A stretch of DNA of 45,027 nt from Armatimonadota bacterium (GTDB taxonomy: Bacteria; Armatimonadota; UBA5829; JAUSEB01). The notes under the pieces are model-generated. The model was not told where the DNA came from, made no database searches, and saw only the letters and a list, made by a program, of their open reading frames with translations. The stretch lies in contig JAUSGG010000050.1 of the NCBI GenBank assembly GCA_030649165.1, positions 1 to 45,027 of the forward strand, read 5' to 3'. Shown here one piece after another: positions 1 to 45,027 of the stretch. A program made the translations under genes and the position numbers. Numbering within the stretch: the stretch's first letter is position 1; each line of letters starts with the position of its first letter.

Positions 1-174
1 ATGAAACGCCGGATGCGTTGCGGGAACTACAGGTAGCGATGCCAAAACCTCAGCTAGAAAAGGCCGTTCCCGCAGGATAGGCCATGCGTTTCATTTTGGA
101 GATAACCACGCCCGCGTGGTCGGTTGCTCGAAATGACATTCAGCGGCGCTTACTCCCTATTCCTGAACTGTTAC
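1..174. mobile_element. Right part of a MITE-like element (left end outside the window)
   Basis: The stretch is non-coding. It ends with CTGAACTGTTAC at 163-174, the same terminal motif that bounds the elements at 22477-22627 and 39480-39670. It contains a hairpin block at 101-137 that recurs at 16111-16147 inside another element, and nested inverted repeats (ATGAAACGC at 1-9 with GCGTTTCAT at 86-94; GCGGGAAC at 20-27 with GTTCCCGC at 66-73). No left terminus or target duplication is visible, so membership in the family is inferred from one end and shared interior sequence. Confidence 0.45.
20..80. repeat. 61-bp REP-like palindromic repeat, copy 1
   Basis: It begins GCGGGAACT and ends GGCCGTTCCCGCAGGATAG, so the ends form an 8-bp inverted repeat. 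A second copy with the same ends and similar length lies at 39327-39388. The centre differs between copies, so the hairpin arms are what is conserved. Confidence 0.45.
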
Positions 175-186
175 CCAAAAAAGCTC

Positions 187-214
187 TTGACAACTTCAAG
201 CCCGGCTGTATATT
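187..214 (+). promoter_or_regulatory. Sigma-70-type promoter for the prepilin-like gene
   Basis: TTGACA at 187-192 is followed after 16 bp by TATATT at 209-214 (TATTAT at 211-216 gives an 18-bp spacer). The predicted transcript starts around 221, about 25 nt before the TTG start codon. It sits just after the end of the MITE-like element at 174. Confidence 0.6.
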
Positions 215-245
215 ATCTGTTGACCTTACTCGCCCGAGGCCTTAG

Positions 246-1022
246 TTGAACCGTCGCAGTCGAAGTGGCTTTACGCTGATCGAGCTTCTTGTCGTCATTG
301 CCGTTATCGGCATTTTGGCGGCAATCCTCTTTCCGATCTTCTCCAGGGCGAAGGGCATGGCGCAGCGGGTGAAGTGCGCGTCTAATATGCGGCAGCTCGG
401 TGTAGCCTTCGGCATGTACTGCTCGGAGTGGGACGGGCTCTACCCATCGCCCGGCGGCCTCACGGGCGAGCGCAACTACTGGTCGCAATCCGGATGGGGT
501 GGTCTTACCCGCTACGCGGGCAACAGGGCGGGCGGGTTCAACACGATCTGGTGCTGTCCTTACCTCAAGCATTGGGGCTCTCCGTTTCCGGTCAGAAGCT
601 ACTCTATGAACAGTTACCTTCGCACGCCCTCCGACGTCGCCTACCCGACCGGCATTCGCATCAAGGAGCCGATCCGGCAGGACGCCGTTCCCTCGCCCAA
701 GTCAACGATTCTTCTCTATGAAGGCGCGTTGGTGATCAAGCCGACGCCGTCAACCGTCCCGGAGTACCAGACAGCCGGGATATATGTTTACAGGTGCGGA
801 GATTGGACCTGCGTGAAAGGCTGGTACAACGGCCCGGCGCCCAGTTTCCCCGATGGCGAAACGCCCTGGCACGAAGATGTTAACAACTACCTCTATTGTG
901 ACGGTCACGTTAAAGCCCGCCCGCCGGGGAAGCATAGTTCGACCTATCCACAGGTGAGTTGGGATGAGGCCAGAGAGTGGTATGTGGATAAGGGGAAGTA
1001 CCGCTACCTCTGGCCGCCGTAG
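246..1022 (+). CDS. Prepilin-like protein with type IV pilin N-terminus and H-X9-DG C-terminus
   Basis: This 258-residue protein starts with a type IV prepilin leader: a short basic region, Gly8, then a mature end FTLIE with Glu at +5 and a hydrophobic helix to about residue 30. That is the substrate signature of a prepilin peptidase. The C-terminal part contains His209, nine residues, then Asp219-Gly220, which matches the prepilin-type processing-associated H-X9-DG family. Proteins of this kind are numerous in Planctomycetes, Lentisphaerae and Armatimonadota; their individual roles are mostly unknown and they are thought to be exported pseudopilins. The start is TTG; no in-frame ATG lies upstream and the pilin leader begins exactly there. 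Decayed copies of its last 40-50 codons lie upstream of three later genes (5512, 10332, 16182). Confidence 0.88.
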   Translation: MNRRSRSGFTLIELLVVIAVIGILAAILFPIFSRAKGMAQRVKCASNMRQLGVAFGMYCSEWDGLYPSPGGLTGERNYWSQSGWGGLTRYAGNRAGGFNTIWCCPYLKHWGSPFPVRSYSMNSYLRTPSDVAYPTGIRIKEPIRQDAVPSPKSTILLYEGALVIKPTPSTVPEYQTAGIYVYRCGDWTCVKGWYNGPAPSFPDGETPWHEDVNNYLYCDGHVKARPPGKHSSTYPQVSWDEAREWYVDKGKYRYLWPP

Positions 1023-1036
1023 CTCTGCTAAAACCA

Positions 1037-1079
1037 GGTAGTTTTGCCAGTTGACAGCCCGCCTGGCTTGTGCAAAGAT
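1037..1079 (+). promoter_or_regulatory. GGTA-N4-TRCC operator with weak promoter, followed by a decayed leader
   Basis: The palindrome-like site GGTAGTTTTGCC (1037-1048) is identical to the one at 10469-10480 and also ends 2 nt before TTGACAG (1051). The hexamer 17 bp downstream is AAAGAT, a poor -10. Sequence to about 1160 is a diverged copy of the leader at 10512-10644; for example AAACGTCGTTCCGGCAA here against AAACGCCGTTCCGGCAA there. The site lies 14 nt after the stop of the intact prepilin-like gene. I read it as an old copy of the cassette whose promoter may have been replaced by the one at 1325. The rest of the 1023-1385 gap holds no convincing gene. Confidence 0.5.
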
Positions 1080-1324
1080 GTGTTGATTTGGGAACCGCCA
1101 AACCGACAACTGATAACCGTGAACTCAAACGTGGCTGCGATTAAACGTCGTTCCGGCAATGGGCCGTCAGAGGCAAACCCATGTTCCTCAGGACGAGGTC
1201 ACCTGCCTGCGGGGGGGCCGGGCGCGAACACAGGAGCTCAACGCATTCATCTGCGACAACAGCGGCTGGCTGAAGTAGTCCTGGCATCCGACCTGTTGTA
1301 GCGCGTCACGCATATTCCCAATCA

Positions 1325-1353
1325 TTGACAGGCTTTCTTAGTCCGTGTACATT
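1325..1353 (+). promoter_or_regulatory. Promoter for the GH5-like multidomain gene
   Basis: TTGACA at 1325-1330, a 17-bp spacer, and TACATT at 1348-1353. The spacer starts GGC as in the promoters at 10483, 16283 and 25481. There is no GGTA-N4-TRCC site directly upstream. The predicted start near 1360 leaves a leader of about 25 nt with GGAGGG at 1371-1376 before the ATG. Confidence 0.6.
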
Positions 1354-1385
1354 AAGAACAACCTGCTCAGGGAGGGTGAACCGCA

Positions 1386-4300
1386 ATGGCCAAGTTGTAC
1401 TGTGTGATCCTCACCTGCCTCGTCTTGTTCGTGGCCCCTACAGAAGCGGCTGATGATCCGTCGGAAGCTTTCTGGCGCGACATCGTAGCGACCTCGCCCA
1501 GTAGCCCTACCGGCTATCTTAGTCTTCCTACTCCCATGAGCATCCCCAACGCCAAAGGGGCTGCGTTTGGAACATACGTGGTTTTGACGGACAAGGTGGT
1601 CACAACCTCGCAGATAGCGCCAACGGACGGCTTCTATGTGCAGGACAGATATGCGCCGGCGGGCATTCTGACACTTCCGCCGCCATCCTCCGCGCCGCGA
1701 GTCGAACGCCTTTTTCGCGCCGGCGACGTCGTGAATGTTGCCGGGATCACCGCTACGAACGGCGCAGAGGTGTGCATATTGGCCAACTTGGTCTCTGCAA
1801 CCGGCCAAACCACGACGGTTGCCCCCGTGGGAATATCCAATCGCTTCATCGGAGGAGGCCCTTTCGGCAAGCAGCCGGGTGTGCTTGACGCCGTCGATCC
1901 ACCCAGGTACTCCGCCGGAGTCAACAACGTCGGGTTGCTTGTCAAGACCTGGGGCAAGGTGACCTTCATTGAGTCGACTGCTCCGGGCTTCTTCTATCTG
2001 GATGACGGATCAGCCCTCCGAGACGGCTCTTTATATACGGGGGTGCGCGTATCCCCGGTCGCCCCCGGGCATTCGGTCGGCGATATGACGGCGGTCGTCG
2101 CGACAGTCGGCGCAAGCACGACATCGACGCCATTGACGCACGGCGACCAACCTGTGGCCGTACGTGAGCTTCGCACCCGCGTCGTCGAGGGCACAGGCGC
2201 CCCCGTCTCCGATCTGCGGGCCGACGTCACGTTGCCGACTGAGGCAGAGGTTACGTGGCAAACCGATGTTGACACCAGTTCAGTACTCGATGTTCGAGGC
2301 ATTGTCCGCGTGTTCAAGGGGCAAAGAGACTCCGCATCGTATGTCCAGGCGATCTGCTATGTGCCGGAGGAACACAAGTTCCTATCCGCCGACCTCATAG
2401 ACCAGGATCTGGCCGACATCAGGGCGACGAACGCGAATGCGATCAACCTCTATGGCTTGCAGGGAGACGCGCTCCTGAAAGCAGATGACAGGGGCTGCCA
2501 CAGCAATCTCCAGATGCATCTGCTGGCCGGATGTGAACCTGACCTGAAGATTATCGCCAGGCTGGAATGGTATGACCGCGAGACCTTTGCCTTTACCTGT
2601 GGCAACGACAGCGATGCCACCCGAATTGCGGACCACTATGCGGCCACCTTTCAGATGTTCCGAAATACCTTCCCGGACCGGCTGTTGTGCTACCTCATCA
2701 ACATGCCGCTGGACGACCTGATGGTAAAATCACACCTGCCTTTCGACTTCCCGCTGGCGGCTCAACAGCAGAACTACGCCCAATTCCTGTGCCGCAAGAT
2801 CAAGGAAGCCCATCCGGGCGCCAAGGTCCGAGCGGTTCTTCACTACTCGGTTTGCGACAACATACCCGCCGCGCCGTTGATGATCCCCCTTGATGATCCG
2901 GACAGGGACCCCCTGGACGGTGTTGCGCTTGTGGCATATTCGGGGAGATGCAACTCCTCGCCTTTCGCCAGCGGGATGGCTGTGGTTTCCTGCGGCTCGG
3001 CTGCGGGTCCGGGAGACGGCCCCAGCATCGCAGTGGACCCGGCAAACGTGGTGATCGGCTCGGATCAGATGGACTATTGGCTCGAAAAGGCGCGCCGGAC
3101 CAACTGGCCATATCACTCCCCTGCGGGGGCGCTGGCCATGGACGGTGTAGGTTTTTCCGATCAGCTCGAGCACTGGTCAGGGATTGTCTCCGACCGCAAC
3201 ACAAAGATTCAGGCGGCGCAATACCTGGCGGACTACCTCAGCGTTTCCAACCCGACCGACGGCTTCTCTTACTTCATGCTCTACGACAAGGCAGAAGGAA
3301 CGTTCGGGATTGTAGACCATCGGAGGGTGGAAGATGCGGCGCCTGCCAAGTCCCATCGGGTCGTGCTTAGCGACCTTTGGCCGGGCGCCGCCTACAGAGT
3401 CCGCGTTGTCGGGGACGGCCAATCGCAGTCGGCGAGTTTCGAGACGGCGCTCGAGTGTCCCGGTCCCGAGCGGCCTTGGCTGATTATCGAAACACCAGGC
3501 TACGGCGGAGTGCTGCTCGAAAATCCGGAGAACTGCATTGTCACGTGGAGGAGCAACCTGCAGACTGACGACAGAATCTCATTGTTCGCCGACGTCGACG
3601 ATCGAGGCTTGGACGGCACGCCGGTGGGTGAGGGAGTCGTGCAGGCGGGAGGCGGCGGGTCGACCACGGTGAATCTCGCGGCCCTGCGGCGTGGCGGCTA
3701 CCACATCTACGGCAAGGCGATTGTTTCAGACTGCTCGGCGCCCGGCTCCATCGTCTGGGACTACAGCCCCGGCAGGGCAGTCATTCCACAGGATCCGGCT
3801 ATAGAGGCGCAGAGGGCGACGGCAGGCATCGACATCGACGGCAAGCTTGACGAGGGCGACTGGGCGAATGTGGACTGGAAACAGTTCGCCGCGCATTCTG
3901 AAACAGGGACGATCGCCAAGGCGAAGTTCTTATGGAATGCCGACTTCCTCTACGCCGCCTTCGACGTTACGGACGCGAACGTCGAGGTTGATCCCCAGTG
4001 CAGTTGGGACAGCGATTCGGTTTCCGTGTGGCTCTGGGGCGGTGCCCCTATCGACGTCCGAACCGATCTGGCGGCCTTCGCCCGCGAATCCCGTCAGGGA
4101 CCATGCGAGGGCGGCTCGTCCAAGCCATTGGGCAAGGGTGAGACGGCTGCGTTCCTCAAGGGTGGCGCGACTTGCGCCACTGCAACCGGCTACACGGTCG
4201 AAATGTCTGTGCCGTGGAGTGAGGTTCACGTAGTGCCCCTGGTGGGGACCGTGATAAGCGCCGACCTGCTGTCGAAGGACTTCGCTACCCCCTGCAGCCC

Positions 4301-5237
4301 ACATACGAAGTGGTGGGACGGCGACGCGGAGGGTTGGCTCGGGAGCGCGATCGTCTTGGCCAATGATTTCACGGCGCACAGCGGGGCCAACCTGCCGTGG
4401 ATAAACTACGGGTGGGACGTCGGGCGCAACCCCTGGGGTGGAGCGCCCGGAGGATTCTCCAATAATCAAACTCGCCTTCAGGAGGACCTGCGCTTTCTGG
4501 CAGACAATGAGGCGCGGCTGGTGCGCGTATTCACCTTCTGCGACCTGCGCAGCGGTGTGAACTTCGATCCGTCGGGCAACCCACTTGGCTTCGACCAGTA
4601 TGCCCTGGCGGATTTCGACGCGCTGGTGAGCGCGGCTGAGGCCAATGGTTTGCGACTTATCCCTGTCCTCTTCGATTACACTATCGCCGACGGCGTGTAC
4701 TTCGAGCAAGGCGCGCCCGTTGGGGAGCGCCCGGACCTGATCTCGTCGCCTCAGAAACGCGCGGCGCTTCGCGATCTCTTCCGGTCTCTGATCACCAGAT
4801 ACGGGGGCCGCAAGGCCGTGTACGCGTATGACATTATGAACGAGCCGGAATACGCCTCGGCCGTAACCCGAACCGACCTGGAGCTATTCGTGCAGGATTT
4901 CGCCGACATGATCCACGCGGAGGATTCGGGGGCCAGGACCACATTGGGCTGCCGCAACCGAGGGGACCTGCAGAGTTGGAATACCTTCCCGCTTGATATA
5001 CATCAGTACCATCACTACGACGGCATGGAAGGCGAGCATCCATTCGACTACCCGGCCAGCCAGCTCGGCCTGCAGAAACCCGTCCTGGTCGGCGAGTGCC
5101 AGCCTACCACTGTGACGGCCAAGCTCAACACGGCATCCAGGAACGGTTATGCGGGGATCCTGTTCTGGAGCCTGAACGCCGACTACAGCTTCCGCGACGC
5201 AGCCTCTCAGTACGCGAATTGGGTGAGGCTGAGGTAG
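1386..5237 (+). CDS. Exported multidomain glycosidase-like protein (OB-like pair, TIM-barrel-like region, CBM9-like, GH5-like)
   Basis: This 1283-residue protein has a signal peptide (residues 1-21). Residues ~40-290 hold two OB-like modules, the second with NNVGLLVKTWGKV and YLDDGS. Residues ~330-650 look like a glycosidase-type barrel of unknown activity, followed by beta-sandwich segments. Residues ~800-960 resemble a family 9 carbohydrate-binding (DOMON-like) domain (IDGKLDEGDW, then FLYAAFDVTD). Residues ~1000-1283 resemble a GH5 cellulase/mannanase: a MNEP motif with Glu1153 as the likely acid/base, HQYHHYD, and VGEC with Glu1237 as the likely nucleophile. It probably acts outside the cell on plant-type polysaccharide; the substrate cannot be read from sequence. 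The ATG has GGAGGG 9 nt upstream. The GH5-like assignment is firmer than that of the middle region. Confidence 0.8.
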   Translation: MAKLYCVILTCLVLFVAPTEAADDPSEAFWRDIVATSPSSPTGYLSLPTPMSIPNAKGAAFGTYVVLTDKVVTTSQIAPTDGFYVQDRYAPAGILTLPPPSSAPRVERLFRAGDVVNVAGITATNGAEVCILANLVSATGQTTTVAPVGISNRFIGGGPFGKQPGVLDAVDPPRYSAGVNNVGLLVKTWGKVTFIESTAPGFFYLDDGSALRDGSLYTGVRVSPVAPGHSVGDMTAVVATVGASTTSTPLTHGDQPVAVRELRTRVVEGTGAPVSDLRADVTLPTEAEVTWQTDVDTSSVLDVRGIVRVFKGQRDSASYVQAICYVPEEHKFLSADLIDQDLADIRATNANAINLYGLQGDALLKADDRGCHSNLQMHLLAGCEPDLKIIARLEWYDRETFAFTCGNDSDATRIADHYAATFQMFRNTFPDRLLCYLINMPLDDLMVKSHLPFDFPLAAQQQNYAQFLCRKIKEAHPGAKVRAVLHYSVCDNIPAAPLMIPLDDPDRDPLDGVALVAYSGRCNSSPFASGMAVVSCGSAAGPGDGPSIAVDPANVVIGSDQMDYWLEKARRTNWPYHSPAGALAMDGVGFSDQLEHWSGIVSDRNTKIQAAQYLADYLSVSNPTDGFSYFMLYDKAEGTFGIVDHRRVEDAAPAKSHRVVLSDLWPGAAYRVRVVGDGQSQSASFETALECPGPERPWLIIETPGYGGVLLENPENCIVTWRSNLQTDDRISLFADVDDRGLDGTPVGEGVVQAGGGGSTTVNLAALRRGGYHIYGKAIVSDCSAPGSIVWDYSPGRAVIPQDPAIEAQRATAGIDIDGKLDEGDWANVDWKQFAAHSETGTIAKAKFLWNADFLYAAFDVTDANVEVDPQCSWDSDSVSVWLWGGAPIDVRTDLAAFARESRQGPCEGGSSKPLGKGETAAFLKGGATCATATGYTVEMSVPWSEVHVVPLVGTVISADLLSKDFATPCSPHTKWWDGDAEGWLGSAIVLANDFTAHSGANLPWINYGWDVGRNPWGGAPGGFSNNQTRLQEDLRFLADNEARLVRVFTFCDLRSGVNFDPSGNPLGFDQYALADFDALVSAAEANGLRLIPVLFDYTIADGVYFEQGAPVGERPDLISSPQKRAALRDLFRSLITRYGGRKAVYAYDIMNEPEYASAVTRTDLELFVQDFADMIHAEDSGARTTLGCRNRGDLQSWNTFPLDIHQYHHYDGMEGEHPFDYPASQLGLQKPVLVGECQPTTVTAKLNTASRNGYAGILFWSLNADYSFRDAASQYANWVRLR

Positions 5238-5300
5238 AGCTGCATGGAATCTTGCCCGCGGCCACGAAAGGTTTGAATGTCTAGGAGTCCCCTGAACAAA

Positions 5301-5330
5301 GGGCGTTTTTGAGAACCCACAAAAATGCCC
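5301..5330 (+). terminator. Hairpin downstream of the GH5-like gene
   Basis: GGGCGTTTTTG (5301-5311) can pair with CAAAAATGCCC (5320-5330), an 11-bp stem with one G-U pair in RNA and an 8-nt loop, 64 nt after the stop codon. The tail after the stem is A-rich rather than U-rich, so a classical intrinsic terminator is not certain. Confidence 0.35.
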
Positions 5331-5511
5331 AAAATAACGAGGCTCCAGAACGACCGGACAGGGGCCTCTGGACGAAAAAACGACTCAGAAGACCCCTCAA
5401 GAAGGGCCATTTTGGGGCACTGCCGAGTTCTTCAGGAATCTCCTAGAACTATTGGTGCAAGTTGATGGAGCAGGCCCCCGCTCCCAACGTGCTACCTGCC
5501 GATAGCCGAGC

Positions 5512-5668
5512 AATAACGAAAACGTACTTGACTACCTGTACTGCGACGGTCACGTGCGGGCCCGCCCGCCGGGCAAGCGCCGTTCCACGTACCCGCAGGT
5601 AAGCTGGGAAGAGGCCCGCGAGTGCTACGTGGACAAGCAGATAGTATCGTTACCTCTGCCCGCCGTAG
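5512..5668 (+). pseudogene. Decayed 3' end of a prepilin-like (H-X9-DG type) gene
   Basis: Conceptual translation gives LDYLYCDGHVRARPPGK, then STYPQVSWEEARE and YVDK. It closely matches the last 45 codons of the gene at 246-1022. A single-base shift after the YVDK segment puts the ending YRYLCPP and TAG (5666-5668) in another frame. No pilin-type N-terminus is present upstream in 5238-5511. The gap 5238-5886 otherwise holds only the terminator-like hairpin, an operator site and a promoter. Confidence 0.75.
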
Positions 5669-5683
5669 GAGCTCTGCCTTCCT

Positions 5684-5786
5684 GGTAGAAATACCGGTTT
5701 TCTCCGCTGTTTCACCCTCAGATCACCCAAATAGCGGAAAACGAAAGAGAACTCCCATTGACAGCTTTGCGGGGGAAGGGTAGGGT
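5684..5786 (+). promoter_or_regulatory. GGTA-N4-TACC operator (5684-5695) and promoter (5758-5786) for the M4 peptidase gene
   Basis: GGTAGAAATACC at 5684-5695 is a perfect GGTA/TACC palindrome, 15 nt after the decayed prepilin stop codon, as at the other sites. Here no -35 follows immediately. TTGACAG occurs at 5758, with TAGGGT 17 bp downstream (5781-5786). The operator is therefore about 100 bp upstream of the predicted start, unlike the sites at 10469, 16269 and 25467. Confidence 0.5.
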
Positions 5787-5886
5787 ACACTCAGTCCGAG
5801 GCGGATGAGTTGTAGTTTCTGACTGACCGCAAGAGCTGTTTTGGACGGGTCGGAACAGAGATGTCGAGCAAACTCGGCGGGAACGG

Positions 5887-8800
5887 GTGAGAGAGGATAT
5901 GCAGATTCCACGATTCTTGGTGTTCGCGATCTTGTCTCTCATCGCTTCCGCGCCGGCCTCTTCATTTGTCACGGACGCGCCCGTCCGGGGAAGCTTCGTA
6001 GATGAGACCAAACCGCCCGTCAGCGCTCCAATCGCGGGAGCCTATGCGGTAAGCCCGATGCGGCCTGGCAATCCCCCGAACGCCGCAGCCGCGGCGGCAT
6101 TGGACAGCGGATGGCAGGGTTTTCTCGCCGCCGCGGGCGCTAACTGGTCGGTTCAGTGGAACGCGGACACTCAGACCCCCGGCATCGCCTTCGGCAAACC
6201 GGTTTCCATCGCCGGTTTCGGAAAGCTCGGCAAGGAAAACGTCGAATCGGCTTGCCGCTCCTTCGTCCAAGCCAACAGGAGCCTGTTCAAGATCGATGCG
6301 TCCAGCCTGAAAATAGCCGCCTCCGGCAGAGACGGAGGCCGATGGCGCGTATCGTTCCAGCAACACTACAACGGCGTGCCCGTCTTCGGCGGCAACGTGA
6401 AGATGTCCTTCACCAAGGATGACCGACTGGTGATGTTTGGCTCCGCCGTCTTCCCCGGCGTCTCCACCGACACGTCGCCGTCGCTGGATGGCCGACAAGC
6501 CGTCGATATTGCCGTGAACGACGCTGGCAAGTCCGCGAAGTTTGGTCGGTTGGGCGATCCGGAATTGTGCATATTGCCGATCAGGCTGGTCACCGGATAT
6601 GACTATCTGCTGTGCTGGCGCGTACAGATTGCGAAGCCGGAGGCGCAGCAAAAGCTGGAGTACCTGATCGACGCCCACACGTGGACGGTCTTGAGGAAGT
6701 GGGATGCCCTCTGGTACGAAATCACCGGCACGGCAAGTGGCGACTATAAGCCGGAATTTGCGTCGGATGCCACGCAGGTCGGCCCATTGGCCGACGAGAT
6801 GGTGACCGCGGAGGCCCCGGGCTTTGCCGCGGCGTCGACTTACACGAGTCCAAGCGGCGCTTATTCACTGACTGCTCCGACAGATCCTTGCGCTGTGAAC
6901 GCAAAACTGAAAGGATTATATTGCGTTGTCACTCCTGGAAACGGTATCGCTTCCGTTTTCGAGCAGCAGGGCGTTGGACCGAACGATACCGTGAACGTCG
7001 TCTGGAATTCCACTCGCTATGCTCGAATCGTCGAGCCCAGCGCGTACTGGCATATGAATCTCGTGCGAGAGTACTACTCCTTGCTTGACCCGGGTTTCAC
7101 CGGTCTGGACTACGCCATGCCCGTCCGTGTTTCGTTGGCGGGCTACAATAACGCATATTGGGACGGCCTGGGAATAACCCTGGGGCAGGGGGACGGCGTC
7201 TACTACGGTGACTTTGGCCTCTACTCGGACGTCATCTACCACGAGTATACGCACGGCGTGACGGACAAAATCTACTCCGGGGTCTATTTCCCCTACGCCA
7301 TGGAATCGGGAGCGCTGAACGAGGGCTGGAGCGACTACTTCGGATGTCGCCTGAGCGTTAGCCAGAACCCTCTCTTGGGAGATGGAGGCCTCCTCATTGG
7401 CCAGCCCAGCGGCTTCCGCAACCTGGTGAACAACTACCGGCGTGAAAGTGACTGGGTCAATGAGGTGCACGGCGACAGCCAGATGTTCAGCGGTTCCCTG
7501 TGGGAAGCCCGGCAGACCTTGGGCACGACCATGGACGAACTGGTCCACTTCGCCCGGTACGACCACCCGGCGAGTTTTGAGGAAACGCTGGCCGCGATCA
7601 TAGTAGAGGATGACACCCGCTATGGCGACGCCGATCCCTCAAACGGCTCTCCTCACGCCCAGACCATATTCACGGCGTTCGGCAACCACGGCATGGGGGG
7701 GCTGCAGTGCCTCCCCGGCAATATCCGTATCGATGACTCCAGCGGAAACGCCAACGGCAGGATCGACCCGGGTGAGACCGTAAGCGTGGCGGTTACGTTG
7801 ACCAATTCGTGGGCCAACGCTGCCGATGTGAGCGCCGCGCTCACCTGCACGGATCCCTATGTGCAGGTACAAAAAGGCAATGCCGCTTTCCCGTCCGCGA
7901 GCTATGGCAGTACGGTGAACAATGATTCCGATATGTTCGTGATCTCGGTTGCGTCGAACTGCCCCGAGACGCGCACCATCTACTTCTCCTTACAGATCAA
8001 CGCGTCAGGACCGTATGCCTATTCGCGCACTTGTCTGCTCTATCAGTCCGTCGCCGTTGGGCAGATGGCCTATGATGATGACGGCAGCGATCTTAATATG
8101 AACTACGGCTTGGCGAGTGGCGGCATGGCCGTGCGCTTCACTCCTGACAGCTATCCCTGTTACCTGAGCGCGATCCGTTTGAAAATGATCGGCGGCGGTA
8201 CGGTACCCGTTAAGATATGGGACGACGACGCGCCCGGTGGCGTGCCCGGGACCTTGTTGGGTACGGTCAACGCAAGTATTGCGCAATCCGGCCAGTGGAT
8301 GGATGTGGACATCAGATCCCTCGACTTGGAGATCGATGACGGCAGTTTCTACGCCGGTTGGATCGAAGCGCAGGATAACAGGCCGTTTGCCAACGGGATG
8401 GACTTCGATCCGCCCTACGCCGGAAGAAGCTGGATATTCAACGGCTACTACTGGTACACCGTCGAGCTATCGGGCTGGCTGGCGAACAACATGGTGAGGG
8501 TCCGCTGGAGCAATACGCCGATTGCGCCCGGCCCGATCACGAATTTCGTGGCGTTCCCCGGCAGCCGGCAAGTCGGCCTTTCCTGGACCAACCCCACTGA
8601 GCCGGACTTCGCCGGGGCGAGGGTAATGTGCAAGACCACCGGCTATCTCACCGGCCCGACCGATGGAACACTGGTCTACAGCGGCACGGGAACGGGCTGC
8701 GTGCATGGCGGCCTTACGAACGGCACACCTTACTATTATGCCGCTTTCGCATTTGATGGAGCGCCCAATTACTCTCCGGCGGCGTTGGCGTCGGCTACTC

Positions 8801-10323
8801 CGCATTTTCAGCCGGACTGGCTCAATGAGACCTTCGACGGGCACAACGACGGTGATCTCGGAGGGCAGGGCGACTGGACCACGGTTGGCGGAATCAGCGG
8901 CCAGGTGCAGTCTGCGTACGCCAGGGGCGGAACGGGCAAGGCTGCTCTCCTTGACACCGTCGCTCAGGGCGCCTCCGTGGGGAACCTTATCGGTTTCACC
9001 TTCAAGACCGGCGGATACTGTTACTTCAGCTTTGATGTGGCCCAGGACGCAGCCGGAACGACAGGCCAGCTCTTAGGTTACGTCAGCGTATATGGCTCCG
9101 ATTCCCCCACAGAGATAGCCAGGGTGCACATCCAGAAGGGAAGACTGTTTGCCGAGTACGGCTCCGGAACCCTTGCCGTCCTGACGACTTCGGTGGCCAA
9201 TCTGAGCTGGTATAACGTCAAGATCGGCTTCAACATAGACACGAAGAAGATGGACTTCTGGCTCGATGGCTCGCCGAGGGGGACCAACTATGCCTGGAAA
9301 GGCACGGCGACCAACGTCTCAAGGGTGATAATATCGAGCGATAGGAATACGAACCTTACGCCGCAAAAGGCTTATATCGACAACGTTCGGTTCGAGCCGA
9401 AGCTTACTATCTCCAGCGTGACCGACGACGGCGCCTGGAGCCCGAGCCTTGACAAGCTTCACTTCGGCTTCGCCCCGGTGGCCGGGGCCGGCGAATACCA
9501 ATACGCTATAGGAACGACCTCCGGCGGGACTCAGATACGAGGCTGGACAAGCTGCGGGGCCTCCACGGACTACACGGCCACTGGCCTGAGTCTCACCCAG
9601 ACCACTACCACCTATTATATAAGCGGCCGGTGCGCTATGTATGCGAACTTCGGGCCGACAACTACGGCCAACGGCATAAAGGTGGCCCCCGGAATCGCCA
9701 CAATACCGGCGGCAAAGGAACTTGCTGACGGGACATCCGGCACGATCAAGGCCCTCAGAGGCAAGTTGGTCTCAGCGGCCTTCCCCGGATACTTCTACAT
9801 CCAGGAGCCGCCGATCGGCTACAGTGGGATCAAAGTGATCTCCCCTGCCACGGTGTCTCCCGGAGATGAGGTGGATGTGGCAGGCTTCATGGGAGGTTCC
9901 GGCTCAGAGAGATTCATAGACTGCACGGGCAACGGAGTCATCAAGACGACTCCAGGCCCCGGCGGTCCTTATCCCGTGGTTCTGACCAACGCTTCTGTTG
10001 GGGGCGCTGCTCTCAACGCCAACTCTCCCGGAGTGATGGCGGGAATCGGCCCCAACAACATAGGTCTGCTGGTGTGCGCCATTGGCCGAGTCGCCGAGAT
10101 CGAGCCGGTCACCCCGCCGGATGCCCCAACCTGGTTCACTATCGACGACGGCTCCGGCGTCAACGTGAAGTGCCTCGTTCCCTCCGGCGTCACCATAGAC
10201 GCGGCTTGGCAATACGTCGCGGTCACTGGCATATCATCCTGCGAAAACGTCGGCGCGGAACTCCACCGGCTGTTGCGCGTGAGGAGCCAGGAAGATATCA
10301 AGCCGTTGCTGGCGACGCCTTGA
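5887..10323 (+). CDS. Exported thermolysin-like (M4) metallopeptidase with C-terminal FN3, LamG-like and OB-like modules
   Basis: This 1478-residue protein is an extracellular zinc endopeptidase. It has a signal peptide and a propeptide (to ~residue 300) with the FTP-type motif GVPVFGG. The catalytic domain has HEYTH with His452, Glu453 and His456, and GALNEGWSD with Glu479 as third zinc ligand, which is the M4 arrangement. The C-terminal half has beta-sandwich domains, an FN3-like domain (~880-970), a concanavalin/LamG-like segment (~980-1180), and a tandem OB-like pair (~1277-1478) with NNIGLLV, TIDDGSG and the ending SQEDIKPLLATP. The GTG start has GGCGGGA upstream; an ATG four codons later (5899) is possible but has GAGAGG only 2 nt away. 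The substrate is not known. The shared C-terminus suggests a surface or envelope location (inference). Confidence 0.88.
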   Translation: MREDMQIPRFLVFAILSLIASAPASSFVTDAPVRGSFVDETKPPVSAPIAGAYAVSPMRPGNPPNAAAAAALDSGWQGFLAAAGANWSVQWNADTQTPGIAFGKPVSIAGFGKLGKENVESACRSFVQANRSLFKIDASSLKIAASGRDGGRWRVSFQQHYNGVPVFGGNVKMSFTKDDRLVMFGSAVFPGVSTDTSPSLDGRQAVDIAVNDAGKSAKFGRLGDPELCILPIRLVTGYDYLLCWRVQIAKPEAQQKLEYLIDAHTWTVLRKWDALWYEITGTASGDYKPEFASDATQVGPLADEMVTAEAPGFAAASTYTSPSGAYSLTAPTDPCAVNAKLKGLYCVVTPGNGIASVFEQQGVGPNDTVNVVWNSTRYARIVEPSAYWHMNLVREYYSLLDPGFTGLDYAMPVRVSLAGYNNAYWDGLGITLGQGDGVYYGDFGLYSDVIYHEYTHGVTDKIYSGVYFPYAMESGALNEGWSDYFGCRLSVSQNPLLGDGGLLIGQPSGFRNLVNNYRRESDWVNEVHGDSQMFSGSLWEARQTLGTTMDELVHFARYDHPASFEETLAAIIVEDDTRYGDADPSNGSPHAQTIFTAFGNHGMGGLQCLPGNIRIDDSSGNANGRIDPGETVSVAVTLTNSWANAADVSAALTCTDPYVQVQKGNAAFPSASYGSTVNNDSDMFVISVASNCPETRTIYFSLQINASGPYAYSRTCLLYQSVAVGQMAYDDDGSDLNMNYGLASGGMAVRFTPDSYPCYLSAIRLKMIGGGTVPVKIWDDDAPGGVPGTLLGTVNASIAQSGQWMDVDIRSLDLEIDDGSFYAGWIEAQDNRPFANGMDFDPPYAGRSWIFNGYYWYTVELSGWLANNMVRVRWSNTPIAPGPITNFVAFPGSRQVGLSWTNPTEPDFAGARVMCKTTGYLTGPTDGTLVYSGTGTGCVHGGLTNGTPYYYAAFAFDGAPNYSPAALASATPHFQPDWLNETFDGHNDGDLGGQGDWTTVGGISGQVQSAYARGGTGKAALLDTVAQGASVGNLIGFTFKTGGYCYFSFDVAQDAAGTTGQLLGYVSVYGSDSPTEIARVHIQKGRLFAEYGSGTLAVLTTSVANLSWYNVKIGFNIDTKKMDFWLDGSPRGTNYAWKGTATNVSRVIISSDRNTNLTPQKAYIDNVRFEPKLTISSVTDDGAWSPSLDKLHFGFAPVAGAGEYQYAIGTTSGGTQIRGWTSCGASTDYTATGLSLTQTTTTYYISGRCAMYANFGPTTTANGIKVAPGIATIPAAKELADGTSGTIKALRGKLVSAAFPGYFYIQEPPIGYSGIKVISPATVSPGDEVDVAGFMGGSGSERFIDCTGNGVIKTTPGPGGPYPVVLTNASVGGAALNANSPGVMAGIGPNNIGLLVCAIGRVAEIEPVTPPDAPTWFTIDDGSGVNVKCLVPSGVTIDAAWQYVAVTGISSCENVGAELHRLLRVRSQEDIKPLLATP

Positions 10324-10331
10324 CCCTGTAA

Positions 10332-10454
10332 CAACAACGAAAACATACTCAACCCCTACTGCGATGGTCACGTGCTTATCCGCGGGTAAGCTGGGAAGAG
10401 GCCAGGGAGTGGTTCGTGGATAAGGGGAAGTACAGGTATCTCTGGCCGCCGTAG
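10332..10454 (+). pseudogene. Decayed 3' end of a prepilin-like gene, with internal deletion
   Basis: Directly after the M4 peptidase stop codon the sequence encodes NNENILNPYCDGHV. It then jumps, with roughly 30-40 nt missing relative to 5560-5600, to WEEAREWFVDKGKYRYLWPP and TAG (10452-10454). This is a tail of the gene family at 246-1022 with a deletion and frame change. No start or pilin leader is present. Confidence 0.75.
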
Positions 10455-10468
10455 GTTTGCCAAAAGCA

Positions 10469-10511
10469 GGTAGTTTTGCCAGTTGACAGGCAGCCTGGTT
10501 ATTGTTACAGT
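10469..10511 (+). promoter_or_regulatory. Operator and promoter for the subtilase gene
   Basis: GGTAGTTTTGCC (10469-10480), two bases, TTGACA (10483-10488), a 17-bp spacer, TACAGT (10506-10511). The operator centre lies about 43 bp upstream of the predicted start, a position typical for an activator contacting RNA polymerase next to the -35 (inference). The whole block aligns without gaps to 16269-16311. Confidence 0.65.
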
Positions 10512-10644
10512 TGAGTGTTTCTGGAAAACATAGTTGTTCATTTGCGTGGAAGCGTTGAAACGCCGTTCCGGCAACACTCTGGTCACCCGAACGGCGCGGA
10601 GCTAGTGGTGAAACCGACCACGAGCGTGTGCTCGCGCGTCGGTT
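10512..10644 (+). ncRNA. Conserved structured 5' leader, copy A
   Basis: The leader is nearly identical to 16312-16444. It can fold into CGCCGTTC (10561-10568) with GAACGGCG (10589-10596), and a second hairpin AACCGAC (10612-10618) with GTCGGTT (10638-10644). Inside the second is CGAGC (10621-10625) with GCTCG (10630-10634) around a GTGT loop. The ~200-nt leader ends just before a GGGGGG stretch and the ATG at 10717. I do not recognise a known riboswitch class. Confidence 0.45.
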
Positions 10645-10716
10645 CTTGCATTTGTTCTGAACCGGACCAAATGTCGATGCTTGTTCTACTGCACTTGAGT
10701 GCTTTGGGGGGCTGAC

Positions 10717-13700
10717 ATGAAACGACCGTCTCACTTTGTGATCTCAGGCTTTGTAGTATTCGTCTTATTCCTCATCTCGTGCTGCGCATCCTTCGCTATA
10801 CTCGACCAGGAAGCGGGTGTTCCAGCGCAACCACAGTATCGCCCGGACCGAATCCTCGTGAAGCCCAAGCGGGGACTGGCTCTGTTCCGGCTTGAGGAGT
10901 TGCACGGTCAGCACGGCGTCAGGGTTCGGCGGATCTTTGCCAGGATCGGTAACCTGCAGGTTATCGAACTGCCGAAAGGCGCTGGTGTTCTGGACCTCAT
11001 CGACAAGTACAACAAGAGCGGATTGGTTGAATACGCGGAGCCGGACTACATCGTGAGTACTTGTGCGACCGAGCCAAATGATCCTAAGTACGTTGACGGC
11101 ACGCTCTGGAGCCTGAACAACACCGGGCAGAACGGGGGAACGGCGGACGCCGACATTGACGCGCCGGAGGGCTGGGATATCATCCACGACGCTCCGACTG
11201 TGATCGTGGCTGTCATCGACACCGGCGCGCGCTACACGCATGAGGACCTTGCTGCCAATATGTGGTCCAATCCTGGAGAGACACCCGGAAACGGCATAGA
11301 CGACGACGGAAACGTCTATGTGGACGACGTCTATGGTATCAACGCCATCACAGCCTCAGGAAACCCAAATGACGATAACGGCCACGGCACGCATGTTTCG
11401 GGGACCATCGGCGCCGTTGGCAACAATAGCAAGGGCGTTGCCGGAGTCGCCTGGAGGGTCAAGATTATGGCCTGTAAGTTTGCGGACAGCGGTGGCAGCG
11501 GGTACACCTCCGACGAAATAGAGTGCATAGACTATGCCATTTCGAAAGGCGCTCACATCATTAACGCCAGTTGGGGCGGACCTAATTACAACCAGTCTTT
11601 GTACGATGCAATTGCAGCCGCCCGAGACGCAGGCATCATTTTCGTTGCGGCCGCAGGTAATGGCGGTTCCGATCAGATCGGCGACAACAACGACATCGTT
11701 CCCGAATATCCCGCCAGCTATGATCTTGACAACATCGTATCGGTCGCTGCTACCGACAGGAACGACGGATTGGCAAGCTTCTCCAACTACGGCCTCAACT
11801 CAGTTGATCTGGGCGCTCCCGGTGCCAGTATTACGTCTGCTGTGAACACTTCAGACTCGGCCTACGGCGTGAAATCAGGCACGTCAATGGCCGCGCCCCA
11901 CGTTTCCGGCGCACTGGCTCTACTGGCTGCGGCGTACCCGGGGGACACCTACAGCCAGCTGACCGCCCGGCTCCTAACCACTACCGATCCCATACCTGCA
12001 CTAGACGGTAAATGCCAAACCGATGGGCGTCTCAATCTTTATGGTGCCCTTACGCTTGGCACCTTGCCCGACTGGCAGTGCTCCACCGATGTTCCCAAGT
12101 CGATCCCCGATCTGAGCACGGTGACCTCTACCCTCACAATATCGGATCCCGATTGCATACAGGATTTGAACGTCAAGCTGAAGATCATTCATACTTGGGA
12201 TTCGGATTTGGACGTCTACCTCATACATCCGGACGGAACAAGAGTCGAGTTGTTCACCGATGTCGGCGTCTCTGGGGACAACTTCACGGACACCGTGTTG
12301 GACGACGAAGCCGCCACCAGCATTACCTTGGGGACCGCCCCATTTACCGGAACCTATCGCCCGGAGGGCACACTTTCATCGTTTGATGGGAAACCGGCCG
12401 CGGGGCAGTGGACGCTCGAAATAACAGATGACACGGCGTCAGACACCGGCACACTGCAATCCTGGTGCTTGCTGATGACAACTGGGCAGTGCGTTCCTCG
12501 CGTGACCAACGTAACCAGCGCAACGAATGGCTGCTACGGGCCGGGCTCCAACATCGACATAACTGTCACCTTCAGCCAGGCCGTGTGCTTCACGGGCGCG
12601 CCGCAATTGGAATTGGAAACCGGGGCGAGCGACCGAATGGCAAACTGCGTTTCAGGAAGCGGGGACACGCTGACCTTCCGTTACACGGTACAGGCGGGTG
12701 ATACCGCCTCTGACCTTTGCTACAAGACCACAGGTTCGCTGACGCTGAACGGCGGGACCATTACGGACTGCGCGGGCGCGAACGCCAGCCTTACGCTGCC
12801 AATCCCGGGACTCTCCGGTTCGCTGTGCTACAACAACGCGATCGTCATCGACACGTCGGCGCCAACGGTTAGCGTGAATCGCTTGAACCCGTCCGGTCAG
12901 AGTACGAACCTGCAGTCGGTCGTTTGGCGAGTAACGTTCAACGAAGCGGTGACCGGTGTGGACACCGTGGAACCGTGGGATTTCGCCCTCAGAGTGGTCT
13001 TGGGGCCGATATCGGGAGCTCACATAGTCTCGGTCAGTCCGGTCAGCTCCACGGTGTATGATGTAACGGTTGACACGGGATCGGGAGACGGGGAACTCGC
13101 CCTGGATGTGCCGCCCTCCGCCACCATTTACGACTGTGGGAATAACGACTACAACTCAACCTATACGACCGGCCAGACTTACAAGATCGATAGAACCGCG
13201 TGCACCGTGACCAACGTAACCAGCTCTACACTGAATGGCGCTTATAACGCGCTGGATGTGATCTCAATTCAGGTGACGTTCAGCGAAGTCGTTTACGTAA
13301 CCGTGATCACCGGGGCGCCGCGACTGGAATTGGAGACTGGGGCCATCAAACGGAAGGCGAACTACTCCTCAGGCAGCGCCAGCAGCACATTGACCTTTAC
13401 GTATACAGTGCAAGCCGGCGACGTCTCTCCCGATCTGGACTACACAAGCATCAACGCGCTTGAGCTGAATGGAGGCACGATACGTGACGCCGCGGGAAAC
13501 AACGCCAACCTGACATTACCGGCTCCAGGTGGCCCTAATTCCCTGAGCGATAACAAGGACATCGTGATCGACACGGATACGCCGGTCGCTCCCAGCAAAC
13601 CGGATTTGGACCCGTCGGACGACACCGGCGAATCCAATTCGGATGACTGCACTCGCAATACCACCGGTCTCACGCTCGCCGGAACCGCCGAGGCAGGCTC

Positions 13701-15660
13701 TACGGTGAAGATATGGAACGGGGGGCCTACCCCGCTCGGATCAGGAACCGCGACCGGCGGGGCCTACAGCGTCAACATCAGCCTGAGCGCCGGTACGACC
13801 ACCGTAACAGCTACCGCGACGGACGCCGCGGGAAATCAGTCGGCTGCTTCCGAGGGCCTACCGATTTGCGTCGATACGTCAGCGCCGGTGTCGGCGGCGG
13901 GTTCGATCGACTGCGGCTACACCTCGCCTGCATTCGACGTGCCCTTTGTGGTAAGCGACACCGGATGCGCGGGCATGGGGGCTGTGGGCCTGTGGTATCG
14001 GAGTCGACCGTTGTCGGGAGGCGCCTGGGGGGCCTGGGTCCAATACCCAGGCAGCTACCCGTCGTCGCCCGTGCCGTTCGACAGTAATACCGCCGGTGGT
14101 GATGGAGAGTATGAGTTCTACACGCTCGCGACAGACAGGGCGGGAAACCCGGAGGCTGCTCCGCCCTCAGCCGACTGCGGTACGAAGATACTGACCACGG
14201 GCCTGGCCGCGCCCATCCTGAGCCCGGAACCCGTGCGCACTCCAGGCGACACCAATCAGATATGCTGGACCGGCGCCGATCCTGCCGCAACCCTGTACCA
14301 GGGGCAGTGCTCGCGTGACGCGGGTTTCGCCGGCGTCGATCAGGATACCGGATGGCAGCCGCGTCCGCCGGACTGTCATACCTTTGCAGAACTGCTGCTG
14401 CCCCCTGCAAGACTGATGCGCGGAACCGATTACTACTTCCGTGTGAGGTCAGGCTACGAACTCTGCCCGGCTGCGTCTGGCAGTTGGAGCCAGACGAGCC
14501 AGGCCGATTTCGACACTGACACGAGAAACAACGTCAGCACGAGCGCAAGTCCGGGTGACGTGACGCTGGCAGGCAGCGGCGGGCCGCCTGTGAGCAACGT
14601 GATCGGCAGCTCGACCGTTCCGTATTCCGGCAGTCTTCGGTACAGGCTGAACTGTTTCAACTGCACCAGCAGCCGTACGTTAACTCAGATAGAGATATAC
14701 CTCAATATAACCTCTACGCAACTGCAGTTCGTCGTGTACGAATCCGCGACTCAATCAGGGACGTACAGCCAGTTGCACTCTAGCACGGTGGCGTCCTCCG
14801 GCACAGGCGCTAAGTTCTACAGTTCAGGCCCAATCTCTGTTGCCCTCCAGGCAGGAAAGTACTACCTGATCGGCGCGGCATGGCAGGGAAGCGTGACTTA
14901 CTACTCAGGAAGCGCGCACCCGGTGGCGGTCGCGTTTGGCAATTCGGTCGCCGCCTACACCGGCGCCGGCTACCCCGCGCCCTCCACGCTCATCGGAACC
15001 AACGCCACTTTGTGCTACTACTACCGCCTCACCAGCGAAGACAACTCGGCGTACCTGCCGGCGGGCAATATCACGTCGGTCCAGATCACGCCAAGCCCGT
15101 TTGCCAAATGGGGAGCGTTGAACTACACAAGGGACACGTCAGCAGCGGGGACGGCTCTGACCGTGGACGTGCTGGATGGAGCCACGGGAGCGCCTTTGCT
15201 TGAGGATGTGGCGTCCGGCGCGGACCTCGACGCCGCCGGCGTGACGGCTTCGTCTATCAAGCTGCGGGCCAACCTGTCCACAACCAACAGCTCTAACACG
15301 CCAAAGCTGAGCGATTGGCAGATCGCGTACGTGGCATCCGACCCGACCATAGTCCTGAGTAACTGGTCCAACATTGAGAGCTCGTCCCAGTTGCGTATAT
15401 GCGGGTTGCCAAACAAGCTGGTTGGCAACGCGATGGTGGGTTTGTATTCCGACCGGTTTGCGTTCAGGTTACTCGGTCGGGTGAACAGGCTCGACGCCGA
15501 CAGCTTCGAGCTGAACGACGGCTCGGGTCCGGTTCGAGTCGTCGCTCCGGGTCACTCGCTCCAAACCGGCGACTACGCCGCGGCGACGGGGATTCTGGAC
15601 GCGAGCGGTAACCCGCCGGTTCTGATGAGCGAGCCGGGCCTGTTGCAGAAGGTTCAATGA
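10717..15660 (+). CDS. Exported subtilase (S8) with P-domain, repeated beta-sandwich domains and C-terminal OB-like module
   Basis: This 1647-residue protein is a secreted serine endopeptidase. It has a signal peptide (to ~residue 27), an inhibitor-type propeptide (PDRILVKPK ... VEYAEPDY), and a peptidase domain with Asp168 in AVIDTGA, His223 in GHGTHVSG and Ser390 in GTSMAAPH. A proprotein-convertase P-domain follows (~455-590), then two repeats of a SwmB-like beta domain (LELETGA, TYTVQAGD, LNGGTI). A Big-type domain, further sandwiches and a C-terminal OB-like module (~1568-1647, RLLGRVNRLDADSFELNDGSG) complete it. I chose ATG 10717 over GTG 10699 because the signal peptide starts there and a G-rich SD precedes it. 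It is transcribed from the promoter at 10483 through the structured leader. Confidence 0.9.
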   Translation: MKRPSHFVISGFVVFVLFLISCCASFAILDQEAGVPAQPQYRPDRILVKPKRGLALFRLEELHGQHGVRVRRIFARIGNLQVIELPKGAGVLDLIDKYNKSGLVEYAEPDYIVSTCATEPNDPKYVDGTLWSLNNTGQNGGTADADIDAPEGWDIIHDAPTVIVAVIDTGARYTHEDLAANMWSNPGETPGNGIDDDGNVYVDDVYGINAITASGNPNDDNGHGTHVSGTIGAVGNNSKGVAGVAWRVKIMACKFADSGGSGYTSDEIECIDYAISKGAHIINASWGGPNYNQSLYDAIAAARDAGIIFVAAAGNGGSDQIGDNNDIVPEYPASYDLDNIVSVAATDRNDGLASFSNYGLNSVDLGAPGASITSAVNTSDSAYGVKSGTSMAAPHVSGALALLAAAYPGDTYSQLTARLLTTTDPIPALDGKCQTDGRLNLYGALTLGTLPDWQCSTDVPKSIPDLSTVTSTLTISDPDCIQDLNVKLKIIHTWDSDLDVYLIHPDGTRVELFTDVGVSGDNFTDTVLDDEAATSITLGTAPFTGTYRPEGTLSSFDGKPAAGQWTLEITDDTASDTGTLQSWCLLMTTGQCVPRVTNVTSATNGCYGPGSNIDITVTFSQAVCFTGAPQLELETGASDRMANCVSGSGDTLTFRYTVQAGDTASDLCYKTTGSLTLNGGTITDCAGANASLTLPIPGLSGSLCYNNAIVIDTSAPTVSVNRLNPSGQSTNLQSVVWRVTFNEAVTGVDTVEPWDFALRVVLGPISGAHIVSVSPVSSTVYDVTVDTGSGDGELALDVPPSATIYDCGNNDYNSTYTTGQTYKIDRTACTVTNVTSSTLNGAYNALDVISIQVTFSEVVYVTVITGAPRLELETGAIKRKANYSSGSASSTLTFTYTVQAGDVSPDLDYTSINALELNGGTIRDAAGNNANLTLPAPGGPNSLSDNKDIVIDTDTPVAPSKPDLDPSDDTGESNSDDCTRNTTGLTLAGTAEAGSTVKIWNGGPTPLGSGTATGGAYSVNISLSAGTTTVTATATDAAGNQSAASEGLPICVDTSAPVSAAGSIDCGYTSPAFDVPFVVSDTGCAGMGAVGLWYRSRPLSGGAWGAWVQYPGSYPSSPVPFDSNTAGGDGEYEFYTLATDRAGNPEAAPPSADCGTKILTTGLAAPILSPEPVRTPGDTNQICWTGADPAATLYQGQCSRDAGFAGVDQDTGWQPRPPDCHTFAELLLPPARLMRGTDYYFRVRSGYELCPAASGSWSQTSQADFDTDTRNNVSTSASPGDVTLAGSGGPPVSNVIGSSTVPYSGSLRYRLNCFNCTSSRTLTQIEIYLNITSTQLQFVVYESATQSGTYSQLHSSTVASSGTGAKFYSSGPISVALQAGKYYLIGAAWQGSVTYYSGSAHPVAVAFGNSVAAYTGAGYPAPSTLIGTNATLCYYYRLTSEDNSAYLPAGNITSVQITPSPFAKWGALNYTRDTSAAGTALTVDVLDGATGAPLLEDVASGADLDAAGVTASSIKLRANLSTTNSSNTPKLSDWQIAYVASDPTIVLSNWSNIESSSQLRICGLPNKLVGNAMVGLYSDRFAFRLLGRVNRLDADSFELNDGSGPVRVVAPGHSLQTGDYAAATGILDASGNPPVLMSEPGLLQKVQ

Positions 15661-15685
15661 TCTGAGCGCGCGCGTCACCCTGCGG

Positions 15686-15716
15686 GGTCCGGCGGCATCG
15701 GCTCCGGCCGCGGACC
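15686..15716 (+). terminator. GC-rich hairpin after the subtilase gene
   Basis: GGTCC (15686-15690) and the adjoining bases can pair, with one bulge, to the segment ending GGACC (15712-15716), 26 nt after the stop codon. There is no U-tract, so it could equally be a processing-protective hairpin. Confidence 0.25.
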
Positions 15717-15801
15717 ACCCGGCTGCCCTCTTGCCTGGCGCTGCCCGCAAACGGGTCCGGACGGAATCACACCGCCCCGTCGCCACACGCCATCCCACGG
15801 G

Positions 15802-16172
15802 AGTCAGTTCAGTTTCGCGGGAATGTCATTCCGACCGTATGCCAAAAGAAGCTCCGGAGGACGTCATTCCGAGGAGGAACGACGAGGAATCTGCTTTTTC
15901 CGGAACTTACCACAGCAAAAGCAGATTTCTCGACTCCGCTGGCGCTCCGCTCCTAAGAAAGCACTCGGATTTGGACCGCGGGAACTTCTTGCCGCTTTGA
16001 CCGGCTTGGGCAGTCCCGCGACCGCTGTCCCGGCGATTGAGCCGGTTAGAATGGGTGGCGACAAAGCGGCGATGAATCGCCGCAGTCCACATAGGCCGCT
16101 TTCTTTCCGAAATAACCCCGCCCGCGGGGTCGGTTGCTCGAAATGACGATGCCCAGAAGACTGAACTGTTGC
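15802..16172. mobile_element. MITE-like element with palindromic interior
   Basis: The right end CTGAACTGTTGC (16161-16172) and a degraded left end AGTCAGTTCAG (15802-15812) are inverted. The flanking octamers CCCACGGG (15794-15801) and CCCACCGG (16173-16180) differ at one base, fitting an 8-bp target duplication. Inside, GTCATTCCGAG near 15863 is mirrored by CTCGAAATGAC (16137-16147), and GAATCTGCTTTT is mirrored by AAAAGCAGATTT, so most of the element can fold on itself. It encodes nothing convincing and appears to have cut the prepilin remnant at 16182. The remainder of the 15661-16486 gap holds that remnant, an operator/promoter and a leader. Confidence 0.5.
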
Positions 16173-16181
16173 CCCACCGGC

Positions 16182-16254
16182 CCGCAGGATGCTGGGAAGA
16201 GGCGAGATAGTGCTCGTGGTTGAGGGCAAGCACAGGTATTTGCGGCCGCCGTAG
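16182..16254 (+). pseudogene. Short decayed 3' end of a prepilin-like gene
   Basis: CCGCAGG followed by GCTGGGAAGAGGC and, after substitutions that create stops, the ending GGTATTTGCGGCCGCCGTAG aligns with the tails at 5600-5668 and 10385-10454. Only about 24 codons remain and its 5' side abuts the MITE-like element. The TAG at 16252-16254 lies 14 nt before the operator, the same spacing as at 10452. Confidence 0.6.
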
Positions 16255-16268
16255 GTTTGCCAAAAGTA

Positions 16269-16311
16269 GGTATTTATACCAGTTGACAGGCTGCCTGGTT
16301 CTTGTTACGGT
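16269..16311 (+). promoter_or_regulatory. Operator and promoter for the surface-protein operon
   Basis: GGTATTTATACC (16269-16280) is a perfect palindrome. Two bases later comes TTGACA (16283-16288), a 17-bp spacer and TACGGT (16306-16311). It differs from the 10469 copy mainly inside the operator, where the substitutions make the palindrome perfect. Confidence 0.65.
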
Positions 16312-16444
16312 TGAGTGTTTCTAAAAAAAATAGTTGTTCATTTGCGTGGAAGCGTTGAAACGCCGTTCCGACAACACCCTGGTCACCCGAACGGCGCGGA
16401 GCTAATGGTGAAACCGACCACGAGCGTGTGCTCGCGCGTCGGTT
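16312..16444 (+). ncRNA. Conserved structured 5' leader, copy B
   Basis: It aligns without gaps to 10512-10644. Both hairpins are retained and the differences fall in loops or single strands. After the second hairpin the sequence is T-rich (TTTTCCATGTTTTT), which makes an attenuator-like role possible (inference). A strong SD (GGAGGAAGG) follows before the ATG at 16487. Confidence 0.45.
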
Positions 16445-16486
16445 TTCCATGTTTTTGGACCATATCCGCAAAGAGGAGGAAGGATA

Positions 16487-17818
16487 ATGAGGAGTCTGCT
16501 ATCAACAGTTTGCGCCAACCATTTATTGCTCCTCCCGCTCGCCGGCTTATTGCTAATATTGGCATCGGTCCCGGCCCTGGCGCAATGGGTGCCTGCCAGC
16601 ATCAGCTATCAAGGGAAGCTGACGGATACGGCCGGACAACCGCTTAGCGGCGCATATCAGATCCAGTTCAAGCTCTACGACACTTCAAGTGGTGGTTCGC
16701 CGTTTTGGACATCGTCAACGCAGAGCATCACTACCGGTGGCGGCCTTTTTGCGACGACGATAGAGGGGACTTCTCCGCCCCTTACGTCGTCAGTAATCCT
16801 GGGAAGAACTGACGTGTGGCTGGAGACGTCAGTAGGAGGCACGGTGTTGTCGCCACGGGTGAAATGGTCGTCAGTACCGTACGCTCTGTGGGCCGACTAT
16901 GCATCGCGGGCGTACTTGGCTTCCTTGGCTATCGATCTCAGTTTTCCCTTTGCCAAGACCGTATCCGGTGCGGACACGGTCTTCCAGATCGTCAATCAGG
17001 GCAACGGAATCCCATCCGACAAGGCGGTGTTCGAGATCGTCAATCAGGGCAGTGGTTTTCCCGGCCTATTCCATAATGAAGCATTCGGAACGTGGGCAGT
17101 GCTCGGGTTTGAGGGCCATGGCGTACTTGCGGATAATTTCGGCGCAAGCACCCACGGAACTCTCGGCAATTCCTACTCGGGTGTTTACGGCGTGAACTTT
17201 GCGTCCGGCACCGAAGGCCACCTGGGCACCCCTAACTACGGGCTTTCAGCCTCGGCTGGCGCCGGGGGCTTGGGCGCCGCAAATTTCCAAGGTAAGGTTG
17301 TCGTGACTGGCGATTTGAGCGTCAGCGGCGCAAAGTATTTCAGGATAGATCATCCGCTGGATCCGGCTAACAAGTATCTCCTTCATTCCTGTGTCGAAAG
17401 TCCCGAGATGCTCGACGCGTACAGCGGCAACAGTGTGCTAGACGCGAGTGGGGAGTCGTGGGTGGAGTTGCCGTCCTACTTCGAAGCCCTTAACAAGGAC
17501 TTCCGTTACTCTCTTACGGCGGTAGGAGCGCCCGGGCCGAACCTCTATGTAGCGGAGGAAATCAAGGACAACAGGTTCAAGATCGCGGGCGGCAAGCCGG
17601 GAGGGAAGGTCTCGTGGCAGGTGACTGGCGTTCGAAACGATGCGTACGCCCGGAAGCACCCGATCGTGGTCGAGCAGGACAAGCTGGCAAATGAGCGTGG
17701 CTTCTACTTGCACCCTGATCTCTACGGACAACCTGCGGTAAAGGCGCTTGGGAGGCTGCCCGGGCCTACGGCGGTTGGCCTGCCTGGACTGCTTAAAGGC
17801 GGGAGGAATGTGCGTTGA
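16487..17818 (+). CDS. Exported tail-fibre-like surface protein
   Basis: This 443-residue protein has a signal peptide (to ~residue 32). Residues ~38-130 form the widespread surface domain that begins SYQGKLTDTAGQPLSGAYQ and ends near VPYALWA. A glycine-rich middle (~165-275) resembles phage-tail or trimeric surface repeats. The C-terminal part starts FRIDHPLDPANKYLLHSCVESPEM and contains WVELPSYFEALN and FKIAGGKPGGKVSWQVTG, a block common in large bacterial surface proteins. The function is unknown; it is probably cell-surface structural. The ATG has GGAGGAAGG 3-4 nt upstream. It is co-transcribed with the next gene, whose TTG start overlaps its TGA. Confidence 0.8.
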   Translation: MRSLLSTVCANHLLLLPLAGLLLILASVPALAQWVPASISYQGKLTDTAGQPLSGAYQIQFKLYDTSSGGSPFWTSSTQSITTGGGLFATTIEGTSPPLTSSVILGRTDVWLETSVGGTVLSPRVKWSSVPYALWADYASRAYLASLAIDLSFPFAKTVSGADTVFQIVNQGNGIPSDKAVFEIVNQGSGFPGLFHNEAFGTWAVLGFEGHGVLADNFGASTHGTLGNSYSGVYGVNFASGTEGHLGTPNYGLSASAGAGGLGAANFQGKVVVTGDLSVSGAKYFRIDHPLDPANKYLLHSCVESPEMLDAYSGNSVLDASGESWVELPSYFEALNKDFRYSLTAVGAPGPNLYVAEEIKDNRFKIAGGKPGGKVSWQVTGVRNDAYARKHPIVVEQDKLANERGFYLHPDLYGQPAVKALGRLPGPTAVGLPGLLKGGRNVR

Positions 17819-18363
17819 AAACGACCACTGCCCGTATGTGTGCTGCGTTCTTGTTCCTCTTGGTCTCCGTGCATTGCGTTGCCGAGGGCTACAAGATCGA
17901 CTGGTATTCCGTGAACTCCGGTGGCGGTAATGTGACCGGCGGATCCCACCAGATTGGCTCATCAACAGCCCAGAGCGCAGCGGGTTTCGCTGCGAATGCC
18001 AGCTTCTTTCACTGGATCGGTTTCTGGGCCAGCGACGTGCCGACCCCGACCGTCGTTGCAAGGGCAGCTAGTGCAAAGCTGCTGCCAGATGGATCGTTTG
18101 TCAGCTTAACAGGCAAGATTGCCACATCAACCGACGCGGACTTCTCCGGTTTCCTCTATGTCGAGGACGAGGACAAGATAAGCGGGATTAGGGTGGCAAT
18201 CCCGGCTGGAGCGGTCGGCGGACTGGCACGAGACAGAAGCGTGGTAAACGCCATTGGGACAGTTGACACACTACCCTCTGGGGAACGGGAAGTATCCGCT
18301 CCCGTGGTTGTGGTAACCGCCGCGAGGACCGATCCGCTCGGCCCACTGGGAATGAGCGTTTAG
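17815..18363 (+). CDS. Small secreted protein with first OB-like module; cut by an in-frame TAG
   Basis: This 182-residue product starts with TTG, overlapping the previous stop codon as TTGA, with GGGAGGAA 6 nt upstream, so translation is probably coupled. It has a signal peptide (to ~residue 23), then a short motif found in many secreted proteins (IDWYSVNSGGG ... IGSSTAQSAAGF ... FHWIGFWA). An OB-like module follows at ~80-170 (LTGKIATSTDADFSGFLYVED). The reading frame stops at TAG 18361-18363 and continues open in the same frame into a second OB-like module to 18690. In the DUF362 protein (22652) the corresponding segment is uninterrupted, so the TAG looks like a nonsense mutation in a 291-codon gene. 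Confidence 0.75.
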   Translation: MKTTTARMCAAFLFLLVSVHCVAEGYKIDWYSVNSGGGNVTGGSHQIGSSTAQSAAGFAANASFFHWIGFWASDVPTPTVVARAASAKLLPDGSFVSLTGKIATSTDADFSGFLYVEDEDKISGIRVAIPAGAVGGLARDRSVVNAIGTVDTLPSGEREVSAPVVVVTAARTDPLGPLGMSV

Positions 18364-18381
18364 AAGCTTGGTGGTGCGGCG

Positions 18382-18690
18382 ATGGGGGTTCAAGGCGGCG
18401 TCATTGGCGGATCGGGAGTGAATAACATCGGTTTGCTGGTTCGTGTATGGGGCCGAGTTGCGGAGCAGGAATCCGTGACGCCCCCGCAGACGCCAACATG
18501 GTTCAGGGTTGACGATGGCTCCCACTATACAGTGAAGGTTATCCTTCCGGCTGGCGTTGCAGTCCCCGGTTTGGGCGCGTGTGTTCAGGTCACGGGGAAC
18601 AACTCGTGCGAAAAGCTCGGCGAGGAACTGCACCGGCTGCTGCGGTTGCGAAGCCAGGAGGATATCAAACCGTTGCTGGCCGCGCCGTAA
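18382..18690 (+). CDS. Second OB-like module, downstream half of the amber-interrupted gene
   Basis: This 102-codon segment is in the same frame as 17815-18363, after the TAG and six sense codons. It contains NNIGLLVRVWGRV, FRVDDGS and the ending SQEDIKPLLAAP. It is the second of the two OB-like modules that appear together at the C-terminus of the M4 peptidase, with strong similarity at both protein and nucleotide level. The ATG at 18382 has no clear SD (CTTGGTGGTGCGGCG precedes it), so independent translation is doubtful. It would be made mainly by readthrough or not at all. Confidence 0.6.
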   Translation: MGVQGGVIGGSGVNNIGLLVRVWGRVAEQESVTPPQTPTWFRVDDGSHYTVKVILPAGVAVPGLGACVQVTGNNSCEKLGEELHRLLRLRSQEDIKPLLAAP

Positions 18691-18715
18691 TCCGGCATGA
18701 TTTCTTCCCGGAGTC

Positions 18716-18744
18716 TTTCATTCCGCTCCGCGCCGGCGTATAGT
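18716..18744 (+). promoter_or_regulatory. Possible promoter for the GH16-like gene
   Basis: TATAGT at 18739-18744 with TTTCAT 17 bp upstream (18716-18721). The -10 is good and the -35 weak. No GGTA-N4-TRCC site is nearby, so this gene may not share the regulation of its upstream neighbours. Confidence 0.3.
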
Positions 18745-18791
18745 GGTTGAGGAGGGCTTCGACGCCTCGATTGCTGCAAGGAGACCAAGCC

Positions 18792-20207
18792 GTGAGCTTC
18801 CAAATCCGTCGTTTGATTTCCGTCGGCTGCTTGTTCGCCATTTTGGCTCTGGCGATGCTCGGCACAACCGGCGCAGGGGCTGTGCTGGTGCTGAGGATCA
18901 CTCAGACCCCCGGATTCGGCTCGTGCGGGTTGGTCCAGGGCACGACGTCGGGGGTTGCGCCGGCGGATTACTACGTTGCGATGCTGATATACGTGCCCGG
19001 ATCGGGGTTCTGGTCGAAGCCGTATTGCGAACCGAGGTACATACTTATCAATCCGGACGGGTCTTGGTCGGCGAGTATGTGCAGTGGGGGCATCGATAAC
19101 ATGGCCACGATGGTCGAGGCGTATTTGTTCCCCAAGACCAGCTATCCCGCCGGCTACCCGCAGTGCGTTCTTGGCGCGGGATGCGTCCCGGAGTCGCTGG
19201 TTTCGGCGTCGGTTGCCTCGGACAGAGTTCTCCGGTCGGGCCAGCGCAAGTTTCGGTGGTCGGGTTATGACTGGCTGGTCAAGACGAGCGGAGTGGGACT
19301 CGTTGGTCCAGGCTCGAACTACTTCTCCGACTCCACGGATAACGCGTGGGTGGACGCAAACGGCAGGCTTCATCTGAAGATCGCCAACAGGAGCGGCGTC
19401 TGGTATTGCGCGGAAGTCTCCACGGACGCGCGGATCGGCTATGGAACGTATCGCTTCTACTGCGATTCGCGGGTCGACAATATGGATCCGAACGTGGTTC
19501 TGGGCCTGTTTACCTGGAGCGATTTCAGTTGCAGTTACGCCCACCGGGAGATCGACATCGAGTTCTCAAAGTGGAGCGATCCGGCCAATTCCAACAATGC
19601 GCAGTTCCTCATTCAGCCGTATGACGTTTCCGGCAATATGCACAGGTTCGTGATGACCTCCGCGGCGACTTCGACGCACAGCTTCACCTGGCGGCCAAAT
19701 GACTGCGCTTTTGTGAGCGTGGAAGGCCACTGCGCCGTGCCCAATCAGTGTACCGCCGTGGACAGTTGGACTTTTCCACGTCCGCAGGACGTCCCGCCGA
19801 GCTCCGACGAGAGACTGCACCTGAACCTCTGGCTGAACAACGGCTTGGCGCCGGCCAATGGGCAGGAGGCTGAGGTCGTGCTCAGCGGTTTCGAGTTCGA
19901 GCCGTGGCGTGACCCGGCGCGGCCCATCTACGGTATCAACAACCGGACCGCCGATTACGGGCTGATCGCGGGGATCAGCAGTACCGCCACGTTCAGGCTC
20001 TGGGGGCGGGTTTTGCTGAAGGACTGCGGCGGCATCAGCATCAACGACGGGTCCACGGACAACACAGGTTCAGTCAAGCTCATCAGAGTAATCGAGCCGG
20101 GCAATACCTTCGGCCTGAGCGATTTCGTCCAGGCGGAAGGTTTGCTGACGCCGGGCAGTCCGACGCTGCTCGACGCGGTGACAGGGCGGGTGACGGGGAT
20201 CAGATAG
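18792..20207 (+). CDS. Exported GH16-like glucanase/lectin with C-terminal OB-like module
   Basis: This 471-residue protein has a signal peptide (to ~residue 29). An N-terminal beta region precedes a concanavalin-like jelly roll. Residues 252-259 read REIDIEFS, placing Glu253, Asp255 and Glu257 in the ExDxE arrangement of glycoside hydrolase family 16. Surrounding segments (GYGTYRFYCDSR, FTWRPNDCAFV, HLNLWLNNG) fit that fold. It could hydrolyse or only bind beta-glucan-type polymers. Residues ~395-471 are an OB-like module (FRLWGRVLLKDCGGISINDGS). GTG 18792 is chosen over the TTG at 18747 because AAGGAG lies 8 nt upstream and the signal peptide begins there. Confidence 0.75.
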   Translation: MSFQIRRLISVGCLFAILALAMLGTTGAGAVLVLRITQTPGFGSCGLVQGTTSGVAPADYYVAMLIYVPGSGFWSKPYCEPRYILINPDGSWSASMCSGGIDNMATMVEAYLFPKTSYPAGYPQCVLGAGCVPESLVSASVASDRVLRSGQRKFRWSGYDWLVKTSGVGLVGPGSNYFSDSTDNAWVDANGRLHLKIANRSGVWYCAEVSTDARIGYGTYRFYCDSRVDNMDPNVVLGLFTWSDFSCSYAHREIDIEFSKWSDPANSNNAQFLIQPYDVSGNMHRFVMTSAATSTHSFTWRPNDCAFVSVEGHCAVPNQCTAVDSWTFPRPQDVPPSSDERLHLNLWLNNGLAPANGQEAEVVLSGFEFEPWRDPARPIYGINNRTADYGLIAGISSTATFRLWGRVLLKDCGGISINDGSTDNTGSVKLIRVIEPGNTFGLSDFVQAEGLLTPGSPTLLDAVTGRVTGIR

Positions 20208-20325
20208 GGTGATGGGTGTTGAGAACTGAGAGGGACCCCACCCCAACCCTCCCCTGAACGGGGAGGGGGCGACGCCGACTCCTCCGACTCCGTCCATTCC
20301 CTCGATTCCCCCGACTCCTCCGACT
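20208..20325. repeat. Convergent intergenic spacer made of dispersed repeats
   Basis: CAACCCTCCCCTGAACGGGGAGGGGGCG forms a hairpin of the CCCTCCCC/GGGGAGGG type seen also near 22540, 38200, 39580 and 44900. It is followed by runs of ACTCCTCCG and related nonamers up to 20328. It lies between two convergent genes and could act as a bidirectional terminator. Confidence 0.5.
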
Positions 20326-22272
20326 CTATATAAAGAACGAGTATGTCTGTACCCCCAAAACTCCTCGCACGAAACTCCACAGTCCTCCCACGGTGAACTC
20401 GCCTACTATTAATCCCGCGAAGAACGGCGCCGCGCGGCGGTAGCCGCCAAGGCCGAAGTAACGAAGAGTCAGCGTCTTGAGAAGCCAGCTTATCATCACC
20501 GGCAGCCAGATGTAGTCGAGTCCAAACGACATTCCGAGCGCGTAGCCGACCGGGTGGAATGGGAACCCGTAGATCGCCGTGGAGAGGCGCGAGAGGATCA
20601 TCGCGAAGCCCGCGCCAACGCCGATTGCGGTGATGCTTCCCGCGTTCGATCCCACCGGATTGTTCAGCCACGACATCAACAGCGTATACTGTTCGGCCGC
20701 GAATGCCGAGCCCGGCGCGCCGGGATGCGGCGTGGCGGACGTGCGCGCGTATCCGAGATGAATCAACGCCCAGAATGCGGCGTACACTCCAACAACCGCC
20801 GCTACCGCCAACGCGGTGACCATTGTCTTGAGTTGCAGACCGCTGTCGCCCGCCATTTTGAGCGATTCCGCCTGGATCGGCGCAAGCATCCCACGGTGCA
20901 TCCGATTCTGGAAGTGGAGAAGCGAGAAGACGGTCAGGTTATGCGAACCGAGGAAGCTTGTCCCAAGCGCGGCGATCAGTATGTGAGACGGACCGACCAT
21001 GCCGAATTCGTGGGTTGGGGGGCCGAGTTCGGCTCGGATTCGCGCGAGAGCGCCGATGAAAGCCAGGTAGAGCGCTACGTAGATCGCCGCCAGCCAGACC
21101 TGCATGCCGGCGAGAGTCAGGAACGCGATCGCTATCGACGAACCGGCGATCAGCGCCGCGAACGCCCGGCGATAGCTTACACCGCCGTCTTCGACCGTTC
21201 CCCGGCCCGATATCGCGGAGCGCCAGACCTCGGCCAGATAGCCTCGCGATCGCCACAAGCACGCGGCGAAAATCACTACGAGCGCGCCGTAGGACTGCTC
21301 CTTCATGTAGGGAAACCACGGGTCTCCCCCTGAGTAGCCAAATCCTGCCGCGGTTACTTGCTGCGCTTTGCGGAATAGGAAGAAGAACCAGCACGAAAAG
21401 GCCAGGTTCTTGGGCATAAAAAAGCTCAAGCCGATGGCGAAGGGGTAGAAAGATACGGGTGTCCAGCCGATTGCGCGCCAGGTGTTCGAGGCGGCGAAGT
21501 ACGGGTAGATGTCTGCGGCCTTCAGGTTGGGAGGGGCCGGAAGCGCTGGGAATAATATCTGAAGGCCGTTGTAGACGTCGATCGCCGCCGCGAGTCCGAA
21601 GCCGTACCAGAACACGCGGTTGCGGAAGAGCGGGTTCGAGCCTCCGCCTTCGGTGATCATCAGCGGCAGTTGCGCAATAGGATAGGTAAGCTTCTCCGAT
21701 TCGACCCAATGTCTGCGGAAGATCACGTTGATGGCGAGTGAGCAGGCGGCCACGGCGAACAGAAACACGCTCCAGCAGGTGACGGGCAGGAGCCACGGCT
21801 GGATGTGCGCCCAAGTGTACAGCGTCGAATGTCCCTGCTCATAGGAGGTTATCGCGCTCGCTGAGCCGTTGATTGTCAGCCATTTCGGCAGCAGCGGGAC
21901 GACTCTCTCCGCCCACTGGTTGCCGGAGTTGGCGAAGTGGCTCGCGTGGGGAATGCTCGGGACCAGCATTTGCAGATAGTCGTGCCCAACGAAGCTCGCC
22001 CCCGTCGCCAGCATCGCGTACAAGACAATCAGTTCCCGCCTGCAGAGCGCGGCCCACGGCGCCCAACGCCGCAGCGCAATGTTGATGAGGAGAAGCAGGC
22101 ACAGGCAGAAGATCACGTTGTAGAACAACGACATGCACGTCGGAAAACCGGAATAGTCCATTCCTTCCGTGCGCGCGATCCAGAGGCTGTTGATCGGTAT
22201 GAGCGCGGCCCCGAGCGGAATTACCCACCAGCGGAAGCGTTCCTTCGTGCCGCCCGGTCTTCTGACGTTCAT
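20326..22272 (-). CDS. Polytopic membrane protein of the DUF6785/DUF6784 type
   Basis: This 648-residue protein consists mostly of transmembrane helices, roughly 12-14. It starts with a basic cytoplasmic segment, then WWVIPLGAALIPINSLWIARTEG. Conserved-looking segments include ELIVLYAMLATGASFVGHDYLQMLVPSI, ELGPPTHEFG and FHPVGYALGMSF. These match my memory of the large uncharacterised membrane family annotated DUF6785 (N-terminal) and DUF6784 (C-terminal), common in Armatimonadota and Planctomycetes; no function is established. The organisation suggests a transporter or a membrane enzyme. There is no SD before the ATG, and the predicted promoter places +1 on or next to the start codon, so the mRNA may be leaderless. 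Confidence 0.8.
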   Translation of the reverse strand: MNVRRPGGTKERFRWWVIPLGAALIPINSLWIARTEGMDYSGFPTCMSLFYNVIFCLCLLLLINIALRRWAPWAALCRRELIVLYAMLATGASFVGHDYLQMLVPSIPHASHFANSGNQWAERVVPLLPKWLTINGSASAITSYEQGHSTLYTWAHIQPWLLPVTCWSVFLFAVAACSLAINVIFRRHWVESEKLTYPIAQLPLMITEGGGSNPLFRNRVFWYGFGLAAAIDVYNGLQILFPALPAPPNLKAADIYPYFAASNTWRAIGWTPVSFYPFAIGLSFFMPKNLAFSCWFFFLFRKAQQVTAAGFGYSGGDPWFPYMKEQSYGALVVIFAACLWRSRGYLAEVWRSAISGRGTVEDGGVSYRRAFAALIAGSSIAIAFLTLAGMQVWLAAIYVALYLAFIGALARIRAELGPPTHEFGMVGPSHILIAALGTSFLGSHNLTVFSLLHFQNRMHRGMLAPIQAESLKMAGDSGLQLKTMVTALAVAAVVGVYAAFWALIHLGYARTSATPHPGAPGSAFAAEQYTLLMSWLNNPVGSNAGSITAIGVGAGFAMILSRLSTAIYGFPFHPVGYALGMSFGLDYIWLPVMISWLLKTLTLRYFGLGGYRRAAPFFAGLIVGEFTVGGLWSFVRGVLGVQTYSFFI

Positions 22273-22278
22273 CAGCTT

Positions 22279-22307
22279 ATTTTGTACCGGCGGTGGGTGG
22301 GTGTCAA
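22279..22307 (-). promoter_or_regulatory. Promoter for the DUF6785-type gene, probably leaderless
   Basis: Read on the minus strand: TTGACA (22307-22302), a 17-bp spacer, CAAAAT (22284-22279). The expected start is about 6-7 nt further, at 22272-22273, which is the A of the ATG or one base before it. Confidence 0.45.
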
Positions 22308-22380
22308 GAGTCGAAGGAGTCGAGGGAGTCGGTGTCCCTGCAAGCGCTTCGGACCTATAACCCTATAACCCTACAACCCT

Positions 22381-22442
22381 AACCGGTAATACTACCGGTT
22401 TTGCCCGAATCCGTTGACAGCGCGTGTGCGGGGGCGTATAAG
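22381..22442 (+). promoter_or_regulatory. Long GGTA/TACC palindrome and promoter for the DUF362 gene
   Basis: AACCGGTAATACTACCGGTT (22381-22400) has perfect 8-bp arms around ATAC and is the longest form of the GGTA-N4-TRCC site here. TTGACA follows at 22414-22419, a 17-bp spacer and TATAAG at 22437-22442. The operator is 15-16 bp further upstream than at 10469, about one and a half helix turns. Upstream (22350-22380) is a run of CCCTATAACCCTA-type repeats. Confidence 0.55.
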
Positions 22443-22476
22443 GGAGACAGGCAACGCTTTTCTGGGCCGGTTTGGC

Positions 22477-22627
22477 GAAACAGTTCAATCTTGCGGGAAC
22501 GCTATCCAGGTAATGGAGCATGCGCCACCTACCCCCTCTCCCCCTGGGCGGGAGAGGGTTGGGGTGAGGGGGGCGGATCTATTATCGTGGACGATTTCAT
22601 AGACTTCCCGTAACACTGAACTCTTAC
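22477..22627. mobile_element. 151-bp MITE-like element in the leader of the DUF362 gene
   Basis: Left end GAAACAGTTCAA (22477-22488) and right end CTGAACTCTTAC (22616-22627) are imperfect inverted repeats of the family seen at 39480-39670. The flanking octamers GGTTTGGC (22469-22476) and GGTTTGCC (22628-22635) differ at one base, fitting a target duplication. The interior carries a CCCTCTCC/GGGAGAGGG hairpin around 22531-22560. It encodes nothing and lies between the promoter and the start codon at 22652. Confidence 0.6.
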
Positions 22628-22651
22628 GGTTTGCCATAGAGGGGGAGTAAG

Positions 22652-25420
22652 GTGTCGGAGGATCACGCGGGCCGGCATAACGGCACGACGCATGTCTGTC
22701 CGAAAACGGGACGGAGTGGGGCCGCTTCGGCTCGGCAACGTCAAGGAACAACGCGCTTGGGCCGGCGATTGCGCAGACTGCTGCTGCCGGTTCTGGGTTT
22801 GCTGTCGATCATCTGGTTTCTGGTCAGGGTGATTCCGAAACCGAGCCGCGCGGCTTATCCGTGTCAGCGCGTGGCCGCGCCGATGGCGAGCGGGTTCGTG
22901 ATCTGGCTCGCCGGCCTGATCGGTTCGGCGTGGGCGTATCAGCGGGGCAAGAGGTTCCTGCGCGAGTCGCGCGCTTGGAAGGCGGTCCTCTGCTCAGTCG
23001 TTCTCGCGGTCGGCGGCTTGGTTGCGGTGTCCAATATTCCGCGCCCGGCGTCGTCTGACGTTTCCCACGGCCCCATTGGCGTAGCGAAGGGGATTCACCC
23101 TGGTCGCGTGGTGTGGGTCCACAACCCCGCCGTCACCGATTGGCAGGGGCCCGGCTACGGACACTGGTGGGAAAGCAGCCACACGGATCAGACCGAGGTG
23201 GACACCATGATGTCGCGCGCCGTCCGCGGACTGACCGGCGCTGGCGACGATGCCGCCGCGTGGGACGCGCTCTTCAGGTACTTCAACCAGACCCACGACA
23301 GAGGCGACGTCGGGTATCAGCCGGGGGAGAAGATCGCCATCAAGGTCAACCTGGTCGGCTGCATCGACAGCGGTGGATCGGGCGCTGTCGATCCCAATAC
23401 GTATGACCTTGTAAGTAATATGGACTACATGAACACGTCCCCGCAGGTCATGTTGGCCCTGCTCCGCCAACTGGTGAACGTTGCGGGCGTGAACCAGGCA
23501 GACATCTCGATCGGCGATCCCGTGTGCCTGTTCCCCAACCAGTACTACAACCTTCTCCACGATGAGTTCCCTAACGTGAAATATCTGGACAATAGGGGGT
23601 ACTTCAACAGAACCAAGCCATTGCCGTCGGCGGTCGACTTCTACTTCAGCGCTCGGCCGACGGGAGTGACGCAGGACAAGGTACTTGCTCCTTTTGCCGA
23701 GGCGACGTATTTTATCAACCTGGCGAATCTTAAGAGCCACAGCTCAGCCGGTGTGACGCTGTGCGCTAAGAACTACTACGGTTTCCTCCGGCTGCCTCTC
23801 CAGGGCGGCTACTACAACCTGCACAATACTCTGCCCGCAAACGTCCCGGGGATGGGTTACTATCGACCTGTTGTGGACATGATGGGGCACGCGCATACCG
23901 GCGGCAAGGCGCTCCTCTATCTCATTGACGGTCTCTACGCGGGCGTGCATCCGACCGAAAACTCGCCGAGGAAATGGAACTCCTCTCCCTTCAACGGCTA
24001 CTGGACGTCCAGCCTATTCGCCTCCCAGGACCCTGTCGCCATCGATTCCGTCGGGTACGATTTCCTCTATAACGAATGGAGCGACTACCCGCACATCAGC
24101 GGGGCCGAAGACTACCTGCACGAGGCGGCCTTTGCGGACAACCCGCCTTCGGGTACCTTCTACGACCCTGACCACGACACCAACACCACTCGCCTTTCCA
24201 GCCTCGGCGTCCACGAGCACTGGAACGACCCCGTGCACAGGCAGTACAGCCGGAACCTTGGCCTGAACCAGGGCATCGAGCTGGTTTCGCTGAACTACAA
24301 CGGCGCGGTCCGGGAGGCGAAGCTCAAGGACAACGGCGCGAACACCATCGTGCCGGGCGTAGCGGTCACAGCGGCTTTCCTCGACAGCTTCTATATAGAG
24401 AGTGACGACCGGGCAAGCGGGATGCGCGTGCAAATGCCGGGCCACGGTCTCGCCGCCGGCTCTCGCGCGAACGTAAGAGGACTTGTCCAGACCGACCTCA
24501 CGAACGATGAGCGTTTCATAGCGGCGACGTCCGCCTCAAACGCCGGAGTCGGCGCGGTCCGGCCCGTCGGGATGAACAGCAGGGCTCTCGGGGGCGGGGA
24601 TTGGAACTACAATCCCTCGGCGATGACCGGGCAGAGGGGCGTCACAGGGGCCTCCGGCCTCAACAACATCGGTCTGCTGGTGAGCATTTGGGGCCGGTTT
24701 GCGTACCTCGACTCCTCGACGTTCACCGTTGATGACGGCGGCGGGCCGGTCAAATGCGTTGTTCCGCCCAGCGTCACGCTCGACCCGGCGTGGAGCTTCG
24801 TGCGTGTGACTGGCGCATCTTCGTGCGAGAAGGACGGCGATAACCTGGTGCGGCTCATCCGCGTCCGCGACGTCGAGACGGACACGCGCACGATCAGCGA
24901 GAACGCTTTCGACTCCGACGAGCAGGGCTGGTCGATCTATACATGGGCGTCCGGGCCGTATAACCCGGGCACGATGGTATGGGAGAGCGGAGCCATGCGC
25001 TGCAGCGGCGCTGGAGGCAGCGACAACAGCGACACCTGCACCCGCGAGGGCGGGGAGATCTACAAGACGATTTCCACCGCGGGCTACCGCAACATCAAGG
25101 TGAGCTACGATCTGCGAGTCAACTCTCTCGGAAACACGCCCAACGGCCCCGCCGGTGACTGCACTGTGGACCACGATCTGATCGACGAGCAGCTTACGGT
25201 CTTCTACTCCACGAATGGCGGCTCGACCTGGACCGAAGCCGAATACCTGACCCGAAGCGCTCTCCTCGCCGATTACCAAACCTACGCCACGCGAACCCTC
25301 GACCTGAGCGGAATCAGCGCCTGCAACGACAACCCCGCCTTCGCCCTCCGCTTCCGCTGGCAGGTCAACAACCCCAACGATGCAGCGGATTTGGATAATG
25401 TGAGGGTGACGGGGAATTAA
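22652..25420 (+). CDS. Membrane-anchored DUF362 protein with OB-like pair and C-terminal beta-sandwich
   Basis: This 922-residue protein has an N-terminal basic segment followed by membrane helices (around 45-65, 80-95 and 112-130), including RVIPKPSRAAYPCQRVAAPMASGF, an arrangement typical of large DUF362 proteins. Residues ~150-540 form the DUF362 domain (IAIKVNLVGC, QADISIGDP, FINLANLKSHSSAGVTLCAKNYYG, DPVAIDSVGYDFL). DUF362 proteins are often linked to iron-sulfur or redox functions, but no ferredoxin-type cysteine cluster is visible here. Residues ~560-750 are two OB-like modules (SFYIESDD; LNNIGLLVSIWGRF, FTVDDGGG). Residues ~755-922 resemble a MAM-like or carbohydrate-binding jelly roll. 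The GTG start has GGGGGAG 5 nt upstream. Confidence 0.8.
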   Translation: MSEDHAGRHNGTTHVCPKTGRSGAASARQRQGTTRLGRRLRRLLLPVLGLLSIIWFLVRVIPKPSRAAYPCQRVAAPMASGFVIWLAGLIGSAWAYQRGKRFLRESRAWKAVLCSVVLAVGGLVAVSNIPRPASSDVSHGPIGVAKGIHPGRVVWVHNPAVTDWQGPGYGHWWESSHTDQTEVDTMMSRAVRGLTGAGDDAAAWDALFRYFNQTHDRGDVGYQPGEKIAIKVNLVGCIDSGGSGAVDPNTYDLVSNMDYMNTSPQVMLALLRQLVNVAGVNQADISIGDPVCLFPNQYYNLLHDEFPNVKYLDNRGYFNRTKPLPSAVDFYFSARPTGVTQDKVLAPFAEATYFINLANLKSHSSAGVTLCAKNYYGFLRLPLQGGYYNLHNTLPANVPGMGYYRPVVDMMGHAHTGGKALLYLIDGLYAGVHPTENSPRKWNSSPFNGYWTSSLFASQDPVAIDSVGYDFLYNEWSDYPHISGAEDYLHEAAFADNPPSGTFYDPDHDTNTTRLSSLGVHEHWNDPVHRQYSRNLGLNQGIELVSLNYNGAVREAKLKDNGANTIVPGVAVTAAFLDSFYIESDDRASGMRVQMPGHGLAAGSRANVRGLVQTDLTNDERFIAATSASNAGVGAVRPVGMNSRALGGGDWNYNPSAMTGQRGVTGASGLNNIGLLVSIWGRFAYLDSSTFTVDDGGGPVKCVVPPSVTLDPAWSFVRVTGASSCEKDGDNLVRLIRVRDVETDTRTISENAFDSDEQGWSIYTWASGPYNPGTMVWESGAMRCSGAGGSDNSDTCTREGGEIYKTISTAGYRNIKVSYDLRVNSLGNTPNGPAGDCTVDHDLIDEQLTVFYSTNGGSTWTEAEYLTRSALLADYQTYATRTLDLSGISACNDNPAFALRFRWQVNNPNDAADLDNVRVTGN

Positions 25421-25466
25421 GCGGTTGGCGCTTTCTGCTCGCGGCCGTCGCCGCGTCGAAAAAACA

Positions 25467-25509
25467 GGTAATATTGCCGGTTGACAGGCTACCTGCTACG
25501 TGCTACGGT
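25467..25509 (+). promoter_or_regulatory. Operator and promoter for the PEP-CTERM gene
   Basis: GGTAATATTGCC (25467-25478), two bases, TTGACA (25481-25486), a 17-bp spacer starting GGC, TACGGT (25504-25509). The architecture matches 10469-10511 and 16269-16311. The predicted start near 25516 leaves a 27-nt leader, and excludes the in-frame TTG at 25474 as the translation start. There is no long leader here. Confidence 0.65.
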
Positions 25510-25542
25510 AGGGTGTTTTCATTAATCGGGAATGGGAAAGAG

Positions 25543-26730
25543 GTGAAAAGATTGAAGAGATTGTCGATATTACTTGTAGTTGTTGTCCTGGCATCCACAG
25601 GAACAGCCTGTTTCGCGGCGACGGTCAACTCATCCTCATTCTGGCAGGTTGACTGGTATGACGGGGACGGCGCGGTCTATGCGCAGAACTCCTCCTGGGG
25701 CCGGCTTGACGTTGATCTGAACGCGGACGGGGAGGGAACATACTACGTCAACGTAGTTGCGGCCGCGTCGGGAGGACAGTCGAGCTGGGCTGTGCAGAAC
25801 TTGCCGGTGTTCGCGACCGGCTCGGGCAGCACGGGCCTGCAGTCGGTCGATATTAACCTTCAGGACCTGGGCGTGTCTTCGGGCACGCGGCTCAGTCTGC
25901 TCGACGCGTTGATCACGGTCGACTCAAGTCCGCTGGATATAGCGCCGACTGGGAGCCTTTGGTCCACAATGATGAATACACTCGGTCGGCGCGCCAACTC
26001 AGACGGCGAACTGGGTATTCTGGATACCAACGTCGGCGCGCCGGCGGGACACAAGGCCTTGGGCGCCGTCAGCCAGGAGGTAACGCACAAAGACGTCCCG
26101 GGCGTCCAGGAGGACGATAGGCAGTGCCTTCCAGGCTCGTTCGCAAGGAGCATCAAGTGGCTTGACAACAAGTACAACCTGCCCGGCATAGCGCCCGAAA
26201 AGACCGCGCAGGATGTATACAACGACCTCCTCCCGAAGATGACGGGCACTTACGCGAATCGCGTAAACGAGAAAGCGAAATACCTTAAGGCCGCCGATCC
26301 AAGAGCCGTGACAAAAGTGCTGGACCTCGGCAACTTCATCGGAAGCCTGACCGACGCAACAGAGGTGAACGCCGCGGACCCAATGGCATGGTTGTTCAAC
26401 GAGATGAAGACCGAGGATGTGGAGCTGCACTACGACACCCACATTGTAACGCTCACGAGCGTGTACAAACAATACGGGCTGGATTGGGTGAAGTTCCGTG
26501 ATGACACTGGGCAAGGTGACCCGAACGCCGGTGACTCCTCCATTAAGGATGGGCTGCTTTACTCCGTGGGCGGTAACTACTACTTCGCCAGGACTGACGG
26601 CTACGAGGGAGGGCAGATCAAAGTCCTCATATCGGAATCCGTCCCGGAGCCGAGCGGACTGGCCATCCTGCTGACCGCTGTCTCCGGCGTTGCCCTGCGC
26701 CTAAGGCTTGGCTCCCGCCGCGGGAAGTGA
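25543..26730 (+). CDS. PEP-CTERM surface protein, possible cysteine-peptidase-like core
   Basis: This 395-residue protein has a signal peptide (to ~residue 26). Its C-terminus reads VPEPSGLAILLTAV, then a hydrophobic stretch and an Arg-rich tail, the PEP-CTERM signal processed by exosortases. The core is unassigned. Around residue 195 the sequence RQCLPGSFARSIKWLDNKY, with Cys195 after Gln194, is followed by His300 in THIVTLTSVY and later by DPNAG. This order (Gln-Cys, His, Asn/Asp) resembles papain-fold or C39-like enzymes, but that is inference only. I chose GTG 25543 because it follows GGGAAAGAG and begins the signal peptide downstream of the promoter. No exosortase gene is in the window. 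Confidence 0.75.
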   Translation: MKRLKRLSILLVVVVLASTGTACFAATVNSSSFWQVDWYDGDGAVYAQNSSWGRLDVDLNADGEGTYYVNVVAAASGGQSSWAVQNLPVFATGSGSTGLQSVDINLQDLGVSSGTRLSLLDALITVDSSPLDIAPTGSLWSTMMNTLGRRANSDGELGILDTNVGAPAGHKALGAVSQEVTHKDVPGVQEDDRQCLPGSFARSIKWLDNKYNLPGIAPEKTAQDVYNDLLPKMTGTYANRVNEKAKYLKAADPRAVTKVLDLGNFIGSLTDATEVNAADPMAWLFNEMKTEDVELHYDTHIVTLTSVYKQYGLDWVKFRDDTGQGDPNAGDSSIKDGLLYSVGGNYYFARTDGYEGGQIKVLISESVPEPSGLAILLTAVSGVALRLRLGSRRGK

Positions 26731-27161
26731 GAAGGCAGCGAGTTTCACGATGTCATGGCGAGCCGGGACGATGCTACATCCGGCAGGTCCCACCAAGCTT
26801 CCCATTGTTTCGGGATTTGAGGGTTGGGCTGCACACTCGCGCGGTTATAGCACAACCTTGCATCCCAGCCCGGAAATCTCGAAACCGGGCGCTTCCTTAG
26901 GAGCGCCGGCGACGGATCTAACCACTTACCGAAGACGCCGACCATTCGGCTCAACGGCGCAACGTCCGGCGGGGAACGGAATGAGTTCAGTATTCGAAAA
27001 CGCCATCGGGTTCACGTAGCGCATGCCACGTCCCCTTCTCCCCTCCGCGGCAGAGCCTCGTCCTGAGCCCGTCGAAGGGGGTAGGGGTGAGGGGGATCAG
27101 ACTACTGTTTCCGTTGCGATTCGCGGGATAGGAAAGCCAGGCGTCTACTGTCGCGGCAACC
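26731..27161. other. Intergenic region with repeats, no convincing gene
   Basis: About 430 bp. It contains small hairpins (GGCGCTTCC with GGAGCGCC around 26889-26908) and a CCCCTTCTCCCC ... GGGGGTAGGGGTGAGGGGG palindromic repeat around 27031-27095 interrupted by CCTGAGCCCGTCGAAGG. Open frames crossing it have no start context and no recognisable product. GAATGAGTTCAG near 26979 resembles one end of the MITE-like family, but I cannot find a matching partner. Confidence 0.4.
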
Positions 27162-27863
27162 TCACTTGAGGATACCATCCGCCGTCATGATCGCTCCCTT
27201 CAGATTGGAGTAGTCATGTCCGAGTATCTTCACTGTTCCCTTAGTTGCTCCCCAGTAGGTTGTACCCTCTCCCAGGAAGAAAACGGTCTCCCCCCCACCC
27301 AGTCTGATCCTGTCCGCGAACTCCAGCTTGAGGTCGGGGCGTTTGCCCTCCTGGGACAACACCGACTCCCACGCGGCGGGCTGAATTAACGACGCGTCGG
27401 TGGTCATGATGATCGTCCCTGGGTTCTTACCCGGTTCAACCCAGACAACCGAGGCGGACTTGGGACCTGTCGCCCGGGCGGGACCCCCGAACGTCATGGA
27501 GGGACGCTCCGGTTTTCCCATAGCATCCATGTATCCGGATATCTCCACGGTAACCGGGTCTCTCAACATTACCTTCTCCGCGCTGTGCCCCAGCCGCGAC
27601 TTCTGCTTCCCGCAGGCGAATCTGGACTTCTCCTCGTTGAACTTGATGTTCGTGTAAAGCAGCCATCCGTCCGCTGACAGGTCTGTTCTCCCATCAAGGC
27701 TGGTGGGGAAATCCGCCCAGCGGATCTCTGCCTTCCGCAGGTCCGGGGCAACATCCGGCAGTTGGCGCTGCCGCTCCGCGGCCGAGGCGCATGCGGCAGT
27801 CAGCAGCGCCAAGCAGGCCACAGCGAAAAGCACACTACAGGCTGAAGAACGGACACGTGTCAT
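27162..27863 (-). CDS. Exported protein of unknown function
   Basis: This 233-residue protein starts at the ATG at 27863, with AGGAA 8 nt upstream; an in-frame extension to 27983 exists but is Arg-rich and lacks an SD. It has an N-terminal signal peptide ending near ACASA-AE, cleavable by signal peptidase I. TAAC could be read as a weak lipobox, less likely. The mature part is beta-rich with no motif I recognise: SADGWLLYTNIKFNEEKSRF, DPVTVEISGYMDAMG, VFFLGEGTTYWG. It stands alone between repeat-rich spacers and next to the restriction-modification gene. I cannot assign a function. Confidence 0.7.
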   Translation of the reverse strand: MTRVRSSACSVLFAVACLALLTAACASAAERQRQLPDVAPDLRKAEIRWADFPTSLDGRTDLSADGWLLYTNIKFNEEKSRFACGKQKSRLGHSAEKVMLRDPVTVEISGYMDAMGKPERPSMTFGGPARATGPKSASVVWVEPGKNPGTIIMTTDASLIQPAAWESVLSQEGKRPDLKLEFADRIRLGGGETVFFLGEGTTYWGATKGTVKILGHDYSNLKGAIMTADGILK

Positions 27864-28029
27864 GAGTTGGTTCCTTTCGACCGGTGCGTGTGTTGACCCA
27901 GTTCTCTTGCCCCTTCCGCGCGACCTCGTCGAAACCCTTCGTCTCCCGTACGAACGGCGTCGAAACCACCTGTTGAATATCACCCTTCGTAAGAGGCCTC
28001 CGGGGCAGGAATCCCCGGGACGATCAGCC

Positions 28030-28045
28030 AGTGGGCGCGCCCACT
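28030..28045. terminator. Perfect 16-bp palindrome at the 3' end of the type IIG gene
   Basis: AGTGGGCGCGCCCACT (28030-28045) is a perfect palindrome two bases past the TAG of the minus-strand gene. It may stabilise or terminate that transcript, or be a protein-binding site. There is no T-tract. Confidence 0.3.
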
Positions 28046-28047
28046 AG

Positions 28048-30918
28048 CTACCGCGTTTCCGCTTCGACAACGGCTATCTCCTCATCCGTCAGGCCGTAAA
28101 GCTCGTAGACCAGCGCGTCGATCTGGCGGTCCGTGGCGTCGATTTGGCGTTGGAGGGTATCGGCTTCATATTCTGTGCCGGTGGCGGCCAGAGCGGTGTT
28201 AAGCGAAAGCATCCGCTGTACGAGATCGACCAGGAGATCGTAATGGCTCTTGCCCGGTTCGTTCGGGATCGGTATGCGTTCTAGGTACGATTGGTTCATA
28301 TCGTCGGCGAGGTAGTTGACGCACCAGAAGTTGACGAGTTGCGATGCCAATATGCCCTGCAGGAACGCGAGATCCGACACGCTATCCGTGGCGGAGATAG
28401 CCAGTTGAAGCGTCTTCATGCCTGCAGAATGACTTCGGGTGTCCAAGGTACACACCAGCCGCCTTGGCCAGCGCAACTTCTGTATCCTGATCATCCAGAG
28501 CTTCGGATGCCTATAGCAGGCCGACAGTTTCGTCTTGGTGAGGCTGGCCGACTCCACCCGAAGGCCATGTCTACATGCGTACCTCTCTACGTCGGCGGGG
28601 GTGACTATGTGGAAGTCACCGGAGCCTTGCTCCACCAAAGCAAACTTGCTACCTTCTTCCCCACGGGATACGAGGAACCGCTCCGTTATCTGGCCGAGTG
28701 GCGGGTGGCGCTCAAGTTTCTCAATCAACGCCTGTTCCTGCGCGGACGCGAGGTACCCGACGATCATGCTGGGCCTGTCGGTCCAGAGTGCCTGTGGCAC
28801 CGTGGACTCGGAGTCCCACTCAGCTTTGCCAAACTTGGCGAGCCGAGCCTCTGCGGCGACGATGAATCTGCTGACCTTCTTGTGCCGCACCAATGCCTGC
28901 GGTGACGGGGTGGCTCGCCTCACACAGAAGACGCAGCACCATGTATCGCGTACGCGCGCGAAAACCGGGCCGGTCTCAACCAGTTCCACGACTGTCGAGT
29001 CACCCAGTAGCAGTCGCCTGATAGGTAAGTGGTCATCTTTTCGTAAGAAGGTGTCCGGAGTGATGAAGCTCAACAAACCGTGAGGACGCAGCCTACGCAG
29101 AGCGGATTCCGCGAACACCACGTAAGAATCAAGTCCGCCGGCAGCAACCGAGGCGTAAGAACCCCGAAGATAGGCCTGTTCGCGAGTGGCGAACGTAGCG
29201 CCCCACGGCGGGTTACCGATCACGGCGTCAAATCCGCCGGACTTCATGATTCCGGGAAACTCTGTGTCCCAGTCCAACGGGTTGATACGGGCGCGTTCTT
29301 CGGCGGACAGGTCGGCGCGGTCGGTATAGAAGTCCGTTGCGATGAGGGAGTTGCCGCATTTGATGTTGTCGCCGAGATCAGGCAGGGCGCGTTCGTGGAG
29401 AAGGCGGAGGCTCTGGTCAACTGTTTCCTTGGTCTGCTGCTCCAGCACTTTGAGAAGCAGCGACAGCTTGGTGACTTCGACGGCCTGGGAGTCGATATCG
29501 ACGCCGTAAATGTTCTTCAGCAGGATGCGTTTGCGCTCGGTCGTGGTGAGCCGCCAGGTTGGCTCGCCATCGCCGGAGGTGGCCCGGTATATTGGAGGGT
29601 TCTTCTTCTTCGCCCACGTTTCGGGCTCGTGCTCGGTGTACCAAGCAAGATGCCAATCAAGCAGATACTGATAGGCGGCAATGAGGAATGAGCCTGAGCC
29701 GCAGGCGGGGTCGAGGATTCTGAGCTTCGCCACCTTCGCGGGGTCAGCCGCCCGATCGACGAGTTCGCCGACCGTGTGCTTGACTATGTAATCGACTATG
29801 TACGTAGGCGTGTAGTAGACGCCGCCGGCCTTCTTTACCTCTGGCTTGTCGTCGACCTCGGCGCGGCGACGAGGGCCAAGGCGGATCACCTTTCCCAGGA
29901 ACTGCTCGTAGACCTGGCCCAGGATGTCGGCGGGCAGGACCGAGAACTCATAGGGGCAGTCCGGGTAGTAGAGGCCGCCGATTATCTTCTTAAAGACCTG
30001 GCTTCCGAAGGTGAGGCGGGGCGTCAGTTCGTCAGGCTGCTCGTGGCGTCCCTTTGCGGATTCGAAATGAAAGAGTCCCGAATTATAGCGGTCGTCGGCG
30101 CGGTGGAATATCTCCAGCAGGCGTTCGTAGACGTGTTCGCCGTTCCGCAGGCCCAACAGTTGCCCGTAGGTCTCAATGCCTCTGTCCTCACATATCCTGA
30201 GGAAAATGATGCGGTCGATGGTGCGCTGGACGGCGAAGTTCAACTCCGGCACGGTCAACTCGGGATGGCGCCAGGCGAGACTTCGGGCCAACTCCAGCCG
30301 CCATGACTCTATCTCTTTCAAGAACTCGCCATCGACCTCGGCGGTGCCTCTCTTATCTGTCGCTGACGCGGCGTACTTGTCGAACGACCCTTTGAGGATA
30401 GCGTCTCGCGAGAAGATGGCGGCTATTTCCTCCCAGCGGGTGTGATACTGGGTGTAGTCAACGAGCAGGATGCGGGCGACGGAGGCTGCGTCGTACTTAC
30501 TGGGCTTCTTGCGACAGTCGTAAACCGCAAACTCCTGGAAATCGGTGAGTATCGACAGGGGCAGCTTCGCCGACCAGCCGTAGCGGCGCAACTGCCAGGC
30601 GGCCTCCTTGTCGTTGCCAACGTTGTGGGAAGGACGTTTGGCCTCGAGGAAGAACTTCCGCTGTGGGCCAATACGGAAGCAATAGTCCGGGGCCTTGGTC
30701 ATTGAGCCGACTTTGATGGCGTCCTCGTGGATAACGTCTTTGTAGGCCTCGGCGTAGCCCTGGGTATTGTCTACGTCCCAGCCGAGCAGGCGGAATAAGG
30801 GGTCGATGAACTCGCGCCGCACCTGGGTTTCGTTATACGTGCTAGACGGCGAGGTATAGGATTCCTTGTTCCGCTCGAACCTGTCCACGAGTTCAAGCAG
30901 TTCCTGTGGGACGATCAT
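28048..30918 (-). CDS. Type IIG restriction-modification enzyme (Eco57I-like fusion)
   Basis: This 956-residue protein combines endonuclease, methyltransferase and specificity parts. Residues ~1-170 resemble a PD-(D/E)xK nuclease: Asp78 in APDYCF and Glu92-Ala-Lys94 in FLEAK. After a helical linker, GGVYYTPTYIVDYIV leads into the methyltransferase, with motif I DPACGSGSF starting at about Asp402 and motif IV NPPW at Asn569, which predicts N6-adenine methylation. The C-terminal ~250 residues form a target-recognition-like region ending in a helical tail. The length and order are typical for this class. The ATG has AGAGG upstream. Any recognition site is unknown. No separate methylase or specificity subunit is adjacent, consistent with a self-contained enzyme. 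Confidence 0.88.
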   Translation of the reverse strand: MIVPQELLELVDRFERNKESYTSPSSTYNETQVRREFIDPLFRLLGWDVDNTQGYAEAYKDVIHEDAIKVGSMTKAPDYCFRIGPQRKFFLEAKRPSHNVGNDKEAAWQLRRYGWSAKLPLSILTDFQEFAVYDCRKKPSKYDAASVARILLVDYTQYHTRWEEIAAIFSRDAILKGSFDKYAASATDKRGTAEVDGEFLKEIESWRLELARSLAWRHPELTVPELNFAVQRTIDRIIFLRICEDRGIETYGQLLGLRNGEHVYERLLEIFHRADDRYNSGLFHFESAKGRHEQPDELTPRLTFGSQVFKKIIGGLYYPDCPYEFSVLPADILGQVYEQFLGKVIRLGPRRRAEVDDKPEVKKAGGVYYTPTYIVDYIVKHTVGELVDRAADPAKVAKLRILDPACGSGSFLIAAYQYLLDWHLAWYTEHEPETWAKKKNPPIYRATSGDGEPTWRLTTTERKRILLKNIYGVDIDSQAVEVTKLSLLLKVLEQQTKETVDQSLRLLHERALPDLGDNIKCGNSLIATDFYTDRADLSAEERARINPLDWDTEFPGIMKSGGFDAVIGNPPWGATFATREQAYLRGSYASVAAGGLDSYVVFAESALRRLRPHGLLSFITPDTFLRKDDHLPIRRLLLGDSTVVELVETGPVFARVRDTWCCVFCVRRATPSPQALVRHKKVSRFIVAAEARLAKFGKAEWDSESTVPQALWTDRPSMIVGYLASAQEQALIEKLERHPPLGQITERFLVSRGEEGSKFALVEQGSGDFHIVTPADVERYACRHGLRVESASLTKTKLSACYRHPKLWMIRIQKLRWPRRLVCTLDTRSHSAGMKTLQLAISATDSVSDLAFLQGILASQLVNFWCVNYLADDMNQSYLERIPIPNEPGKSHYDLLVDLVQRMLSLNTALAATGTEYEADTLQRQIDATDRQIDALVYELYGLTDEEIAVVEAETR

Positions 30919-30969
30919 ATATCAGGCCTCTTTTTCGGTTCCGGGGCCCGGCCCGGGCCGGTTGACACA

Positions 30970-30998
30970 AGTATACCGGACGGTCGGGCGGATGTCGA
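30970..30998 (-). promoter_or_regulatory. Promoter for the type IIG gene
   Basis: Read on the minus strand: TCGACA (30998-30993), a 17-bp spacer, TATACT (30975-30970). The predicted start near 30963 gives a leader of about 45 nt that contains a GC palindrome GGCCCGGGCC. Confidence 0.5.
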
Positions 30999-31029
30999 GC
31001 CGGCCCATCAACCAAGCAGCCACCCCTGA

Positions 31030-31194
31030 CCGGGCGCGATATACCATCGCGCCCGGAACAGAACCATACCCGAACTCAGACTTGCAGGTCCGGCGCCCCC
31101 CAACCCTCAACCAAATTTCCGCGCGTTTTCACAGCTTTGTACATCGGTTTCGGTGCGGTTTTGGTGTAGTTTCGCAACAAAACCGAGCGGAAAT
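31030..31194. repeat. Two perfect inverted-repeat structures upstream of the type IIG gene
   Basis: CCGGGCGCGAT (31030-31040) and ATCGCGCCCGG (31046-31056) form an 11-bp perfect inverted repeat around ATACC. A nested pair follows: ATTTCCGC (31115-31122) with GCGGAAAT (31187-31194), enclosing CGGTTTTG (31156-31163) with CAAAACCG (31178-31185). The first sits upstream of the predicted promoter and could be an operator. The rest of the 30919-31272 gap has no gene. Confidence 0.4.
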
Positions 31195-31272
31195 GGAGCT
31201 GTTTCGAAGCGGGTTACGCACGAAAAATGCAAAATCAGAAGAAAAGCGCCCGCCGCGCCGTGACCCGAGCCG

Positions 31273-31623
31273 ATGGGCGGCGCTCTTTCGCTTGCGCCTT
31301 TAGCGATGGGCAACGCGGCGACCGGCGGCACGGCGGCCGGCTTGCAACAGGGTATCAAGAATGCCTTTGGCCTGAACAACATCGGCCTTCTGGTCGCCAC
31401 TTTCGGCAAGTTCACCTACGTAGACCCGACCACGTTTACGCTAGATGATGGCTCCGGCGCGAACGTGAAATGCATGGCGCCAACAGGAGTGAGCATTCAG
31501 CCTGGTTGGAAATATGTGGCCGTCACCGGCATATCGTCTTGCGAGAAGGTCGGCGCAGGACTCCATCGGCTGCTCAGGGTCAGATGCCGGGAGGACATCG
31601 TGCCGCTGCTGGCCGCGCCGTGA
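31273..31623 (+). pseudogene. Orphan OB-like C-terminal module, 5'-truncated gene
   Basis: These 116 codons contain LNNIGLLVATFGKFTYVD, FTLDDGSG, VTGISSCEKVG and the ending DIVPLLAAP, the same module that ends the M4 peptidase and the amber-split gene. A TGA (31261-31263) lies in frame just before it, and no SD or signal peptide precedes the ATG. It is therefore probably the 3' remnant of a larger exported-protein gene whose front was lost. The restriction-modification gene diverges upstream, so loss may be linked to that island's insertion (inference). The following 31624-31785 spacer holds nothing recognisable. Confidence 0.65.
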
Positions 31624-31785
31624 CGGATGTGGCTTAGATTGCGTTCTCAGGAAGAGGCTTTCTGTTCGATAGGGAGGCTTCGGCTTCGAAGAACAAGTCG
31701 AAGCATCGTAACAGCAGGAACTGTGGTTCCCTCCAGGTAAGGCGCCTGAAGGGATAGGACCTGCAGGGATAAGGGCTGACGCTTG

Positions 31786-32184
31786 CTAGCGCACCAGGTC
31801 GAACCCCTGCTCGCGAAAATGGCGGTCGAAAGTGAAGACCTGTCGGAGCTTCAGTTTTCGCATAAGGGCGAAGCTTACACAGTCCACAATGCTCGGTCCG
31901 CGATTGCCTGAGGTCAGCATCCCGCCGACTCCGGTTGTGTGCAGTTCCACGTCTACCCATTGCACGAGGACAACCGGGAGGAGGTCTTCTATGAAGGTGC
32001 GAACGGTCGATATGCCTGAGCGACGATGCAGCAGGGCGCAGGTCTCGACGAGGGTGTAGTTCGAAGTGACCAGTTGCTCATCGGATGCGACGAGCCTCTG
32101 CCAGATCTTGCCTGCCGTCCGGTGGTGTTCGTCCTCGGCGATGAGCAGGGCGATGAAGGCTGAGGTGTCTACGAACGCGCTCAT
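31786..32184 (-). CDS. vapC: PIN-domain toxin (VapC-like ribonuclease)
   Basis: This 132-residue protein is a PIN-domain ribonuclease of a type II toxin-antitoxin pair. The acidic metal-binding residues are in place: Asp6 in FVDTSAF, Glu47 in LVETCAL, Asp101 in SIVDCVSFALM and Asp120 in TFDRHF. Its ATG overlaps the stop codon of the upstream antitoxin gene by 4 nt, which indicates translational coupling. VapC-type toxins cleave tRNA or rRNA; the target here is unknown. It is intact and of normal family length. Confidence 0.88.
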   Translation of the reverse strand: MSAFVDTSAFIALLIAEDEHHRTAGKIWQRLVASDEQLVTSNYTLVETCALLHRRSGISTVRTFIEDLLPVVLVQWVDVELHTTGVGGMLTSGNRGPSIVDCVSFALMRKLKLRQVFTFDRHFREQGFDLVR

Positions 32185-32429
32185 TCGGAGTACGCCTCCG
32201 CCAGATAGTCATCGTGCTTGGACGACAGGTCTGTCTTGTCGGCGTGCCCTGCGCCTATTGCGGCGATTGCGCGCCTTTTCAGTTCGTCTCGATCAGGCAT
32301 GAGCTCAGACTCGGTCACTCGGTCCAGGGCGCGGCGGATGACCTCGGCCATAGAGACTCCTTCCCGAGAGGCGACTCTCCTTATGGTGTCAAACTGCTTT
32401 TCGGTCAACTGAACTTGGGTTCGTACCAT
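32181..32429 (-). CDS. Ribbon-helix-helix antitoxin
   Basis: This 82-residue protein starts at the ATG at 32429, preceded by AGGAG with a 6-nt spacer; an upstream in-frame ATG at 32456 lacks an SD. The N-terminus MVRTQVQLTEKQFDTIRRVASREGVSMAEVIRRALDR has the beta-strand plus two-helix pattern of a CopG/Arc-type DNA-binding fold. The acidic C-terminal tail would bind and neutralise the PIN toxin. It normally represses its own operon. A TATAGT on the minus strand near 32485 may be the -10; I see no good -35. Confidence 0.8.
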   Translation of the reverse strand: MVRTQVQLTEKQFDTIRRVASREGVSMAEVIRRALDRVTESELMPDRDELKRRAIAAIGAGHADKTDLSSKHDDYLAEAYSE

Positions 32430-32804
32430 TGGCGGCTCCTGATTACAGATGTGCACAAACGCTTACATGATACTATACCACAAATGGATTAGCGTCGGGA
32501 ACAACCACCCATCGGGAAAGGCGCAGCCCAAACCGAAACCGGGCCAGCCACTCCAATTGCGATGACCGCGTCCGCGCAAATGCCGGGATTGGGAATCCCG
32601 CCGTTCTGTTCCGGGCGCCGCGATTCGGGGATCGCGCCCGATCGGTGTGTGTGGCTGTTGGGAAGCAGCCACCCATCGGAAACTCGCTTCCTCGTCCCTA
32701 CCCAACAAAGGTATCCCCCTCCCATCTGCCGAACTCGCGTTTAGTGAGTATTCCCGTCCAGTGACAGGAACCCGCCAACCTCGCGCTGAAAGGAGACGCG
32801 GCCA
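32430..32804. other. Divergent intergenic region with direct repeats and hairpins
   Basis: It carries the antitoxin promoter side and the leader of the WG-repeat gene. CCACCCATCGGGAAA (near 32505) recurs as CCACCCATCGGAAA (near 32669). GGGATTGGGAATCCC (near 32585) is a small hairpin. AAAGGAG at about 32789 is the SD of the next gene. I see no gene in it. Confidence 0.4.
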
Positions 32805-35800
32805 ATGAAAACCCTCCGCACACTCGCGATTGCGCTCGCCATCCTCGTATCCTTCGGAGCGGCGCAAGCAGCCGTCAAACCCGCGAAACCCGCCCCAGAA
32901 CCAGCGGTCAAACCATCTCCACAGCCCGCCAAACCCGCCGCGCCGAAACCTTCCGCCCTGTTTCCAGCGCGCGAGGATTTCCGGTGGGGGTTCATCGACA
33001 AGACCGGCAAGATCGTCTTCTCCGGCTACGAAGACGCAGGTGAGTTTTCGGAAGGTCTTGCCCCGGTCAAGCTGGACGGCAAGTATGGATTTGCGGACAT
33101 CACGGGCAAGATGATCGTCGCCCCGCGTTTCGACGGAGCCGGCAAGTTCTCGGAAGGACTTGCGCCGGTGAAGGTCGAGAACGCCTGGGGCTATGCGGAC
33201 AAGACCGGCAACATCGTCATCCCACCGAAATACGCCAAAGCCTCCGAGTTCAGCGAAGGACTCGCCGTGGTGGAGATCGACGATAAATGCGGCGCGATAG
33301 ACAAGACGGGCGCCGTCGTCATCCAGCCAATCTATCTGGACATGGCTCGCGCGTCCGAAAGACTCATCGCCGTTATGAAGGACGGCAAATGGGGATTTAT
33401 CGACAAGACGGAAGCGGTCGTGATCGCTCCCCAGTTCACCCGTGCGGATCGCTTCTCCGGCGGACTCGCCCCGGCGCAGTCGGGGGACAAGTGGGGTTTC
33501 ATCGACAAGACCGGCAAGTGGGTCGTGCAGCCCAAGTATGACGACGCGCAGCCGTTCAGCGAAGGCTTGGCCGCCGTAGGAACCTCAACACGGGAAATGC
33601 TCCGTGACGATGAAGGGCGCGTTATGAAAATGGCCACCTTCGTCACCTGGGGTTACATCGACACCACAGGTAAAGAGGTTATCCCCCTGGAACTCCGGAA
33701 CGTAGGCCCATTCTCCGAAGGCCTGGCCCCGGCGTGGAAGGGCGAGGGTTTTGGGTTCATCGACAAGACCGGCGCGATGGTGGTTGTGTCGCCTTTTGAT
33801 GCAAGCACAGGCGGCTTCCACAGTGGTTTGGCCAAGACCAACATCGGTTCCAGGTACGGTTACATCAACGAAGCGGGCAAGGTGGTTATCCCTCAGCAGT
33901 TTCCAAACGCGGAAGCCTTCAGCGAAGGACTGGCCGCGGTCCAGTTCCACACCGCGAGCGGCTATTCATGGAAAACTTGGGGCTACATCGACACAACCGG
34001 GCGCATGGTTATCAAATCGCAATTTATGATGGCCTTCAACTTCCGTAACGGATTTGCAAGAGTGCGGGGAGACATCAATTGGGGAGTCATTGACAAGACC
34101 GGCAAGTTCGCGCTGGAATTGCAGTTCCGCGACATCGGCTGGCTTACGGACAAGGTCATTGCCGCCAAGCCCACAACAGGCGCGGCGAAGAACCTCTGGG
34201 GATTCTTCGACTGGTCGGGGAAAGCCGTCCTTGAGCCGCGGTTCGAGTCCGCGAGTTTCCTTGGCGACAGCCTGGCAATCGTGAAGAAAGGCGGCAAGTA
34301 CGGCGTAGTGGATGCGTCCGGCGCTTTGGTGATTCCTACCCAGTATGACGATACGGGCTGGCTCTTTTCCGAAGGGCTTCTTCCCGTTTCCGTAGGCAGC
34401 AAGTTCGGGTTCATCGACGCGGCCGGCAAGCAGATTGTCGATCCCCAATACGATGCCGTCGCCGGCTTCACTCCCGATGGCCTGTGCGCGGTCAAGGTTG
34501 CGGACAAGTGGGGGTTCATCGACCGCAACAATACGCCGGTGATACCGCCGCGGTACGACACCGCGGTCTGCTTTTCGGAGAATCTCGCCGCGGTCAAAGT
34601 CGGGAACGTCTGGGGTTTCGTGGACAAGACCGGCAAATCCGTGGTCGAGCCGCGTTACGCATTGGTAGGAAACTTCAACCGCGGCCTGGCCCCCGTGCTT
34701 GTCGGCGACAAATGGGGGTATGTCGACAAGACCGGCAAGCTCGTCATCCCCGCCCGGTTCGACAATGCCCTGGATTTCGAGAACAACCTCGCCCAGATCA
34801 GGCTGGGCAACCAGACCGGCTATATCGACACGACCGGCAAAGCGGTCTGGATGTCCAGGAAGTACGCGACGGCTTCCGTGAAGGCCGCGCCTACCTCACA
34901 CGCCATAGTGCGTATCGACGGCGACGGCGCGCGGGTTCTGAACGTGAAAGTGGCCGCCGACCAGGTTCTGCGGGAGCGCAGTGACTGGCGCGCGGTCATC
35001 GAGAAGCGGATGCAGGCGGTTTCGGACATCTTCGAGAAGAGCTTCAAGATCAAGCTCGCGGTCACAATCGTCCCCTGGGTCACCCCCGATTTCAAGGACA
35101 GCGACGACCCGGACAAGTACCGGTATATCATACAGGGCAAGCTCGCCGAGGATGTGCCGCTGGAGGACGCCGAGATCATCATCGGCATCACGGGCCGGTC
35201 CTCACGGTCCCGGCTGCTTGGGTTCAGCAGCTTCTACTACAATTGGCTGATCATCTACGACCCGTACAACGGCGCGGACAAAGAAGAGGAGATCGTCTCC
35301 ACGATCACCCACGAGCTCTGCCATCAGTTCGGGGCGTTCCACGTTGCCGAGAAGACCTCCATCATGAACGCCTTCACCTATAATGACATCAAGCAGAACA
35401 CGTTCGACCAGTACACTACCCGCCACATGAGCGTCATGCGCGACTACGATTTCGCGAAACGCCTCGATTCGCTGAGCAAGGACAAGATCAGCGAAGCGGC
35501 CGCGATCCACCAGGAAGGACGCGCGCCCAACGTGCCGTTCCCGGTGGCGTCCGCCTACATGTACCGCGGCAACCATCGTTTGTGGGACGGTGACAAAATC
35601 GGGGCCACTCGCGACTACTTCCGCGCGCTCGAACTCAACGGCGGCGAACCCGACCTCGCCGTCGTCTACAAGATCGGAAAGGCCCTGATCGACGACGGCC
35701 AGTTAGCGCCGGGAATCGAGACCCTGCGCAAGTGCCGTTCTCTCAAGACCGATCCCGAATACGCAGGCATGTACCACAACCACTTGGCGGACGATCTGGC

Positions 35801-36101
35801 CGCGCGGATAGACGACGACGCGACACTCCTCACATGCCGGCAGGCGTCGAAGCCAAAGCTTGGCGAGATATACCGGCGATACGTTCTGACGAGAGTAAGC
35901 CCCGACGAGGTGATCTACGAATACCGGGAGGCGGTCAAAGCGAGCCCGAAAGAAGCCTCCTACCATTCCAAGCTGGGCCAGGCGCTGCTCAATTGCGGAC
36001 GGCTCGATGAGGCGGTCGCCGAATACGAGCAGGCCGCCGCGCTGGAGCCGGATAATACTTACTATAAGTCCAGGGTCGAGGCGATTAGGGGAGTGGAGTG
36101 A
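32805..36101 (+). CDS. Exported WG-repeat protein fused to a metzincin-type peptidase and TPRs
   Basis: This 1098-residue protein has a signal peptide (to ~residue 22) and a Pro/Lys linker. About 18 KWG/WG repeats (~60-690) follow, each like WGFIDKTGKxVIxPxF plus FSEGLAxV, predicted as a repeated beta structure. Residues ~720-880 carry HELCHQFGAFH, giving zinc ligands His836, His840 and His846 with catalytic Glu837, followed by SIMNAF as a likely Met-turn. That is the metzincin signature. The last ~200 residues contain TPR-like helices (GQALLNCGRLDEAVAEYEQAAALEPDN). WG repeats are usually seen as binding scaffolds; joining them to a metalloprotease is unusual. The ATG has AAAGGAG upstream. 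The substrate is unknown. Confidence 0.85.
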   Translation: MKTLRTLAIALAILVSFGAAQAAVKPAKPAPEPAVKPSPQPAKPAAPKPSALFPAREDFRWGFIDKTGKIVFSGYEDAGEFSEGLAPVKLDGKYGFADITGKMIVAPRFDGAGKFSEGLAPVKVENAWGYADKTGNIVIPPKYAKASEFSEGLAVVEIDDKCGAIDKTGAVVIQPIYLDMARASERLIAVMKDGKWGFIDKTEAVVIAPQFTRADRFSGGLAPAQSGDKWGFIDKTGKWVVQPKYDDAQPFSEGLAAVGTSTREMLRDDEGRVMKMATFVTWGYIDTTGKEVIPLELRNVGPFSEGLAPAWKGEGFGFIDKTGAMVVVSPFDASTGGFHSGLAKTNIGSRYGYINEAGKVVIPQQFPNAEAFSEGLAAVQFHTASGYSWKTWGYIDTTGRMVIKSQFMMAFNFRNGFARVRGDINWGVIDKTGKFALELQFRDIGWLTDKVIAAKPTTGAAKNLWGFFDWSGKAVLEPRFESASFLGDSLAIVKKGGKYGVVDASGALVIPTQYDDTGWLFSEGLLPVSVGSKFGFIDAAGKQIVDPQYDAVAGFTPDGLCAVKVADKWGFIDRNNTPVIPPRYDTAVCFSENLAAVKVGNVWGFVDKTGKSVVEPRYALVGNFNRGLAPVLVGDKWGYVDKTGKLVIPARFDNALDFENNLAQIRLGNQTGYIDTTGKAVWMSRKYATASVKAAPTSHAIVRIDGDGARVLNVKVAADQVLRERSDWRAVIEKRMQAVSDIFEKSFKIKLAVTIVPWVTPDFKDSDDPDKYRYIIQGKLAEDVPLEDAEIIIGITGRSSRSRLLGFSSFYYNWLIIYDPYNGADKEEEIVSTITHELCHQFGAFHVAEKTSIMNAFTYNDIKQNTFDQYTTRHMSVMRDYDFAKRLDSLSKDKISEAAAIHQEGRAPNVPFPVASAYMYRGNHRLWDGDKIGATRDYFRALELNGGEPDLAVVYKIGKALIDDGQLAPGIETLRKCRSLKTDPEYAGMYHNHLADDLAARIDDDATLLTCRQASKPKLGEIYRRYVLTRVSPDEVIYEYREAVKASPKEASYHSKLGQALLNCGRLDEAVAEYEQAAALEPDNTYYKSRVEAIRGVE

Positions 36102-36135
36102 GTGGAGTGAGTGGAGTGAGTCGAGGGAGTGGGGA

Positions 36136-36272
36136 GACCTTGCGGTCGCGGACGTGCGGGGTCAGGAGACCCGCGCACAGCGGGACCTTGCGGTCGCGGA
36201 CGTGCGGGGTCGGAGACCCGCGCACAGCGGGGCGGTCGCGGACGTGCGGGGTCGGAAACCCGCGCACAGCGG
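36136..36272 (+). repeat. Three tandem 42-48-bp GC-rich repeats
   Basis: Copies begin at 36136 (48 bp), 36184 (47 bp) and 36231 (about 42 bp). Each contains GCGGTCGCGGACGTGCGGGG and ACCCGCGCACAGCGG and can fold through GCGGGGT/ACCCGC. They are preceded by GAGTGGAGT repeats (36091-36120). A single related unit lies at 38112-38150. The repeats can be read in frame with the next gene but lie before its signal peptide and SD, so they are probably leader DNA. Confidence 0.6.
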
Positions 36273-36313
36273 GACCGTGCACAGCGGGGAGTCGGAAGAG
36301 TCGAAGGGTTGGA

Positions 36314-38077
36314 ATGTGGCTGGCGGCGTTGCTGCCGGCTCTTGTGTTGTGCGCGGATTTGTCGGCGGCGGGGGTTGATATGACACTGCCAAGATATCTC
36401 ATCGGGTTTACGACTTCAGCCGCGAAGGACGGCCGGTTGGACCAGGCGGCATGGGCGAAGGTCCCCTGGAGCAGCGATTATGTGTGGATCGACGCGGGGG
36501 ACGCCGCGCCGGAGAGGGCGAGGTTCAAGGCCCTCTACGACAGGACCGGCCTGTATTTTCTCTTCGAGTTCGAGTCCGAGACTGTTGGACCGCAGCCTCT
36601 CGACGTCGTTTTTCCTCACGCGTGCGAGATTTTCCTCGATCCAGAGGGGAGGGGACGGCGCTATCTGGAGTACGCCGTGAACCCCGACGGCGTGGAGCAC
36701 TCGCAGGTCTGGAACGGTCACCTATCTGTCCGCGAATGGAAGGCCGAGGACTCCGTGGCAACCATTGCGCGCGTCACGCATATCCCAAACGGCGAGGGCA
36801 GGGAGACCATCCGGTACGAGGTGTCCATGCCGTGGAACGGGATGTCGTCGCTTTGTGGAAAGCGGCCTATTCCGCCAAGACGAGGGGAGGCGTGGAGGGC
36901 CAACTTCTCCCGAGTCGAACCTCACGCGGATTACTGCTGGTCGACCGCCGGGTTTTACTATATGCACAATCCGGACACGTTCGGCTGGCTGGTTTTTGCC
37001 GGTGATGAGAACCCAATCACCACCATTAACGAGAGCGCGCTTCGTCCGTTGTCCTACATCCTGCCCGGAAGCAAATCCAACACTGCGTTCAAACTGTTCA
37101 ACCTGACCTACTGGGTCCCATTTCCGCTTATGCCGTCCGCGGATGGCGGATACTACGGAGTCAACAAGTGCTCTGTGTCGAAACTCGGCCGTGAAGGGAA
37201 GGCCGTATGGACCCGAACTCGAAAGGACGGCCTGCCGCAGTTCGTTCGGTCGTGTACCGTCGTCGGAGACGCGCTGTTTCTGTATGGTAACGGCATGCAG
37301 GAAGGGATGCTGGCCGGAGTGTACGCGGTAGAGGCCGACGGGTCCGTGCGCAGCCTGGCCGGCATCGTGAGCTCCGAACTGAAGACCGCAAGAGTGTTCG
37401 CAGCCGGCAAAAGCAGGCTCGTATTGGCCGGGAGTGACCGTTTTCAAATCGTAAGCGGCCGGAAAGCCACTTCGTTGATGAAGGCAAATGGCAGCGTGAA
37501 TTGCGTTGTTTCTACTGGCGAGACGATTGTGCTCGGCACGTCGGACGGATTCGAAGTTTACTCCGACGAAGGCGAGCTACTCCATCGTTCTACTGTAGCG
37601 GGCGGGATAGTCGCGGCCGCGGCGCTGAAGGACGGGGTAATAGGCGTTTCCGGGAAGGCGGGACTGTTCCGAATCGACGGCAGCGGAACCTGCGACTACT
37701 TCCCCAGATCGTTGGCGGTGAGGTTTGACGGGCTCTATGCTGACGGCGACCGCTTCTGGGCCACGTATATAGGTGGAATGGCGCTGATCGAGGACGGCAA
37801 GGTCCGCTGGTTCGACGGGCCTTTGGGCAACGCCGGGTTTCAGGTAGTCGGAGCCGCAAGAGCAGCCGACGGGACAATGGTTTTCCTCTGCGGTATTCCG
37901 CACGGCAACTGGTATACTTCAAGCGTTACAACATCATTCCTATTAGCTTACAGCGCAGGTCGGTGGAAAAGATACACATTCCGCAACGGACTGCCGGCGT
38001 ACACGAGCGCGATAACCTCAATCGATGAGCGGGTGTTTTTGTCCACTCAGGCGGGGTTTTATGAGTTCAGGCCGTAG
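36314..38077 (+). CDS. Exported CBM9/DOMON-like protein with beta-propeller-like C-terminus
   Basis: This 587-residue protein has a signal peptide (to ~residue 17). Residues ~30-240 match the family 9 carbohydrate-binding-like fold: DGRLDQAAWAKVPW, YFLFEFES, EIFLDPEGRGRRYLEYAVNPDG, WRANFSRVEP, WSTAGFYYMHNPDTFGWLVF. Such domains in this arrangement occur in many exported proteins of polysaccharide users. Residues ~270-587 contain repeated four-strand-like units (VVGDALFLYGNG, VSTGETIVLGTSDGFEVYSDEG, ALKDGVIGVSGKAGLFRIDG) suggesting a beta-propeller. ATG 36314 is preferred over an in-frame GTG/ATG about 72 codons upstream because AAGGG precedes it and the signal peptide begins there. The ligand is unknown. 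Confidence 0.75.
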   Translation: MWLAALLPALVLCADLSAAGVDMTLPRYLIGFTTSAAKDGRLDQAAWAKVPWSSDYVWIDAGDAAPERARFKALYDRTGLYFLFEFESETVGPQPLDVVFPHACEIFLDPEGRGRRYLEYAVNPDGVEHSQVWNGHLSVREWKAEDSVATIARVTHIPNGEGRETIRYEVSMPWNGMSSLCGKRPIPPRRGEAWRANFSRVEPHADYCWSTAGFYYMHNPDTFGWLVFAGDENPITTINESALRPLSYILPGSKSNTAFKLFNLTYWVPFPLMPSADGGYYGVNKCSVSKLGREGKAVWTRTRKDGLPQFVRSCTVVGDALFLYGNGMQEGMLAGVYAVEADGSVRSLAGIVSSELKTARVFAAGKSRLVLAGSDRFQIVSGRKATSLMKANGSVNCVVSTGETIVLGTSDGFEVYSDEGELLHRSTVAGGIVAAAALKDGVIGVSGKAGLFRIDGSGTCDYFPRSLAVRFDGLYADGDRFWATYIGGMALIEDGKVRWFDGPLGNAGFQVVGAARAADGTMVFLCGIPHGNWYTSSVTTSFLLAYSAGRWKRYTFRNGLPAYTSAITSIDERVFLSTQAGFYEFRP

Positions 38078-38230
38078 AGGGAGTCGAGGGAGTCGAGAGT
38101 GGGAGACCTGCGGTCGGGTTAGCCGCGGGGTCAGGAGACCCGCGCAGAGCGCGGCTGTTTCAAAGGTGTCGCCAAAACGCTATGGCATCACCCTCACCCT
38201 AACCCTCTCCCGTCAAGGGAGAGGGGATTA
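38078..38230. repeat. Repeat cluster between the CBM9-like and EamA-like genes
   Basis: It contains GAGTCGAGG nonamers (38078-38100), one unit related to the tandem repeats at 36136 (GCGGGGTCAGGAGACCCGCGC near 38136, a hairpin), and CCCTCTCCC/GGGAGAGGGGATTACGCTCG (38201-38233). The last block recurs almost exactly at 39581-39613 inside a MITE-like element. Confidence 0.5.
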
Positions 38231-38317
38231 CGCTCGTCTCAGCCCGAACCGGGAATGTGGAATCTGGTACGGTGGCTCTCTCAGAGCGAAATCCTCAGTT
38301 AGACGGGAGCCGAGTTG

Positions 38318-39205
38318 ATGGACGCAGGTCTGCTATACGCGCTCTTGACGGCGTGTATCTGGGCGGCGGTCGGCTGCGGGTATGGCGCGGCGGCGCGCCG
38401 CCGGTTGGCGATGGCGCCGTTTGTCGCCGTTGCGGCATCGGTGGGCGCGTTGATCGGCGTGTCCTGCACGATTCGCTGGGCCGGATTGCCCGCCTGGCGC
38501 GAAGCCGTTCCCGTAGCCGCCTTCATCGCCATGTCCGGCGCAACGGGTCAGATGGGAATGCTGTTGAACGGGGCGGCGATGACCGTTGCTCCACGGCAGA
38601 GTTCGGCTACCTGGTCGATATTCCAAATGTCGATGATCGTCCCATTCCTTGTCTCCAACCTCTCGGGTCGTGAGCACGCCGCATGGTACAAATGGCCGGC
38701 GCTGCTGTTTGTTCTCCTTGCGCTCCGTGCGTTCAAATCCAAAAGCGGGCAGGCTGAAGACTCGGCAGCGAACGGCAAAGGCTGGTTTGGTCTGCTCCTT
38801 GTGGCCTTCGTGTGCGCGGGTATTGCGCAGGCGCTTGCTCAGGAAATATCGCTGCGGGGGCTGCACGACACGCTCAATCTGCGCACGACCGTCACGTTGG
38901 GCGCCGGCGGAATGCTGCTCTGGATCGTCACCTTTCTGCGGGGGGAGCGTCCCACACCGCGGCATTGGCTTCTCGGCGGGCTGACTGGTTTGCTCGTCGC
39001 CGCCGGCAACGTGACCCTGTTCGTCGCTCTGGACGCCTGCGCCCTCCACGGCAGGGCCTATATGGTGTTTCCTATCGCCGTGGCCGGCTCCATTCTGCTG
39101 TTCGCGGTCTACCAGGTGGCGTCCGGCAAGGAGCCATGCGGGATTCGGAAGATTCTCGGGGTGGCCTGCAGCGTGGCCGGCGTGGCGTTGCTGGGAGTGC
39201 GGTGA
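38318..39205 (+). CDS. EamA-like (DMT superfamily) permease
   Basis: This 295-residue protein has about ten predicted transmembrane helices in two halves, with a charged cytoplasmic loop in the middle (residues ~140-152). The pattern and length fit drug/metabolite transporter (EamA-type) permeases, including a second-half segment GRAYMVFPIAVAGSILLFAVYQVASGKEP ahead of a final helix. The substrate cannot be predicted. The ATG at 38318 directly follows an in-frame TTG; GGGAG lies about 10 nt upstream. It stands alone between repeat-rich spacers. Confidence 0.7.
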   Translation: MDAGLLYALLTACIWAAVGCGYGAAARRRLAMAPFVAVAASVGALIGVSCTIRWAGLPAWREAVPVAAFIAMSGATGQMGMLLNGAAMTVAPRQSSATWSIFQMSMIVPFLVSNLSGREHAAWYKWPALLFVLLALRAFKSKSGQAEDSAANGKGWFGLLLVAFVCAGIAQALAQEISLRGLHDTLNLRTTVTLGAGGMLLWIVTFLRGERPTPRHWLLGGLTGLLVAAGNVTLFVALDACALHGRAYMVFPIAVAGSILLFAVYQVASGKEPCGIRKILGVACSVAGVALLGVR

Positions 39206-39233
39206 GAAGGGTCGGTTCAGGGGAAAACGCAAA

Positions 39234-39388
39234 TGAACGCGGAGAAGCGCGGACGGGGGGAAACCGCGGATGAACGCGGAGAAGCGCGGATGGAGGGAAG
39301 GAGTCGAGGGAGTCGTGGCGCCTCCCGCGGGAACTGACTTCGACGATATTCGATGGCTGGGTTGCACAAGGCCGTTCCCGCGGGATAG
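39234..39388. repeat. 20-bp direct repeat (39234, 39271) and REP-like palindrome (39327-39388)
   Basis: TGAACGCGGAGAAGCGCGGA occurs at 39234-39253 and again at 39271-39290. The block 39327-39388 starts GCGGGAACT and ends GGCCGTTCCCGCGGGATAG and is the second copy of the palindromic element at 20-80. GAGTCGAGG and GGAGTCGGA nonamers flank it (39301-39315, 39391-39425). The gap 39206-39778 contains no gene that I can support. Confidence 0.5.
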
Positions 39389-39479
39389 AAGGAGTCGGAG
39401 GAGTCGGACGAATCGGACGGGTCCGACAAGCGTCAACTGACAACCCTCAACATTCAACTCTCAACCCCCGCCCCATGAC

Positions 39480-39670
39480 GTAACAGTTCAGAAATGGGCA
39501 GTATTTCATCAGCGTGACAATTGAGGAATGCAGAGAGCTTTCACCCTCACCCCATTCGCTGCGCTCAGGGCAGGCTCTAACCCTCTCCCTCAAGGGAGAG
39601 GGGATTACGCTCGTGCTTTCCCGAAAGTGAGCAGCGAAGAGAGTTGTACTCACCAAGCCTGAACTCTTAC
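39480..39670. mobile_element. 191-bp MITE-like element with 8-bp target duplication
   Basis: GTAACAGTTCAG (39480-39491) and CTGAACTCTTAC (39659-39670) are 12-bp inverted repeats with one mismatch. CCCATGAC flanks both sides exactly (39472-39479 and 39671-39678). The interior contains a CCCTCTCCC/GGGAGAGGGG hairpin and no gene. This is the clearest copy of the family. Confidence 0.7.
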
Positions 39671-39778
39671 CCCATGACTGATGAGCTGTAATCTTGGGAA
39701 TATACATGCTAAACTGGCAATAGATCACTTGGAGCAAGACTCCCTCGCATAACCGATAGGAAGACTAAGGTAGGAGTA

Positions 39779-40738
39779 GTGAAGGTACCTGTTGGCGTTT
39801 TAATCGTCGAGGACTCCGAAGACGACGTGCTTCTTATAACTGACGAGCTTGAGGAAAACGATTTCGACCTTACGCACCTCGTGGTGGAAACCCCAGAGGC
39901 AATGGCGTCCGCCTTGAGAGAGCAGGCGTGGGATTTGATCATTGCCGACTACACGATGCCGCGTTTCAGCGGCCCCGACGCATTGAAGGTTCTGCGGGAG
40001 AGCGGGCTCGACATTCCGTTCATCCTCGTCTCAGGCACCTCTTCGGAAGACACAGGAGTCGCCATGATGCGCGCCGGGGCCCAGGATTTCATACTCAAGC
40101 GCAGCCTCTCGCGCCTGGGTCCTGCCGTGAAGCGCGAACTGGCGGAGGCCGACAGCCGGCGGATGAGAAGGAAGGCGGAGGAAGCGTATCGCGAGGCGGA
40201 GGCGCACAAGCACGAATTCTACCGGCGAACGATATTGGCATTCACCGAGGGCAGATTGATGATAACCGAGCCCACGGAGATCGCGCAACTGGCCGGCGAG
40301 GCTACCTCGTCCTGGGATATCAGGGATACGGACGTTCTCAGCGCGATACGAAGCTCAGTCAAGAAGTCACTGCTGGAACTTGGGGTGGATGAACAGAGAA
40401 TCTACGATTTTATGGGATCCGCTATGGAAGCCGCAACCAACGCGCTGAAACACGCCGGTCAGGGAAAAGCGTCGTTTCATCTACATTCCGATATCGCTCT
40501 ATTCGTAGTTTCCGATACCGGCCCGGGCATTGAAGCGCTTGCTCTGCCGGATGTGGCGCTGAAGAAGGGATACTCGACCTCGGCGACGCTCGGTATGGGA
40601 TATAAGGTGATGATAGCATCCGCCGACAGGATCTATCTCGCCACAGGCCCCGAAGGAACTGTGGTTGGTATAGAGATGGCGCTGCAGCCGGATGTGTCTT
40701 CGAAAGACGCGATTCTACGGGACTTGTCAGGGTGGTGA
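39779..40738 (+). CDS. Receiver domain fused to an RsbW-like HATPase domain
   Basis: This 319-residue protein has a receiver domain (~5-125) with acidic pocket EDSEDD and phospho-acceptor Asp57 in LIIADYTMP. A coiled-coil-like linker (~130-165) leads to an ATP-binding domain (~215-305) with the N-box EAATNALKHAG, SDTGPGIE and a GYSTSATLGMGYKV lid. There is no HisKA dimerisation domain, so it resembles an anti-sigma-factor-type kinase (RsbW family) placed under phosphorylation control. It probably works with the PP2C-type phosphatase at 43282 in a partner-switching pathway (inference); no STAS protein is in the window. The start is GTG with AAGG and AGGAG just upstream. Confidence 0.82.
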   Translation: MKVPVGVLIVEDSEDDVLLITDELEENDFDLTHLVVETPEAMASALREQAWDLIIADYTMPRFSGPDALKVLRESGLDIPFILVSGTSSEDTGVAMMRAGAQDFILKRSLSRLGPAVKRELAEADSRRMRRKAEEAYREAEAHKHEFYRRTILAFTEGRLMITEPTEIAQLAGEATSSWDIRDTDVLSAIRSSVKKSLLELGVDEQRIYDFMGSAMEAATNALKHAGQGKASFHLHSDIALFVVSDTGPGIEALALPDVALKKGYSTSATLGMGYKVMIASADRIYLATGPEGTVVGIEMALQPDVSSKDAILRDLSGW

Positions 40739-40767
40739 GGGGAAGGGTTATAGGGTTGTAGGGTTGT

Positions 40768-40858
40768 AGGGTTCCAGGGTTCTAAGGTTCCAAGGTTACA
40801 GGGTTTGCCCCGTGAACGAGGCCCCTGGAACCCTGGCCACCTGGAACCTTAGAACCCT
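40768..40858. repeat. Overlapping inverted repeats able to form alternative hairpins
   Basis: AGGGTTCCAGGG (40768-40779) pairs with CCCTGGAACCCT (40823-40834), and AGGGTTCTAAGGTTCC (40776-40791) pairs with GGAACCTTAGAACCCT (40843-40858). The left arms overlap by four bases. They are preceded by AGGGTTGT-type tandem units (40744-40770). They lie between the receiver-HATPase gene and the histidine kinase gene. Confidence 0.55.
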
Positions 40859-40874
40859 GAAAAGGAAGTGTTGA

Positions 40875-42836
40875 GTGTCTCCGGACATAGATGAACGAGC
40901 AAACTTGTTGGTTCGAACGCCCCGCTGGGTAGGCTACGTATTTACGGTCCTTGCGGAAGTCGCGCTGTCGGCAGGGCTGTTGGCGCTCAATCCGGTCTTT
41001 CCACTGGGCAAGTTCCCGGTCCCGTACGTGCTCCTGACAATGATTGTGGCGTACTTCTTCGGCGGGGGGCCGGCGATTGTGGCCGGCGTCCTCGGGTGGC
41101 TCGCGTTCACATTCCTGTTCGTTCCCAGGCATGGTACTGTGTGGCCGATAGCCCATGACGCGGAAGGCTGGGCAAGGGAGACCGCGTTCTTCCTCGGCGT
41201 GAGCGTTGTCGCAATAGCGGCGATTCGGATCAAGCAATCGCACCGGCGCATCCAGGCGCTTGCCGACGAGACCATGAGTCTGAACGTGAGTCTGACGGAC
41301 CAGATCGCCGGGCGAGAACGAGCGCAGGAAGCCCTGCGTGAGAGCGAAGAGCGGTTACGGCTGCTGATCGAAGGAGTGACGGACTACGCGATCATCATGC
41401 TCGACCGGGATGGAACCGTGGTAACGTGGAACAGCGGGGCGGAGCGCATAAAGGGATATACATCGGAAGAGATCATCGGCCGGCATTTCTCGAGGTTCTA
41501 CACCAGCGAGGACATCACCGCCGGCAAGCCGGAGCGGGAGTTGGAGATCGCCACCGCGCAAGGCCAGTATAACGAGGAAGGACGGCGCGTGCGCAAAGAC
41601 GGGAGCCGGTTCTGGGCAAGCGTCTCTATAACAGCCCTGTGTGACGAGGAAAAAGTAAATGGGTTCGCAGAGGTCACACGCGACATCACTGAGCGTAAAG
41701 CGGCGGAGGATGCGCTACGGGAGAGCGAGGAACGTTATCGCACACTCTTTGACACTATGAGCGAAGGGTTCGCGCTTTGCGAGATGATCTGGGATGAGGA
41801 AGGCAGGCCCTGCGACTTCCGTTACCTGGATGTCAACCCGGCCTGGGAAGAACATACAGGAATAGCGCGTGATAATGTCATTGGGCACGCCGTAAAGGAA
41901 GTCATTCCCAGCATAGAGTCCTTTTGGATCGAGAAGTACGCGGAGGTAGTAAGAACCGGTAAGTCGGCGCACTTAGAAAGCCATGTTGCGGCGTTGGGCA
42001 GGTGGATCGAGGTCTTTGCCTACAAGCAATCCGAGAACCGGTTTGCGGCGGTATTTATGGACGTAACCGAGCGCAGGCGGGCGGAGGAAGAGATCAGCAA
42101 GCTCAACGCCGAACTGGAGCAGCGAGTGATTGAGCGCACGGCCGAGCTTGAGGACGCGAACAAGGAGCTTGAGGCGTTCAGCTATTCCGTCTCACACGAC
42201 CTCCGCGCGCCCCTGCGGGCGATAGACGGCTTCAGCGATACCCTTCTCAAGGGCTATCAGGATTCCCTGGACGCGAGAGGCCAGGACTATCTGCGCCGCG
42301 TGCGGGCGGCTGCGCAGCGAATGGCGGTTCTCATAGACGATGTTCTTAACCTGTCAAGAGCCGGACGGGCCGAGATGCGCCGGCAGCGGGTCGACCTCAG
42401 CGCGATGGCTCGGGCCGTTCTCAACGACCTGCGGAGGTCCGAACCGGGGCGAAAAGTGGACACCACAATCGAGCAAGGTCTTATTGTCATTGCCGATACC
42501 CATCTGCTTCGATCCGTGCTCGATAACCTGCTCGGTAACGCCTGGAAGTTCACAGGCAAGTGCGATGATGCTAAGATAGAGGTTGGCTCCTTTGAACAGA
42601 ATGGCGAGCGGGTATATTTTGTACGAGACAACGGCGCGGGCTTCAACCCGGCATACGCGGACAAACTGTTCTCTCCTTTCCAGCGCCTGCACGCCGAAAG
42701 TGACTTTCCTGGAACGGGGATCGGCCTGGCCCTCGTTCAGCGAATTCTGCGCAGGCACGGAGGTCGGATCTGGGCTGAGAGCGCGGTCGATCAGGGCGCG
42801 ACGTTCTATTTTACACTGGGGGAGGCCGGACGATGA
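40875..42836 (+). CDS. Membrane-associated PAS sensor histidine kinase
   Basis: This 653-residue kinase has an N-terminal DUF4118/KdpD-like region of about four transmembrane helices (~18-115), a short coiled coil, a PAS domain (~155-275, ending VTRDITERK), and a second PAS domain (~285-405). A coiled coil leads to a HisKA domain with His441 in SVSHDLRAPLRAIDGF and a HATPase domain with NLLGNAWKF, VRDNGAGFN, LFSPFQRLH and GTGIGLALVQ. The HisKA/HATPase type is the one usual in phytochrome-like kinases. The signal is unknown; no chromophore-binding domain is present. The GTG start has AAAGGAAG 8 nt upstream. Its stop overlaps the next gene's ATG (ATGA). Confidence 0.9.
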   Translation: MSPDIDERANLLVRTPRWVGYVFTVLAEVALSAGLLALNPVFPLGKFPVPYVLLTMIVAYFFGGGPAIVAGVLGWLAFTFLFVPRHGTVWPIAHDAEGWARETAFFLGVSVVAIAAIRIKQSHRRIQALADETMSLNVSLTDQIAGRERAQEALRESEERLRLLIEGVTDYAIIMLDRDGTVVTWNSGAERIKGYTSEEIIGRHFSRFYTSEDITAGKPERELEIATAQGQYNEEGRRVRKDGSRFWASVSITALCDEEKVNGFAEVTRDITERKAAEDALRESEERYRTLFDTMSEGFALCEMIWDEEGRPCDFRYLDVNPAWEEHTGIARDNVIGHAVKEVIPSIESFWIEKYAEVVRTGKSAHLESHVAALGRWIEVFAYKQSENRFAAVFMDVTERRRAEEEISKLNAELEQRVIERTAELEDANKELEAFSYSVSHDLRAPLRAIDGFSDTLLKGYQDSLDARGQDYLRRVRAAAQRMAVLIDDVLNLSRAGRAEMRRQRVDLSAMARAVLNDLRRSEPGRKVDTTIEQGLIVIADTHLLRSVLDNLLGNAWKFTGKCDDAKIEVGSFEQNGERVYFVRDNGAGFNPAYADKLFSPFQRLHAESDFPGTGIGLALVQRILRRHGGRIWAESAVDQGATFYFTLGEAGR

Positions 42837-43285
42837 ACGACTGTGACATCCTGCTTGTAGAGGACAATCCCGACGACGCTGAATTGACCTTGCTTGCGTT
42901 CCAGGAAGGTGGGATTTGCAACAGTATGGTCGTGACGCGCGATGGCGAGGAGGCATTGGACTATCTCTTCATGACAGGGAAACGTGAGAATCGTGAGAAC
43001 GACCTCCTGCCGGCGATCGTCCTGCTGGACCTGAAACTGCCGAAGGTCAGCGGATTAGACGTGCTGAAGCGCATTCGTGGTGACGAGCACACGAGCTGTC
43101 TGCCCGTCGTTATACTTACATCTTCCAAGGAAGACGAGGACATCGTCAACAGCTATCGCCTCGGCGCCAATGCTTACGTGCGGAAACCCGTAGACTACAG
43201 CGAATTCGTAAAGGCGGCCAGGACCCTTGGACTTTTCTGGCTACTCCTGAACGAACCGCCGCCACGGAGGCGTTCCTGCAAATGA
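42833..43285 (+). CDS. Rcp1-like single-domain response regulator
   Basis: This 150-residue protein is a stand-alone receiver domain of the cyanobacterial-phytochrome-partner (Rcp1-like) type: VEDNPDDAELTLLAF, phospho-acceptor Asp66 in IVLLDLKLPKVSG, the switch residues in VVILTSS, and Lys in NAYVRKPVD. There is no output domain. It overlaps the kinase stop codon by 4 nt (ATGA) and overlaps the next start the same way, so it is almost certainly the direct phosphorylation partner of that kinase, passing the signal on by protein contact. Confidence 0.9.
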   Translation: MNDCDILLVEDNPDDAELTLLAFQEGGICNSMVVTRDGEEALDYLFMTGKRENRENDLLPAIVLLDLKLPKVSGLDVLKRIRGDEHTSCLPVVILTSSKEDEDIVNSYRLGANAYVRKPVDYSEFVKAARTLGLFWLLLNEPPPRRRSCK

Positions 43286-44808
43286 GCGTCCCTCTCCGGG
43301 TCCTTATCGTGGAAGACTCCGAAGATGATGCGTTGATCGTTGCCCTTGAGCTGCGGCATGGCGGTTACGATCCCGCGTTCGAGCGAGTCGAGACCAGAGA
43401 TGGGCTGGAGTCCGCCCTTGACCGGCAGGAGTGGGACATCGTCCTGGCGGATTACAGGCTGCCCGGCTTCAGCGGTCTGGACGCCCTGAAAGTGGTCAGG
43501 GACAGAGATCCGGAAATCCCTTTCATCATCGTCTCCGGGCAGATCACAGAAGAGACCGCCGTGGAAGCCATGAAGGGCGGCGCGCAGGATTACGTGTTGA
43601 AGGACAATCTGGCCAGGCTGTCGCCGGCTGTCGATCGCGAACTGCGTGAGATGCAGACTCGGCGCGAGCGAGAGGCAATGGAACGGCAACTAAGGCATTC
43701 GCAGGAGCTGTTCGCTAAGGCCTTTCGTTCAGGACCACAAATCATGGCGATCACAGTCCTGGACACTGGGGAGTGTATCGAGGTTAACGAGGCATTTGTG
43801 GAGGCGATGGGTTTCACTTGCGACGAGGTTGTGGGCCAAACAGTCTTTGACCTGGATATCTGGCTGGACGTGTCGCAGCGCGAGCGGTTGGTTTCGGCGC
43901 TCGCAGGGGGCGAGCAGGTGCGAAACTGGGAAGTCCGGTTCCGGACCAGGCACGGTGAGCTACTGACAGGACTATTGTCGGCGGAGGCGCTTGAGGTAGA
44001 CGGGCAGAGACGGCTGCTGACTATAGTCAACGACATTACGGATCGCAAGAAAGCCGAGGAAGCCCTTGAGGAAGCGCTGGCCCGCGAGCAGCGGTTCTCA
44101 CTGCTTCTCCAGAGGGCCCTGCTTCCGAGTGAGCCAACGGCGGGCCCGGGTTACGATGTAGCCGCGGAGTACGTGCCGGTGTATTCCAGCCAGGAGATAG
44201 GCGGCGACTTCTACGATGTCTTCCGCTTGGGAGAATGCAGAGTGGGCGTCCTGATCGGGGATGTCTCCGGCAAGGGCCTGGAGGCCGCGGCGATGGCGGC
44301 AGCGACGCGGAGCACGATTCACGCGTTCGTCCACGAGAGCGCATCCGCGGGGGAGGCCTTGCAGAGGGCTAATTCCGTGCTCTGCTCGGACGAGGACAAA
44401 CTCGATTCATTTGTTACCGTCTTCCTGGTAATAATCGACGCATGCTCAGGTGAGATCAGCTACTCGAGCGCCGGTCACCCGCCCGCGGCCATTTGCAGAG
44501 CCGACGGCGACGTTGAGTTCCTTGAGTGCGGGCAATTGCCGCTGGCGCTGCAGGACCCTCTGCCGTTCGAGGAGCGCCGCGACAATCTTGAGCCTGGCGA
44601 TAAGCTCGTTCTCTACACGGACGGAATCATCGAAGCGCGGAACGGCTTGGAGCTTCTCGACTTCGCCGGACTGCAGCGAACGCTGACTGCGAACGCCCGG
44701 CTTCCGGCCTCCGAACTCGCGCGGGCGATCGTCGGGGCCGCAACCGATTGGTCCGGCGGGAAGTTGGCCGATGACGCCGCCGTGGTGATTGTGGAGCGGC
44801 AGGGTTAG
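43282..44808 (+). CDS. Receiver-PAS-PP2C (SpoIIE/RsbU-type) phosphatase
   Basis: This 508-residue protein has a receiver domain (~5-125, Asp57 in VLADYRLPGFSG), a linker, a PAS domain (~145-260, ending VNDITDRKKAEEAL) and a PPM/SpoIIE phosphatase domain (~275-505). The phosphatase has metal-binding Asp residues in IGGDFYDV, IGDVSGKG and KLADDAAVV, plus SSAGHPP and YTDGIIEA. The family dephosphorylates anti-sigma-factor antagonists (STAS proteins). Together with the receiver-HATPase protein at 39779 it supplies a kinase and a phosphatase for such a switch. It starts with an ATGA overlap, so it is in one operon with the kinase and the Rcp1-like regulator. Confidence 0.9.
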   Translation: MSVPLRVLIVEDSEDDALIVALELRHGGYDPAFERVETRDGLESALDRQEWDIVLADYRLPGFSGLDALKVVRDRDPEIPFIIVSGQITEETAVEAMKGGAQDYVLKDNLARLSPAVDRELREMQTRREREAMERQLRHSQELFAKAFRSGPQIMAITVLDTGECIEVNEAFVEAMGFTCDEVVGQTVFDLDIWLDVSQRERLVSALAGGEQVRNWEVRFRTRHGELLTGLLSAEALEVDGQRRLLTIVNDITDRKKAEEALEEALAREQRFSLLLQRALLPSEPTAGPGYDVAAEYVPVYSSQEIGGDFYDVFRLGECRVGVLIGDVSGKGLEAAAMAAATRSTIHAFVHESASAGEALQRANSVLCSDEDKLDSFVTVFLVIIDACSGEISYSSAGHPPAAICRADGDVEFLECGQLPLALQDPLPFEERRDNLEPGDKLVLYTDGIIEARNGLELLDFAGLQRTLTANARLPASELARAIVGAATDWSGGKLADDAAVVIVERQG

Positions 44809-44843
44809 GGTTTGTAGGGTTGCGGGGTTTCGGGGTCTATGAG

Positions 44844-44988
44844 CAGGAGCATCGTTTGTAGTCATTGGCCACAGATGGACCTCCCCCTAACCCCCTCCCA
44901 CAGGGAGGGAGGATTTGCCCCCTCTCCTTTCAGGGGAGGGTTGGGGTGGAGTTCAAACGGGGTGAGCCTTCCACAAACGATGCTCCTG
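44844..44988. mobile_element. 145-bp MITE with perfect 16-bp TIRs and 10-bp target duplication
   Basis: CAGGAGCATCGTTTGT (44844-44859) and ACAAACGATGCTCCTG (44973-44988) are perfect inverted repeats. GGTCTATGAG flanks both sides exactly (44834-44843 and 44989-44998). The interior holds CCCCTCCCACAGGGAGGGAGG and CCCCTCTCCTTTCAGGGGAGGG hairpins and no gene. TIR and duplication length differ from the other elements here, so this belongs to another family. It lies 35 bp past the phosphatase stop codon. Confidence 0.75.
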
Positions 44989-45027
44989 GGTCTATGAGTT
45001 CATAGATTGACAAGTTGTGCGTCTCCG

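Follow-up and report, generated by a model that had tools for sequence, protein, structure and literature searches.

GerE of Bacillus subtilis (PDB 1fse) and PedR of Synechocystis (NF052366), both small single-domain proteins of the LuxR type, are among the known systems closest to the one proposed in this study, with which they share a stand-alone helix-turn-helix (HTH) of about 74-90 aa. PedR, which is redox/thioredoxin-responsive, is linked to photosynthetic electron transport (PMC4361706). The box bound in LuxR systems is a palindrome of 20 bp with its centre at -42.5 (PMC4471428), and CRP acts from -41.5 and from -61.5, -71.5, -81.5 or -91.5 (PMC10882989). The operator described here resembles the lux box in being a 20-bp palindrome located near -42.5, and differs from it in its inner bases (GGTA/TACC). 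In contrast to the GerE and PedR systems, the operator is a long palindrome and the targets make up a secretome.

The analysed stretch of DNA (the window; 45,027 nt) comes from an Armatimonadota bacterium (GCA_030649165.1, contig JAUSGG010000050.1, positions 1-45,027, forward strand). It contains 10 strand-matches to GGTAN4TRCC, compared with a mean of 1.2 in shuffled sequence, and none of 100 shuffles reached 10. All six palindromes of the original prediction were found exactly where it had placed them; a further match, at 32-43, was rejected as an operator (matrix score below 10 bits). Refinement gave the operator AACTGGTA-AWWT-TACCAGTT, whose outer half-site, A(C/A)CTG...CAG(G/T)T, resembles the lux box. 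An activator dimer would bind this sequence either immediately before the -35 element, centred near -43.5 (class II), or at a distance greater by at least one turn of the helix, near -59, -69, -80 or -92 (class I), and would bring RNA polymerase to strong promoters of the TTGACA type. The predicted features are as follows (offset: distance in nt to the -35 hexamer).

1037-1048, + strand: operator GGTAGTTTTGCC; class II, offset 2 to TTGACA at 1051-1056; weak -10 AAAGAT at 1074-1079; matrix score 23.5 bits
1386-5237, + strand: exported protein (CBM9 and GH5-like domains) that follows the 1037 operator
5684-5695, + strand: operator GGTAGAAATACC; distal, offset 62 to TTGACA at 5758-5763; -10 TAGGGT at 5781-5786; matrix score 20.6
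5887-10323, + strand: exported M4/fungalysin-type metallopeptidase
10469-10480, + strand: operator GGTAGTTTTGCC; class II, offset 2; -35 at 10483-10488; -10 TACAGT at 10506-10511
10539-10628, + strand: c-di-GMP-II-GAG riboswitch aptamer (RF03169, 60.9 bits); a hairpin resembling an intrinsic terminator (-21.5 kcal/mol) overlaps its 3' strand
10699-15660, + strand: exported subtilase (S8, P-domain, Big repeats), under operator and riboswitch
16269-16280, + strand: operator GGTATTTATACC; class II, offset 2; -35 at 16283-16288; -10 TACGGT at 16306-16311
16339-16428, + strand: c-di-GMP-II-GAG riboswitch aptamer (RF03169, 60.4 bits); overlapped by a hairpin that resembles a terminator (-26.1 kcal/mol), then TTTT
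16487-17818, + strand: exported 'SYQGKLTD' tail-fibre-like protein, under operator and riboswitch
22381-22400, + strand: operator AACCGGTAATACTACCGGTT with 8-bp arms; class I, offset 17; -35 at 22414-22419; -10 TATAAG at 22437-22442; 27.0 bits
22652-25420, + strand: DUF362 membrane/exported protein
25467-25478, + strand: operator GGTAATATTGCC; class II, offset 2; -35 at 25481-25486; -10 TACGGT at 25504-25509
25543-26730, + strand: PEP-CTERM exported protein

Re-measurement gave an offset of 2 at 1037, 10469, 16269 and 25467, and the TACRGT-type -10 elements foreseen for the last three of these sites are present. The site at 22385 lies further from its promoter, as had been noted (offset 17 nt to TTGACA). 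The 5684 operator is in helical phase only approximately. In a model search, the 25467 operator was the top-scoring site of the whole class (41.5 bits). The domain and export assignments agree with the description of the downstream M4 peptidase, subtilase, tail-fibre-like, DUF362 and PEP-CTERM genes as exported or membrane-anchored; the 'SYQGKLTD' protein gave no Pfam matches. Gene 1386 has its own promoter (TTGACA-N17-TACATT, at 1325), closer than the one at 1037. The GTG start of the PEP-CTERM gene at 25543 lies downstream of the promoter, with which a longer ORF, starting at 25474, would overlap.

The operator, its phasing, the class of its targets and its association with riboswitches are computationally established. 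Judging from sequence, it is reasonably probable that they represent a large activator-controlled regulon of exported-protein genes, with a stand-alone GerE protein as its most likely regulator and a riboswitch layer at a subset of the genes. A scan of the genome to which the window belongs (G000; 5.48 Mb) for the motif followed by 2 nt and TTGACA, as proposed in the original prediction, yielded 10 matches and none for the reversed pattern, so its frequency is not that expected by chance. The operator alone is also overrepresented, both in this genome (34 matches vs 4 in the control) and across 28 genomes of the class (189 vs 38); relatives from the same order and class carry it, including members of other genera and families. 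Operators scoring at least 15 were absent from 0.9 Mb of shuffled sequence. The exact 18-base pattern gave no matches in viral contigs and six in 257 Gb of named genomes; two of the latter belong to Armatimonadota, and the other four, scattered over unrelated organisms, look like chance. The expected enrichment of signal peptides was confirmed: they occur in 58 of the 66 first downstream genes, compared with 196 of 642 controls (31%; p about 5e-20). The list of targets includes multihaem cytochromes, proteases, PEP-CTERM proteins and LVIVD-like proteins.

No regulator gene is present in the window, in agreement with the original prediction. A likely candidate binder, encoded elsewhere, is an 84-aa HTH protein of the GerE/LuxR type. 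Genome G000 encodes three stand-alone GerE paralogues (MAAIGLPETHENRAIRLTKREL... on contig C147, the others on C13 and C15) with a common recognition helix, SKRTVDFHL. The binder would be one or more such proteins of about 84 aa; as they share this helix, it is indistinguishable among them, and there may be more than one regulator. The idea of one activator governing a surface/secretome regulon is therefore upheld by the enrichment, the phasing and the exported targets, but not with respect to the word 'one'.

The stand-alone proteins score 54-82 bits against PF00196 (cut-off 23.5). The 84-aa protein matches GerE (E 9e-10) and gives 57 bits with the PedR model, below the equivalog cut-off of 120. 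Its HTH is similar to those of RhlR, SdiA and CviR; however, unlike these quorum-sensing LuxR proteins, the candidate has little beyond the HTH: in frames of 81-84 aa the HTH alone aligns, and the autoinducer-binding N-terminus is lacking. A NarL/FixJ-type receiver domain is also lacking, the HTH filling the C-terminal part of stand-alone frames of 82-150 codons. EpsA (TIGR03020, XrtB/PEP-CTERM-associated) is similar in its HTH (48-57 bits) and in that some targets are PEP-CTERM genes, but it is longer (model length 247), its 170-bit cut-off is not reached by the candidates, and the regulon described here is far wider than PEP-CTERM genes.

A GerE-like protein of 84 aa is the likely binder because of (i) its phyletic match with the operator and (ii) the operators found at GerE genes. 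GerE proteins are present in all operator-rich genomes; the domain is absent from G006, G008, G013 and G016 and marginal in G024, where 0-4 matches to the operator model were found (GerE vs operator count, Mann-Whitney p=0.0008, with few independent losses: G024 in family f5, genera g6 and g10 in family f2). Genomes G026 and G027 encode exactly three GerE proteins each (E<=1e-5), all stand-alone, and carry operators at such genes at offset 17; in G020, an operator lies between a divergent pair of GerE genes.

The regulon and its activator may be real and the regulator nevertheless belong to another DNA-binding family, e.g. XRE, LysR, MarR or TetR, which we regard as unlikely. The GerE match would then be a side effect of a common lifestyle or of genomes having been reduced. 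Consistent with this, the comparison covered the GntR-LacI, CRP and GerE families only, none of the three stand-alone GerE genes of G000 has an operator, and genomes of family f4 (G019, G021, G023, G025) encode GerE proteins and have few operators (0-5 model matches, with 0 in G025). On the other hand, two unrelated genera have operators immediately beside stand-alone GerE genes, high-scoring operators did not arise in the shuffled sequence, and the operator has the size (20 bp) of a lux box and its class II position, all of which favors a GerE-like binder.

The activating role assigned to this binder is inferred from helical phasing. Among 105 non-redundant palindromes, picked irrespective of promoters, promoters were found at offsets of 2-3, 17-19, 27-29, 38-41 or 51 nt in 57 cases, compared with 3 in the control (Rayleigh p about 5e-9 at a period of 10.5 bp). 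When a -10 box was not required, hexamers matching TTGACA in at least five of six positions peaked at offsets 2 (16) and 18 (21). The fixed 2-nt geometry, which holds at four window sites, is thus just one among several phased positions. An operator at set distances, in helical phase, from a sigma-70-type -35 element further downstream is typical of class I/II activator-dependent promoters, and the offset pattern is that of an activator placed at class II and class I sites. Unlike in the quorum-sensing LuxR systems, class I sites occur no less often than those of class II. The -35 elements are near consensus, partly due to the filter used; such elements are unusual at strictly activator-dependent promoters, which counts against activation.

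That the palindrome is instead the operator of a repressor, overlapping the -35 element of constitutively strong promoters, is very improbable. The near-consensus promoters and the terminal TT of the class II palindrome, shared with TTGACA, would fit repression; however, most promoters lie 17-51 nt past the operator in 10.5-bp steps, outnumbering those at 2-3 nt, and occlusion of the -35 element is impossible from sites at -59 to -92. Repression was dropped on account of these phased upstream positions.

The arrangement resembles activation by CRP/FNR, where a single class II position is likewise combined with a class I series in steps of about 10.5 bp, and the CRP ladder has the same helical reason. 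It differs in that the class I series (-59, -69, -80) is displaced by about 2 bp and the half-site is neither TGTGA nor TTGAT. CRP/FNR was rejected as the common regulator, as no well-scoring HTH_Crp_2 protein was found in the operator-bearing genomes G002, G004, G011, G015, G026 and G027. G014 has a CRP gene near targets; its recognition helix, GETLSR, contains the FNR-type E..SR residues.

Regulators combining a GntR HTH with a LacI sensor (AraR-like chimeras) could bind the operator as local repressors of neighbouring exported-protein genes. Two such genes of G000 (C8, C218) are preceded by operators at a distance of about 100-150 bp, and operators also lie beside a third lineage (G007/G012/G018). 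This explanation is scarcely probable, since (i) operator-bearing G002, G004, G009, G010 and G011 contain no homolog at E<=1e-10, (ii) dozens of these regulators in G014 and G024 are accompanied by no matching rise in operators, (iii) the regulator's own promoter lies at an offset of 41 from the operator in C8 and of 29 in C218, which is an activator position for the operator, and (iv) phased upstream sites are ill-suited to repression. As the genes adjoin operators in four genomes and are missing in others, they are probably targets.

The segment around 10469 is similar to those around 16269 (89% identity over 272 bp), 1037 (86% over 122 bp) and 5684 (81% over 80 bp), so these sites, the last one in part, derive from one duplicated segment and are non-independent within the window. 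That the motif is a mere trace of this local duplication, with no regulatory meaning, can be practically dismissed given the whole-genome and class-wide counts, the 10 G000 sites being spread over 7 contigs and the operators of other genera and families preceding unrelated exported-protein genes.

At a subset of the activator-controlled genes, two of them in the window, the transcript would then meet a c-di-GMP-II-GAG riboswitch with an overlapping intrinsic terminator. More tentatively, phylum-specific GerE-like paralogues of ~84 aa with one recognition helix, autoregulated and acting from class I and II positions, may form a master secretome switch in series with these riboswitches. If so, a surface gene would need both the activator and the second messenger. 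Our literature search, by title and abstract, found no paper describing an Armatimonadota regulon, and the same holds for the search on c-di-GMP. The phylum thus gains, from sequence alone, a defined operator, a promoter grammar, a candidate regulator and a list of targets, and the phasing points to classical class I/II activation far from model phyla. The operator-then-riboswitch layout makes armatimonad surface activation testable with one small protein.

The two riboswitches of the window, directly downstream of the 10469 and 16269 operators, had been overlooked in the first reading. Their covariance-model scores exceed the gathering score of RF03169 (40); no degenerate copy was found after 1037 at E<=2. 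Since the 3' strand of the aptamer also takes part in the terminator-like hairpin, read-through is predicted to be allowed by c-di-GMP (the sign of the riboswitch is inferred). Such overlap, seen in five of the six copies in the class, is only suggestive of c-di-GMP switching. The aptamers themselves are ordinary; what is new is that each of the six copies lies behind the same operator or a variant of it.

A regulon governed by activator logic is strongly supported by the present analysis. The six palindromes of the original prediction are all present at their predicted coordinates in the window, which holds 10 strand-matches to GGTAN4TRCC vs 1.2 expected, and the distance from the palindrome end to the TTGACA (-35) hexamer (the offset) is 2 nt at 1037, 10469, 16269 and 25467, as had been claimed. 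The offset is 17 nt at 22385, a class I site (operator one or more helical turns further upstream than the directly adjacent class II position), and 62 nt at 5684, which agrees with the phasing described below just roughly. However, this in-window evidence is weaker than it appears, because the sites at 10469, 16269, 1037 and 5684 lie in copies of one segment, containing the end of a pilin-like frame: 10469 and 16269 share 89% identity over 272 bp, and further copies occur at 1037 (86%, 122 bp) and 5684 (81%, 80 bp). The case therefore rests on the genome outside the window.

Copies of the duplicated segment
Window 10380-10650 and 16180-16450: duplicated cassette (C-terminus of pilin-like frame, operator, promoter and riboswitch)
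Window ~945-1066 and ~5510-5670: shorter cassette copies

The window also encodes a restriction-modification methylase of Eco57I-like type that carries an HSDR_N domain (28048-30918, minus strand) and, at 39779-44808 (plus strand), clustered response regulators together with a PAS histidine kinase and a SpoIIE/RsbU-type phosphatase.

The source genome (G000), a 5.48-Mb MAG of which the window is contig C151, was scanned for the motif with its 2-nt offset, and the original prediction was borne out: GGTAN4TRCC-N2-TTGACA occurs 10 times and the reversed pattern 0 times. The same arrangement was found in six genomes of the same order or class (G005, G007, G012, G020, G026 and G027). Alignment of 35 sites gave the consensus cAAAACCWGGTA-AWWT-TACCAGTTGACA-N17/18-TAnnnT. 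When no promoter was required, the operator (CWGGTAN4TACCWG) had 34 matches in G000, against 4 for the control, and 189 against 38 over the 28 genomes compared, every MAG used being somewhat incomplete. A second operator array, with six sites in 17 kb, is located in contig C224 of G000 (9.8-26.7 kb; loci L211 and L131), mostly ahead of large exported proteins and with no adjacent TTGACA.

Every strict palindrome in the DNA examined was picked blind to promoters (105 after removal of near-duplicates), and TTGACA-like plus -10-like pairs were sought downstream in both orientations. This revealed 57 promoter pairs, vs 3 in control stretches, whose offsets cluster at 2-3 (11), 17-19 (18), 27-29 (7), 38-41 (7) and 51 (2), with a 10.5-bp period (Rayleigh test, offsets 8-60, p ~5e-9). 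TTGACA hexamers (>=5/6 matches, -10 not required) likewise peak at offsets 2 (16) and 18 (21). The 2-nt geometry is one among several phased offsets. Operator centres fall near -43.5, -59, -69, -80 and -92 relative to the inferred start, following the same logic as CRP, which acts at -41.5 (class II) and at -61.5, -71.5, -81.5 and -91.5 (class I) (PMC10882989). Such phasing is good evidence, at the sequence level, that the operator is bound by an activator touching RNA polymerase. In family f2, TTGACA follows the palindrome after 3 nt instead of 2 at several class II sites (L076 of G018, L078 of G004 and L105 of G012).

The claim that the targets are exported proteins also stood. Signal peptides were predicted, using a simple in-house rule and a simple gene-calling script, in 58 of the 66 first genes after an operator-promoter pair, vs 196 of the 642 genes not near an operator (p ~5e-20). 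Targets in the window include proteases, CBM, DUF362 and PEP-CTERM proteins; those elsewhere include multihaem cytochromes (C105; G005) and LVIVD-like proteins. A recurrent non-exported target is an S1-domain RNA-binding protein gene (L045 of G027, L046 of G026 and L125 of G020), which in all three genomes is preceded by the operator and followed by small exported proteins.

Three DNA-binding families were tested as the regulator. It is likely, judging from sequence, that this is a stand-alone GerE (LuxR-type HTH) protein. GerE-domain proteins occur in every operator-rich genome; G006, G008, G013 and G016 have none and in G024 the domain is marginal, and each of these five genomes gives 0-4 matches to the operator model (Mann-Whitney p=0.0008 for GerE presence vs operator count, kinship of genomes ignored). 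Family f4 has GerE proteins and few operators (zero in G025 by the model). The sole GerE proteins detected (E<=1e-5) in G026 and G027 are three stand-alone ones, and in these genomes a perfect operator precedes the stand-alone GerE gene, at an offset of 17 nt to that gene's promoter. G020 carries a divergent stand-alone GerE pair with two operators between, one at offset 17 and the other lying across that promoter's -10. These arrangements look like autoregulation. The three stand-alone GerE genes of G000 have no operator.

Stand-alone GerE proteins of G000
C147: 84 aa
C13
C15

Nearly all stand-alone GerE proteins have the same helix, SKRTVDFHL, or one close to it. Those of G000 match the HTH domains of GerE, LiaR/VraR, RhlR and SdiA and, below cut-off, the PedR and EpsA models. 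The palindromes bound by LuxR proteins are 20 bp long and centred at -42.5 (PMC4471428), a size and centre that fit the operator. The minus strand of C110 in G000 (L326, GerE match 294-452) encodes an unusual fusion, in which what looks by eye like a HicB antitoxin domain is joined to a GerE HTH whose helix reads SKRTIDVHL; this fusion may compete for the same operator.

GntR-LacI proteins adjoin operators in G000 (C8, C218) and in G007, G012 and G018, but were rejected as the common regulator, since five operator-bearing genomes have no such protein. The G000 genes (L196, L176), followed by exported-protein genes, lie under class I operators and combine a GntR HTH with a LacI sensor. A CRP-type regulator was dismissed, as no such protein was found in at least six operator-bearing genomes.

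Two c-di-GMP-II-GAG riboswitches lie downstream of the 10469 and 16269 promoters. The class contains six (four in G000, one each in G001 and G011), and each is directly preceded by a promoter of 17-bp spacing under the operator or a variant still recognisable as such. A LuxR-HTH activator, class I/II promoters and a c-di-GMP riboswitch are of a known kind; this member, and the wiring of operator and riboswitch in series, appear undescribed in the literature searched. In five of the six riboswitches the aptamer 3′ strand also folds into a strong hairpin, with a run of T after most of these hairpins; since the strand is shared, binding of c-di-GMP is predicted to block termination, which is the sign of the switch that we infer.

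What the first reader, a model, noticed from the sequence alone, without database searches (positions are those of the whole stretch)
39480..39670. A MITE-like family with TIR near GTAACAGTTCAG and 8-bp target duplications
The copy at 39480-39670 has 12-bp TIRs with one mismatch and an exact CCCATGAC duplication. 22477-22627 has related ends and GGTTTGGC/GGTTTGCC. 15802-16172 has related ends and CCCACGGG/CCCACCGG. A right end lies at 163-174. Interiors differ (GGGAGAGGG hairpins in two, GTCATTCCGAG palindromes in another), so the ends mobilise different palindromic cargo. No transposase is in the window.
Basis: seen in the sequence. Interest (0 to 1): 0.62.

Follow-up and report, generated by a model that had tools for sequence, protein, structure and literature searches.

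The report
IS66-driven miniature transposons carrying borrowed palindromes
Tiny transposons without genes, apparently moved by a transposase made elsewhere in the same genome, carry two kinds of DNA palindrome that occur widely in bacteria and had no known means of moving.

Summary
The finding is real. The genome (an unnamed Armatimonadota-lineage MAG) has 385 near-matches to GTAACAGTTCAG, against 23 for the reversed pattern. In 1.27 Mb of stretches I found 59 inward-facing pairs: 37 have an exact 8-bp duplication, 10 have one mismatch, and no other flank length recurs. The missing transposase exists on other contigs: a 1,531-bp, single-ORF IS66-family element with the same 12-bp ends and its own 8-bp duplication. 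The miniature elements share only the terminal 23 bp or less with it, so their interiors are not IS66 leftovers.

The interiors belong to two known repeat classes: the 'intrastrand triplex motif' (GGGAGAGGG hairpin) and CGTC-tagged palindromes. Of 65 elements with near-intact duplications in two genera, 63 hold one of these by motif and the other two hold damaged ones. The triplex motif also sits inside unrelated ends: a 10-bp-duplication family and TA-flanked elements in the same genome, and IS630-like ends in two distant genera. The papers describing these repeats reported no link to transposons. How the interiors are captured is inferred, not shown.

The parts
39472..39479 (.). left 8-bp target duplication CCCATGAC
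39480..39670 (+). type I IS66-end miniature element, 191 bp, carrying a triplex-motif hairpin
39480..39491 (+). left terminal inverted repeat GTAACAGTTCAG
39544..39602 (-). triplex motif with an expanded second loop: CCCTCTCCC-TTGA-GGGAGAGGG-loop-GGGTGAGGG on the minus strand
   Evidence: consensus from PMC4666352
39659..39670 (-). right terminal inverted repeat GTAAGAGTTCAG
39671..39678 (.). right 8-bp target duplication CCCATGAC
22477..22627 (+). 151-bp element; left end of the type II kind (GAAACAGTTCAATCTTGCGGGAA), flanks GGTTTGGC/GGTTTGCC
22534..22570 (+). triplex motif CCCTCTCCC-CCTGGGC-GGGAGAGGG-TTG-GGGTGAGGG (first loop 7 nt)
   Evidence: read from sequence
15801..16172 (+). type II element with CGTC-type palindrome plus a nested module; flanks CCCACGGG/CCCACCGG
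163..174 (-). right end of a type I element with the CGTC-type palindrome, cut by the contig start
38191..38225 (-). triplex motif without IS66 ends nearby ('naked' copy)
39323..39388 (-). copy of a CCCGCGGGAAC...GTTCCCGCGGGA repeat, uninterrupted; paralogous empty site for an IS66-end insertion in contig C8 (L194:7846-7978)

Best explanation
The copies are MITEs: gene-less miniature transposons whose ends are recognised in trans by a single-ORF IS66-family DDE transposase encoded elsewhere in the same genome, which makes 8-bp target duplications on insertion. They are not shrunken copies of that IS. Their interiors are pre-existing palindromic repeats of two classes, the intrastrand triplex motif and CGTC-tagged palindromes, held between IS66-type ends and spread with them. 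Shown: end pairs, 8-bp duplications, a partner IS with the same ends, one insertion with paralogous empty sites, interchangeable interiors in two genera, and the triplex motif inside other transposon ends. Inferred: transposition in trans by this enzyme, and the route by which the palindromes came to lie between the ends (insertion into an older MITE, or capture when two ends came to flank a palindrome).
For: Ends: 385 vs 23 control. Duplications: 37 of 59 pairs exact at 8 bp, 10 more with one mismatch; exact repeats of lengths 4-7 and 9-12 appear once among the 59. Sister genus G001: 12 of 20 exact, 3 more with one mismatch. Shuffled ends: 0 pairs for 6 patterns. Partner: PF03050 139.4 bits over 30-290 of 330 aa, NF033517 220.3 bits with cut-off 180; element spans contigs C106 and C60, which share 141 bp; 1,531 bp; flanks GCACCGGC/GCACCGGC. 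Interiors: no IS66-MITE alignment longer than 13 nt away from the ends; longest end match 23 bp. Cargo: G000 25 triplex, 21 CGTC-type, 2 damaged or nested triplex of 48; G001 9 triplex-variant, 8 CGTC-type of 17 (the two damaged ones judged by eye). Set B, not picked for hits: triplex motif about 43-fold (strict) to 68-fold (expanded loop) denser inside elements than outside. Of 101 genomes searched, 7 match the extended end; only G000 (202 matches) and G001 (36) have more than one, and G001 has its own IS66. Empty sites.
Against: 11 of 59 pairs in G000 and 3 of 20 in G001 lack a near-duplicate flank (more than 2 mismatches). The only complete IS66 is read across two contigs with a 141-bp overlap, so it is an assembly inference. 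Most triplex motifs lie outside elements that pass the end-and-duplication test: strict 8 inside and 36 outside in set A, 3 and 21 in set B. No conspecific genome was held, so there is no orthologous empty site. The CGTC class of G000 departs from the published CGTC families in loop length.
Confidence: 0.86

Rival explanations
1. The palindromes are the mobile part (REP-like units moved by Y1/RAYT transposases), and the IS66 ends are an old frame into which they inserted.
For: Triplex units occur 'naked', with conservation fading a few bases outside the motif (36 of 78 copies). A module M sits inside the CGTC palindrome, in the beta arm in five elements found by regex and in the other arm in two by eye. 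Y1 genes exist in both genomes, and a weak one in G001 is flanked on both sides by hairpins like M's inner hairpin.
Against: None of the six Y1 loci is flanked by triplex or CGTC-type palindromes. Intact 8-bp duplications lie at the IS66-type ends, so whole units moved. Empty frames with the same ends and no palindrome were not seen among 65 elements.
Confidence: 0.3
2. The palindromes have no shared origin: MITEs need a strong hairpin inside, and G-rich hairpins arise again and again.
For: All interiors are palindromic; G001 uses variant triplex-like hairpins different from those of G000.
Against: The motif includes a third, unpaired GGGTGAGGG strand that a hairpin does not need; strict matches 262 vs 0 reversed. 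A 36-nt copy is identical to copies in E. coli chromosomes (best hits 36 of 36; matches in 4,374 of 5,426 genomes).
Confidence: 0.15
3. Chance or a non-mobile repeat: ends and duplications are coincidental in a repeat-rich genome.
For: The genome is rich in short repeats.
Against: Control patterns give no pairs and the duplication length is sharply 8; an IS with the same ends exists.
Confidence: 0.01

Closest known systems
IS66 family insertion sequences
   Same: DDE_Tnp_IS66 transposase, ends starting GTAA, 8-bp duplications (family description read in passages of PMC11946415)
   Different: Ends read GTAACAG rather than GTAAGCG; one ORF, without the accessory genes of classical IS66 (that classical members carry them and that single-ORF members exist, the ISBst12 group, is recalled)
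Bacterial MITEs (e.g. NEMIS, RUP, ERIC, Nezha; names as listed in PMC3733652)
   Same: Short, gene-less, inverted ends, target duplications, high copy number, partner IS in the genome
   Different: Interiors are not remnants of the partner IS; the same ends enclose several unrelated palindromes
Intrastrand triplex motif TM_ECO (Holder et al. 2015, PMC4666352; outline and passages read)
   Same: Consensus CCCTCNCCC-N3-6-GGGNGAGGG-N3-GGGNGAGGG is met by 11 of 48 G000 elements in the form I scanned (first loop 3-7); 14 more have a longer second loop
   Different: That paper found no association with transposons or mobility genes; here it lies inside end-and-duplication units
CGTC-tagged REPs (Di Nocera et al. 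2013, PMC3733652; abstract, two sections and passages read)
   Same: CGTC tag, A-T pairs opening the stem, dimers; the CTGAACTTG type in G001 has an 8-bp stem and 5-nt loop
   Different: The GTCATTYCGAG type has a longer loop; the paper found no transposase for CGTC REPs
REP dimers inside longer palindromes (A. variabilis GTAG-15, H. neapolitanus CGTC-1; same paper, section 7)
   Same: A palindrome nested in a conserved palindromic frame
   Different: There no end recognition or target duplication was described in the section read

Membership tests
IS66 family (the partner element) | IS66 transposase domain | tested here: met
   PF03050 139.4 bits; NF033517 220.3 bits, cut-off 180
IS66 family (the partner element) | Terminal repeats beginning GTAA, 20-30 bp | tested here: inconclusive
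   Perfect 12 bp starting GTAA, similarity continuing to about 17 bp; next bases CAG, not GCG
IS66 family (the partner element) | 8-bp target duplication | tested here: met
   GCACCGGC on both sides
IS66 family (the partner element) | Accessory tnpA and tnpB genes (classical subgroup; recalled) | tested here: not met
   One long ORF fills the 1,531-bp element; this excludes only the classical subgroup
MITE | Inverted ends and target duplication | tested here: met
   47 of 59 pairs with 0-1 mismatch in the 8-bp flanks
MITE | Autonomous partner with the same ends | tested here: met
MITE | Interior derived from the partner by deletion | tested here: not met
   No internal alignment over 13 nt; I treat this as an optional feature (recalled), since not all MITEs show it
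MITE | Movement in trans by the partner enzyme | not testable with these tools
   needs an assay
Intrastrand triplex motif | Published consensus | tested here: inconclusive
   Met with first loop 3-7 by 11 of 48 G000 elements; the copy at 39480 has a longer second loop and 22477 a 7-nt first loop
Intrastrand triplex motif | Folds into a triplex | not testable with these tools
   needs CD or NMR
CGTC-tagged REP | CGTC/TGTC tag and A-T opening pairs | tested here: met
   CGTCATTCC..GGAAT, CGTCATGCTGAA..TTCAGCAT (read)
CGTC-tagged REP | Stem 8-9 bp, loop 4-5 nt | tested here: inconclusive
   Met by the CTGAACTTG type in G001, not met by the GTCATTYCGAG type of both genomes

The most novel reading that the evidence does not exclude
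Triplex motifs and CGTC palindromes are vehicle-independent cargo: they pass between miniature transposons of unrelated transposases (IS66, IS630-like, a 10-bp-duplication family), and this is a main way in which palindrome families with no transposase of their own spread within and between bacterial lineages.
Probability: 0.35. Interest if true: 0.8.

Novelty: new variant of a known kind. Interest (0 to 1): 0.62.

Why it matters
[quoted passage not shown] Here both lie inside transposon ends with target duplications, and the triplex motif does so in several unrelated end types. That turns an open question into one that can be tested at the bench and by genome surveys.

Tried and rejected
Y1/RAYT transposases as the movers of the cargo: six Y1 loci in G000 and G001 have other hairpins at their flanks, or none, but not the triplex or GTCATTYCGAG palindromes.

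A single cross-phylum test of the GTCATTTCGAG palindrome in genome contigs: all 28 hits were one Armatimonadota MAG (E14_maxbin.151), so that exact form looks lineage-bound; plasmids gave none. The CTGAACTTG form had one plasmid hit, Treponema, 38 nt at 89.5%.

Partner for the TA-flanked family 3 in G000: none of five DDE_3 loci had its ends or those of family 2. No partner was sought for family 2 by a dedicated search.

Triplex motifs in G076 and G045 showed no shared inverted ends in the sampled loci (inverted doublets or single copies). The seven strict triplex loci sampled in G001 also looked naked. These count against the idea that cargo is their only state.

Papers: no paper linking IS66 MITEs with these palindromes was found in searches (open-access holdings only; listings seen, and passages of the papers named in the report).

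Full report
WHAT WAS CHECKED. The window is contig C151 of a 5.48-Mb, 266-contig genome. The sister genus G001 corresponds to Armatimonadota MAG E14_maxbin.151: the contig lengths agree with those, for example 15,773, 12,567, 20,578, 4,854 and 28,375. The copy at 39480-39670 is as described: 12-bp ends with one mismatch and an exact CCCATGAC on both sides. The other two copies and the solo right end are also present. The 12-mer occurs 385 times at up to one mismatch against 23 for its reversed control.

DUPLICATIONS. Set A is 43 sequences (731 kb), partly picked because they held ends. Set B is 40 stretches (542 kb), the first 20 kb of contigs taken by number and not already used, so contigs chosen earlier for hits are missing from it. 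I paired inward-facing ends (one end at most 1 mismatch, both together at most 3, 40-700 bp apart) and, where several partners were possible, kept the one with the better flank match. Set A gave 49 pairs (29 exact, 9 with one mismatch, 1 with two, 10 worse). Set B gave 10 (8 exact, 1 with one mismatch, 1 with seven). G001, 20 stretches picked for ends, gave 20 (12 exact, 3 with one, 2 with two, 3 worse). Exact flank repeats of any length other than 8 in the range 4-12 occurred once in A, never in B and once in G001. Six shuffled end patterns gave no pairs in A+B (all). Agreement along the flanks is 92-100% over the eight positions and falls to 40% or less just outside on the left.

EMPTY SITES. 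Joined flanks of 65 insertions were compared with the held sequence; 40 alignments span a junction, many of them low-complexity. The clear case is the 133-bp element in contig C8 (L194:7846-7978). It sits in a CCCGCGGGAAC...GTTCCCGCGGGA repeat of which about 25 other copies, one in the window at 39323-39388, continue across the site without it.

THE TRANSPOSASE. PF03050 finds one strong locus at the end of contig C106. The end GTAACAGTTCAG lies 20 bp past the stop codon. The amino-terminal part lies on C60, and the two contigs share 141 bp. The joined element is 1,531 bp, with perfect 12-bp ends, flanks GCACCGGC/GCACCGGC and one long ORF. The protein scores 220.3 bits to NCBIfam IS66 and 139.4 to Pfam IS66. 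GTAA ends and 8-bp duplications are described for IS66 in passages of PMC11946415. G001 carries its own 470-aa IS66 protein. Its ends (GTATGAGTTCAGTTCTCCGG...) resemble a second miniature end type, AGTTCAGTYYTnCGGGAA, of which I found 7 pairs in G000 and 1 in G001, 7 of the 8 with flanks differing by at most one base when a one-base shift of the end is allowed. Two of these eight are also counted among the first type. The window copy at 15801 is one of them; the copy at 22477 shares its left end.

INTERIORS. The miniature elements share only their last 23 bp or fewer with the IS. Among 48 G000 elements with flanks within two mismatches, a motif scan puts 25 in the triplex class (11 with the published spacing apart from a first loop of up to 7, 14 with a longer second loop) and 21 in the CGTC class. 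Of the other two, one is a triplex element with another element nested in it and one is a decayed triplex element by eye. Of 17 in G001, 9 hold triplex-like variants and 8 CGTC-type palindromes (sequences). The CGTC label rests on loose motifs. The published triplex consensus was read in PMC4666352. The same paper reports no association with transposons and no transposase remnants. For CGTC REPs, PMC3733652 reports no linked transposase and suggests that a broad spectrum of transposases might move them.

SAME CARGO, OTHER VEHICLES. Strict triplex matches number 262 in G000, against 0 reversed, and 23 of 101 genomes have at least one. In sets A+B, 78 copies (strict or expanded loop) divide into 24 in intact elements, 18 near an IS66-like end and 36 without; the family 2 label of that script is tested last and caught none. 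Family 2 (ends CAAYACRGTTCACTTAA) gave 9 pairs, 8 with exact 10-bp duplications, 7 carrying the motif. A TA-flanked family 3 gave 7 pairs at a loose threshold, 3 with the motif; one is nested in an IS66-end element at a TA. In G058, a distant genus, 15 of 20 sampled copies lie between TATACTCGTTACGG ends, 3 have the right end only and 2 neither. One of 19 DDE_3 loci there, L302:993-2169, has such ends (1 and 2 mismatches) around a two-ORF IS630-like transposase (the IS630 name for this architecture is recalled). In G087, 9 of 11 loci have related but diverged ends, counted by eye. G076 and G045 show no shared ends. A 36-nt copy from G000 matches E. coli chromosomes at 36 of 36 in the best hits, with matches in 4,374 of 5,426 genomes.

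MECHANISM. Best reading: an IS66 enzyme acts on the miniature ends in trans, makes 8-bp duplications, and carries whatever lies between. Matching ends, duplications and the empty-site case are shown; activity in trans and the capture step are inferred. That every interior is a palindrome may mean that a strong fold is needed or favoured, or that palindromes are what gets caught; the data do not decide.

NOVELTY. IS66-linked MITEs are a new member of a known kind. Interchangeable palindromic interiors of two transposase-less repeat families, with one of them riding in several unrelated end types, make it a new variant. No prior report was found in the searches listed under Tried and rejected, which cover open-access papers only.

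Noticed in passing
L080:2924-3024, L083:17951-18051, L104:16875-16975 and others: A second miniature family with ends CAAYACRGTTCACTTAA and exact 10-bp duplications of the form nnnCTARCCC in most copies, mostly carrying the triplex motif; partner unknown.
   Followed up: partly
window 39323-39388 and about 25 copies in other stretches: A roughly 66-bp repeat with CCCGCGGGAAC / GTTCCCGCGGGA arms and a variable centre, scattered over the genome.
   Followed up: no
L085:12084, L088:5379, L102:12, L075:1672; window 15801-16172: A module of about 145-190 bp (CAACCGACCCCGC...CTTAGGAG) sits after YCGAG in either arm of the CGTC-type palindrome, and its own inner hairpin differs between copies: palindromes nested three deep.
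   Followed up: partly
L155 (G001 C114): A weak Y1-type transposase match (22.4 bits, below cut-off) flanked on both sides by GTTTCGGGATTT...AAATCCCGAAAC hairpins like the inner hairpin of that module.
   Followed up: partly
L157 (G000 C180) and L153 (G001 C324): Y1-type transposases flanked by CTTCGGTAGC...GCTGCCGAAG hairpins, which look like REPs of the classical kind.
   Followed up: no
window 39300-39420; L091 near 6200: Low-complexity (GAGTCGGAG)n / (GATCGGACG)n tracts and CAACC-rich tracts lie beside many of the repeats.
   Followed up: no
window 1-174: The contig starts inside a CGTC-type miniature element, so some assembly breaks fall in this family.
   Followed up: no
L089:12002-12305: Two elements of different cargo inserted 9 bp apart with overlapping target duplications GTTGACCG and TTGACCGT, suggesting a reused target.
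   Followed up: no
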